Of a DNA stretch of 64,000 nt, positions 1-64,000 are shown one piece after another. The notes beneath the pieces are model-generated. The model was not told where the DNA came from. It did no database searches and saw nothing but the letters and a program-made list of their open reading frames with translations. A program made the position numbers and the translations under genes. This stretch comes from Primulina eburnea (Eukaryota; Streptophyta; Magnoliopsida; Lamiales; Gesneriaceae), in assembly GCF_022965805.1 (NCBI RefSeq), contig NC_133110.1:30190668-30254667 (forward strand). The letters are read 5' to 3'. Position 1 is the first letter of the stretch. Every line of letters begins with the position of its first letter.

Positions 1-170
1 CAACTCTAATTCTATCCACGTCGATATGACATCGATTAACAGTAATAGAAGAGCTACTAATCTATCCACATCGATACAATACTGATTAACAGTAATAGAA
101 AAAGCCACCATCCTATCCACATCGATAGCCATACATCCAGTGACAGACTTTGGCACATCCGCCAATACAC

Positions 171-237
171 CATCTTATGACATCGTGCAATGTGCCCGTG
201 GTGATCCCACCACTAACGGCACTTCTGTCATAAGATG
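171..237. other. Long stem-loop in the family D LTR
   Basis: Bases 171-182 (CATCTTATGACA) are perfectly complementary to 226-237 (TGTCATAAGATG). Nested inside are GTGCC/GGCAC (192-196 with 218-222) and GTGGTG/CACCAC (198-203 with 208-213, loop ATCC). The pairing is seen directly. It lies downstream of the TATA box in the element's sense and so would be transcribed. Function is unknown. Comparable stem-loops occupy the equivalent part of families A, B and C. Confidence 0.7.
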
Positions 238-961
238 ACTCCTGTAATACCTGCTGTCTAAAATCAAGAGAAAAAGTATATCAATCAACTCAATGCAAAT
301 ATCAATGCAATAAAGTAAAGTATGTGATTTAGGGAAACCCAAGTCTAAACTGACTCAAGTCGATCTCCCAATACCACATTGACTTATACCTTTCTTTCGT
401 CGGTTTCTGGCTCAGTCAAAGTCCTGAACTCACAATCTGTCTGGTACTGACAATATCAATAATCTCATATCAATATACCAGTCAATTCCATAATAATCTG
501 ATCAATCTGGATTTAATTCAAAATCAACGGTATAACGGTACAATTTCACTATCCCCGTCAATACCAATTCACCAGATAACAGTTACAATCTATAACTCAT
601 ATCCAATACAATCCATAATCCCGCCACAATTCAAATCTGTCCGGTATCAACCGATTATAATCAGAAATTCATAACAATTCCATAATCAGTCTATTTCTTA
701 ATCTGACTTCGATTCTACGATGTCTAACATGTCAAGAACATCATATATGAATCCTATTCAATACTGACAATAGCATAATTTCAAAGCATGTCAAAACGTA
801 GCAAAACTTACGTCAAAGTATAGCATACGCTGATAGGATTGCAATACTGAAGTCAGATTACAATTCAGACGGACGGATTTCGCACAATCTCGATCCTAAA
901 ATTCAAGAACCAAATTTGATGGCGTTTCCTCGATTTCCCGTTTTTCTATTCTTAACAAATG

Positions 962-976
962 TATATATATATATAC
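962..976 (-). promoter_or_regulatory. TATA box of family D LTR
   Basis: An alternating TA run lies immediately downstream, in the minus-strand sense, of the GC-rich U3 repeats. The position and composition match the TATA regions of the other gypsy LTRs in the window. It is a likely core promoter, not experimentally placed. Confidence 0.5.
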
Positions 977-1026
977 ATCTCGTACATGCATCCAGCCACC
1001 CGGCACATTTTCTGATTGCATGCCTC

Positions 1027-1201
1027 GCGCTCGGGCGGTAATAAATTACCGCTCGAGCGTGACCTCCTCTGTCCAACGCTCGGCGTACTACACCTTGGCG
1101 CTCGGGCGGTTAAAACCTACCGCCCGGGCGCCACACATTCTGCCCGAACATTTCCTATGGAGCATTGGCGCTCGGGCGGTCAAGAATCACCGCTCGACGC
1201 C
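1027..1201. repeat. Three GC-rich hairpin modules in U3 of family D
   Basis: Three modules of about 32-36 bp are spaced ~70 bp apart. Each pairs CGCTCGGGCGGT-like and ACCGCYCGAGCG-like arms around a short AT loop: 1028-1059, 1097-1132 and 1167-1201. The second has 14-base arms, GGCGCTCGGGCGGT and ACCGCCCGGGCGCC. They sit just upstream of the TATA stretch. They are CpG-dense, so they could be methylation targets, protein-binding sites or hairpin RNA sources; the sequence does not decide this. Confidence 0.7.
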
Positions 1202-1589
1202 ACACTCTCTGCCCACTTTCTCAAATTTCACATGTACTCTTATTTTCGTGTCCCGATTAATCCTTTCATAATCTTATCAAATTTATAAATCAATAATTAC
1301 AGATTACCAGGATTAAATTTCCGGGCATTACATGCTTCAAACATTGCGGATTTGTTCTTTAGAGAAGTCATTAGGTTGCATGGCATGCCTAGGACTATTG
1401 TTTCTGGTCGCGGTATTAAATTCTTAAGTTACTTTTGGAAGACTTTATGGGCTAAACTTGGCACAAAATTGTTATTTTCTACTACTTGTCATCCTCAAAC
1501 GGATGGACAAACTGAAGTTGTCAATAGAACTTTGGGAACACTTTTGCGTGCTATTCTTAAAAATAATTTGGATTGACATTTCTATAGAC

Positions 1590-4139
1590 TTTATTTTGGG
1601 GTTGCCTAGGACTAAGAAGGGGAGGGATTCTATTTTTGTTGTTGTGGATAGATTCTCTAAGATGGCACATTTTATAGCTTGTCATAAAACCGATGATGCT
1701 TCAAACATTGCGGATTGGTTCTTTAGAGAAGTCGTTAGGTTGAATGGCATGACTAGGACTATTGCTTCTGATCGCGATGTTAAATTCTTGAGTTACTTTT
1801 GGAATACTTTATGGGCTAAACTTGACACAAAATTGTTGTTTTCTACTACTTGTCATCCTCAAACGGAAGGACAAACTGAAGTTGTCAATAGAACTTTGGA
1901 AACACTTTTGCGTGCTATACTTAAAAAGAACTTGGATCGACATTTCTATGGACTTTATTTGGGGGTTTCCTAGGACTAAGAAGGGGAGGGATTCTATTTT
2001 TGTTGTTGTGGATAGATTCTCTAGGATGGCACATTTTATAGCTTGTCATAAAACTGACGATGCTTCAAACATGGCGGATTTGTTCTTTAGATAAGTCGTT
2101 AGGTTGCATGGCATGCCTAGGACTATTGTTTCTGGTCGCGATGTTAAATTCTTGAGTTACTTTTGGGGTAGACTTTATGGTCTAAACTTGGCACAAATTG
2201 TTGTTTTCTACTACTTGTCATCCTCAAACGGATGGACTAACTGAAGTTGTCAATAGAACTTTGGGAACACTTTTGCGTGCTATTCTTAAAAAGAACTTGG
2301 ATTGACATTTCTATGGACTTTATTTTGGGGTTGCCTAAGACTAAGAAGGGGAGGGATTCTATTTTTGTTGTTGTGGATAGATTCTCTAAGATGGCACATT
2401 TTATAGCTTGTCATAAAACCGATGATGCTTCAAACATTGCGGATTTGTTCTTTAGAGAAGTTGTTAGGTTGCATGGAATACCTAGGACTATTGTTTCTGG
2501 TCGCGATGTTAAATTTTTGAGTTACTTTTGGTAGACTTTATGGGCTAAACTTGGCACAAAATTGTTGTTTTCTACTACTTGTCATCCTCAAACGGAAAAA
2601 CAAACTGAAGTTCTCAATTGATCTTTGGGAACACTTTTGCGTGCTATTCTTAAAAAGAATTTGGATTGACATTTCTATGGACTTTATTTTGGGGTTTTCT
2701 AGGACTAAGAAGGGGAGGGATTCTATTTTTGTTGTTGTGGATAGATTTTCTAAGATGGCACATTTTATAGCTTGTCATAAAAAGGATGATGCTTCAAACA
2801 TTGCGGATCTGTTCTATGGATAAGTCGTTAGGTTGCATGGCATGCCTAGGACTATTGTTTCTGGTCGCGATGTTAAATTCTTGAGTTACTTTTGGGGTAG
2901 ACTTTATGGGCTAAACATGGCACAAAATTGTTGTTTTCTACTACTTGTCATCTTCAAACGGATGGACAAACTGAAGTTGTCAATAGAACTTTGGGAACAC
3001 TTTTGCGTGCTATTCTTAAAAAACTTGGATTGACATTTCTATGGAATTTATTTTGGGGTTGCCTAGGACTAAGAAGGGGAGGGATTCTATTTTTCTTGTT
3101 GTGGATAGATTCTCTAAGATGGCACATTTTATAGCTTGTCATAAAGCCGATGATGCTTCAAACATTGCGGATTTGTTCTTTAGAGAAGTCGTTAGGTTGC
3201 ATGGCATGCCTAGGACTATTGTTTCTGGTCGCGATGTTAAATTCTTGAGTTACTTTTGGGGTAGACTTTATGGTCTAAACTTGGAACAAATCGTTGTTTT
3301 CTACTACTTGTCATCCTCAAACGGATGGACTAACTGAAGTTGTCAATAGAACTTTGGGAACACTTTTGCGTGCTATTCTTAAAAAGAACTTGGATTGACA
3401 TTTCTATGTACTTTATTTTGGGGTTGCCTAGGACTAAGAAGGGGAGGGATTCTATTTTTGTTGTTGTGGATAGATTCTCTAAGATGGCACATTTTATAGC
3501 TTGTTATAAAACCGATTATGCTTCAAACATTGCGGATTTGTTCTTTAGAGAAGTTGTTAGGTTGCATGGCATACCTAGGACTATTGTTTCTGGTCGCGAT
3601 GTTAAATTTTTGAGTTACTTTTGGTAGACTTTATGGGCTAAACTTGGCACAAAATTGTTGTTTTCTACTACTTGTCATCCTCAAACGGAAGAACAATCTG
3701 AAGTTCTCAATGGATCTTTGGGAACACTTTTGCGTGCTTTTCTTAAAAAGAATTTGGATTGACATTTCTATGGACTTTATTTTGGGGTTGCCTAGGACTA
3801 AGAAGGGGAGGGATTGTATTTTTGTTGTTCTGGATAGATTTTCTAAGATGGCACATTTTATAGCTTGTCATAAAAAGGATGATGCTTCAAACATTGCGGA
3901 TCTGTTCTTTGGATAAGTCGTTAGGTTGCATGGCATGCCTAGGACTATTGTTTCTGGTCGCGATGTTAAATTCTTGAGTTACTTTTGGGGTAGACTTTAT
4001 GGGCTAAACTTGGCACAAAATTGTTGTTTTCTACTACTTGTCATCTTCAAACGGATGGACAAACTGAAGTTGTCAATAGAACTTTGGGAACACTTTTGCG
4101 TGCTATTCTTAAAAAACTTGGATTGACATTTCTATGGAA
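1590..4139 (+). repeat. Higher-order repeat unit, copy 1 (2,550 bp, seven monomers)
   Basis: Monomer variants recur in the same order exactly 2,550 bp further on; for example the variant with [16 protein letters not shown] at ~1712 returns at ~4262. Copy 1 and copy 2 differ at only a few sites seen by eye (such as 1938, 2597-2600 and 2631), whereas neighbouring monomers differ more. Inside the unit three monomers are themselves repeated with a 1,093-bp shift (2247 to 3340, 2551 to 3644, 2833 to 3926). Unit boundaries are arbitrary because the array is continuous. Confidence 0.88.
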
Positions 4140-6689
4140 TTTATTTTGGGGTTGCCTAGGACTAAGAAGGGGAGGGATTCTATTTTTGTTGTTGTGGATA
4201 GATTCTCTAAGATGGCACATTTTATAGCTTGTCATAAAACCGATGATGCTTCAAACATTGCGGATTGGTTCTTTAGAGAAGTCGTTAGGTTGAATGGCAT
4301 GACTAGGACTATTGCTTCTGATCGCGATGTTAAATTCTTGAGTTACTTTTGGAATACTTTATGGGCTAAACTTGACACAAAATTGTTGTTTTCTACTACT
4401 TGTCATCCTCAAACGGAAGGACAAACTGAAGTTGTCAATAGAACTTTGGAAACACTTTTGCGTGCTATACTTAAAAAGAACTTGGATTGACATTTCTATG
4501 GACTTTATTTGGGGGTTTCCTAGGACTAAGAAGGGGAGGGATTCTATTTTTGTTGTTGTGGATAGATTCTCTAGGATGGCACATTTTATAGCTTGTCATA
4601 AAACTGACGATGCTTCAAACATGGCGGATTTGTTCTTTAGATAAGTCGTTAGGTTGCATGGCATGCCTAGGACTATTGTTTCTGGTCGCGATGTTAAATT
4701 CTTGAGTTACTTTTGGGGTAGACTTTATGGTCTAAACTTGGCACAAATTGTTGTTTTCTACTACTTGTCATCCTCAAACGGATGGACTAACTGAAGTTGT
4801 CAATAGAACTTTGGGAACACTTTTGCGTGCTATTCTTAAAAAGAACTTGGATTGACATTTCTATGGACTTTATTTTGGGGTTGCCTAAGACTAAGAAGGG
4901 GAGGGATTCTATTTTTGTTGTTGTGGATAGATTCTCTAAGATGGCACATTTTATAGCTTGTCATAAAACCGATGATGCTTCAAACATTGCGGATTTGTTC
5001 TTTAGAGAAGTTGTTAGGTTGCATGGAATACCTAGGACTATTGTTTCTGGTCGCGATGTTAAATTTTTGAGTTACTTTTGGTAGACTTTATGGGCTAAAC
5101 TTGGCACAAAATTGTTGTTTTCTACTACTTGTCATCCTCAAACGGAAGAACAAACTGAAGTTCTCAATGGATCTTTGGGAACACTTTTGCGTGCTATTCT
5201 TAAAAAGAATTTGGATTGACATTTCTATGGACTTTATTTTGGGGTTTTCTAGGACTAAGAAGGGGAGGGATTCTATTTTTGTTGTTGTGGATAGATTTTC
5301 TAAGATGGCACATTTTATAGCTTGTCATAAAAAGGATGATGCTTCAAACATTGCGGATCTGTTCTATGGATAAGTCGTTAGGTTGCATGGCATGCCTAGG
5401 ACTATTGTTTCTGGTCGCGATGTTAAATTCTTGAGTTACTTTTGGGGTAGACTTTATGGGCTAAACATGGCACAAAATTGTTGTTTTCTACTACTTGTCA
5501 TCTTCAAACGGATGGACAAACTGAAGTTGTCAATAGAACTTTGGGAACACTTTTGCGTGCTATTCTTAAAAAACTTGGATTGACATTTCTATGGAATTTA
5601 TTTTGGGGTTGCCTAGGACTAAGAAGGGGAGGGATTCTATTTTTCTTGTTGTGGATAGATTCTCTAAGATGGCACATTTTATAGCTTGTCATAAAGCCGA
5701 TGATGCTTCAAACATTGCGGATTTGTTCTTTAGAGAAGTCGTTAGGTTGCATGGCATGCCTAGGACTATTGTTTCTGGTCGCGATGTTAAATTCTTGAGT
5801 TACTTTTGGGGTAGACTTTATGGTCTAAACTTGGAACAAATCGTTGTTTTCTACTACTTGTCATCCTCAAACGGATGGACTAACTGAAGTTGTCAATAGA
5901 ACTTTGGGAACACTTTTGCGTGCTATTCTTAAAAAGAACTTGGATTGACATTTCTATGTACTTTATTTTGGGGTTGCCTAGGACTAAGAAGGGGAGGGAT
6001 TCTATTTTTGTTGTTGTGGATAGATTCTCTAAGATGGCACATTTTATAGCTTGTTATAAAACCGATTATGCTTCAAACATTGCGGATTTGTTCTTTAGAG
6101 AAGTTGTTAGGTTGCATGGCATACCTAGGACTATTGTTTCTGGTCGCGATGTTAAATTTTTGAGTTACTTTTGGTAGACTTTATGGGCTAAACTTGGCAC
6201 AAAATTGTTGTTTTCTACTACTTGTCATCCTCAAACGGAAGAACAATCTGAAGTTCTCAATGGATCTTTGGGAACACTTTTGCGTGCTTTTCTTAAAAAG
6301 AATTTGGATTGACATTTCTATGGACTTTATTTTGGGGTTGCCTAGGACTAAGAAGGGGAGGGATTGTATTTTTGTTGTTCTGGATAGATTTTCTAAGATG
6401 GCACATTTTATAGCTTGTCATAAAAAGGATGATGCTTCAAACATTGCGGATCTGTTCTTTGGATAAGTCGTTAGGTTGCATGGCATGCCTAGGACTATTG
6501 TTTCTGGTCGCGATGTTAAATTCTTGAGTTACTTTTGGGGTAGACTTTATGGGCTAAACTTGGCACAAAATTGTTGTTTTCTACTACTTGTCATCTTCAA
6601 ACGGATGGACAAACTGAAGTTGTCAATAGAACTTTGGGAACACTTTTGCGTGCTATTCTTAAAAAACTTGGATTGACATTTCTATGGAA
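4140..6689 (+). repeat. Higher-order repeat unit, copy 2
   Basis: Second copy of the seven-monomer unit, in register with copy 1 at +2,550 bp throughout. A third repeat begins at 6690 and matches the start of the unit until ~6815. There it switches to a different monomer type carrying [19 protein letters not shown], and it is cut by RE2 at 7132. Confidence 0.88.
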
Positions 6690-7127
6690 TTTATTTTGGG
6701 GTTGCCTAGGACTAAGAAGGGGAGGGATTCTATTTTTGTTGTTGTGGATAGATTCTCTAAGATGGCACATTTTATAGCTTGTCATAAAACCGATGATGCT
6801 TCAAACATTGCGGATTTGTTCTTTAGAGAAGTCGCTAGGTTTCATGGCATGCCTAGGACTATTGTTTCTGGTCGCGATGTTAAATTCTTTAGTTACTTTT
6901 GGAATACTTTATGGTCTAAACTTGGCACAAAATTGTTGGTTTCTACTACTTGTCATCCTCAATCGGATGGACAAACTGAATTTGTCAACAGAACTTTGGG
7001 AACAATTTTGCGTGCTATTCTTAAAAAGAACTTGGATTGACATTTCTATGACTTTATTTTGGGGTTGCCTAGGACTAAGAAGGGGATGGATTCTATTTTT
7101 GTTGTTGTGGATAGATTCTCTAAGATG

Positions 7128-7132
7128 GCACA
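7128..7132. repeat. Target-site duplication of RE2, left copy (GCACA)
   Basis: GCACA precedes the LTR end at 7133, and the same five bases follow the other LTR end at 29403-29407. Removing one copy and everything between restores the continuous satellite phrase around GATGGCACATTTTATAGC. This shows that the two satellite blocks were once adjacent. Confidence 0.95.
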
Positions 7133-7457
7133 TGTGGGGACCCGGACGCTGATCTTTCTTCTTAATCATCTTTGGGATTTAATTATCAATTAAGATAAAA
7201 CAGGGTCTAAAAATTTTTCTTTTAAAATATAAGTGCGGAAGGTAATGGCATCTAAATAATATACATATCTGTATAAAATACATTCCAGTATTAAAATTTC
7301 TACAATCTAATCTAAGGTTCAACTACTAAAATTCAAGTAATAAAACCAAGTCTACTGTAAGTCCGGAATCACCACGCTAAACTCGTCTTCTCTCATCGTC
7401 ATCTTGACCCCGATCCTTCCCCACTTGTTGTCATGCACACATACAAAACAAGACAAC
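7133..7457 (-). repeat. Truncated 3' LTR of RE2
   Basis: Matches the first ~325 bp of the LTR at 10605 and then jumps from ...AGCCGGA directly to the internal CTCCCCCTCTTAGATCTGAG. In RE10 that internal sequence lies immediately inside the LTR, at 54479 onward. The remaining ~1.75 kb of this LTR, including U3 and promoter, is deleted. Confidence 0.85.
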
Positions 7458-10003
7458 AGCCGGAGTTTTCTCCCCCTCTTAGATCTGAGTTCGTCCTCGA
7501 ACTCACAAGCAATCAATCCAAATTTATCAGAAGAAATATATAACAGAGTTTAACATCCAAACTCATCTCACTAACATCATTCTGTGGTGTCTTTCTTTGG
7601 TCAATCTCTGATTCTAATCTGAATTCAAAATTTAAGAATTATAATATCATAATCCTTTTTCAACTTGTTCTAGCCGAATCAATCCCGCATTACTGGCTAT
7701 ACAACATCCGTATATGCCAATCTGCAGTTTATAACCAAACAATCCCACCTGTAGTTGTTATCCCATCGGTTTATCCCAATCTAGGACATAATCAATCTTC
7801 ATCTTCCAATACCAATCGTCATCATCCGACATTGGTTTATTAAATCTGTCCATTCTGAATTATCTCAATAACTATTGTCATACAGTAAGTCACACAATGA
7901 CAATAATCTATATAAACTAGTACCAATATCCGGTACTAATGCTTCTACAAATATCTGTCAATATCTGGTAATACACTCTGACTACCTGTCAGTCTGTAAT
8001 AATTTGTACAAGAGAGTTTATGATATAATCTATCACAAGTACAACTCCATCAAAATCACCACCTAATATCATCTAATTCATCATTCTAGCCAATCTGACT
8101 ATTTCTTTGACAGCGATCTCCGTCATCTGATTTTGTTTGTACGTAATCTGGTACAAACTGATAGATATAGATTGAGTACTCTGTCAATCATAATCATATC
8201 ATATCAAAATCTAAAAAAAATGGCGGTATTGTCATTACGAAAGCCATAGAAATGTACTCCCATTTCTATTCAGAAATATACAAATTCTGTAATACTCTTC
8301 TGATTTCTATCTTTTTGGCTTCTTCTGTTAGCAATTCAGACTTATCAGTACCATGTCTGCCAACATTTCTGTACAAATTCTGTTATAACCGATCTAATCT
8401 GTTTATATCATACCTGTCTGTTCAAATATCATACATTCACAATCACCTGAATGAAAACTGAATCCATTACTGTGCATTTCTGACACTATCTGTGCTTTCA
8501 GATTCAAACTATTCTATATAAACAATTCAGTTAATAACATAAAATAAAGAAGAAATACCTACCTGACATTCGGCTCTGACTATAGATATCAAATTCTGTT
8601 ATACAATTCTGAAACATTCTGATATCACAAGATAATCAATCTGATAAAAACACAAATCACCTATCGGTTGCTCTGATCGAAACTCTGTCCTGATTATCGA
8701 AATACAATTCTGAGCATTCTGATCACATTTCTGAACTGTTGCAACTCTCAACTGTTTACAATATGCTGTATCAAACATACATGTAAACCACAGTAATATC
8801 AATCAGATTCGAAATACAAACAACCTATACAGATCTAGTGAGTTTAAGAAACTCATAAAACAGCAATTTCTGGCAATACTGATAATTCTGACTACTGATC
8901 AATCTTCACAGTGCCCAAATCATCTGCCATATCTCATCTGCAAATAGAATATGCTCCCAAAAAATATAAGATGTCTCAAATACTAATTTAGATCAATCCC
9001 AATACGCAAGTAGATATAACATAATAAGGGAATAAGAGAATAAGAAACTCTGTAAAACTCAGCAATTCTGACTTCCTGACATTTCTGCTAATTCTGATAT
9101 ATCTGTTACCTGTGTCTTTTACAGTCGCTGATTTCCGTCTCAACTGTGCAAATAAATCGGTATACAAACTGCAGATATCACATATTCTGAATACAATCTA
9201 TTTCAATTATGATTCATACCTGACTAATTTCTGTATACAATAATCATAGTTCTCTAAATATTCAATAAAATCTTCAAATATTCCATTTAATCAATCAGAT
9301 GCTGTTAATATATCAAATATCATAGATATAACATGCATAAAATCATCAGAATATCCCTGAATCTAAGAGTTAGCAATCTGTACCCTTCTATTAATCTTCA
9401 ATATCATTCTGTACTGAATTCTAGTCTATAACCATTACCTGGTATTGATTCAATTCTGAAATCTACTTTTCTGATATCCAACACATCTGAAATTTTATCT
9501 AGGCAAACACCAGTCAACTAATACATTACGGGCAAATCTGTCACCGTTAGACTCGATTTCAGTAAATCTACCAAACACATAAGGATACCATCTGTTCCTT
9601 TCTGTGATAATCGAGTCATAACAGTACAATGATCTAAGGAATTCTGGATCTAGAATCCTCATTTCTCAACTAGATCTGATCTTAATCCTACCATTTCTGG
9701 AACACATTCCACAATATTTCTGTACTTGTTTAGCATTACATGTCAATAATGAAATCGAAATCATATAACACAAGTACATCATAATCTAACCCAATCTCGG
9801 GTTCATTTCACTGTAGTATATAATATGTCACATAAATCTCTTATATCAACATATTCCTCAACAACCAAGGAATCAATACTACAGTATACACAGACCCCAC
9901 AAACATAGCATATCACCATGCTACTCAATCACAGATACTCATGAAGAATGCATTAGTACATATCAATACGTATGCAATATAATCATAAAAGAGTAGTACC
10001 TGT
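7458..10003 (-). other. Pol-less internal region of RE2
   Basis: About 2.5 kb with no credible coding frame. It starts at the polypurine tract side (CTCCCCCTCT, reversed) and runs to the gag remnant. Composition is odd: the plus strand is rich in short ATTCTG, TTCTGA and CAATCTG motifs every 10-30 bases and poor in CpG. The same sequence fills RE10 at 54475-56960, so it is a heritable part of the family and not random decay. In an autonomous gypsy element pol would lie here. No similarity to protease, RT or integrase is visible. Its origin is unknown. Confidence 0.75.
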
Positions 10004-10053
10004 TGAAAATTCTGGGTCTGTTCTTCTGTCATTACCACCAATGACTTTGCTCT

Positions 10054-10589
10054 TTAAGATCTTCGAAAATGTTTCTGAGGACAAACTTTAGCAAAGTGTC
10101 CCGTCTGCTTACAGTAATTGCACTTCCCAAGCACTCCCTGACATTGTTCTGTGGAGTGTCTCCCTCCACAAGTCCTGCAATATACTCCGGTATAGCTCGG
10201 ACCAGGACTGCTAGAACTAGAGGAATCACTTCCTAACTTCTTAAACTGTTTCTTTTGAATTTTCAAAAGTTCTTTTTCCTTACCACTACGACTGCCAATA
10301 TCTACCTGGAAGGCAGTTGCTGTGCAGTCTGTTCTGGAAGAGCATACGATGCTCTCTGTTGTCTTATCAGAACCGTTTCTGCTCTTTTAGCTCTATTCAA
10401 GGTATCCGCAAAACTACTTGATTGCTTCACATTCACCAACGTACGTATTTCTGGATTCAATCCTTGAATGAACTGACTAGAAATAGCATAATCATTTCTA
10501 GCCATAAGAGGGGCAAAACGTAACAAGGTGAAGAAATGTGCCAAGTATTCATCAATTTTTTCTTCCAGAAATTCTGAAGAAATTCGCAT
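10054..10589 (-). pseudogene. gag: gag remnant of RE2
   Basis: Two overlapping-frame pieces on the minus strand. 10589-10302 resembles the capsid end of the family C Gag (AHFFTLLRFAPLMARND, FIQGLNPEIRTLVN, LNRAKRAE). 10266-10054 carries a serine-rich linker and two zinc knuckles, CRTCGGRHSTEQC (CX2CX3HX4C) and CNYCKQTGHFAKVC (CX2CX4HX4C), then stops after HFRRS. The N-terminal half of gag, the start codon and the PBS are missing, replaced by a junction just before 10605. The frame break lies between 10266 and 10302. Confidence 0.85.
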
Positions 10590-11235
10590 GTCTCTATATC
10601 CTGTTGTGGGGACCCGGACGCTGATCTTTCTTCTTAATCATCTTAGGGATTTAATTATCAATTAAGATAAAACAGGGTCTAAAAATTTTTCTTTTAAAAT
10701 ATAAGTGCGGAAGGTAATGGCATCTAAATAATATACATATCTGTATAAAATACATTCCAGTATTAAAATTTCTACAATCTAATCTAAGGTTCAACTACTA
10801 AAATTCAAGTAATAAAACCAAGTCTACTGTAAGTCCGGAATCACCACGCTAAAATCGTCTTCTCTCATCGTCATCTTGACCCCGATCCTTCCCCACCTGT
10901 TGTCATGCACACATACAAAACAAGACAACAGCCGGATAACTCCGGTGAGAATAAATCCCAGTATAAAACATGGTAAGCATGTATATAAATAAACTACTTC
11001 ATAAAACATGCCGTCATGTAGAAACACAATATATTTCATAATCTATGAAATTAAGCATGCAACTCAAATCAGATAAACATGCATATAAACCATCTAACTC
11101 ATAAAAACATGCTAGCACAACTGAAAGCAATAACGATGGGTCCCATGATCTGGGAGCCACATCCATGTAGGCATGCAGTCCTAATCAAATCATATATAGA
11201 CTCGATTCAATCTATAACTCTAGGGATCCCGGTGT

Positions 11236-11294
11236 GAATAAGAAGTCACTGACTGTCACCTACCCTACCAATCGAGGTGCTGCACGTCTTATTC
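11236..11294. other. R/U5 stem-loop of family A1 (GAATAAGA stem)
   Basis: GAATAAGA (11236-11243) pairs with TCTTATTC (11287-11294). Between them CACCT and AGGTG form a second stem. The same two-tier arrangement is in RE9 (43124-43182), RE10 (53034-53088, 58883-58937) and the RE9 3' LTR. Preservation between distinct LTR families suggests a selected RNA or DNA structure, which is an inference. Confidence 0.6.
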
Positions 11295-11517
11295 CTAGAC
11301 TTCGGCCTGATCTGTATCCACATCTACAATAGGAGAGTGAATCTTCCCCTAAGCTGTGATATCACCGAACGTCTAGAAGTCTCGCTGATCTGTCAAGACT
11401 TTCCTATCTTAAATGCAATGAATATAAATCTATGAACAAAGCATTAACATATCAGCATATAAACAAAGCATATGCATATCAGAATATACAATAATCTAGT
11501 ATGTGATTTTGTTGGGA

Positions 11518-11543
11518 AACTCAAATAGGATCTTATTTGAGTT
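11518..11543. other. Perfect 10-bp hairpin in family A1 LTR
   Basis: AACTCAAATA, loop GGATCT, TATTTGAGTT. The matching hairpin in family C (42824-42847) is ACTCAAATG, loop AGATCA, CATTTGAGT. The closing pair of the loop has changed from A-T to G-C with pairing kept, a compensating change. Confidence 0.65.
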
Positions 11544-12000
11544 ATGTCTTCCCGTATATCACATGAATTATACCTTTGTCGTCCCCGTCTGATGAAGACG
11601 ATGACCTGTACTCAAATCTGTCCATCTCGAATCTGAAATGACAATATCGAATACGCTGTATCAGTGAATAACTCAATATACAATCTGTTTTGATCAATAC
11701 TCAATTCAGTATACAATCTGATCAATGTCTGAATAAGATACAATCTGATCCACATCAATAATATCACAATCTAATCGACATCATATCTGAATCTGATCAA
11801 TCTAACTCAACTGATGTTTCGACGACATAACAATACAATCTGAATAACCCCGTCAATCTGAACATCACAAATATCATACTGAACTCATAATCTGTGCCCA
11901 CATAATTCACACTCTGAATATTAACACAATTCTGATATAGAATCTGTAGTATCCCGATGCCTAATTTGAGTTAATTATTGGATTAATTATATTTCGTTGA

Positions 12001-12260
12001 GATCGGAAGGACCGAACCGAGTTCGGATCGTCTGAAGAGGGTTCGGATCGTCCGATCAGGGTTCGGATCGTCCGGAGACAGGTGGCTGGACACGTGGAAG
12101 ACATGCAGAGTTCGGATCGTCCGATCAGGGTTCGGATCGTCCGAAGACAGGTGTCTGGACACGTGGAAGACATGCAGGGTTCGGATCGTCCGATAAGGGT
12201 TCGGAAGGTCCGAAGTGTACAGTGGATCGGATCGTCCGAAGTGGATCGGATCGTCCGATC
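12001..12260. repeat. U3 array of TCGGATCGTCCGA in RE3 5' LTR
   Basis: Nine clear copies, plus a diverged first one (TCGGAAGGACCGA), of a 13-base unit whose arms TCGGA/TCCGA are inverted around TCG. Two longer sub-blocks containing CTGGACACGTGGAAGACATG are also duplicated. The array ends seven bases before the TATA box. A binding-site array or methylation target is plausible; the identity of any factor is unknown. The 3' LTR copy is at 17899-18158 and has one copy altered to TCGGATCGACCGA. Confidence 0.9.
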
Positions 12261-12266
12261 GTTGTC

Positions 12267-12275
12267 TATAAATAG
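12267..12275 (+). promoter_or_regulatory. TATA box of RE3 5' LTR
   Basis: TATAAATAG, a textbook plant TATA box, directly downstream of the U3 repeat array. The 3' LTR has the same element at 18165-18173. Confidence 0.8.
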
Positions 12276-12674
12276 AGGCGCGAGGCTTCATTTGTTACTC
12301 GCCAATTCCGAGTGTTCCAGAGCGTTTTAGTCGTTTCTGATGGGTTTCTAGTCTTTTCCCGAGGTTTAGGCACTAGCGGGGAGCTACTGGTTTTGTAGCG
12401 GAGCTGTGCTCTAGTTGGGAGCTAGCGACATCAGTGGGCTGACTACGGACGCAGACTTGATTCTAGGACTGATTGCTAGGATCTACTGGTTTGAGGTACG
12501 AAAGTACTATCCGAGATAGCAGGATTGAGTATGCTTTACTATGTGTTGCATGTTTATATGTTGCATTATTATCTGACATATGATGCATTGTTTATTATGC
12601 GGCATTTGCATAATCATGTTGAGCCTGACTATTTTTGAGATAGCCTGTTGAGAGGGTGCTCAGCCCTCGTTTGT

Positions 12675-12729
12675 TGTGGATGGTTGGACCCCGTTGGCCG
12701 ACGGTGGTCAGGTCACCGGTATATCCACA
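12675..12729. other. Stem-loop in the transcribed part of the RE3 LTR
   Basis: TGTGGAT (12675-12681) pairs with ATCCACA (12723-12729). Inside, GACCCCGT (12687-12694) pairs with ACGG-T-GGTC (12701-12709) with one bulged T. In the 3' LTR one C of CCGT is T, leaving a G-T pair, so the stem survives. Confidence 0.55.
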
Positions 12730-13192
12730 GGTTTATTTTGGTATGGGAGCCACCTCCTGGTGCGACGGCGCAGAGTGCTACATACCTTGACGTCATTTAC
12801 CTGAGCAGTATTTCGATATACCCAGATCCTGGTATCCAGTACATTTTGCATACATGCATGTCATAGTCTTGTATACTCATGCTTTCGGTGCTGAGCGTTT
12901 TATGCTCACGTCCTCGGTTTATCTCTGTTTTGGACACCCTATTCGATGGGGCAGGTCTCAGGTTGGACGGACCAGGAGGGAGTGGACAGGGAGCTGGCAG
13001 AGGTTGACCTGTAGTTGTTGGTATTTGTTCTTGGTATTTAGTTCGATCTGGTTGTTTAAGTATTTTGTACTTACAGATTCGATTGGGTTGTATTACTGTT
13101 TTTCCGCTGTTTACCTGATTCAGTTTTAAATGTTAATTTTGCATGCTTAAGTTCTGATTAGTAGGTGATTCTGGAACGGGTCACTACATTTA

Positions 13193-13204
13193 TGGTATCA
13201 GAGC
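13193..13204 (+). other. Primer binding site of RE3 (tRNA-iMet type)
   Basis: TGGTATCAGAGC, complementary to the 3' end of plant initiator methionine tRNA, four bases after the 5' LTR end. The leader to the gag start is only about 70 bases longer. Confidence 0.92.
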
Positions 13205-13274
13205 ATGCATTAAGATTTTGGGATTTAGAACTGTTCTTTTGGGTTTAATCTTTGGTAACTTTTGTTGCTAAGAG

Positions 13275-16200
13275 ATGTCTGGTTTTGACGACGATGCTAG
13301 TAGTCATGGCAGCGTTGGACGCTGGGGAGACCGCGACGATCGGGAGCGTCGTCGAGAGCATCGAGAACGTCGTCAACACCGTCGTGATGAGCCTCGGAGT
13401 TTTAGTATGCATCGGTTCTTGCAGATGGGGCCGAAACCTCTTTCAGGCGGTGAGACCCCGGATGTTGCGGAGAACTGGCTTGAGAGGATGGAGAGCTGCT
13501 TCAAGACTTTTCAGTGCTCGGCGGAGCAGCAGATTGATACCCTTGATTTCTTGCTGGAGGGTGGTGCGCGCAAGTGGTGGAGGTCTACCTCTGCACCGAT
13601 AGTTCAGCGACAGGGTCGAGTTCTTTGGGCCGATTTCCGAGCCGCTTTCATGCTGCTTTACTTTCCGCCATCTCTTCTGCAGACCAAGGCGATTGAGTTG
13701 ATCAATCTGAATCAGGGAAGTTTGTCTGTTGATGAGTATCAGCAGAACTTCTTTGAGTTGCTTCCATATGTTCCGCATGTCAGTGACAATGCTATGGCCA
13801 AGTATAACCATTTTCTTCAGGGCCTCAATCAGGAGATTTATGATCGGGTTGTTGTCTGCGATGATCCGACATCGTATGAGGGCCTTGTAAATCGTTGTCG
13901 CCAGGCTGAGGGCAGTTTGTTGAGAGGTCGAGCCATGCAGTCTGCTCGTCCTACTAGTTCTTTGGGTCCCCGCGCCCAAGCATTTAAGAAGGCTGGATCT
14001 ACTTCTTCTTCCTCTGGATCTGGAGGAGTTCACCATTTTGGGAAGAAGAGGGGCCCGTGTCAGCACTGCGGGAAGGATCATCCGACGGAGCGTTGTCGCA
14101 AGGTTGCGGGTGCTTGTTACAAGTGCGGTGAGATGGGCCACATGAAGAGAGATTGTCCACAGACGGGCGGAGGATCAGGATCTGGTTCTCAGGCTTCAGT
14201 TCATCAGAGGCCACAGCAGGGACAGTCTACTCAGGGTTCTAACCTCCGACCGCGTACTCAAGGGCAGGTCTTTGCTCTTAACCAGGATCAGGCTGCTGAG
14301 GAGAACGAGAGAGTTATCGCAGGTTTATTTTTATTATGTGGATTACCTGCTTACGTTCTCATTGACACTGGTGCATCTCATTCATTCATATCTGCGAGAT
14401 TTGCTAAGCGTCATGCATTACCTTTCACTTCTTTGGACGTTGTGGTATCTGTTTCCACACCGATGGGTCATTCGGTGCTAGCTAAACGTCTAGTTTTGGG
14501 TTGTCCTCTAGAGTTTGAGGGTAATGTTTTAACTGCTAATTTGATGATTCTTGTGATGGAGGATTTTGATTGCATTCTGGGAATAGATGTGCTGACTGTG
14601 TTTAGAGCTACTGTGGACTGTTATCAGAAGTTTGTGCAGTTTCATCCAGTTGAGGGCGACAGTTGGTTTTTCTATGGAGAGGGAGCGCGACCCCCGATGC
14701 CTGTGGTTTTTGCTCTGAAAGCTTGTCGTGCTTTAGAGTCGGGCGGGGAAGGCTACCTTATCTATGCTATTGATTCGTCCGCAGATAGTGTCGGTATCAG
14801 TGACATTCCAGTGGTTTGCGATTTTCCGGATGTTTTTCCCGAGGAGATTCCTGGTTTTCCTCCCGTTCGGGATGTGGATTTCGGCATTGATTTAGTGCCA
14901 GGCACGGCACCAATCTCTAGAGCTCCTTATCGTTTAGCTCCATCGGAGATGCAAGAATTGAAACAGCAGTTGCAGGATCTTCTTGACAAGGGGTATATTC
15001 GACCCAGTGTGTCCCCGTGGGGAGCACCAGTTCTTTTTGTCAAAAAGAAGGATGGTTCTATGCGGATCTGCATAGATTATCGGCAGTTGAATCGTGCGAC
15101 GATAAAGAATAAGTATCCGTTGCCACGGATTGATGATTTATTTGATCAACTGCAAGGTACCTCTGTGTATTCCAAGATTGATTTAAGGTCTGGTTATCAT
15201 CAGCTTCGGGTTCATCAGGGAGATATATCGAAGACTGCATTCAGGACCCGGTATGGGCATTATGAGTTTCTGGTTATGCCTTTTGGGGTGACGAATGGAC
15301 CAGCAGTTTTTATGGATCTGATGAATCGGGTTTTTCGGGAATTCTTGGATAAGTTTGTTGTGGTGTTTATAGATGATATCTTAATCTATTCGCATGATCA
15401 GCAAGAACACGCACAACACTTAAGGATTATTTTACAGACACTTCGCGAGAATCAGCTTTATGCGAAGTTGAGTAAATGTGAGTTTTGGATTGACAGGGTT
15501 GTATTCCTTGGTCATGTCATTTCTAGCAAGGGAGTTTCAGTTGACCCAAGTAAGGTGGAAGCGGTATTGAACTGGTCGCGTCCGACGACAGTAGCCGAGA
15601 TCCGCAGTTTTCTGGGATTGGCTGGGTATTATCGTCGTTTCATTGTCAACTTCTCTCAGATTGCTAAGCCACTCACTCAGCTCACTCGAAAAGATGTTTC
15701 ATTTGAATGGACATCAGAGTGCGAAGAGAGTTTCTTGGAACTTCGCAGACGTTTGACATCTGCGCCTGTTTTGGCTTTACCGTCTGGATCTGGTGGTTTC
15801 AGTGTTTACACTGATGCCTCCTTGCAGGGACTAGGGTGTGTTCTGATGCAGAATGAGCATGTGATTGCTTATGCATCAAGACAGTTAAAGTCTCATGAGG
15901 AAAACTATCCTGTTCATGATCTGGAATTAGCAGCGATCGTTTTTGCTTTGAAAATCTGGCGCCATTATCTGTATGGTGAGCGATTTGAGATTTTCACCGA
16001 TCATAAGAGTTTGAAGTATCTGTTCACTCAGGCTGAGTTGAACATGCGTCAGCGTCGTTGGATGGATCTACTCAAAGATTACGATTGTGAGATCAAGTAT
16101 CATCCAGGATCTGCGAATCTCACGGCCGATGCTCTTAGTCGCAAGGTGAGGTTATCTGCTCTTCAGACTTGTGCTGTATCTGGGATTATTCAGGATTTCT

Positions 16201-17702
16201 GTTCGATGGGATTCAATTGTAAGCATCGGAAGGGATCAGAGAGTATCCGTATAGCTACTATTTTGTCCGAGCCAGTTTTGTATTCTCGGATTAGAGATGC
16301 TCAGATGTCTGATTCTAAGATTCAGAAATTAGCTCGGTTGGCTGATGGAGATAATACTTCTGGTTTCCAATATCAGTCCGAGGGTCTTTTGTGCTTATCT
16401 GGTCGTGTTGTTGTACCGGAAGATGACACTTTGAGGGAAGAGATTTTGTCCCAGGCTCATCGTAGCAAGTTGAGTGTTCATCCAGGGAGCAACAAGATGT
16501 ATAAGGATTTGAGGACTCGATTTTGGTGGAAAGGTATGAAACGTAATGTTTATCAGTATGTCTCCAAGTGCCTTGTCTGTCAGCAGGTGAAGGCTGAGTA
16601 TCGACGACCTGGAGGTTTGTTGCAGAATCTTCCTATTCCGGAGTGGAAGTGGGAGCATATCACGATGGACTTCGTGACTCACTTGCCTATGTCTGTGGGG
16701 AATAGAGATGCTATCTGGGTGGTAGTGGATCGGCTTACTAAGTCTGCCCATTTTCTTCCGTGTAATAGAGATTTCACTTTCGATCGGATGGCACGGTTGT
16801 ACATTCAGGAGATTGTACGGTTTCATGGTGTGCCCGTGAGTATCGTTAGTGACAGAGATCCTCGTTTTACATCTAGATTTTGGGGCAGCTTTCAGCAAGC
16901 TTTGGGCACTACCTTGAGTTTGAGTACTGCATATCACCCAGAGACTGACGGTCAGTCAGAGAGGACTATTCGTACTCTTGAGGATATGTTGAGATCTTGT
17001 GTGATGGATTTCGGGCCAACTTGGCAGGATCATCTGCCACTGATAGAGTTTGCATACAACAACAGTTTTCATAGGAGTATTGGTATGTCTCCGTTTGAAG
17101 CATTGTATGGTCGACGTTGTCGTACTCCTCTGTTCTGGGAAGAAGTCGGAGAACGACAGGTCGAGGGTCCAGAATTGATTCAGCAGGCCATGGACAAAGT
17201 TCTTGTGATCAAACAGCGGATTAAGACTGCTCAGGATCGACAAGCGAGTTATGCGAACTCCAAGCGCATACCTCTTCATTTTGATGCAGGCGAGAAAGTG
17301 TTTCTCAAGGTATCACCTTTTCGGAGGATTCTGAGATTTGGACTCAAAGGTAAGCTATCTCCGAGATTCATTGGTCCTTTTGAGATCTTAGAATGTGTGG
17401 GAGATTTGGCCTACAGATTAGCTTTGCCACCGTATCTGTCTAGTGTTCACAATGTGTTTCATGTGTCCTTGTTGAGACGATACGTAGCGGATGAGTCTCA
17501 TGTTTTGCATCCGACAGAAGTTCAGCTGAATCCGGATTTGTCTTTTGTGGAAAGACCGGTTTCGATCTTAGACCGGAAGGATAAGGTACTGCGGAATAAG
17601 ACTATTCCTCTTGTCTTAGTGCAGTGGCAGCGCCGAGGTACTGAAGAAGCTACTTGGGAACTAGAGAGTCGCATGCGGTCAGAGCATCCAGAGTTGTTCT
17701 AG
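13275..17702 (+). CDS. gag-pol: Intact gypsy Gag-Pol polyprotein, 1475 residues (RE3)
   Basis: Single frame with no stop. Residues ~1-50 are arginine-rich, and ~55-215 are the retrotransposon Gag capsid. Two zinc knuckles lie at ~258-295: [13 protein letters not shown] (CX2CX3HX4C) and [14 protein letters not shown] (CX2CX4HX4C). Aspartic protease DTGASHSF is at ~363, RT with FIDD at ~698, RNase H with YTDAS at ~845 and DHKSLKYL later. Integrase has a zinc-binding HHCC region at ~1058-1105 and D, D, E residues in TMDF (~1131), VSDRD (~1193) and GQSERT (~1229). The tail from ~1428 ([10 protein letters not shown]...[14 protein letters not shown]) resembles a chromodomain-like targeting module. 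Gag and Pol are fused without a frameshift, as usual in plant chromoviruses. All catalytic residues I can check are present, so this copy may be active. Confidence 0.96.
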
Positions 17703-17830
17703 TTGTAGTATTTTCAGTAATGATTGTAATTTCAGTTGTACTTTCAGTTGTAATTCATTCTTAAGATTGAATGTATTGTTGTTCAGAATTGTCATTCTTC
17801 AGACTCGATTTCGCGGACGAAATCCTTTTT

Positions 17831-17842
17831 AGGGGGGGAGAA
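17831..17842 (+). other. Polypurine tract of RE3
   Basis: AGGGGGGGAGAA lies immediately before the 3' LTR start at 17843. It would prime plus-strand DNA synthesis. The interval 17703-17830 after the stop codon is noncoding and AT-rich. Confidence 0.9.
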
Positions 17843-19086
17843 TGTAGTATCCCGATGCCTAATTTGAGTTAATTATTGGATTAATTATATTTCGTTGAGA
17901 TCGGAAGGACCGAACCGAGTTCGGATCGTCTGAAGAGGGTTCGGATCGTCCGATCAGGGTTCGGATCGTCCGGAGACAGGTGGCTGGACACGTGGAAGAC
18001 ATGCAGAGTTCGGATCGTCCGATCAGGGTTCGGATCGTCCGAAGACAGGTGTCTGGACACGTGGAAGACATGCAGGGTTCGGATCGTCCGATAAGGGTTC
18101 GGAAGGTCCGAAGTGTACAGTGGATCGGATCGACCGAAGTGGATCGGATCGTCCGATCGTTGTCTATAAATAGAGGCGCGAGGCTTCATTTGTTACTCGC
18201 CAATTCCGAGTGTTCCAGAGCGTTTTAGTCGTTTCTGATGGGTTTCTAGTCTTTTCCCGAGGTTTAGGCACTAGCGGGGAGCTACTGGTTTTGTAGCGGA
18301 GCTGTGCTCTAGTTGGGAGCTAGCGACATCAGTGGGCTGACTACGGACGCAGACTTGATTCTAGGACTGATTGCTAGGATCTACTGGTTTGAGGTACGAA
18401 AGTACTATCCGAGATAGCAGGATTGAGTATGCTTTACTATGTGTTGCATGTTTATATGTTGCATTATTATCTGTCATATGATGCATGGTTTATTATGCGG
18501 CATTTGCATAATCATGTTGAGCCTGACTATTTTTGAGATAGCCTGTTGAGAGGGTGCTCAGCCCTCGTTTGTTGTGGATGGTTGGACCCTGTTGGCCGAC
18601 GGTGGTCAGGTCACCGGTATATCCACAGGTTTATTTTGGTATGGGAGCCACCTCCTGGTGCGACGGCGCAGAGTGCTACATACCTTGATGTCATTTACCT
18701 GAGCAGTATTTCGATATACCTAGATCCTGGTATCCAGTACATTTTGCATACATGCATGTCATAGTCTTGTATACTCATGCTTTCGGTGCTGAGCGTTTTA
18801 TGCTCACGTCCTCGGTTTATCTCTGTTTTGGACACACTATTCGATGGGGCAGGTCTCAGGTTGGACGGTCCAGGAGGGAGTGGACAGGGAGCTGGCAGAG
18901 GTTGACCTGTAGTTGTTGGTATTTGTTCTTGGTATTTAGTTCGATCTGGTTGTTTAAGTATTTTGTACTTACAGATTCGATTGGGTTGTATTACTGTTTT
19001 TCCGCTGTTTACCTGATTCAGTTTTAAATGTTAATTTTGCATGCTTAAGTTCTGATTAGTAGGTGATTCTGGAACGGGTCACTTTA
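17843..19086 (+). repeat. 3' LTR of RE3
   Basis: Same length as the 5' LTR (1,244 bp) and aligned at a constant +5,898. Differences by eye include 18132, 18474, 18487, 18590, 18689, 18720, 18835 and 18869, plus the two near the end (19084-19085). The terminal dinucleotide is TA where CA is expected. Confidence 0.93.
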
Positions 19087-19395
19087 GAATCTCAGTCAAT
19101 AACTTTCAAAAATCATAACAATTACAGAAACGGTATGTTCTTTAATCTGACTTCAATCCTATAATGTCTACGGTAGCAGAAACACCATATCTGAATCATA
19201 TTCAAATCTGACAATATCATAAATTCAAATCTTGTCTAAACGTAACAAAACTTACGTCCAGTTGTGGCCTGCGTTGATAGGAACACAGTACCGAAGTCGG
19301 ATTCAAAATCAGATAGACGGTTCGCTCATAAATCGATTTCGAAATGGCCGAACAAAGCTTTCCCTAACCTTTTCGATTTTCTTCTGCCAAAATCT

Positions 19396-21560
19396 TGTTA
19401 GAGTAGGTGCCCGTCGAGCCAATTGTTGGCCGAGTGTTCACAATGAAACTCTATGTATAAGCAGTCTTTATTTTAATAATATTTGAAATTATTATTTTGG
19501 CACATTTTTATCTGTATACCCATGCTAGTTGCATAGATAAAGCCCTTGAATATACAAATAGTAGAAAGAATATGAGATGCTCATATGATGAGTATCATGA
19601 AACTCATATTTGTAATACTGTATATTCTAAACGGTTCCTAGTCGATTCAGCCGCCACTAAGAAGGATATAGGCCGCTCGAGTTAGAGACTAGTATCTGCG
19701 ATGTGAGTACCATGTTTCATTGGTAGGGGACATTGTGATGTCCGAGCATGCAGATAGGTGCTCCTGGTAGAGTGCACTGAACAACCCTCCATAAAAGGAC
19801 TTTCCAAGTGGTTCTCACTTATCGAGTGGAAAAGTCCTGGTTTATGGTTGTACACCATTAGTCCTTATGACCCGGGACAACATTGAGACTCTATGTGCTA
19901 GCGTTTCACTTTGACTTGTTTACCGACTCTTATGGGGTCATCAGGTGGCAAGGTTGGGTGATCTGTCGAAACATATAGGAGTCGATGCATTGTAGTCGGG
20001 GATTCACCGCTTACCTTCGGGTATGGATATCCTATGTGTTATCATGTGTATGTAGGTTGAAATCTCTGGCCAGAGTATGGTGGTAATTATGAAAGGGGTT
20101 TCATAGATTACACCATCGATGCAACTACGACATGACACATAGTATCGATTCATTGACAACTCTCGATAAACCAATGGTTGTCGAATCGATCGGGATATAC
20201 GAGTTGAAGGGACCGTACTGTACGCTAACCATAATAGAATGGTTCTTGCAGGCACTATCATTTGATACCTAGGGAATCATGTAAGCGATGCTGCTAGGCG
20301 TTTAACATGATTGGTTGGGTACTATCAGACTTGAGTTCTGACGTTCTTATTATCAAGGTGTTGATAAATAAGAATGGAGCAATTGGGGTATGCTCATATA
20401 AGGACATGTTTAGTCCGAATCACATGGAGATGTGAACCCACGGCTAGTTGTATCAATGAACCATTGAGGGCCACACAAGTACTAGCTTTCTAGATCCCGT
20501 TGAGAAGTAAAAATAGTTCAATGTGTTGAACGGCTTATAAAGGAGTTTATAAGCGTAAGGAAAATTAGAAGTATGACTTCTATAAAGGAGAAAATAGTTC
20601 AATGTGTTGAACGACTTATAAATGAGTTTATAAGTGTAAAGAAAAATAGAAGTATGACTTCTATGAGAGAAATGTAAATTTTAATTTATGGAAGTGTTCC
20701 TAAATTAAAATTTGGCCAAGTGAATAATGTATTTTGAAAATTGTGATTTTCATAAACATTATTATGGACTAAATTAAATTAATTCAAGTGTTGAATTAAT
20801 TAAACACTAGTGGACCTAGTAGAGTCCAAAATAATTAAATTAATTCAAGTGTTGAATTAATTAAATTATATTGAGTCTTGTAGAGCTCAATTTAAATTAA
20901 TTATTTAACTAGTGGGACTTGGGTAAATTCAAGTAATGTTTAATTAGTCTCAAATATGTTTGAGATAATTAAATTTAATCCATGGTTTTTAATGTGTTAA
21001 AAACCATATAATATGCATGCATGGGAGGTGAAAGATTGGGAGACTACTTTTTGAGTTTTCAAGGCATGGCATGCAACTTTTTGGAACACCTTTTCCCACA
21101 ACCAAGGCTAGTCTTCCTTCCCTCCTCCCACACTCCCTCTTGGCCGAAATCTTCAACACAATTCTCTCCTTTTTCTTCATTTTTGTGTTCTTCAATTTTT
21201 GGAGAAAAACACTCACTTCTCAAAGAAAAATGCTAAACATTTTCTAGTGCAAGTGTAAGGTGGATCTACCTAGTTGGTGGTGGGCCTAATTTGAAGGAAA
21301 GATTCAAGGTAGGAGGAAGCTTGTAGATTTTTTCATGCCATACAAGAGCTAAGGTGTTTACACTTTAGTTGGAGCCATCATCAATCAATCTTTGAGATTG
21401 ATAGGTACATTTCTTAACACACTATGAATGTCATTTTGTGTTTATTGTATTTGCTACACATTATATGAGAGGTGGCCGAAATTTTCTTGCTAGAAAATAT
21501 GATTTTCGAAATTTTGTTGCTTCCGTTGCGCTTCCGGTCACCGTAACCGATCCCCTTTCA
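19396..21560 (+). repeat. 5' LTR of RE4
   Basis: Starts TGTTAGAGTAGG and ends GATCCCCTTTCA. It contains a 62-codon open frame (19497-19685) that stays open in every copia LTR copy of this window. It also contains two direct repeats around AAAATAGTTCAATGTGTTGAACG (20511 and 20591), several TTAATTCAAGTGTTGAATTAATT inverted repeats (~20775-20870), and an AT-rich second half. The promoter is not obvious. Confidence 0.94.
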
Positions 21561-21562
21561 AG

Positions 21563-21574
21563 TGGTATCAGAGC
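21563..21574 (+). other. Primer binding site of RE4 (tRNA-iMet type)
   Basis: TGGTATCAGAGC, two bases after the 5' LTR end. Confidence 0.92.
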
Positions 21575-23373
21575 TATGGTTACGTTTTTGTGTAGCAAAT
21601 ACAAGATATTATGTTGAGATTGATTTCTAACCGCTTGAGATATTTTTTGAATCAAAAATCAAGGCCATCTTGGAGCAAAATTTCGGCAGCAACATGCTGC
21701 CCATTTCGGGCACCTCGGGTTGCCCGAGGGGCTGCCCGAAACGGGCAGCAAGGGCTGCCCGAGGGGCTGTCCGAAATGCCCTATCAAAATAAAAAAAAAA
21801 AAAAATTTTGTTCGCCGGAATCCGGCGACGGAGCGCCGGCGACGGCGACGGCGATGACGACTAGGGTTTTCAAAATGTGTTTTGAAATATCAAAGTGTCA
21901 TGGGCCTTGAGTTATTGGGCCATTGGATGGCCAACACATTTGTGATTTTAAATGGGTCAAAATATTTTTGGTGAAAAATAAGTTTTTGGGCCCTTAAGTT
22001 TAAAATTACAAAAGTTGCAAATTTCTCTCATAAAATAAATAATTGAAGTTTGACTTTAATTATTTATAGTAAATTGTGATTTATAAGAAATTCGGTTATA
22101 AATAAATTAATTGGAAAGTAGACAAAGGTGTTTGTATACTTTGTTAATTTAGTTTATAATCGTGGCGGTTAGTTATTAGATCAAGATATATAATATTGGA
22201 TCAATTAATTATTGTGATAATTAATTGATGGTGTATGATATGTGATATTATGCATGAAGGATGATCAAAAGCCCAAGCACAATTTGCTAGGTGTATGCTA
22301 GGATATTTGATATTGAATGATTGTAATAATTATCAAATTTAAAGTGGGCTTGGTTTATGGCCCGTTCCCACCCCATGAGATGTATCACTATTTGCCATGG
22401 ATATTTATTTGTAAATATTAGTATAGTGGATGATCAAGATTGGAAGATGGTGGCCATGATGATTATGAAGATCGAAGACATGTAAATATTGGAAGCTAAT
22501 GTAATAGTTGCATTTGCATCCCGTGCATTTACCCTAGGATTGGACCTAGGCCCGTGTTTAGCTCACACGGGCCATTAGTATTGGGGCGATTGATCATCCT
22601 TGTTTTGTTTACTGTTTATAATATATGCATGATATGTTATAAATAATGAGTATGTGCGTTATTATTATGATAATAACAAAGTTGCATGAATCCGGCAAAC
22701 ATACGATCAAACATGGCGAGCTTTTAAAATAAAATTAATGATGAGACCTTTCAAAATTAAAAACCCTCATTTTGAATAAGATTCAAAATTAATATCAAGC
22801 CCGAAAAGGGGAATTATAAATTTGTTTATAATTTCCTTGTCTTCCATCGACAATGGGTGCATGATGAACGCTACCAGTACTCGGGGCTCGGCTCATATTA
22901 TTGGGGGAGCTTTGGGTGCCGGAAAGCTGTGACATCCATTGACATGGTGATGTGAACTACGTGGAACTCCCATGATTTCGGCTCATATTATTGAGGGAAC
23001 TCATGGCGACCGTCCATTAAGGTTCAACATCGATGGGTAAGGCTTGACACGTGAAGATGAACGACGTCATATTATTGGGTCCTAATCAAACGTGAGACAA
23101 AAGTTTACGTAGAGGGTTGCATTGTGATGCAATTGGAAACTACCTTTTAGGAATTGTGATTGGCTGATATTATTCGGGATCATAATTCGCTAATTGGACC
23201 TTACGTACCTACTGAGGAAAGGAGTTTCCCGTTTTCACTAGAGGGTAGTGAAAGATGTCAAAACAGTGGGAGCAAATATTTATGAAGTAAAAGTCCAAAC
23301 TTCATATCTTACTAAATATTTTAAAATAGTCATCAACATTTATCTGTTTTACTTTTCAGTACAAGTTTTGACA
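21575..23373 (+). other. Long untranslated leader of RE4 with GC-rich hairpin
   Basis: 1.8 kb between PBS and gag, with no credible gene. A strong hairpin occupies 21695-21750: TGCTGCCC and TTTCGGGCA, then CCTCGGG, loop TTG, pairing back to ...GGGCAGCA with one mismatch and a 3-base bulge. A poly-A run (21788-21804) and the palindrome CGCCGGAATCCGGCG (21814-21828) follow. Near gag the motif CATATTATT(G)GG recurs at 22894, 22984, 23068 and, diverged, 23165. The right-hand part is also present, reversed, at 62812-64000. A packaging or dimerisation role is possible but inferred. Confidence 0.7.
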
Positions 23374-24291
23374 ATGTCTTCGATTCGCAATCCGATATCC
23401 GTAATACTCGACAAACACATATTAACTGGACCTAATTACCTCACTTGGCTAAGAAACCTGAAAATCGTCTTGAATTCGGAAAATGTAGCATATACACTGA
23501 CTGAGTCGCCCCCTGTTGAGGCTCCGACTGACTGCAATCCTGAGGAATTGCAGGCTTACAAGGAATGGTGTGACCATGACTTGATAGCCAGGTGTTATAT
23601 GCTGACTTCTATGAATGATGAGCTACAGAGGCGTTTTGAGGGTGCAAAGAGTGCTGCTGACATTCATTTGCACCTCAAGGAGCTCTTTGGAGAGCAAACT
23701 CGTCCTCTTAGGCATGCTACCGTCAAGGAGCTGATCACTTTACACATGCGAGATGGGGCCTCGGTCCATGAGCATGGCCTAAAGATGATCGGGCTCGTGG
23801 ACAAGCTCGTTGTCCATGAGCATGGCCTAAAGATGATCGGGCTCGTGGACAAGCTCGTTGGCATGGATCTGATCTTGCCTTCGGAGTTGACCACCGACGT
23901 GTTGCTCTTATCGCTGCCTAGCTCATTTGATCCTTTTGTGGTGAACTTCAACATGAACAAGCTAGAACCGACCCTTGAGGAGTTGGTGAATATGCTTGTT
24001 ACGTTTGAATCAACCATCAAGAAAGAGAAGTTGGTTCTTTATGTGGGTTCTTCATCTGGTACGAAGATTGATCCACATGGGAATGAAAAGAAGAGTTCTT
24101 TCCAACGTCCCAAGAAGAACGTGCCCTTGTTGAGGCAATCTCCGATTCCCGTTGAGGCAGCCAGACCAGTTAAGGCTGACAAGACTGATGATGTATGTCA
24201 TCACTGCAAGAAGCCTGGACATTGGAGGCGTAATTGCAAAGAATATCTTGCCCAGAAAAGTTCTGGAAATGGTATGTTCTACATTAAATAA
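23374..24291 (+). CDS. gag: copia Gag of RE4, 305 residues
   Basis: The start at 23374 is chosen because it matches the start of the RE8 copy (MSxIRNPIS). Upstream codons in frame belong to the leader. Gag polypeptide of the copia type: LDKHILTGPNYLTWLRNLK near the start, FEGAKSAADIHLHLKELFGE in the middle, a basic linker, and one zinc knuckle CHHCKKPGHWRRNC (CX2CX4HX4C) near residue ~275. The frame is open throughout and ends shortly after the knuckle. A perfect 48-bp direct repeat (23764-23811, 23812-23859) duplicates 16 residues, VHEHGLKMIGLVDKLV, which the RE8 copy has once. Confidence 0.9.
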   Translation: MSSIRNPISVILDKHILTGPNYLTWLRNLKIVLNSENVAYTLTESPPVEAPTDCNPEELQAYKEWCDHDLIARCYMLTSMNDELQRRFEGAKSAADIHLHLKELFGEQTRPLRHATVKELITLHMRDGASVHEHGLKMIGLVDKLVVHEHGLKMIGLVDKLVGMDLILPSELTTDVLLLSLPSSFDPFVVNFNMNKLEPTLEELVNMLVTFESTIKKEKLVLYVGSSSGTKIDPHGNEKKSSFQRPKKNVPLLRQSPIPVEAARPVKADKTDDVCHHCKKPGHWRRNCKEYLAQKSSGNGMFYIK

Positions 24292-26650
24292 ACATTTCAA
24301 TTAACTCTACTTCTTGGGTATTGGATACCAAAGGTTGATCACATCTCTGTAATGTGTTGCAGGTGATGGGAAGAAGTAAGAGGATTAGAGAAGGTGAGAC
24401 CTTCTTGGGGATGGGATATGGAGCAAGAGTTGCTGCCAAGACCTTAAAAAATGTTTACTTATTGTTGAACAATGACTTTAAGTTAATTTTAAGAGATGTT
24501 TTGTTTGTACCTGTTTGGTGTAAAACATTGTTTCCATTTCTATTATAATAAAAATGGATATTCTTGTTTATTTAGCAAAGGTGTTTGCAACATTTACAAT
24601 AATGAATGTTTAATTGGTACTTGAGAACTTGAAAACGATCTCTATAACTTAAAATTAAAAGATATTCCATTAAATGTCCATTCAAAGGCATACACCATAT
24701 GAGATATGGATGGGTAAGCCTTCTAAGTATTCTTATCTTAGAATATGGGGTGCCCTGCTTATGAAGCAGGTAGTGGGTGATAAATTGGATAGTCGATCCA
24801 TTTTATGTTACTTTGTGGGATATCCAATGAATTCGGTTGGATACTACTTCTATCATCCTCAAGAAACAAAGGTGTTTGTTTCTAGGAATGCAACCTTTTT
24901 GGAAAAGGAATTTCTATTGGATAGAAAATGGGAGATGATAGAACTCGAAGAGGTTCGAGAGACACCCACAATTATAGAACCCACACCCGAAGAGCCAAGT
25001 GAGGAGATACAAGCTCCTAAAAGATCCGAGAAAGTCTCGAGACCACCTATGATGTATGGTCAGCTTCTTGAAGAGGGCCATGATGAGCCTAACCATGGAT
25101 GTGATCCGTGGACCTTCAAGGAAGCGTTATCTGATGTCGATTCATCCAAATGACTTGAAGCTATGGAATCTGAGATGAATTCCATGCAGTCGAACCAAGT
25201 GTGGGATCTTATAGATCCACCTGAGGGAACGGTTCCCATAGGGACTTGGGCGGATGGGAAGGTATTGACCTTCAAGGCGCGATTGGTGGCAAAAGGATAT
25301 ACTCAAAGAAATGGAGTTGACTTTGAGGAAACCTTTTCACCAGTTGCAATGTTCAAGTGCATAAGGATTTTGCTAGCCATAGCTGCATGGTATGACTATG
25401 AGATATGGCAGATGGATGTCAAGACAGCCTTTCTTAATAGGGATATTAAGGAAGAGATTTACATGTCTCAAACCTGGAGGGTTTACATCTATCGGAAGTG
25501 AGCATATGGTATGCAAACTTCAAAGATCTATTTATGGTCTAAAGCAGGCATCTAGGAGTTGGAAACTCAGATTCGATAGTACAAACAAAGAGTTGATTTA
25601 CTAAGAATCCTAAGGAACCCTGTGTATAAGAAGGTCAGTGGGAGTGTTGTGACATTCCTGGTGCTTTATGTTGATGACATTCTACTCATTGGGAATGATG
25701 TAGGAATGTTGCAATCAACTAAGATATGGTTAGCGAGTAAGTTCTCGATGCAGGACTTGGGTGAAGCATCTTTTGTATTGTGATACAGATCTTTAGAGAT
25801 AGATCGAGAAGATTGCTTGGTCTCACCCATTCCACATACATTGATACCATCGTGAAGCGGTTCTCGATGGATAAGTCCAAGAGAGGACATCTACCAATGT
25901 GTCATGGCGTGTCCCTATCCAAGTCTGTCTTTCAAGACAGATGCAGAGATAGCGGCGATGACAAAGCATTCCTTATGCATCTGCGATTGGTAGCATCATG
26001 TATGGGATGATATCTACACGTCCTGATGTGGCTTTCGCACTAAGTGTAGTGAGTAGATATCAATCGAACCCTGGTCTTCCACACTGGAAAGTTGTGAAAG
26101 ACATCCTCAAGTATTTGAGAAGGACCAATAAATTGTTCTTGGTCTATGGGGTGGAGAACTGAAATTGGAAGGCTATACCGACTCTAGCTTCCAAAGCGAT
26201 TTCGATGACTCGCAGTCAACCTCTAGGTTTGTATTCATGCTCAATGGTGCTGTTGTCTCTTGGAAGAGTTCCAAGCAAGACAATACTGCGGATTCCAGCA
26301 CAGAGGCCGAATACATTGTTGCATCAGATGCAACAAGGGAGGCTGTTTGGATAAGGAATTTCGTCTAAGAGTTGGACGTCATTCCTAATGGAGTTGCTCC
26401 TATCCCGGTGTTGTGTGACAACACGGGAGCTTTAGCTCAAGCAAAGGAGCCAAGGTCTCATCAGAAGTCCAAACAAGTATTGAGAAAGTACCACATCCTC
26501 GTAGAGATTGTGGAAAGTGGAAGAAGTGTCTATTGACAAAGTCGGCTCCGCAGATTATGTTGTTGATCCACTAATTAGGCCTTTACCTGGACCATTATTC
26601 GACAAGCATCGCGAATCAATGGGTTTTAAGCATATGGGTAGTTGGATCTA
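24292..26650 (+). pseudogene. Broken copia pol of RE4
   Basis: Pieces in order: a pre-integrase stretch (24354-24548; GARVAAKTLKNVYLLLNN), then a jump at ~24600-24680 straight to the integrase C-terminal side (24674-25153; TPYEIWMGK, SILCYFVGYP). RT follows in pieces (25163-25501; [36 protein letters not shown]), with a frameshift near 25470 after YMSQ. The second RT part has YVDD at 25667-25678, a stop at 25780 and further breaks. RNase H is 26165-26368 and 26396-26650 (SWKSSKQ, STEAEY, DNTGA). The protease and the DDE integrase core are missing. A segment of RT near 25245 is also deleted, as in RE8 but not RE5. Confidence 0.88.
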
Positions 26651-26654
26651 ATGC

Positions 26655-26665
26655 AAGTGGGAGAT
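26655..26665 (+). other. Polypurine tract of RE4
   Basis: AAGTGGGAGAT directly precedes the 3' LTR at 26666. Related tracts precede the other copia LTRs (39788-39799; reversed at 33121 and 51601). Confidence 0.8.
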
Positions 26666-28830
26666 TGTTAGAGTAGGTGCCCGTCGAGCCAATTGTTGGC
26701 CGAGTGTTCACAATGAAACTCTATGTATAAGCAGTCTTTATTTTAATAATATTTGAAATTATTATTTTGGCACATCTTTATCTGTATACCCATGCTAGTT
26801 GCATAGATAAAGCCCTTGAATATACAAATAGTAGAAAGAATATGAGATGCTCATATGATGAGTATCATGAAACTCATATTTGTAATACTGTATATTCTAA
26901 ACGGTTCCTAGTCGATTCAGCCGCCACTAAGAAGGATATAGGCCGCTCAAGTTAGAGACTAGTATCTGCGATGTGAGTACCATGTTTCATTGGTAGGGGA
27001 CATTGTGATGTCCGAGCATGCAGATAGGTGCTCCTGGTAGAGTGCACTGAACAACCCTCCATAAAAGGACTTTCCAAGTGGTTCTCACTTATCGAGTGGA
27101 AAAGTCCTGGTTTATGGTTGTACACCATTAGTCCTTATGACCCGGGACAACATTGAGACTCTATGTGCTAGCGTTTCACTTTGACTTGTTTACCGACTCT
27201 TATGGGGTCATCAGGTGGCAAGGTTGGGTGATCTGTCGAAACATATAGGAGTCGATGCATTGTAGTCGGGGATTCACCGCTTACCTTCGGGTATGGATAT
27301 CCTATGTGTTATCATGTGTATGTAGGTTGAAATATCTGGCCAGAGTATGGTGGTAATTATGAAAGGGGTTTCATATATTACACCATCGATGCAACTACGA
27401 CATGACACATAGTATCGATTCATTGACAACTCTCGATAAACCAATGGTTGTCGAATCGATCGGGATATACGAGTTGAAGGGACCGTACTGTACGCTAACC
27501 ATAATAGAATGGTTCTTGCAGGCACTATCATTTGATACCTAGGGAATCATGTAAGCGATGCTGCTAGGCGTTTAACATGATTGGTTGGGTACTATCAGAC
27601 TTGAGTTCTGACGTTCTTATTATCAAGGTATTGATAAATAAGAATGGAGCAATTGGGGTATGCTCATATAAGGACATGTTTAGTCCGAATCACATGGAGA
27701 TGTGAACCCACGGCTAGTTGTATCAATGAACCATTGAGGGCCACACAAGTACTAGCTTTCTAGATCCCGTTGAGAAGTAAAAATAGTTCAATGTGTTGAA
27801 CGGCTTATAAAGGAGTTTATAAGCGTAAGGAAAATTAGAAGTATGACTTCTATAAAGGAGAAAATAGTTCAATGTGTTGAACGACTTATAAATGAGTTTA
27901 TAAGTGTAAAGAAAAATAGAAGTATGACTTCTATGAGAGAAATGTAAATTTTAATTTATGGAAGTGTTCCTAAATTAAAATTTGGCCAAGTGAATAATGT
28001 ATTTTGAAAATTGTGATTTTCATAAACATTATTATGGACTAAATTAAATTAATTCAAGTGTTGAATTAATTAAACACTAGTGGACCTAGTAGAGTCCAAA
28101 ATAATTAAATTAATTCAAGTGTTGAATTAATTAAATTATATTGAGTCTTGTAGAGCTCAATTTAAATTAATTATTTAACTAGTGGGACTTGGGTAAATTC
28201 AAGTAATGTTTAATTAGTCTCAAATATGTTTGAGATAATTAAATTTAGTCCATGGTTTTTAATGTGTTAAAAACCATATAATATGCATGCATGGGAGGTG
28301 AAAGGTTGGGAGACTACTTTTTGAGTTTTCAAGGCATGGCATGCAACTTTTTGGAACACCTTTTCCCACAACCAAGGCTAGTCTTCCTTCCCTCCTCCCA
28401 CACTCCCTCTTGGCCGAAATCTTCAACACAATTCTCTCCTTTTTCTTCATTTTTGTGTTCTTCAATTGTTGGAGAAAAACACTCACTTCTCAAAGAAAAA
28501 TGCCATACATTTTCTAGTGCAAGTGTAAGGTGGATCTACCTAGTTGGTGGTGCGCCTAATTTGAAGGAAAGATTCAAGGTAGGAGGAAGCTTGTAGATTT
28601 CTTCATGCCATACAAGAGCTAAGGTGTTTACACCTTAGTTGGAGCCATCATCAATCAATCTTTGAGATTGATAGGTACATTTCTTAACACACTATGAATG
28701 TCATTTTGTGTTTATTGTATTTGCTACACATTATATGAGAGGTGGCCGAAATTTTCTTGCTAGAAAATATGATTTTCGAAATTTTGTTGCTTCCGTTGCG
28801 CTTCCGGTCACCGTAACCGATCCCCTTTCA
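26666..28830 (+). repeat. 3' LTR of RE4
   Basis: 2,165 bp, aligned with the 5' LTR at +7,270 without indels. About 13 substitutions by eye. It ends CCCCTTTCA and is followed by the AATCT duplication, after which the RE2 LTR resumes. Confidence 0.94.
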
Positions 28831-28850
28831 AATCTGAAGGTTTGCATGTG

Positions 28851-28868
28851 TATATATATATATATATA
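28851..28868 (-). promoter_or_regulatory. TATA run of the RE2 5' LTR
   Basis: Alternating TA stretch, on the minus strand directly downstream of the GCGCATATGCGC array. Length differs from the equivalent runs in RE10 (about 6 and 28 TA units). Confidence 0.5.
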
Positions 28869-28919
28869 CATCCACGACATGCAAGAGAGCAAGTGGCATC
28901 GTGCATGTTCAGCACGTTT

Positions 28920-29232
28920 CGCGCATATGCGCCAATAATGTCGCGCATATGCGTCGGTAGCTCACACCAGCATTTTGCCAACTCGCGCATATGCGCCATT
29001 TATGTCGCGCATATGCGCCAATCATTCTGCCTAACCCGCGCATATGCGCCATTTAGGTCGCGCATATGCGCCAATCCTTCTTGACCTTCCGCGCATATGC
29101 GCCACTAATCTCACGCATATGCGCCAAGGCTTCTGGAGGTGTCGCGCATATGCGCGCATGTCTTCGCGCATGTGCGCCAACCTTACTGTGATTCTCGCGC
29201 ATGTGCGCCAATCTTGATCGCGCATGTGCGCC
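28920..29232. repeat. GCGCATATGCGC array in U3 of RE2
   Basis: Twelve copies of the palindrome or one-base variants (CATATGCGTC, CACGCATATGCGCC, GCGCATGTGCGC), spaced about 20-45 bases apart, with unrelated spacers. Three of the four rightmost copies carry the CATGTG variant, which breaks the palindrome. Short open frames reading RICA, AHMR and RAYA arise from the repeat and are not genes. Confidence 0.9.
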
Positions 29233-29407
29233 AACACATAAATTTGCACACATAATTTACACCTTTCTTATGTGTTCTAGTCCAATTCGTTTCGTCTATA
29301 ATTATCTCAATTACTTCAATAATCATTCCAGATTAATTATCAATTACGGTAATCATACCCAATTCATTTCAGATTACGGTAATTAAATTCTCGGGCATTA
29401 CAGCACA

Positions 29408-31107
29408 TTTTATAGCTTGTCATAAAACCGATGATGCTTCAAACATTGCGGATTTGTTCTTTAGATAAGTCGTTATGTTGCATGGCATGCCTAGGACTAT
29501 TGTTTCTGGTCGCGATGTTAAATTCTTGAGTTACTTTTGGTAGACTTTATGGGCTAAACTTGGCACAAAATTGTTGTTTTCTACAGGAACACCTTTGCGT
29601 GCTATTCTTAAAAAGAACTTGGATTGACATTTCTATGGATTTTATTTTTGGGTTTCCTAGGACTAAGAAGGGGAGGGATTCTATTTTTGTTTTTGTGGAT
29701 AGATTCTCTAAGATGGCACATTTTATAGCTTGTCATAAAACCGAAGATGCTTCAAACATTGCGGATTTGTTCTTTAGATAAGTCGTTAGGTTGCATGGCA
29801 TGCCTACGACTATTGTTTCTGGTCGCGATGTTAAATTGTTGAGTTACTTTTTGGGTAGACTTTATGGGCTAAACTTGGCACAAAATTGTTGTTTTCTACT
29901 GCTTGTCATCCTTAAACGGATGGACAAACTAAAGTTGTCAATAGAACTTTGGGAACACTTTTGTGTGCTATTCTTAAAAAGGACTTTGATTGACATTTCT
30001 ACGGACTTTATTTTGGGTTGCCTAGGACTAAGAAGGGTAGGAATTCTATTTTTGTTGTTGTGGATAGATTCTCTAAGATGGCACATTTTATAGCTTGTCA
30101 TAAAACCGATGATGCTTCAAACATTGCGGATTTGTTCTTTAGATAAGTCGTTAGGTTGCATGGCATGCCTACGACTATTGTTTCTGGTCGCGATGTTAAA
30201 TTGTTGAGTTACTTTTTGGGTAGACTTTATGGGCTAAACTTGGCACAAAATTGTTGTTTTCTACTACTTGTCATCCTCAAAAGGATGGACAAACTGAAGT
30301 TGTCAATAGAACTTTGGGAACACTTTTGCGTGCTATTCTTAAAAAGGACTTTGATTGACATTTCTACGGACTTTATTTTGGGTTGCCTAGGACTAAGATG
30401 AGTAGGAATTCTATTTTTGTTGTCGTGGATAGATTCTCTAAGATGGCACATTTTATAGCTTGTCATAAAACCGATGATGCTTCAAACATTGCGGATTTGT
30501 TCTTTAGATAAATCGTTAGGTTGCATGGCATGCCTACGACTATTGTTTCTGGTCGCGATGTTAAATTGTTGAGTTACTTTTTGGGTAGACTTTATGGGCT
30601 AAACTTGGCACAGAATTGTTGTTTTCTACTACTTGTCATCCTCAAACGGATGGACAAACTGAAGTTGTCAATAAAACTTTGGGAACACTTTTGCGTGCTA
30701 TTCTTAAAAAGAACTTGGATTGACATTTCTATGGACTTTATTTTGGGGTTGCCTAGGACTAAGACGGGGAGGGATTCTATTTTTGTTGTTGTGGATAGAT
30801 TCTCTAAGATGGCACATTTTATAGCTTGTCATAAAACCGATGATGCTTCAAACATTGCGGATTGGTTCTTTAGAGAAGTCGTTAGGTTGAATGGCATGAC
30901 TAGGACTATTGCTTCTGATCGCGATGTTAAATTCTTGTGTTACTTTTTGAATACTTTATGGGCTAAACTTAGCACAAAATTGTTGTTTTCTACTACTTGT
31001 CATCCTCAAACGGATGGACAAACTGAACGTGTTATTCTTAAAAAGAACTAGGATTGACATTTCTATGGTCTTTATTTTGGGTTGCCTAGGACTAAGAAGG
31101 GGAGGGA
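29408..31107 (+). repeat. Integrase-derived satellite array, block 2
   Basis: Continuation of the array after RE2: about 4.7 monomers. Three successive near-identical 365-bp monomers begin at equivalent points 29791, 30156 and 30521. The first monomer has lost ~50 bp at 29585 (TTCTACAGGAACACC). The last is internally shortened at ~31028 (AACTGAACGTG). The block ends at 31107, where the RE5 LTR begins. Here too no monomer encodes a complete integrase. Confidence 0.9.
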
Positions 31108-33120
31108 TGAAAGGGGATCGGTTACAATGACCGGAAGCGCAACGGAAGTTTAAAAATCGAATCTTTATGGAAGAAATTTCGGCCACCCTTATAATGTGTA
31201 GCAAATAAAATAAAACACAAAAATGACATTCATAGTGTGTTTAGAATTTTACCGATCAATCACAAGGATTGTTGTATGGCTCCAACTAAGGTGTAAACAC
31301 CTTAGCTCTTCAATGGTAGAAACTATCTTCAAGCATCCTTTGAGCACTCCTTGCTCAACTATTAAGCCCACCACCAACTAGGTAGATCCCATCTGAATTT
31401 GCACTAGAAAACTAAGAGGATTTTTCAAAGAGAAGAATTTTCTTTCCTCAACACTTGAAGAAGAAAAAATGGAGAAAAACTTTGGAGAGAACTGCTTCAA
31501 TATTTCGGCCATGGTCAGTGTCAATGAGGGGGAAGGGAGACTTGTCTTGGTCTTGAAAAAAGCAAAAGGCAAAGGTAGCATGCCAAGCCTTGATATTTGA
31601 AAAAGTTGTCTCCAACTCTTCACCTCCCATGCATGCAATATTATATGGTTTTTAACAAATTAAAAACCCATGGACCTAATTTAATTATCTCAAACATTTT
31701 TGAGATTAATTAAACATTACTTGAATTTACTCAAGTCCACTAGTTAAATAATTTATTTAAATTGAGCTCTACAAGACTCAATATGATTTAATAAATTCAA
31801 CACTTGAATGAATTTAATTATTTGGACTCTACTAGGTCCACTAGTGTTTAATTAATTCAACACTTGAATTAATTTAATTTAGTCCATAGTGATGTTTATG
31901 AAAATCACAATTTTAAAATACATTATTCTCTCATAGAAGTCATAATTCTATTTTTCTTTACGCTTATAAACTCATTTATAAGCCGTTCAACACATTGAAT
32001 TATTTTCTCTTCTCAACGGGATCTAGAAAGCTAGTACTTGTGTGGCCCTCAATGGTTCATTGATACAACTAGCCGTGGGTTCACATCTCCATGTGATTCG
32101 AACTAAACATGTCCTTATATGAGCATACCCCAATTGCTCCATTCTTATTTATCAACTCCTTGATAACAAGAATGTCAGAACTCAAGTCTGATAGTACCCA
32201 ACCAACTATGTTAAACGCCCAGCAGCATCGCTTAGATGATTCCCTAGGTATCAAATGATAGTGCCTGCAAGAACCATTCAATTATGGTTAGCGTACAGTA
32301 CGGTCTCTTCAACTCATATATCCCGACCGATTCGATAACCATTGGCTTATCGAAAGTTATCAATGAATCGATAATATGTGTCATGTTGTAGTTGCATCGA
32401 TGGTGTAATCTATGAAACCCCTTTCATAGTTACCACCATACTCTGATCAGAGATTTCAACCTACACATACATGAGAACACATAGGATATCCATACCCGAA
32501 GGTAAGCGATGAATCCCCGACTACAATGCATCGACTCCTATATGTTTCGACAAAACACCCAACCTTGCCACCTGATGACCCCTTGAGAGTCGGTAAACAA
32601 GTCAAAGTGTAATGCTAGCACATAGAGTCTCAATGTTGTCCCGGGTCATAAGGACTAATGGTGTACAACCATAAACCAGGACGTTTTGACTCGATAAGTG
32701 AGAACCACTTGGAAAGTCCTTTTATGGAGGGTTGTTCAGTGCACTCTACCAGGAGCACCTATCTGCATGCTCGGACATCACAATGTCCCCTACCAATGAA
32801 ACATGGTACTCACATCGCAGATACTAGTCTCGAACTCTAGCGGCCTATATACTTCTTAGCGGCGGCTGAATCGACTAGGAACTGTTTAGAATATACAGTA
32901 TTCCAAATATGAGTTTCATGATACTCATCAAATGAGCATCTCATATTCTTTCTACTATTTGTATATTCAAGGGCTTTATCTATGCAACTAGCATGGGTAT
33001 ACAGATAAAGATTTGTCAAAACAATAATTTCAAATATTAATAAAATAAAGATTGCTTATACATAGAGTTTCATTGTGAACACTCGGCCAACACTTGGCTC
33101 GACGGGCACCTACTCTAACA
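31108..33120 (-). repeat. 3' LTR of RE5
   Basis: Reversed copia LTR: TGAAAGGGGATCGG at the left end and ...CTACTCTAACA at 33120, followed by the reversed polypurine tract ATCTCCCACTT. 2,013 bp. It is clearly more diverged from RE4's LTRs than those are from each other. The 60-codon LTR frame is open here too (33019-32837). Confidence 0.9.
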
Positions 33121-35319
33121 ATCTCCCACTTACACTAGAGCCAACTACCCATATGCTTCAAACACATTGATTCGTGATCCATCTCGAATAATGGTCCAGG
33201 TAAAGGCTTAGCTAGTGGATCAGCAACATTATCTGCGGAGCCGACTATGTCAAAAGACACTTCTTCCTCTTTCCACAATCTCTCCGAGGATGTGGTACTT
33301 TCTCAATACATGTTTGGACTTCTGATGAGACCTTGGTTCCTTTGCTTGAGCTAAAGCTCCCGTGTTGTCACACAACACCGGGAGAGGAGCAACTCCATTA
33401 GGAATGACGTCCAACTCTTAGAAGAAATTCCTTATCCAAACAGCCTCCCTTGTTGCATCTGATGCAACAATGTATTCGGCCTCTGTGCTGGAATCCGCAG
33501 TATTGTCTTGCTTGGAACTCTTCCAAGAGACAGCAGCACCATTGAGCATGAATACAAATCCAGAGGTTGACTTCGAGTCATCGATATCGCTTTGGAAGCT
33601 AGAGTCGGTATAGCCTTCCAATTTCAGTTATCCACCCCATAGACCATGAACAATTTATTGGTCCTTCTCAACTACTTGAGGATGTCTTTCACAGCATTCC
33701 AATGTGGAAGACCAGGGTTCGACTGATATCTATTCACTACACTTAGTGCGAAAGCCACGTCAGGACGTGTAGATATCATCTCATACATGATGCTACCAAT
33801 CGTAGATGCATAAGGAATGCTTGTCATCGCCGCTATCTCTGCATTATTCTTGGGAGACAGACTTGGATAGGGACACGCCATGACACATTGGTAGATGTCG
33901 TCTCTTGGACTCATCCATTGAGAACCGCTTCACGATGGTATCAATGTATGTGGACTGAGTGAGACCAAGCAATCTTCTTGATCTATCTCTATAGATCTGT
34001 ATTCCCAATACAAAAGATGCTTCGCCCAAGTACTGTATCGAAAACTTACTTGCTAACCATATCTTAGTTGATTGCAACATTCCTACATCATTCCCAATGA
34101 TTAGAATGTCATCAACATAAAACACCAGGAATGTCACAACACTCCCACTGACCTTCTTATACAGACATGGTTCCTCAGGATTCTTATCAAAACCAAACTC
34201 TTTGATTGTACTGTCGAATCTGAGGTTCCAACTCCTAGATGCCTGCTTTAGACCATAAATAGTCTTTGAAGTTTGCATACCATATGCTCACTTCCGATAG
34301 ATGTAAATCTTCCAGGTTTGAGACATGTAAATCTCTTCCTTAATATCCCCATTAAGAATAGCTGTCTTGACAACCATCTGCCATATTTCATAGTCATACC
34401 ATGCAGCTATGGCTAGCAATATCCTTATAGACTTGAACATTGCAACTGGTGAAAAGGTTTCCTCAAAGTCAACTCCTTGTCTTTGAGTATATCATTTTGC
34501 CACCAATCGCTCCTTGAAGGCCAATACCTTCCCATCCGTCCCAAGTTTCCTCTTGTAAATCCATTTACATCCTATGGGAACAATTTCCTCAGGTGGATCC
34601 ACGAGATTCCACACTTGGTTTGAATGCATGGAATTCATCTCAGATTCCATCGCTTCAACCACTTGGATAAATCGGCATCAGATAATGCTTCCTTGAAGGT
34701 CCTTGGATCACATTCAAGGTTAGGCTCATCATGGCCCTCTTCAAGAAGCAAACCATACCTCAAAGGTGGTCTCGAGACTCTCCCGTATCTTCTAGGAGCT
34801 TGTATCTCCTCTCTTGGCTCTTCGGGTGTGGGTTCTATAATTGTGGGTGTCTCTCGAACCTCTTCGAGTTCTGTCATCTCCCCTTTTCTATCCAATAGAA
34901 AATTCCTTTTCCAAAAAGGTTGCATTCCTAGAAACAAACACTTTTGTTTCTTGGGCATGATAGAAATGATATCCAACTGAATTCCTTGGATATCCCACAA
35001 AGAAACATAAAATGGATCGACTATCCAATTTGTCTCCCACTACCTGCTTCACATAAGCAGGGCACCCCCATATTCTAAGACAAAAATATTTGGGAGGCTT
35101 ACCCATCCATATCTCATATGGTGTCTGCTTTTGAATGGACATTTAGTGGAATATCTTTCAATTTTAAGTTATAGAGATCGTTTTCAAGTTCTCTAGTACC
35201 AATCAAACATTCATTCATGTAAATGTTGCAAACACCTTTGCAAAATAAACAAGAATATCCAATTTTATAACCATAGAAATGGAAACAATGTTTTTCACAA
35301 AATTAGGTACAAACAAAAC
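33121..35319 (-). pseudogene. copia pol remnants of RE5
   Basis: On the minus strand from right to left: integrase C-terminal side (35142-34635; TPYEIWMGK, SILCFFVGYP); RT first part with the CKW segment that RE4 and RE8 have lost (~34620-34290); the shared frameshift near 34320; RT second part (34278-33844, 144 codons, YVDD at 34119-34108); RNase H (33914-33672 and 33621-33418; SWKSSKQ, STEAEY) and the RNase H end to 33121. The integrase core is absent, with the same junction as RE4 and RE8 near 35140-35160. The right end stops abruptly where a plus-strand LTR starts at 35320. Confidence 0.85.
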
Positions 35320-36744
35320 TGTTAGAGTAAGTGCCCGTCGAGCTAAGTGTTGGCCGAGGTTCACAATGAAACTCTATGTATAAGCAATCTTTATTTTAAT
35401 AATATTTGAAATTATTGTTTTGGCACATCTTTATCTGTATACCCATGCTAGTTGCATAGATAAAGCCCTTGAATATACAAATATTAGAAAGAATATTATA
35501 TGCTCATATGATGAGTATCATGAAACTCATATTTGGAATACTGTATATTCTAAACAGTTCCTAGTCGATTCAGCCACCGCTAAGAAGGATATAGGCCGCT
35601 AGAGTTCGAGACTAGTATCTGCGATGTGAGTACCATGTTTCATTGGTAGGGGACATTGTGATGTCCGAGCATGCAGATAGGTGCTCCTGGTAGAGTGCAC
35701 TGAACAATCCTCCATAAAGGACTTTCCAAGTGGTTCTCACTTATCGAGTGGAAATGTCCTGGTTTATGGTTGTACACCATTAGTCCTTATGACTCGGGAC
35801 AACATTAAGACTCTATGTACTAGCATTACACTTTGACTTGTTTACCGACTCTCAAGGCGTCATCAGGTGGCAAGGTTGGGTGTTCTGTCGAAACATATAG
35901 GAGTCGATGCATTGTAGTCAGGGATTCACCGCTTACCTTCGGGTATGGATATCCTATGTGTTATCATGTGTATGTAGGTTGAAATCTCTGATCAGAGTAT
36001 GGTGGTAATTATGAAAGGGGTTTCATAGATTACACCATCGATGCAACTACGACATGACACATAATATCGATTCATTGACAACTCTCGATAAACCAATGGT
36101 TGTCGAATCGATCGAATATATGAGTTGAAGGGACCGTACTGTACGCTAACCATAATTGAATGGTTCTTCCAGGCACTATCATTTGATACATAGGGAATCA
36201 TGTAAGCGATGCTGTTAGGCGTTTAACATGATTGGTTGGGTACTATCAGACTTGAGTTCTGACGTTCTTGTTATCAAGGGGTTGATAAGTAAGAATGGAG
36301 CAATTGGGGTATGCTCATATAAGGACATGTTTAGTCCGAATCACATGGAGATGTGAACCCACGGCTAGTTGTATCAATGAACCATTGAGGGCCACACATG
36401 TATTAGCTTTCTAGATCCCATTGAGAAGTAAAAATAGTTCAATGTGTTGAACGGCTTATAAAAGCGTTTATAAGCGTAAGGAAAATTAGAAGTATGACTT
36501 CTAAAAAGGAGAAATTAGTTAAATAAGTTGAACGGATTATAAATGAGTTTATAAGCGTAGGGAAAAATAGAAGTATGACTTCTATGAGAGAAATGTAAAT
36601 TTTAATTTATGGAAGTGTTCCTAAATTAAAAATTGGCCAAGTGAATAATGTATTTGAAAATTGTTATTTTCATAAACATTATTATGGACTAAATTAAATT
36701 AATTCAAGTGTTGAATTAATTAAACACTAGTGGACCTAGTAGAG
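35320..36744 (+). repeat. copia LTR fragment, plus strand
   Basis: Begins exactly at the LTR terminus TGTTAGAGTAAG and follows the LTR for 1,425 bp to CCTAGTAGAGT, where the foldback takes over. From ~35610 to ~36380 it is almost identical to 40170-40942, while the first ~290 bp differ more. Either an inserted copia truncated later, or the product of an internal rearrangement. Confidence 0.8.
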
Positions 36745-37178
36745 TGTGAGAAAAGCAAAAAGCAAAAGGTGCATGCCTTGCATTGAAAACTCAAAAAGTA
36801 ATCCCCAACTCTTCACCTCCCCAAGCATGCAAGTTGAGTGGGCTTGTAACTTTTACAAGGCCCATGGACTATTTAAATTGTCTCGAACATATTTGAGCCC
36901 AATTAGACTTTACTTGATATCGCCCCAATACTAATGGCCCGAAAATTCCCCCAAAAAGCCTTGGTATTTTGTCGGAATTTTCGGGCCATTAGTATTGGGG
37001 CGATATCAAGTAAAGTCTAATTGGGCACAAATTTGTTTGAGACAATTTAAATAGTCCATGGGCCTTGTAAAAGTTACAAGCCCACTCAACTTGCATGCTT
37101 GGGGAGGTGAAGAGTTGGGGATTACTTTTTGAGTTTTCAATGCAAGGCATGCACCTTTTGCTTTTTGCTTTTCTCACA
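36745..37178. repeat. Foldback: 205-bp arms around a 24-base loop
   Basis: 36745-36949 is the inverted copy of 36974-37178 with about three mismatches by eye and no indels. The loop 36950-36973 is CCAAAAAGCC-TTGGTATTTTGT. Arms consist of copia LTR sequence (CATGCCTTGCATTG, CTTCACCTCCCC, GGCCCATGGACT) and, at the inner end, CGCCCCAATACTAATGGCCCG from the copia leader. A transcript in either direction would form a long hairpin. Could be an in vivo foldback or an assembly artefact. Confidence 0.88.
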
Positions 37179-37553
37179 AGACTCCTCTTCAAGGGCACGC
37201 TCTTCTTGGGGCGCTGGAAAGAACGCTTCTTTCCCTTCCCAGGTGGACCGGTCTTCGTTCCAGATGAAGAGCCCACATAAAGAACCAGCTTCTCCTTTTT
37301 GATTGTGGACTCAAAGGTCACAAGCATGTTCACCAACTCTTCAAGACTTGGCTCAAGCTTGTTCATATTGAAATTCACCACAAAAGGATCGAACGAGCTC
37401 GTAGTAGCAGCCACACCAGTGAAGGCTGAGAAGACAGTTGACATCTGTCATCACTGCAAGAAGCCTGGACATTGGAGGCGTAACTGCAGGGAATATCTTG
37501 CGCAGAAGGGTTCTGGCAAAGGTATGTTCTATATTGAAGTAAATATCTCGATT
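37179..37553. pseudogene. Chimeric copia gag pieces in opposite orientations
   Basis: 37179-37405 encodes, on the minus strand, the Gag middle part (SFDPFVVNFNMNK, LEELVNMLVTFESTIKKEKLV, a lysine-rich linker). At 37406 orientation flips: 37406-37553 encodes on the plus strand the Gag C-terminus with the zinc knuckle CHHCKKPGHWRRNC. It then runs into the reversed PBS. A small palindrome CGAGCTCG sits at the flip (37397-37404). The gag N-terminus and the whole leader are missing. Confidence 0.82.
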
Positions 37554-37566
37554 AGCTCTGATACCA
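37554..37566 (-). other. Primer binding site beside the truncated RE5 5' LTR
   Basis: AGCTCTGATACCA is the reverse complement of TGGTATCAGAGCT, two bases from the LTR end at 37569. The normal leader that should follow is replaced by inverted gag sequence. Confidence 0.88.
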
Positions 37567-37568
37567 CT

Positions 37569-39510
37569 TGAAAGCGGACCGGTTACGGTGGCCGGAAGCG
37601 CAAAGGAAGTCAAAAATTTTAATTTTATGCTTAAAATTTCGGCCACCCTAGGTTTTGTGCAATATTTACAAAATAACACCATACATAGGATGTTAAAGAG
37701 ATTTACCTATCAACCCCTTGAGGTTGATGTTTGGCTCCAACTAAAGTGTAAACACTTTAGCTCTTGATGGATGAAGATCAACAAGCTCCTCCAACTCCAA
37801 AATAAAGCCCACCACTAGAAAGGTAAACCCCCTCAAATATTGCACTAGAAATATTTGAGGATTTATCAAAGAGAAGGCTTTTATTCTCCAACACTTGAAG
37901 AACAAAAGAAGAAAAATTTTGAGAGAAAAATGTGGTGCAATTTTCGGCCAAGTGAGATGTAGAATTAGGGGAGTGAAGTCCTATCTTGGTTGTGGGAAAA
38001 GTGGAAAAAGTTGTCTTGCATGCCATACGATTTTTTTATTCAAAGTAATCAAGACTCTTCACCTCCCAAGCATGCAAAACCTAATGGGCTTGTACCTATT
38101 ACAAGGCCCATGGACTTTTAATTGTCTCAAACATTTTGAGCCCAATTATACTTTACTTGATTTTACTCAAGCCCACTAGTTTAAATAATTAATTTCAATT
38201 GGGCTCTACAAGGCCCAATGTTATTTAATTAATCCAACACTTGAATTAATTTAATTATTTGGACTCTACTAGGCCCACTAGTGATTAATTAATTCAACAC
38301 TTGAATTAATTTAATTTAGTCCATAATAATGTTTATGAAAATCACAATTTTTCAAATACATTATTCACTTGGCCAAATTTTAATCTAGGAACACTTCCAT
38401 AAATTAAAATTTATATTTCTCTCATAGAAGTCATACTTCTATTTTTCTTTACGCTTATAAACACATTTATAAGCCGTTCAACATATTGAACTATTTTACT
38501 TCTCATCGGGATTTACAAAGCTAGTACTTGTGTGGCCCTCAATGGTTCATTGATACAACTAGCCGTGGGTTCACATCTCCATGTGATTCGGACTAAACAT
38601 GTCCTTATTCGAGCATACCCCAATTGCTCCATTCTTACTTATCAACTCCTAGATAATAAGAACATCAGAACTCAAGTCTGATAGTACCCAACCAATCACG
38701 TTAAACGCCTAGCAGCATCGCTTACGTGATTCCCTAGGTATCACATGATAGTGCCTGCAAGAACCATTCAATTATGGTTAGCGTACAGTACGGTCCCTTC
38801 AACTCATATATCCCGACCGATTCGACAACTATTGGTTTATCGAGAGTTGTCAATGAATCGATACTATGTGTCATGTTGTGGTTGCATCGATGGTGTAATC
38901 TATGAAACCCCTTTCATAATTACCACCATACTCTGATCAGAGATTTCAAGCCACACATACATGAGAACACATAGGATATCCATACCCGTAGGTAAGCGGT
39001 GAATCCCCGCCTACAATGCATCGACTCCTATATGTTTCGCCGTAACACCCAACCTTGCCACCTGATGAACCCATAAGAGTCGGTAAACAAGTCAAAGTGA
39101 AACGCTAGCACATAGAGTCTCAATGTTGTCCCGGGTCATAAGGACTAATGGTGTACAACCATAAACTAGGACCTTTCCACTCGATAAGTGAGAACCACTT
39201 GGAAAGTCCTTTATAGAGGGTTGTTCAGTGCACTCTACCAGGAGCACCTATCTGTATGCTCGGACATCACAATGTCCCCTACCAATGAAACATGGTACTC
39301 ACATCGCAGATACTAGTCTCTAACTCGAGCGGCCTATATCCTTCTTAGTGGCGGATGAATCGACTAGGAACCGTTTAGAATATACAGTATTCCAAATATG
39401 AGTTTCATGATACTCATCATATGAGCATCTCATATTCTTTCTACTATATGTATATTCAAGGACTTTATCTATGCAACTCGCATGGGTATAAAGATAAAGA
39501 TGCGCCAAAT
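37569..39510 (-). repeat. Truncated 5' LTR of RE5
   Basis: Reversed copia LTR starting TGAAAGCGGACCGG, diverged from RE4, and lost after ~39510, about 100 bases before its expected terminus. The LTR reading frame is open (39568-39320). Next to it the sequence switches to plus-strand copia pol. Confidence 0.82.
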
Positions 39511-39787
39511 TAATAAATCCAAATGGAGTTGCTCCTATCCCGGTGATGTGCGACAACACGGGAGCCATAGCTCAGGCGAAGGAGCCAAGGTCTCATCAGA
39601 AGTCCAAACACGTATTGAGAAAGTACCACATCCTCAGAGAGATCGTGGAAAGAGGAGATGTCACGATTGACAAAGTCGGCTCCGCAGATAATGTTGCTGA
39701 TCCACTAACTAAGCCTTTACCAGGACCATCATTCGAGATGCATCACGAATCAATGGGTCTAAAGTATATGGGTAGTTGGATCTAGTG
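39511..39787 (+). pseudogene. copia RNase H C-terminal fragment
   Basis: Plus-strand frame 39543-39785 matches the end of copia Pol: CDNTGAIAQAKEPRSHQKSK, HILREIVERGDVTIDKV, NVADPLTKPLPG, LKYMGSW, then the stop. It is uninterrupted and closer to a functional sequence than the equivalent parts of RE4 (26396-26650) or RE8. The rest of this element is missing on the left. Confidence 0.85.
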
Positions 39788-39874
39788 CAAGTGGGGGATT
39801 GTTAGAGTAGGTGCACATCGAGCCAAGTGTTGGCCGACTGTTCACGATGAAACTCTTTGTATAAACGATCTTAT
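39788..39874 (+). repeat. copia polypurine tract and 75-bp LTR stub
   Basis: CAAGTGGGGGAT (39788-39799) followed by an LTR start TGTTAGAGTAGG at 39800 that continues for only 75 bp. A second LTR start follows at 39875. Confidence 0.85.
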
Positions 39875-40942
39875 TGTTAGAGTAGGTGCCCGTCGAGCCA
39901 AGTGTTGGCCGAGTGTTCACAATGAAACTCTATGTATAAGCAATCTTTAATTTAGTACTATTTGATATTATTATTTTGGCACATCTTTATCTATATACCC
40001 ATGCTAGTTGCATAGATAAAGCCCTTGAATATACAAATAGTAGAAAGAATATGAGATGCTCATATGATGAGTATCATGAAACTCATATTTGTAATACTGT
40101 ATATTCTAAACGGTTCCTAGTCGATTCAGCTGCCACTAAGAAGGATATAGGCCGCTCGAGTTAGAGACTAGTATCTGCGATGTGAGTACCATGTTTCATT
40201 GGTAGGGGACATTATGATGTCCGAGCATGCAGATAGGTGCTCCTGGTAGAGTGCACTGAACAATCCTCCATAAAGGACTTTCCAAGTGGTTCTCACTTAT
40301 CGAGTGGAAATGTCCTGGTTTATGGTTGTACACCATTAGTCCTTATGACTCGGGACAACATTAAGACTCTATGTACTAGCATTACACTTTGACTTGTTTA
40401 CCGACTCTCAAGGCGTCATCAGGTGGCAAGGTTGGGTGTTCTGTCGAAACATATAGGAGTCGATGCATTGTAGTCAGGGATTCACCGCTTACCTTCGGGT
40501 ATGGATATCCTATGTGTTATCATGTGTATGTAGGTTGAAATCTCTGATCAGAGTATGGTGGTAATTATGAAAGGGGTTTCATAGATTACACCATCGATGC
40601 AACTACGACATGACACATAATATCGATTCATTGACAACTCTCGATAAACCAATGGTTGTCGAATCGATCGAATATATGAGTTGAAGGGACCGTACTGTAC
40701 GCTAACCATAATTGAATGGTTCTTCCAGGCACTATCATTTGATACATAGGGAATCATGTAAGCGATGCTGTTAGGCGTTTAACATGATTGGTTGGGTACT
40801 ATCAGACTTGAGTTCTGACGTTCTTGTTATCAAGGGGTTGATAAGTAAGAATGGAGCAATTGGGGTATGCTCATATAAGGACATGTTTAGTCCGAATCAC
40901 ATGGAGATGTGAACCCACGGCTAGTTGTATCAATGAACCATT
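39875..40942 (+). repeat. copia LTR fragment, plus strand, joined head to head with RE8's LTR
   Basis: A complete LTR 5' end runs 1,068 bp to CAATGAACCATT, where a minus-strand copia LTR takes over (AGGCCCACCACC at 40943). The 62-codon LTR frame (39976-40164) is open. Confidence 0.85.
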
Positions 40943-41885
40943 AGGCCCACCACCAACTAGGTAGATCCCTTCATATTTTGCACTAGAAAAATATGAAGAT
41001 TTTTCAAAGAGAAGAATTGTTCATTCCTCAACACTTGAAGTAGAAAATGAGAGAAAAACTTGAGAGAAAAGTTAAGAGGAATTTCGGCCATGTTGTCTAC
41101 CATGGGGGGGAAGGGAAACTAGTCTTGGTAGTGTAAAAAGTTGAAATCACTTTTTGCATGCCATGCCTTGAAAACTCAAAAAGTAGTCTCCCAACATTTC
41201 ACCTCCCATGCATGCATATTATATGGTTTTTTATCAAAATAAAAACCATGGACTAAATTTAATTATCTCAAACATATTTGAGACTAATTAAGCATTACTT
41301 GAATTTACCCAAGTCCCACTAGTTAAATAATTAATTTAAATTGAGCTCTACAAGACTCAATATAATTTAATTAATTCAACACTTGAATTAATTTAATTAT
41401 TTGGACTCTACTAGGTCCACTAGTGTTTAATTAATTCAACACTTGAATTAATTTAATTTAGTCCATAATAATGTTTATGAAAATCACAATTTTCAAATAC
41501 ATTATTCACTTGGCCAACTTTTAATTTAGGAACACTTCCATAAATTAAAATTACATTTCTCTCATAGAAGTCATACTTCTATTTTTCTTTACACTTATAA
41601 ACTCATTTATAAGTCATTCAACACATTGAACTATTTTCTCCTTTATAGAAGTCATACTTCTAATTTTCCTTACGCTTATAAACTCCTTTATAAGCCGTTC
41701 AACACATTGAACTATTTTTACTTCTCAACGGTGTAAGGCTCGAGATTTATTAATCCTCATCTATGCGATATTCGATAGTGTGAGAGTGCATGACATTGCA
41801 TGAGAACACTAAGTAAAATGAGGGTAGGAAAGACATGAGAAAAGATGTGAAAGGTGAAGAATAAATGTAAAGGGCCGAAGCTATG

Positions 41886-42144
41886 GCGCTTATGCGCGAA
41901 GGAATGCGCGCATATGCATGAGAATTCCAGTAGCAGTGGCGCATATGCGCGGAAAGAGTGGCGCATATGCGCGACATGTACAGCAGCCTCGACGCATATG
42001 CGCGAGAGTAATGGCGCATATGCGCGGAGCGTCCAGAACGATGGGCGCATATGCGCGAGTTTAGTGGCGCATATGCGCGAGTGCTAAATCTGCCGAGACA
42101 GTAGGTTCGGCGCATATGCGCGAATAATGCCGCGCATATGCGCG
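41886..42144. repeat. GCGCATATGCGC array in U3 of RE9 5' LTR
   Basis: Ten copies of the 12-base palindrome, most perfect, spaced 20-43 bases apart, ending ~48 bases before the TATA run. The 3' LTR copy is 48711-48969. Differences between the two LTRs cluster here: about five of ~15 fall in this 259-bp stretch. Confidence 0.9.
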
Positions 42145-42191
42145 AGACGTGTAATTCAAAGAACAAGCCATTTGTCCTAAATCATGCAAGA

Positions 42192-42202
42192 TATATATAT
42201 AG
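42192..42202 (+). promoter_or_regulatory. TATA box of RE9 5' LTR
   Basis: TATATATATAG downstream of the palindrome array; the 3' LTR equivalent is 49017-49027. Confidence 0.65.
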
Positions 42203-42823
42203 GAGGTCTTCATTTGCCTCTTATTCAGCAGATAACCGAGAGATTTCCAAGGGGAAAGCTTCAATCTTTCTTTCATCACATAATTGAGTTTGTACAAGAT
42301 TTATTCATCCAAACTTTAATCCGACTTCGGTTTTGAACTCCTCTCTTCATTAGCTACAAAGTGACGTAAGTTTTCTTTGATTCCAGCATGTTTTGAAATA
42401 TATGGATTGGGGAAATTATGAATTACACTAGATTATGTGTTCTTGTTAAGTTGAGGATTGTAGAATCGAAACCGGATTGAAAAACGGATGTCATATGCTA
42501 TTTTAATGGAATTTTAGTTGTATAACTTGAGTTATGTGCAGATTTGGGAGAGTATAATGTATTTATGAGATCGATTATTGATTCTTGAAATGGGATATTG
42601 GTCTATGTTGGTATATGTTGAGAATTTGATTGACCGGTATCGAGAATTACGTCGTTATGCCGTCAAATTGTATCGAGATCACGTAGTAACTTGGTTATGT
42701 GTTGATTTAGATTAGAAATTGATAGAGTGCGTATCCACATTTCCATTTCAGATTCGTATTGGCGACCGTGACAGCGATTCTACGACGAAAGGTATAGTAC
42801 ATGTTTTGTTTGGGGGAATCACG

Positions 42824-42847
42824 ACTCAAATGAGATCACATTTGAGT
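42824..42847. other. 9-bp hairpin in RE9 LTR
   Basis: ACTCAAATG, loop AGATCA, CATTTGAGT. Counterpart of the family A1 hairpin at 11518-11543, with a compensating change in the loop-closing pair. Confidence 0.65.
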
Positions 42848-43123
42848 TTCCCAACCAAAATCACATACTTGTTTTATTGATTATATCTTGATATGATTAT
42901 GATTGTTATAGATTTGTTTATAGAACTTGTATGCAGATCTTGCTATGCTTTGTTTACAGATCGTGTAGCATTGCATTATGCTTGTTTACAGATTTTGTAT
43001 TCATGCATTAAGATAGGGCAGTCTGGAGATCAGGCAGACTACTAGATGTTCGGCGATATCTCAGCTTAGGGGAAGATCACCGCCCCTATTGTAGACGCGG
43101 ATACAAATCAGGCCGAAGTCTAG

Positions 43124-43182
43124 GAATAAGACGTACAGCACCTCGATTGGTAGGGTAGGTGACAGTCAGTGACGTCTTATTC
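43124..43182. other. R/U5 stem-loop of RE9
   Basis: GAATAAGACG (43124-43133) pairs perfectly with CGTCTTATTC (43173-43182). Inside, CACCT (43139-43143) pairs with AGGTG (43157-43161). Repeated in the 3' LTR (49949-50007) and in families A1 and A2. Confidence 0.7.
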
Positions 43183-43675
43183 ACAACGGGATCCCTAGAG
43201 TTCTAGTCGAGTCGCATCTAGACATGATTAGACTCGCATTGCATGATTATATATGCATGTCATTCATATTAGCATGTTTCATGTTTTAGATTGTTTTACT
43301 GCATGTATACATGTTTATACTGGGATTTGTTCTCACCGGTTTTCCGGCTGTTGTTATGTCTGTATGTGTGCATAACAACAGGTGGGGCAGGATCTGGGTC
43401 GAGACAGAGATGATCGTGTTAGCGTGGAGATCACGGGCATAGCAGATGGACCAGTAGTTGTCTTTTATTATGTATTGTTTTTTTATTACTGGTTAGTTGA
43501 GAACATACAGAATAAGACATGTATTGTATGTTGTATGTTGTAAATTAAATAAAGAATGTATGCTTGTTTGGTTACAGGTGTTTTTATGTAAAAAGCGAAA
43601 ATTTGACCCATGTTTTATAATAACGATCCATTTAATCCCAAGAAAAAGAATTAGAGCCCGGGTCCCCACAACAGG

Positions 43676-43688
43676 TGGTATCAGAGCC
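43676..43688 (+). other. Primer binding site of RE9 (tRNA-iMet type)
   Basis: TGGTATCAGAGCC, five bases after the LTR end. The ~230-base leader to the gag start has no other recognised feature. Confidence 0.93.
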
Positions 43689-43919
43689 GAGAGTTCCTTT
43701 AGACTGAGATAGGATAGAATGAGCGGGGTAGATCGAGTCTTCTTCCTTGCTTATGATGTGCTAGCATGATTATTGCTTTCCTATTACATGTTGTTTGTGT
43801 TTGATTTCTTTCAGCATGTGAATAACTGAATCAGAACTTATTCTAGATCAGAGGTAACTGACTAGAGGATGGCTGAGACAGTTGTATATCTTGTATACTA
43901 ATCAGTTGGGTTATTAGAT

Positions 43920-46900
43920 ATGCCTCCTAGAAGAACAGCCGTACCTCTACGACCAGCAGCGCCAGAACAGGGGAGCACATCCGGAGATCCTATGGATGTT
44001 GCGGCGACCCCTATGGAGACGTTGCTGAAGCGATTCCAATCCTTTCGACCTCCCACCTTAAAAGGTACCGAGAATGCCATCGAGTGCGAAAGTTGGCTTG
44101 AGGACATTGAAATGCTATTCGACTCTTTGGAGTACAGTGACGAGAAGAGAATAAAGCTCATTGGCCATCAATTGCAAGATATAGCCAAGAATTGGTGGTT
44201 GAACATTAGGAGAGCTTTAGAGCAGCGGGGTACCGAGATTACGTGGAAGGTATTCAAGACGGAATTCTATCAGCGTTTCTTTCCCATCTCTTATCGCAAG
44301 GATAAAGGTGCAGAATTTGCCAATCTGAGGCAAGGGCAATTGAACATTGAGGAGTACGTTGCCAAATTCTCTTCTTTGCTCCGTTTTGCACCTCATGTTT
44401 CAGGAAATGATGAGGCCATGGCAGATCAGTTTATAAATGGCCTGAATCCAGATATCTTTACGTTGGTCAATACTGGGAGACCCGATAGTTTCTCGGATGC
44501 ATTGAATCGAGCCAAAGGTGCAGAAGCAGGGTTGTTGAGACAACGGAGTGCTCCGTATGTTGCACCGAGTTCGAGACCGCCACTACCTCCATCCCAAGTT
44601 CCTCCTCCTCGATTTGAAAGCGGTGGTAGTAGTAGTGGACGCAAAGAACAGCTGAAGGCGAAGGGGAAACAGTTTAAGCGACCTGGGAGCAGTTCGTCCA
44701 GCTCCAGCAGATCAAGACAGACGGGTTTTGATCAAAGTTCAAGGACTTCAGGTGTTTACTGTAATTCTTGTGGAGGTAGGCATGCGACTGAACAGTGCCA
44801 AGGAGTTACAGGCCGATGCAACATTTGTAGGCAACCGGGGCATTTTGCCAAAGTCTGTCCCCAGAGGAGTGTACAGCCAGCCCAGAGTGGACGAGCATCC
44901 GGTTCAGTACCTCAGTTTGAGCGGAAGGCATCATCGGTTCACTCTTTTCAGCCTCCACCAGCATCGACTCCACCCAGAGGCCGAGGTAGTCAGACTGTGA
45001 CTCAACCTCTGAGGCAACAGGCCCAAGTGTTTGCATTGACAGAGGAGCAAGCACAGGATGCACCAGATGATGTTATAGCAGGTAACTGCTCTCTTTATGG
45101 TTATCCTGCTTATATCTTGATAGATACAGGTGCATCGCATACATTCATTTCAGAACGATTTGCATTGTTGCATTCTTTGCCTGTTGAGTCTTTGTTAGAT
45201 GTTGTATCTATTACTTCTCCGTTGGGAAGTGGGTTGATTTCGGTAACTACGGTTAGACATTGCATTCTACAGTTTGAGGGGCATGAGATTGACCTAGATT
45301 GTATAGTATTGGGTCTAGCTGATTTTGATTGTATAGTCGGTATTGACATGCTAACGAAGTACAGAGCTACTGTGGATTGTTTCCGCAAGATTGTCAGATT
45401 TAGACCCGAGATGACAGACGAGTGGAAATTCTACGGGAAGGGTTCCAGATCTCGGATTCCCTTGATTTCGGCTCTTACTATGAACAGATTGTTACAAAAA
45501 GGAGCAGATGGTTTCTTTATTTATGCTGTAGATATGCAGAAGTCGAGCCCGGCGTTGGCAGATATACCAGTAGTACGGGAATTTCCAGATATTTTTCCAG
45601 ATGAAATCCCAGGATTACCTCCGGTTCGTGAGGTAGATTTCAGTATTGATCTTACACTAGGTACCGTTCCTATTTCGAGAGCTCCGTATAGGATGGCACC
45701 TATTGAACTAAAAGAATTGAAAGCACAATTAGAATATCTTCTAGCCAAGGGATATATCAGACCTAGTGTATCTCCTTGGGGCGCTCCGGTGCTGTTCGTG
45801 CGAAAGAAAGATGGTTCGATGCGATTGTGTATAGACTACCGGCAACTGAACAAGGCAACGATCAAGAATAAATATCCTTTGCCTAGAATTGATGATCTAT
45901 TCGATCAGTTGCAGGGATCTTCGGTCTATTCGAAGATTGATTTACGTTCTGGGTATCATCAGCTCAGAGTTCGAGATGTAGATATACCGAAGACAGCATT
46001 TCGAACCAGGTATGGACATTACGAATTTATTGTCATGCCTTTTGGTTTAACCAATGCTCCTGCGGTATTTATGTGCTTGATGAACCAAGTGTTTCAGAAA
46101 TATTTAGATGAATTTGTCATTGTTTTCATCGATGATATTTTGGTGTATTCAAAGAACAGAAATGAGCATGCAGAGCATCTCAGAATTGTTTTGCAGACGT
46201 TGAGAAACGAACGACGGTATGCTAAATTGTCAAAGTGTGAGTTTTGGCTGAACCGAGTTGTATTCTTGGGGCATATCATTTCTGGAGATGGTATTTCTGT
46301 TGATCCAAGTAAAGTTGAAGCTGTGATCAGTTGGTCAAGACCGACTTCTGTACCAGAAATACGCAGTTTCATGGGCCTAGCCGGATACTATAGAAGATTT
46401 ATCAAGGATTTCTCCAGCATTGCCAAACCAATAACTCAATTGACGCAAAAGAATGCACCATTTGTTTCGTCAGAGGAGTGCGAGTCTAGCTTCCTTGAAC
46501 TGAAGAAAAGGCTGACTAGTGCTCCAATATTGACAATAGCCTCAGGTACGGGTGATTTCGTTGTATATTGTGATGCGTCTCATAGAGGTTTGGGATGTGT
46601 TCTTATGCAGCGAGGCCATGTGATCGCATACGCCTCGAGACAATTGAAGCCACACGAGATCCGATACCCCATACATGATCTGGAATTGGCGGCTATCGTA
46701 TTTGCGTTAAAAATTTGGCGTCATTATCTCTACGGCGAAAAATTCGAGATATTTTCCGATCACAAGAGCCTAAAGTACCTATTCTCTCAATCAGAACTGA
46801 ACATGAGGCAGCGTAGATGGCTTGATCTTTTGAAAGATTTTGACTGTGAAATCAAATATTATCCAGGGAAGTCAAATGCAGCAGCAGATGCCTTGAGTCG

Positions 46901-48467
46901 TAAGGTATGTTCTTTGTCCTTATCGACGATAGGTGTTAACAAGTTAGTTGAAAATTGCTGTACATCTGGATTAGAGTTTGATACAGATAGTAAGCCACTA
47001 CGACTTTTTACGATCCAAGTTGAGCCCAATTTGATTATGAGGATCAAGGAAGCACAAAGAACTGATCAGAATGTGCAAAGATCAATCCAAATGGTCAGAT
47101 CAGGGCATGTATCAGAATATTAGGTACGAGATCATGTGTTGTACGTGAATAACCGTCTACTTGTGCCAGATGTTGCAGATTTGAGACAGCAGATTCTGAC
47201 AGAGGCACATTGTAGTCGGTTCAGCATTCATCCGGGTGGCAGGAAGATGTACAATGACTTGAAGACACAGTTCTGGTGGAAGCAAATGAAGTCAGACATT
47301 GCCGAATTTGTGTCTAAGTGTTTGAACTGCCAACAGGTGAAAGCTGAGAGGAAGAAGCCTGGTGGATTACTTCAGAGTTTAGCCATTCCTGAATGGAAAT
47401 GGGATCACATTTCCATGGATTTCGTGACGAAGTTACCTAGATCATCCAAAGGCTGTGATGCGATTTGGGTCATTATTGACAGACTGACCAAATCTGCATG
47501 TTTCATCCCATACAGAATGACGTATAGACAAGATCAGATGGCGGAGATTTATATTCGAGAGGTAGTCAGATTGCATGGAGTGCCGAAGTCTATCGTATCA
47601 GATCGTGATCCACGATTCACTTCTCACTTCTGGCACAGTTTACAGCAGGCTTTGGGTACGACATTACACCTGAGTACTGCTTATCATCCTCAGACAGATG
47701 GACAGTCAGAACGGACAATCCAGACACTAGAGGATATGTTGAGAGCCGTAGTGCTAGATTTTGGCATTAGTTGGCAAGATTCTCTACCTCTTTGCGAATT
47801 CTCTTACAATAATAGCTATCAGACGAGTATCGAGATGGCACCGTTTGAAGCTTTGTATGGCAAGAAGTGCAGATCTCCGCTATATTGGGATGATATTTCA
47901 GAGGTACCAGAACTTGGGCCAGATATGATTCGTGACATGACAGAGAAGGTGAAACTCATTCAGAAGAGGATGAAGACAGCACAAGATCGACAAGCAAAGT
48001 ATGCCAATATCAGACGTAGACCGTTAGTATTTGAGGCGGGAGATAGAGTATTCTTAAAGATTTCTCCATTCAGAGGCGTTGTTCGATTTGGCAAACGCGG
48101 GAAACTATCTCCTCGATACATTGGTCCTTACGAGATTCTTGAGAAGATTGGCGATCGAGCTTATCGACTTGCACTTCCTCCTTCTCTATCTGGGATACAT
48201 GATGTCTTTCATGTATCGATGTTGCGTAAGTATATGCCAGATGTTTCTCATGTCATTCAACCTGACGAAGCTGAACTTGATCAGACTTTGAGCTACGTGG
48301 AACAACCGATACAGATCCTTGATCGGAAAGAAAAGAAGCTCAGAACGAAGAATATTCCACTCGTGAAAGTTCAGTGGAGTCGTCATGGCATTGAGGAAGC
48401 GACATGGGAGACAGAAGCCAACATGCGACAGAAACACCCCGAATTATTTCAAGAATGTAAGTATTGA
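43920..48467 (+). pseudogene. gag-pol: gypsy Gag-Pol of RE9 with one in-frame stop
   Basis: About 1,515 codons in one frame, broken only by TAG at 47121-47123 (codon ~1068). Gag capsid at ~32-215. Two knuckles at ~280-315: [13 protein letters not shown] (CX2CX3HX4C) and [14 protein letters not shown]. Protease DTGASHTF ~400, RT FIDD ~735, RNase H YCDAS ~881 and DHKSLKYL later. The stop lies between RNase H and integrase. After it, integrase is complete by eye: HHCC zinc region, [12 protein letters not shown] and GQSERT, then a chromodomain-like tail (ILDRKEKKLR, VQWSRHGIEEATWE). As it stands the product would lack integrase unless the stop is read through. A second protein might start at an internal codon, but there is no sign of it. 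Confidence 0.93.
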
Positions 48468-48543
48468 TCTAACTTTGATACTATTACTTTTGATGCTTTC
48501 ATTGATAGAATGATGTGCGATTTCGAGGGCGAAATCATTTCTT

Positions 48544-48556
48544 AGAGGGGGAGAAA
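48544..48556 (+). other. Polypurine tract of RE9
   Basis: AGAGGGGGAGAAA immediately before the 3' LTR. Confidence 0.9.
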
Positions 48557-50495
48557 TGTAAGGCTCGAGATTTATTAATCCTCATCTATGCGATATTCGA
48601 TAGTGTGAGAGTGCATGACATTGCATGAGAACACTAAGTAAAATGAGGGTAGGAAAGACATGAGAAAAGATGTGAAAGGTGAAGAATAAATGTAAAGGGC
48701 CGAAGCTATGGCGCATATGCGCGAAGGAATGCGCGCATATGCATGAGAATTCCAGTAGCAGTGGCGCATATGCGCGGAAAGAGTGGCGCATATGCGGGAC
48801 ATGTACAGCAGCCTCGGCGCATATGCGCGAGAGTAATGGCGCATATGCGCGGAGCGTCCAGAACCATTGGCGCATATGCGCGAGTTTAGTGGCGCATATG
48901 CGCGAGTGCTAAATCTGCCGAGACAGTAGGTTCGGCGCATATGCGCGAATAATGCCGCGCATATGCGCGAGACGTGTAATTCAAAGAACAAGCCATTTGT
49001 CCTAAATCATGCAAGATATATATATAGGAGGTCTTCATTTGCCTCTTATTCAGCAGATAACCGAGAGATTTCCAAGGGGAAAGCTTCAATCTTTCTTTCA
49101 TCTCATAATTGAGTTTGTACAAGATTTATTCATCCAAACTTTAATCCGACTTTGGTTTTGAACTCCTCTCTTCATTAGCTACAAAGTGACGTAAGTTTTC
49201 TTTGATTCCAGCATGTTTTGAAATATATGGATTGGGGAAATTATGAATTACACTAGATTATGTGTTCTTGTTAAGTTGAGGATTGTAGAATCGAAACCGG
49301 ATTGAAAAACGGATGTCATATGCTATTTTAATGGAATTTTAGTTGTATAACTTGAGTTATGTGCAGATTTGGGAGAGTATAATGTATTTATGAGATCGAT
49401 TATTGATTCTTGAAATGGGATATTGGTCTATGTTGGTATATGTTGAGAATTTGATTGACCGGTATCGAGAATTACGTCGTTATGCCGTCAAATTGTATCG
49501 AGATCACGTAGTAACTTGGTTATGTGTTGATGTAGATTAGAAATTGATAGAGTGCGTATCCACATTTCCATTTCAGATTCGTATTGGCGACCGTGACAGC
49601 GATTCTACGACGAAAGGTATAGTACATGTTTTGTTTGGGGGAATCACGACTCAAATGAGATCACATTTGAGTTTCCCAACCAAAATCACATACTTGTTTT
49701 ATTGATTATATCTTGATATGATTATGATTGTTATAGATTTGTTTATAGAACTTGTATGCAGATCTTGCTATGCTTTGTTTACAGATCGTGTAGCATTGCA
49801 TTATGCTTGTTTAAAGATTTTGTATTCATGCATTAAGATAGGGCAGTCTGGAGATCAGGCAGACTACTAGATGTTCGGCGATATCTCAGCTTAGGGGAAG
49901 ATCACCGCCCCTATTGTAGACGCGGATACAGATCAGGCCGAAGTCTAGGAATAAGACGTACAGCACCTCGATTGGTAGGGTAGGTGACAGTCAGTGACGT
50001 CTTATTCACAACGGGATCCCTAGAGTTCTAGTCGAGTCGCATCTAGACATGATTAGAATCGCATTGCATGATTATATATGCATGTCATTCATATTAGCAT
50101 GTTGCATGTTTTAGATTATTTTACTGCATGTATACATGTTTATACTGGGATTTGTTCTCACCGGTTTTCCGGCTGTTGTTATGTCTGTATGTGTGCATAA
50201 CAACAGGTGGGGCAGGATCTGGGTCGAGACAGAAATGATGGTGTTAGCGTGGAGATCACGGGCATAGCAGATGGACCAGTAGTTGTCTTTTATTATGTAT
50301 TGTTTTTTTATTACTGGTTAGTTGAGAACATACAGAATAAGACATGTATTGTATGTTGTATGTTGTAAATTAAATAAAGAATGTATGCTTGTTTGGTTAC
50401 AGGTGTTTTTATGTAAAAAGCGAAAATTTGACCCATGTTTTATAATAACGATCCATTTAATCCCAAGAAAAAGAATTAGAGCCCGGGTCCCCACA
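48557..50495 (+). repeat. 3' LTR of RE9
   Basis: Same length as the 5' LTR, aligned at +6,825, ending GGGTCCCCACA, followed by the AACGG duplication and then RE8's LTR. Contains the palindrome array (48711-48969), TATA (49017-49027) and both hairpins. Confidence 0.95.
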
Positions 50496-51600
50496 AACGG
50501 GATCTAGAAAGCTAGTACTTGTGTGGCCCTCAATGGTTCATTGATACAACTAGCCGTGGGTTCACATCTCCATTGATTCGGACTAAACATGTCCTTATAT
50601 GAGCATACCCCAATTGCTCCATTCTTACTTATCAACTCCTTGATAAAAAGAATGTCAGAACTCAAGTCTGATAGTACCCAACCAACCATGTTAAACGCCT
50701 AGCAGCATCGCTTACATGATTCCCTAGGTATCAAATGATAGTGCCTGCAAGAACCATTCAATTATGGTTAGCGTACAGTACGGTCCCTTCAACTCATATA
50801 TCCCGACCGATTCGACAACCATTGGTATGTCGAGAGTTGTCAATGAATCGATACTATGTGTCATGTCGTAGTTGCATCAATGGTGTAATCTATGAAACCC
50901 CTTTCATAATTACAACCATACTCTGGCCAGAGATTTCAACCTACATACACATGATAACACATAGGATATCCATACCCGAAGGTAAGCGGTGAATCCCCGA
51001 CTACAATGCATTGACTCCTATATGTTTCGACATGACACCCAACCTTGCCACCTGATGACCCTATAAGAGTCGGTAAACAAGTCAAAGTCAAATGCTAGCA
51101 CATAGAGTCTCAATGTTGTCCCGGGTCATAAGGACTAATGGTGTACAACCATAAACCAGGACGTATCCACTCGTTAAGTGAGAACCACTTGGAAAGTCCT
51201 TTAATGGAGGGTTGTTCAGTGCACTCTACCAGGAGCACCTATCTACATGCTCGGACATCACAATCTCCCCTACCAATGTATCATGGTACTTACATCGTAG
51301 ATACTAGTCTCTAACTCGAGCGGCCTATATCCTTCTTAGTTGCAGCTGAATCGACTAGGAACCGTTTAGAATATACAGTATTACAAATATGAGTTTCATG
51401 ATACTCATCATATGAGCATCTCATATTCTTTCTACTATTTGTATATTCAAGGGCTTTATCTATGCAACTAGCATGGGTATACAGATAAAGATGTGCCAAA
51501 ATAATAATATCAAATAGTACTAAAATAAAGATTGCTTATACATAGAGTTTCATTGTGAACACTCGGCCAACACTTGGCTCAACGAGCACCTACTCTAACA

Positions 51601-52395
51601 ATCTCCCACTTGCACTAGAGCCAACTACCCATATGCTTTAAATCCATTGATTCGTGATGCTTGTCGAATAATGGTCCAGGTAAAGGCTTAGCTAGTGGAT
51701 CAACAACATTATCTGCGAAGCCGACTATGTCAAAAGACACTTCTTCCACTTTCCACAATCTCTCCGAGGATGTGGTACTTACTCAATACATGTTTGGACT
51801 TCTGATGAGACCTTGGCTCCTTTGCTTGAGCTAAAGCTCCCGTGTTGTCACACAACACTGAATAGGAGCAACTCAATTAGGAATGACGTCCAACTCTTGG
51901 ACAAAATTCCTTATCCAAACAGCCTCCCTTGCTGCATCTGATGCAGCAATGTATTCGGCCACTGTGCTGGAATCCGCAGTATTGTCTTGCTTGGAACTCT
52001 TCCAAGAGACAGCAGCACCATTGAGCATGAATACAAACCCAGAGGTTGACTTCAAGTCATCGATATCGCTTTGGAAGCTAGAGTCGGTATAGCCTTCCAA
52101 TTTTAGTTCTCCACCCATAGACCAAGAACAATTTATTGGTCCTTCTCAACTACTTGAGGATGTCTTTCACAGCTTTCCAGTGTGGAATACCAAGGTTCGA
52201 TTGATATCTACTCACTATACTTAGTGCGGAAGCCACGTCAGGACGTGTAGATATCATCCCATACATGATGCTACCAATCGCAGATGCATAAGGAATGCTT
52301 TGTCATCGCCGCTATCTCTGCATCAGTCTTGAAAGACATACCTGGATAGGGACACGCCATGACACATTGGTAGATGTCCTCTCTTGGACTTATCC
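51601..52395 (-). pseudogene. RE8 pol remnants: RNase H and RT end
   Basis: Minus strand: RNase H C-terminal part (~51880-51640, frameshifted), RNase H core (52118-51873; [32 protein letters not shown]), and the end of RT/connection domain (~52390-52130). Interrupted at 52395 by RE10, with TATCC duplicated at 52391-52395 and 60367-60371. Confidence 0.85.
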
Positions 52396-54474
52396 TGTGG
52401 GGACCCGGATGCTAATCATCTTCTTAATCATATTTGGGATTTAATTATCAATTCAGATAAATGGGGTCTAAAATTTTTTTCTTTTTAACATATAACTGCG
52501 GAAGGTAATGGAATCTAAATAATATACACTGCTGTATAAAAATACATTTCAGTATTAAAAGTACAATAATGTACCACAGTTTAATCTAAGGTTCAACTAC
52601 TAAAGTCAAGTATTAAACCAAATCTACATCCAAGTCCGGAATCACCACGCTAACTAGTCCAGCCTCTTTCTCATCTTGACCCCGATCCTTCCCCACCTGT
52701 TGTCATGCACACATACAAAACAAGACAACAGCCGGATAACTCCGGTGAGAATAAATCCCAGTATAAAACATGGTAAGCATGTATATAAATAACTAATTCA
52801 TAAAACAGGCCGTCAGGTAGAAACACAATATATTTCATAATCTATGAAATTAAGCATGCAACTCAAATCAGATAAACATGCATATAACCAATATTAACCA
52901 TAAAACATGCTAACCCAACTGAAAGCAAAAATGATGGGTCCCATGATCTAGGAGCCACATCCATATAAGCATGCAGTTCTAATCAAATCATGTCTAGACT
53001 TGACTCAATCTATAACTCTAGGGATCCCGTTGTGAATAAGACGATCTATCACCTACCCTCCCAATCGGGGTGACGGTATGTCTTATTCCTAGACTTTGGC
53101 CTGATCTGTATCCACATCTACAATAGGGGCGGTGATCTTCCCCTAAGCTGTGATATCGCCGAACATCTAGAAGTCTGGATGATCTTTCAGACTTTCCTAT
53201 CTTAATGCATGAATATGTATCAGTAAATCAAGCATTATTAGATAAAACATAAACAAGAATATAGTATGTGATTTATTGGGCAACTCAAGGATGATCTCGA
53301 TTGAGTTGTTTCTTCCCGAATATCACATGAATTATACCTTTGTCGTCCCCGTCTGATGAAGACGAAGTCCTGTATTCAAATCTGTCCATCTCGAATCTGA
53401 AATGACAATATCGAATACGCTGTATCAGTGAATAACTCAATATACAATCTGTTCTGATCAATACCCAACTCAGTATACAATCTGATCAATATCTGAACAA
53501 GATATAATCTGATTCATATCATCGATATCACAATACAATCTGAATCATATCGAAATCTGATTAATCTAAATCAACTGATGTTTCGACGGCATAGCAATAC
53601 AATCTGAATAACCCCGTCAATCTGAACATCACAAATATAATACTGGAATTCATAATCTGTGTCAACATAATTCATACTCTGAATAGTAGCACAATTCTAA
53701 TATAGGATCTCAGTCAATATCTTTCAAAAATCATAACAATTACAGAAACAGTCTGTTCTTTAATCTGACTTCAATTCTATAATGTCTACGGTAGCAGAAA
53801 CACCATATCTGATTCATATTCAATTCTGACAATATCATAAATTCAAAGCATGTCTAAACGTAATAAAACTTACGTCCAATTGTAGTTGTCGTCACTAGGA
53901 ACACGGTACTGAAGCCGGATTTAAAATCGTATACTCAAATCTTGCTAAATCACAATTTGAAGCTTCGACAGAATTTGAAGAATAACTCTCGTTTCTTTCT
54001 TCTGAAGTTGCTGAGTAAGAATCAATTGTACACTTATATATATATATTGCATGCATAATGGATACGTGTCTTTCTCAAGATGTGCCACAAAACCTCTCGC
54101 GCATAAGCGCGACATAACCCGCGCATATGCGCGAGACCTACTGGTCTCGGCGAACAGTACCCGCGCATATGCGCCACTCTTCTCGCGCATATGCGCCAAT
54201 GCTTCTGGAGGTGTCGCGCATATGCGCGCATGTCTTCGCGCATGTGCGCCAACCTTACTGTGATTCTCGCGCATATGCGCCACTCTTGATCGCGCATGTG
54301 CGCCAACACATAAATTTGCACACATAATTTACACCTTTCTTATGTGTTCTGGTCCGATCCGTTCCGTCTATAATTATCTCAATTACTTCAATAATCATTC
54401 CAGATTAATTATCAATTACGGTAATCATACTCAATTCATTTCAGATTACGGTAATTAAATTCTCGGGCATTACA
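52396..54474 (-). repeat. 3' LTR of RE10
   Basis: TGTGGGGACCCGG at 52396 to GGGCATTACA at 54474; 2,079 bp. On the minus strand: U3 with palindromes (54304-54098), a TA run (54047-54035), stem-loop (53088-53034) and the LTR end at 52396. Confidence 0.93.
54098..54304. repeat. GCGCATATGCGC array in U3 of RE10 3' LTR
   Basis: Eight copies including variants GCGCATAAGCGC and GCGCATGTGCGC. The 5' LTR counterpart is 59990-60196, where the first copy is the perfect palindrome and another reads GCGCATATTCGC. Confidence 0.9.
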
Positions 54475-56960
54475 TTTCTCCCCCTCTTAGATCTGAGTTC
54501 GTCCTCGAACTCACAAGCAATCAATCCAAATTTATCAAAAAAAATGTATAACGGAGTTTAACATCCAAACTCATCTCACTAACATCATTCTGAGGTATCT
54601 TTCTTCAATCAATCTCTGATTCTAGTCTGGAATCAGAATTTACCGAGTATATTGTCATAATACTTTTCACACTCATTCTGACATACTTAATCGGATAATA
54701 CTGGCTATACAACATCCGTACATGCCCATCCATAGTTCATAACAAAGCGATACCAACATTTGTTATCAAATTTATTTATTTCAATCAAGGACAATTCTAT
54801 CTCGACTTCAACTACCAATCATCATCATCCGATGTTGGTTTCCTTTAATCTGTTCATTCTGAACTGTCTTAATAACTATTGTCATACAGTAATTCATACA
54901 TTGACAATAAATCATAATACTGAGTACTAACATCCAGTACCAAAGTTCTGCCAATATCTTCCAATATCTGGGTAGTATACTCTGACTGTTTATCTGTCAA
55001 TCGGTGAATAATCTGCAAAATAACTTATGGTATGATCTGCTATAATTGCAATCTCAATCAAAATCACTATCTGATATAATCTACTGTGGCATTCTAATCT
55101 TTCTGACCACTTTTCTGACATCAATCTGTGTCATGTGGTCATGTTTGTACGTGATCTGGTACAAACTGATAGATATAGATTGAACAATCTGTCAATCACA
55201 ATCATATCATATTTCAATCTGAAGTAAATGGAGGTAATTTCATTACGAAAGCCATAAAATGCACTCCCATTTCTATTTAGAACCATACAATTCTATAATA
55301 AATCTTCTAATTTCTATCTTTCTGTCTTTTCTGTTAGCGATTCAGACATATCAGTACAATTTCTGCCAACATTTCCGTACACATTCTGTCACGACTGATC
55401 TAATCTGTCTATATCATACCTATCTGTTCGAATATTATACATTCACAATCACCTGAATGAAAACTGAACTTACTACTGTGTATTTCTGACACTATCTGTA
55501 CTTTCAGATTCGAACTATTCTGTATAAAAAAATCAGTTAATAATTTAAAATAAAGAAGAAATACCTACCTGGTATTAGGCACTGACTACAGATATCAAAT
55601 TCTGTTATACAATTCTGAAACATTCTGATATAACATTTCTGAACTGTTGCAACTCTCTATTGTTTACAATATTCTGTATCAAACATACATGCAAACCACA
55701 GTAATAACAGTCAGATTCGAAATAAAGACAACCTATACAGATCTAGTGAGTTTAAGAAAACTCATAAAACAACGATTGCTGGCAATACTGATAATTCTGA
55801 CTACTGATCAATCTTCACAGTGCCTAAATCATCTGCCATATCTCATCTGCAAATAGAATATGCTCCCAAACAATATAAGATGTCTCAAATACTGATTTAG
55901 AGCAATCACAATACGCAAGCAGATATAACATAATAAGGGAATAAGAGAATAAGAAATCTGTAAAACTCAGCAATTCTGACTTTCTGACATTTCTGCTAAT
56001 TCTGATATATCTATTACCTGTGTCGTTTACAGTCGCTGATTTCTGTCTCAACTGTGCACATAAATCGGTATACAAACTGCAGATATCACATATTCTGAAT
56101 ACAATCTGTTTCAATTATGATTCATACCTGCCTAATTTCTGTATACAATAATCACGGTTTTCTGAATATTCAATAAAATCTTCAAATATTCCATTTAATC
56201 AATCAGATGTTGTTAACATATCAAATATCATGGATATAACACGCATAAACTCATCAGAATATCCCTGAATCTAAGAGTTAGCAATCTGTACCCTTCTATT
56301 AATCTTCAATATCATTCTGTACTGAATTCTAGTATATAACCATTACCTGGTATCGATTCAATTCTGAAATCTACCTTTCTGATATCAAATATATCTGAAA
56401 TCTTATCTAGGCAAATATCAATCAATCCTTACGTAACTATCAAATCCGTAGTTGCTAAACTCGATTTCAGTAGGTCTACTGAATACATAAGGATACCATC
56501 TGTTCCTTTCTGTAATAATCGAGTCATCAACAATACAATATTAAAGGAATTCTGAATCTAGAATCCTTACGGAAAATCTCCGTTTATCAGCCAGATCTGG
56601 TCTGAATCTTACCGTTTCTGGGACAATTTCTACGATATCTCTGTACTTGCTCACCATTTCCATATCAGTAATGCAATTAAATCAGATCATCAACAACACA
56701 AGTACAGCACAATCTACTCACCTCATTCTTATCTTACTGTAGTATATATATATCAAAAAAATCTTAGATATCATCCTTTTCCTCAACCATCAAGGAAAGT
56801 AATACTACAGTACAATAAACCCAATAGGTACAGCATATCTCCATGCTAATCAATCATAGATACTCATAAAAATGCATTAGTACGTATCAATACATATGCA
56901 ATATAATCATAAAAGAATAGTACCTATGACGTGTTCTGAGTCTATTCTTCTGTCATTACC
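54475..56960 (-). other. Pol-less internal filler of RE10
   Basis: Aligns along its length with 7458-10003 of RE2. It opens with the reversed polypurine tract TTTCTCCCCCTCT. Plus-strand motifs ATTCTG, TTCTGAC, CAATCTG and CTGATAT recur throughout. Longest frame is 96 codons (56114-55824, minus), and the RE2 copy has a stop inside it, so it is not supported as a gene. Confidence 0.75.
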
Positions 56961-56969
56961 ACCAATGAC

Positions 56970-57877
56970 TCTGTTTCCTAACCTTTTCGGAAGCCTCTCT
57001 AGGGACAAACTTTAGCAAAATGCCCTAGCTGTTTACAGATATTGCATCTACCAAGCACTCCTTGGCATTGCTCTGAAGGATGTCTCCCTCCGCAAGTCCT
57101 ACAATAGACATCAGTATGGCTTGGACTGGAACCACTTGAGCTAGAGGAACCACTTCCCAACTTCTTGAACGGTTTCTTTCGAGCTTTCAGCAGATCTTGC
57201 TTTCCACTCGTGCTGCCACGCTCAATTCGAAGAGGGGATTGCTGTGTCTGGGTTTGTTTCACACACAACCTTGTCAATTGTCTAATCAGACTCGCCTCCG
57301 CTCTCTTCGCTCTACTCAGGATGTCAGCAAAATGGTAAGGTCGTTGCAAATTCATGAATGCAACTACCTCTGAATTCAACCCTCTGATGAATTGATTTAC
57401 TATAGCTTCATCATTTCCAGCTAAATGAGGAGCAAAATGCAGTAGAGTCGAGAATTTAGAAATATATTCGTCAATATTTAACTGCCCTTGGCTCAAATTC
57501 TCAAACTCTAATTTCTTGTCCTCTCGGTACGAGACTGAGAAAAATCGTCGATAAAATTCAGTTCTGAATATCTCCCACGAAATCACTGTACCTCTCTATG
57601 CCCACATTCTTGTACTGGTAATCCACCAACTCCTGGCGGCTTCTCGTAACTGGTAAGGCACCATTTTAACCCTCTGTTCATCTGTACACTCAAGTAAATC
57701 GAACAAGATTTCTATATCATCAAACCAGTTCTGACAATCTTCAGATGTCTCGGTACCATTCAGAACCGGCGGCTGTAATAACTGAAATTCTTTCATCTTT
57801 TCTTCTAGCTGAATTTCTAATGTATCTATCTGTTCAGACGAAGTACTGCCCTTTTCTGAAATTCTTCGAGGCGGTAT
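56970..57877 (-). pseudogene. gag: Broken gag of RE10
   Basis: The expected start codon, placed by similarity to family C (PPRR followed by GSTS), reads ATA (57877-57875) in place of ATG. The frame then runs through EIQLEEKMKEFQLLQPPVL and the capsid start to ~57596, where stops and a frameshift occur. It continues at 57586-56999 (TEFYRRFFSVSYREDKKLEF, LNIDEYISKFSTLLHFAPH). Two knuckles, CRTCGGRHPSEQC and CNICKQLGHFAKVC, end just before a stop at 57001-56999. Ending right after the second knuckle is a property shared with RE2. Confidence 0.88.
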
Positions 57878-58226
57878 ATCTGATAATCAAAAAGATTAGT
57901 ACCTACTCTATACAATCTGTCTCAGCCCTCCTCTGATCATATACCTCTGACCCAGACTCGGTTCTGATCCAGGCTTAATAATTACATGCTGCGATCAACT
58001 CAGATAACAAACATGTAATAGGGAAAGCAATAAATCATGCTAGCACACACAATGTAGTCACATTGAAATAAATCTCATGCTAGCAATCACATGCAAGGAA
58101 AGAAAATTCAATCTACCCCGCTCATCTCTTCTATCTCCATCTAAGTCAGTCTAAAAGATCTATCAGTTCTTACTATCTCAATCTAAAGGATCTATCTCTA
58201 AAATATCTATCGCTAAAGGAACTATC

Positions 58227-58239
58227 GGCTCTGATACCA
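58227..58239 (-). other. Primer binding site of RE10 (tRNA-iMet type)
   Basis: GGCTCTGATACCA, reverse complement of TGGTATCAGAGCC, five bases from the LTR. Between it and gag (57878-58226) lies an untranslated leader with repeated GGATCTATC-like words and no gene. Confidence 0.92.
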
Positions 58240-59880
58240 CCTGTTGTGGGGACCCGGACGCTAATCATCTTCTTAATCATATTTTGGATTTAATTATCAA
58301 TTCAGATAAATGGGGTCTAAAAATTTTTTCTTTTTAACATATAACTGCGGAAGGTAATGGAATCTAAATAATATACACTGCTGTATAAAAATATATTTCA
58401 GTATTAAAAGTACAATAATGTACCACAGTTTAATCTAAGGTTCAACTACTAAAGTCAAGTATTAAACCAAATCTACATCCAAGTCCGGAATCACCACGCT
58501 AACTAGTCCATCCTCTTTCTCATCTTGACCCCGATCCTTCCCCACCGGTTGTCATGCACACATACAAAACAAGACAACAGCCGGATAACTCCGGTGAGAA
58601 TAAATCCCAGTATAAAACATGGTAAGCATGTATATAAATAACTAATTCATAAAACATGCCGTCAGGTAGAAACACAATATATTTCATAATCTATGAAATT
58701 AAGCATGCAACTCAAATCAGATAAACATGCATATAACCAATCTTAATCATAAAACATGCTAACCCAACTGAAAGCAAAAATGATGGGTCCCATGATCTAG
58801 GAGCCACATCCATATAAGCATGCAGTTCTAATCAAATCATGTCTAGACTTGACTCAATCTATAACTCTAGGGATCCCGTTGTGAATAAGACGATCTATCA
58901 CCTACCCTCCCAATCGGGGTGACGGTATGTCTTATTCCTAGACTTCGGCCTGATCTGTATCTACATCTACAATAGGGGCGGTGATCTTCCTCTAAGCTGT
59001 GATATCGCCGAACATCTAGAAGTCTGGATGATCTCTCAGACTTTCCTATCTTAATGCATGAATACAATCAGTAAATCAAGCATTATTAGATAAAACATAA
59101 ACAAGAATATAGTATGTGATTTATTGGGCAACTCAAGGATGATCTCGATTGAGTTGTTTCTTCCCGAATATCACATGAATTATACCTTTGTCGTCCCCGT
59201 CTGATGAAGACGAAGTCCTGTATTCAAATCTGTCCATCTCGAATCTGAAATGACAATATCGAATACGCTGTATCAGTGAATAACTCAATATACAATATGT
59301 TCTGATCAATACCCAACTCAGTATACAATCTGATCAATATCTGAACAATATATAATCTGATTCATATCATCGATATCACAATACAATCTGAATCATATCG
59401 AAAACTGATTAATTTAAATCAACTGATGTTTCGACGGCATAGCAATACAATCTGAATAACCCCGTCAATCTGAACATCACAAATATAATACTGGAATTCA
59501 TAATCTGTGTCAACATAATTCATACTCTGAATAGTAGCACAATTCTAATATAGGATCTCAGTCAATATCTTTCAAAAATCATAACAATTACAGAAACAGT
59601 CTGTTCTTTAATCTGACTTCAATTCTATAATGTCTACGGTAGCAGAAACACCATATCTGATTCATATTCAATTCTGACAATATCATAAATTCAAAACATG
59701 TCTAAACGTAATAAAACTTACGTCCAATTGTAGCTGTCGTCACTAGGAACACGGTACTGAAGCCGGTTTTAAAATCGTATACTCAAATCTTGCTAAATCA
59801 CAATTTGAAGCTTCGATAGAATTTGGAGAATAACTCTCGTTTCTTTCTTCTGAAGTTGCTGAGTAAGAATCAATTGTACA

Positions 59881-59882
<2 letters not shown>

Positions 59883-59938
<56 letters not shown>
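59883..59938. repeat. (TA)28 microsatellite at the RE10 5' LTR TATA position
   Basis: About 28 TA units, versus about 6 at 54035-54046 in the 3' LTR of the same element. Since LTRs are identical at insertion, the difference arose afterwards. Confidence 0.9.
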
Positions 59939-59941
<3 letters not shown>

Positions 59942-59989
59942 CATGCATAATGGATACGTGTCTTTCTCAAGATGTGCCACAAAACCTCT

Positions 59990-60196
59990 CGCGCATATGC
60001 GCGACATAACCCGCGCATATGCGCGAGACCTACTGGTCTCGGCGAACAGTACCCGCGCATATGCGCCACTCTTCTCGCGCATATGCGCCAAGGCTTCTGG
60101 AGGTGTCGCGCATATGCGCGCATGTCTTCGCGCATGTGCGCCAACCTTACCGTGATTCTCGCGCATATTCGCCACTCTTGATCGCGCATGTGCGCC
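59990..60196. repeat. GCGCATATGCGC array in U3 of RE10 5' LTR
   Basis: Eight copies in register with 54098-54304. Followed, in the minus sense, by the expanded TA run. Confidence 0.9.
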
Positions 60197-60371
60197 AACA
60201 CATAAATTTGCACACATAATTTACACCTTTCTTATGTGTTCTGGTCCGATCCGTTCCGTCTATAATTATCTCAATTACTTCAATAATCATTCCAGATTAA
60301 TTATCAATTACGGTAATCATACTCAATTCATTTCAGATTACGGTAATTAAATTCTCGGGCATTACATATCC

Positions 60372-61930
60372 ATCGAGAACCGCTTCACGATGGTATCAAT
60401 ATATGTGGACTGGGTGAGACCAAGCAATCTTTTCGATCTATCTCTATAGATCTGTATCCCAATACAAAAGATGCTTCATCCAAGTCCTGCATCGAGAACT
60501 TACTCGCTAACCATATCTTAGTTGATTGCAACATTCCTACATCATTCCCAATGATTAGAATGTCATCAACACAAAGCACCAGGAATGTCACAACACTCCC
60601 ACTGACCTTCTTATACACACAGGGTTCCTCAGGATTCTTAGTAAATCAACTCTTTGATTGTACTATCGAATCTAAGGTTCCAACTCCTAGATGCATTCTT
60701 TAGACCATAAATAGATCTCTGAAGTTTGCATACCATATGCTCACTTCCGATAGATGTAAACCCTCCAGGTTTGAGACATGTAAATCTCTTCCTTAATATC
60801 ACCATTAAGAAAGGTTGTCTTGACATCCATCTGCCATATCTCATAGTCATACCATGCAGCTATGGCTAGCAAAATCCTTATGGACTTGAACATTGCAACT
60901 GGTGAAAAGGTTTCCTCAAAGTCAACTCCTTGTCTTTGAGTATATCCTTTTGCCACCAATCGCGCCTTGAAGGTCAATACCTTCCTATTCGTCCCGAGTC
61001 CCTATGGGAACCTTTCCCTCAGGTGGATCTATAAGATCCCACACTTGGTTCGGATGCATGGAATTCATCTCAGATTCCATAGCTTCAAGTCATTTGGATG
61101 AATCGGCATCAGATAACGCTTCCTTGAAGGTCCTTGGATCACATCCATGGTTAGGCTCATCATGGCCCTCTTCAAGAAGCTGACCATACCTCATAGGTGA
61201 TCTCGAGACTCTCTCGGATTTTCTAGGAGCTTGTATCTCCTGTCTTGGCTCTTCGGGTGTGGGTTGTATAATTGTGGGTGTCTCTCGAACCTCTTCGAGT
61301 TCTCTCATCTCCCCTTTTCTATCCAATAGAAAATTCCTTTTCCAAAAAGGTTGCATTCCTAGAAACAAACACTTTTGTTTCTTGGGCATGATAGAAATGA
61401 TATCTAACTGAATTCCTTGGATATCCCACAAAGAAACATAAAATGGATCGACTATCCAATTTGTCTCCCATTACCTGCTTCACATAAGCAGGGCTCCCAT
61501 ATTCTAAGATAAGAACATTTGGGAGGCTTACCCATCCATATCTCATATGGTGTCTGCCTTTTAATGGACATTTAATGGAATATCTTTCAGTTTTAAGTTA
61601 TAGAGATCGTTTTCAAGTTCTCAAGTACCAATTAAACATGCATTCTTGTAAATGTTGCAAACACCTTTGCTAAATAAACAAGAATATCCATTTTTATCAC
61701 CATAGAAATGGAAACATTGTTTTCACCAAAAAGGTACAAACAAAACATCTCTTAAAATTAACTTAAAATCATTGTTCATCAATAACTAAACATTGGCAGC
61801 AACTCTTGCTCCATAGCCATTCTCAAGAAGGTCTCACCTTCCCTTAAGCTTCCTACTTCTTCCCATCACCTGTAACCCATGACAGAGATGTGAGCCACAA
61901 CAGGTATCCAATACCCAAGAAGTAGAGTTA
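60372..61930 (-). pseudogene. RE8 pol remnants: RT, integrase tail, pre-integrase
   Basis: Minus strand from right to left: pre-integrase traces (~61870-61740), the same integrase-core deletion junction (~61560-61580), integrase C-terminal side (61546-61319 and 61431-61090), RT first part (60977-60741) lacking the CKW segment, the shared frameshift near 60770, RT continuing 60850-60638, then 60618-60385. The RT box reads CVDD (60573-60562) where YVDD is expected. Confidence 0.87.
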
Positions 61931-61950
61931 ATTGAAATGTTTACTTCTAT

Positions 61951-62811
61951 TTAGAACATACCGTTTCCAGAACTCTTCTGGGCCAGATATTCCTTGCAAT
62001 TTCGCCTCCAATGTCGAGGCTTCTTGTAGTGGTGACAAACATCACTAGTCTTGTCAGCCTTAACTGGTGTGGCTGCCACAACGGGATTCGGAGATTGCCT
62101 CATCAAGGGCATGTTCTTCTTGGCACGTTGGAAAGAACTCTTCTTTCCCTTCCCATGTGGATCAATCTTCGTACCAAATGAAGAACCCACATAAAGAACC
62201 AACTTCTCTTTCTTGATGGTTGATTCAAACGTAACCAGCATATTCACCAACTCCTCAAGGGTCGGCTTCATCTTGTTCATGTTGAAGTTCACCACAAAAG
62301 GATCAAATGAGCTAGGCAGTGATAAAAGCAACACGTCGGTGGTCAACTCCGAAGGCAAGATCATATCCATGCCAACGAGCTTATCCACGAGCCCAATCAA
62401 CTTCAGGCCATGCTCATGGACCGAGGCCCCATCTCGCATGCGCAAAGTGATTAGCTCCTTGATGGTAGCATGCCTAAGAGGCCGGGTCTGCTCACCAAAG
62501 AGCTCCTTGAGGTGCAAATGAATGTCAGCAGCATTCTTTGCACCCTCAAAACGCCTCTGCAGCTCATCATTCATAGAAGTCAGCATATAACACTTGGCTA
62601 TCAAGTCATGGTCACACCATTCCTTGTAAGCCTGCAATTCCTCAGGATTGCAGTCAGTCGGAGCCTCAACAGGGGGCGACTCAGTCAGTGTATATGCTAC
62701 CCTTTCCGAATTCAAGATGATTTTCAGGTTTCTTAGCCAAGTGAGGTAATTAGGTCCAGTTAATATGTGTTTGTCGAGTAATATGGATATCGGATTACGA
62801 ATCAAAGACAT
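61951..62811 (-). CDS. gag: copia Gag of RE8, 286 residues
   Basis: Open frame starting MSLIRNPIS, closely similar to RE4 Gag but with the 16-residue VHEHGLK... segment only once. The zinc knuckle is damaged: CHHYKKPRHWRRNC, with the second cysteine changed to tyrosine and the glycine before histidine to arginine. RNA binding is probably impaired. The frame is otherwise intact. Confidence 0.85.
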   Translation of the reverse strand: MSLIRNPISILLDKHILTGPNYLTWLRNLKIILNSERVAYTLTESPPVEAPTDCNPEELQAYKEWCDHDLIAKCYMLTSMNDELQRRFEGAKNAADIHLHLKELFGEQTRPLRHATIKELITLRMRDGASVHEHGLKLIGLVDKLVGMDMILPSELTTDVLLLSLPSSFDPFVVNFNMNKMKPTLEELVNMLVTFESTIKKEKLVLYVGSSFGTKIDPHGKGKKSSFQRAKKNMPLMRQSPNPVVAATPVKADKTSDVCHHYKKPRHWRRNCKEYLAQKSSGNGMF

Positions 62812-64000
62812 TGTAAATTTTTACTGAAAAGTAAAAACAGATAAATGTTGATGACTATTTTAAAATATTTAGTAAGATATGAAGTTTGGACTTTTACTTC
62901 ATAAATATTTGCTCCGACTGTTTTGACATCTTTCACTACCCTCTAGTGAAAACGGGAAACTCATTTCCTCAGTAGGCACGTAAGGTCCAATTAGCGAATT
63001 ATGATCCCGAATAAAATCAGCCAATCACAATTCCTAAAAAGTAGTTTCCAATTGCATCACAATGCAACCCTCTACGTAAATTTTTGTCTCACGTTTGATT
63101 ATGACCCAATAATATGACGTCGTTCATCTTCACGTGTCAAGCCTTACCCATCGATGTTGAACCTTAATGGACGGTCGCCATGAGTTCCCCCAATAATATG
63201 AGCCGAAATCATTGGAGTTCCACGTAGTTCACATCACCATGTCAATGGATGTCACAGCTTTCCGGCACCCAGAGCTCCCCCAATAATATGAGCCGAGCCC
63301 CGAGTACGGGTAGCGTTCATCATGCACCCATTGTCGATGGAAGACGAGGAAATTATAAACAAATTTATAATTTCCCTTTTCGGACTTGATATTAATTTTG
63401 AATCTTATTCAAAATGAGGGTTTTTAATTTTGAAAGGTCTCATCATTAATTTTATTTTAAAAGCTCGCCATGTTTGATCGTATGTTTGCCGGATTCATGC
63501 AACTTTGTTATTATCATAATAATAATGCACATACTCATTATTTATAACATATCATGCATATATTATAAACAGTAAACAAACAAGGATGATCAATCGCCCC
63601 AATACTAATGGACCGTGTGAGCTAAACACGGGCCTAGGTTTAATCCTAGGGTAAATGCACGGGATGCAAATGCAACTATTACATTAGCTTCCAATATTTA
63701 CATGTCTTCGATCTTCATAATCATCATGCCACCATCTTCCAATCTTGATCATCCACTATACTAATAGTTACAAATAAATATCCATGGCAAATAGGGATAC
63801 ATCTCATGGGGGTGGGAACGGGCCATAAACCAAGCCCACTTTAAATTTGATAATTATTACAATCATTCAACACAAAATATCCTAGCATACACCTAGCAAA
63901 TTGGGCTTGGGCTTTTGATCATCCTTCATGCATAATATCACATATCATACACCATCAATTAACTATCACAACAATTAATTTATCCAATATTATATATCTT
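62812..64000 (-). other. Leader of RE8, cut by the window edge
   Basis: Reverse complement of the RE4 leader (about 22190-23373), with the repeated CCCAATAATATGA motif at ~63106, 63189 and 63281 and a diverged copy near 63010. No gene is seen. The GC-rich hairpin, PBS and 5' LTR would lie to the right of the window. Confidence 0.85.

Follow-up and report, generated by a model that had tools for sequence, protein, structure and literature searches.

The 64,000-bp stretch of DNA analysed here (the window) contains one visible array of tandem repeats, which is at least 7.5 kb long, has both of its ends hidden and is present as two blocks on either side of an LTR retroelement (Table 1). Together, the blocks (1333-7132 and 29408-31107) total 7,500 bp, or about 20.6 monomer lengths at 364-366 bp per monomer, and we divided them into 21 monomers or part-monomers, 16 in the left block (A monomers) and five in the right block (B monomers). 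TRF reported a period of 364 bp for the left block, with 15.9 copies at 1332-7133 (93% matches, score 10202), and a period of 365 bp for the right block, with 4.0 copies at 29586-31027 (95% matches). The monomers are similar to each other, are ordered head to tail and keep one orientation throughout, i.e. they have the tandem arrangement of satellite DNA. Pairwise identity has a mean of 94.3% and a range of 90.9-98.9% among 14 of the 21 monomers, the seven duplicate copies A09-A15 having been dropped. A preliminary description of this DNA had proposed about 20 tandem monomers of ~364-365 bp, which is borne out by TRF, by self-comparison and by the monomer table. It had also given 1333-31107 as the span of the array. 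Both outer coordinates proved exact, bases 1332 and 31108 being the terminal bases of LTRs, but most of the span between them (7133-29402) is an LTR retroelement with further elements nested in it, and this part of the claim does not stand.

Table 1. Features of the integrase-derived array, its neighbouring elements and the subrepeats found in the window.
Feature	Position	Strand	Description	Basis
Array, left block	1333-7132	+	15 complete monomers (364-365 bp) plus the greater part of a 16th	TRF, self-comparison, monomer table, boundary reading
Array, right block	29408-31107	+	Remainder of the split monomer, a monomer lacking ~52 bp internally, three full monomers (365-366 bp), last with a ~30-bp internal deletion	
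Seven-monomer duplication, copy 1	1590-4266	+	Includes the 127-bp overlap; 3 mismatches in 2,677 bp against 4140-6816	
Seven-monomer duplication, copy 2	4140-6816	+	3 mismatches in 2,677 bp against 1590-4266	
Three-monomer block A03-A05	2060-3152	+	Duplicated as A06-A08 (3153-4245); older 1,093-bp period	
Left target-site duplication	7128-7132	.	GCACA	
Right target-site duplication	29403-29407	.	GCACA	
LTR retroelement inside the array	7133-29402	-	Inserted into one monomer; nested elements within	
LTR terminus, left bound	1296-1332	-	Belongs to another, diverged element whose LTR family is that of the 7133-29402 element	
LTR terminus, right bound	31108-31928	-	Family also at 19395-28831; 83% over 853 aligned bases	
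~53-bp subrepeats	28971-29234, 41938-42080, 48702-48906, 54162-54307, 60054-60199	both		TRF

As judged from protein matches, the monomer is a piece of the catalytic core of a Ty3/gypsy integrase. The frame at 6663-7037, which is open in the window as it stands, aligns with Ty3 Gag-Pol (PDB 7q5b) over residues 3-124 of its 125 (E-value 1.3e-31), and the 122 aligned residues correspond to region 1169-1290 of Gag-Pol, for which the structure is solved. The match spans essentially the whole 364 bp of the monomer, and the unit is homologous to part of a retrotransposon, as is the case for retrotransposon-derived tandem repeats. With Pfam rve, the 181-aa frame at 1428-1973 gave an E-value of 1.6e-06 and 28.7 bits, a score under the curated cut-off of 32.6. 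A gypsy integrase core had already been named as the monomer source in the preliminary description, and the Ty3 Gag-Pol match supports that assignment, together with the sub-cut-off match to rve. The parent element was not found in the window: the two gypsy integrases encoded there are only 47% and 45% identical to the monomer peptide (118 aa), and are therefore not the parent. Collections of viral and prokaryote contigs, in which plant elements would not be expected, yielded no confirmed relative of the monomer.

When all shifts from 20 to 2900 were scanned within 1333-7132, the best was 2550 (94.6% ungapped identity) and the second best was 1093 (82.2%), while base-shuffled controls at shift 2550 gave a maximum of 29.3% (n=200). 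The 2,550-bp period and the 1,093-bp period nested within it, both proposed earlier, thus hold ranks 1 and 2. Monomers A02-A08 are 99.5-100% identical to A09-A15, monomer by monomer. Inside the seven-monomer unit the three-monomer unit occurs twice, with identities of 97.8% for A03/A06, 97.5% for A04/A07 and 98.9% for A05/A08. The B monomers of the right block lie outside both block duplications; B02, B03 and B04 are mutual nearest relatives (96.4-97.8%), a kinship that looks like a sign of single-monomer expansion. The two periods are nested segmental duplications, and not a repeatedly used higher-order unit. Indeed, a multi-monomer unit present many times over, as in a higher-order repeat array, was not found in the window; further copies may lie beyond it. 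The term higher-order repeats used in the preliminary description was therefore an overstatement, given that the 2,550-bp, seven-monomer block is present only about 2.05 times and that the three-monomer block reflects one older duplication. Its proposal that the last visible expansion was recent and involved a whole multimer agrees with the near-identity of the two seven-monomer copies.

The left and right blocks are one array. Two independent arrays are ruled out, because a single element with the target-site duplication GCACA lies between the blocks. After position 29407 the monomer phase resumes in register with the left block, and mean identity is 94.6% within the left block (36 pairs), 94.1% between the blocks (45 pairs) and 94.5% within the right block (10 pairs), again with A09-A15 dropped. 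This splitting of the array by a retroelement with a GCACA duplication had been missed in the first reading. The minus orientation of the 7133-29402 element was judged from its polypurine tract and from a related element at 52396-60367. Its 3' LTR is cut to 332 bp (7133-7464) and directly joined to the polypurine tract, and the primer-binding site present in the 52396-60367 relative is missing; the LTR remnants differ at 3 in 332 positions. At the left edge of the array, the LTR terminus is 81% identical to the LTR end of the family over 37 bp, with ~81% identity over about 160 bp at 665-824, and its partner lies beyond the window. At the right edge, the last monomer is cut off by the adjoining LTR element. 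For the candidate target duplication AGGGA (31103-31107), 21 more AGGGA sites were found rightward, none of them, by eye, beside the expected LTR terminus. Since both outer edges of the array are LTR termini, neither of its true ends is in the window, and its full length may exceed what is visible.

We consider it likely, with a probability of roughly 0.8, that a 364-bp piece of a gypsy integrase core gave rise to a non-coding tandem array through unequal exchange, and that LTR elements inserted later. The monomers look non-coding. As 364 equals 3 x 121 + 1, the reading frame shifts at every monomer join. Among 20 frames started at the conserved start of the core, two were set aside because they run into an element junction, and stops were present in 15 of the 18 testable frames. 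Substitutions, counted as extra alleles in the 14 distinct monomers, are distributed 40:31:31 over ancestral codon positions 1, 2 and 3 (chi-square P 0.48). At the codon that we take, from the D, D, E triad motif, to be that of the second catalytic Asp, 3 of the 21 monomers have GAT and the other 18 have GGT; Ty3 Gag-Pol carries Asp at the aligned position. An open frame combined with the D, D, E triad, as in a coding integrase core domain, was thus not found. The three monomer frames that are still open through the core count against the non-coding part of this explanation, and an open frame of 181 aa (1428-1973), together with two that reach 125 aa, would also be in line with a host gene that encodes tandem integrase-core domains under selection. 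Such a gene is exceedingly improbable in view of the frame shift at each join, the stops, the absence of codon-position bias and the replaced catalytic Asp, and we reject it.

An LTR end abuts either side of the left block, as would be seen if the array were the internal region of an LTR element with its LTRs at termini 1332 and 7133. This reading is very improbable, and we rejected it as well: there is no primer-binding site or polypurine tract at the array ends, whereas both are present in the 52396-60367 relative, the left LTR pieces match the family at only about 81%, and GCACA stands on both sides of 7133-29402 with the monomer then continuing in phase. It is possible, if rather unlikely, that the array is instead an internal expansion in one retroelement copy and no satellite in its own right, i.e. 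that the integrase region was stretched and the rest of the element lies past the hidden ends. Consistent with this, both visible ends are due to later LTR insertions, so that the original flanks are unseen, the monomers all have one orientation and are collinear with integrase, and, in the sections on Ogre elements in PMC7004042, tandem arrays inside an element are known from 3' untranslated regions. However, the array does not code and records two or more block duplications, which is more than a simple internal stutter, and no parent RT, gag or LTR was recognised beside the array in the window, although other elements occupy the flanks. We also considered that copy number, chiefly that of the 2,550-bp duplication, was created or changed by the assembler, given that assemblers err where copies differ at merely 3 of 2,677 positions. 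We regard an artefact of this kind as improbable, because the seven-monomer copies do differ, at three sites, the 14 distinct monomers are 1-9% apart and are not collapsed copies, and the inserted element and its target duplication sit in a distinct monomer, A16, which is 94.9% identical to A15.

Under the favoured reading of an integrase piece amplified into a non-coding array, a 364-bp catalytic-core piece of a Ty3/gypsy integrase would have been joined head to tail, with replication slippage, microhomology-mediated joining or reinsertion of an extrachromosomal circle as candidates for the first join. Growth may then have proceeded by unequal exchange between in-register monomers, involving single monomers, then the three-monomer block and lastly the seven-monomer block, and LTR retrotransposons would have inserted afterwards, including the 7133-29402 element that splits the visible array. 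We infer that unequal crossing-over was the agent of enlargement, and the nested duplications of unlike size count toward unequal exchange. A 127-bp tract that holds the ends of the seven-monomer duplication is identical at 1590-1716, 4140-4266 and 6690-6816, at spacings of 2,550 bp. This tract, which was noticed after the fact, fits unequal crossing-over between in-register monomers and is suggestive only; gene conversion could leave the same mark. Over 91 monomer pairs, the longest perfect in-register run has a median of 50 and reaches at least 127 in two pairs, both of them duplication relatives; the comparison is slightly unequal, as the 127-bp tract extends across a monomer join. At 1.3e-8 substitutions per site per year, a rate from grasses that may not be that of the host, the inserted element would be roughly 0.35 My old (a very uncertain figure, from 3 differences in 332) and the seven-monomer duplication roughly 0.04 My old (3 in 2,677). 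The monomers are ~5.7% divergent on average (14 of 21 monomers, A09-A15 dropped), and amplification should therefore be older than both the inserted element and the seven-monomer duplication, unless conversion has reset parts of the array. The window thereby gives a readable order of events, from monomer amplification over block duplication to retroelement invasion.

We read the array as a retrotransposon-derived tandem array, and thus as a known kind of sequence with an unusual source segment. The preliminary description called it a satellite, a label that normally implies abundant, long arrays at several loci, whereas a single array of at least 7.5 kb is what the window shows. For a centromeric repeat of wheat and Aegilops, the source part is reportedly gag coding sequence, which would make it a coding-derived precedent, from gag and not from integrase. 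The title of the paper on that repeat gives a tandem family from part of a Ty3/gypsy element (Cheng and Murata, 2003). In the available parts of the respective publications, maize CRM1TR and CRM4TR derive from LTR plus untranslated region (PMC3648361), and Lathyrus FabTR satellites derive from tandem repeats in the Ogre 3' UTR (PMC7004042). CRM1TR and CRM4TR resemble the array studied here in being Ty3/gypsy-derived tandem repeats with LTR-retrotransposon interruptions and local homogenisation, but differ from it in the origin of their monomers and in having two or more mapped loci and identified parent elements (PMC3648361). The FabTR satellites are likewise retrotransposon-derived, and block multimers (HORs) are reported in some of their arrays; they began, however, from short tandem repeats already located downstream of the coding region (PMC7004042), whereas the integrase-core array has a pol coding source with no known prior tandem repeat. 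Two further retrotransposon-related repeats are hop SaazCEN, which is embedded in an LTR (PMC12371157), and potato St3-294, which reportedly matches a complete retrotransposon (as cited in PMC7644871), and neither is described in the corresponding parts of those papers as integrase core alone. In the portions of the open-licence literature that were searched, we found no description of a satellite built from an integrase core.

As far as these excerpts go, most of the retrotransposon-derived satellites that we compared trace to LTRs, to untranslated regions or to the element's own prior tandem repeats. An integrase-coding source supports the view that a satellite can be born without a special seed sequence, from nothing more than a chance tandem join and subsequent unequal exchange. 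Tentatively, and with less than even odds, the array may belong to a satellite family derived solely from the catalytic core of gypsy integrase, i.e. without LTR, UTR or prior tandem repeat, which would occur at many loci and perhaps at centromeres; the 364-bp unit is about two nucleosomes long and might be favoured by chromatin packing. If such a family were real, a satellite could be seeded by any coding segment from within a retrotransposon.

Lastly, the window, which looks plant-like from its types of LTR elements, contains several other elements. Two are nested in 7133-29402. One is a Ty3/gypsy element with LTRs at 11945-13185 and 17843-19083 and a candidate target duplication GAATC; its gag-pol forms a single uninterrupted frame of 1,476 aa (13272-17702), and it is young by its LTRs (8 differences in 1,241). 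The other is a copia-type element of ~9.4 kb at about 19395-28831, with LTRs that differ at 13 of 2,166 positions and AATCT on both sides, in which the only frame of at least 180 aa is gag-like (349 aa). A second gypsy element outside this region (43902-48467) has a chromodomain match, LTRs that differ at 15 of 1,940 positions and a gag-pol divided by a stop codon into two frames that follow one another (43902-47123 and 47124-48467). The region 31108-41731 is a mosaic of fragments of the copia-type LTR family of 19395-28831, in both orientations and 76-98% alike. The ~53-bp subrepeats are arranged around the palindrome GCGCATATGCGC within the LTRs of gypsy elements, and at 59883-59939 the dinucleotide TA is repeated 28.5 times without a mismatch.
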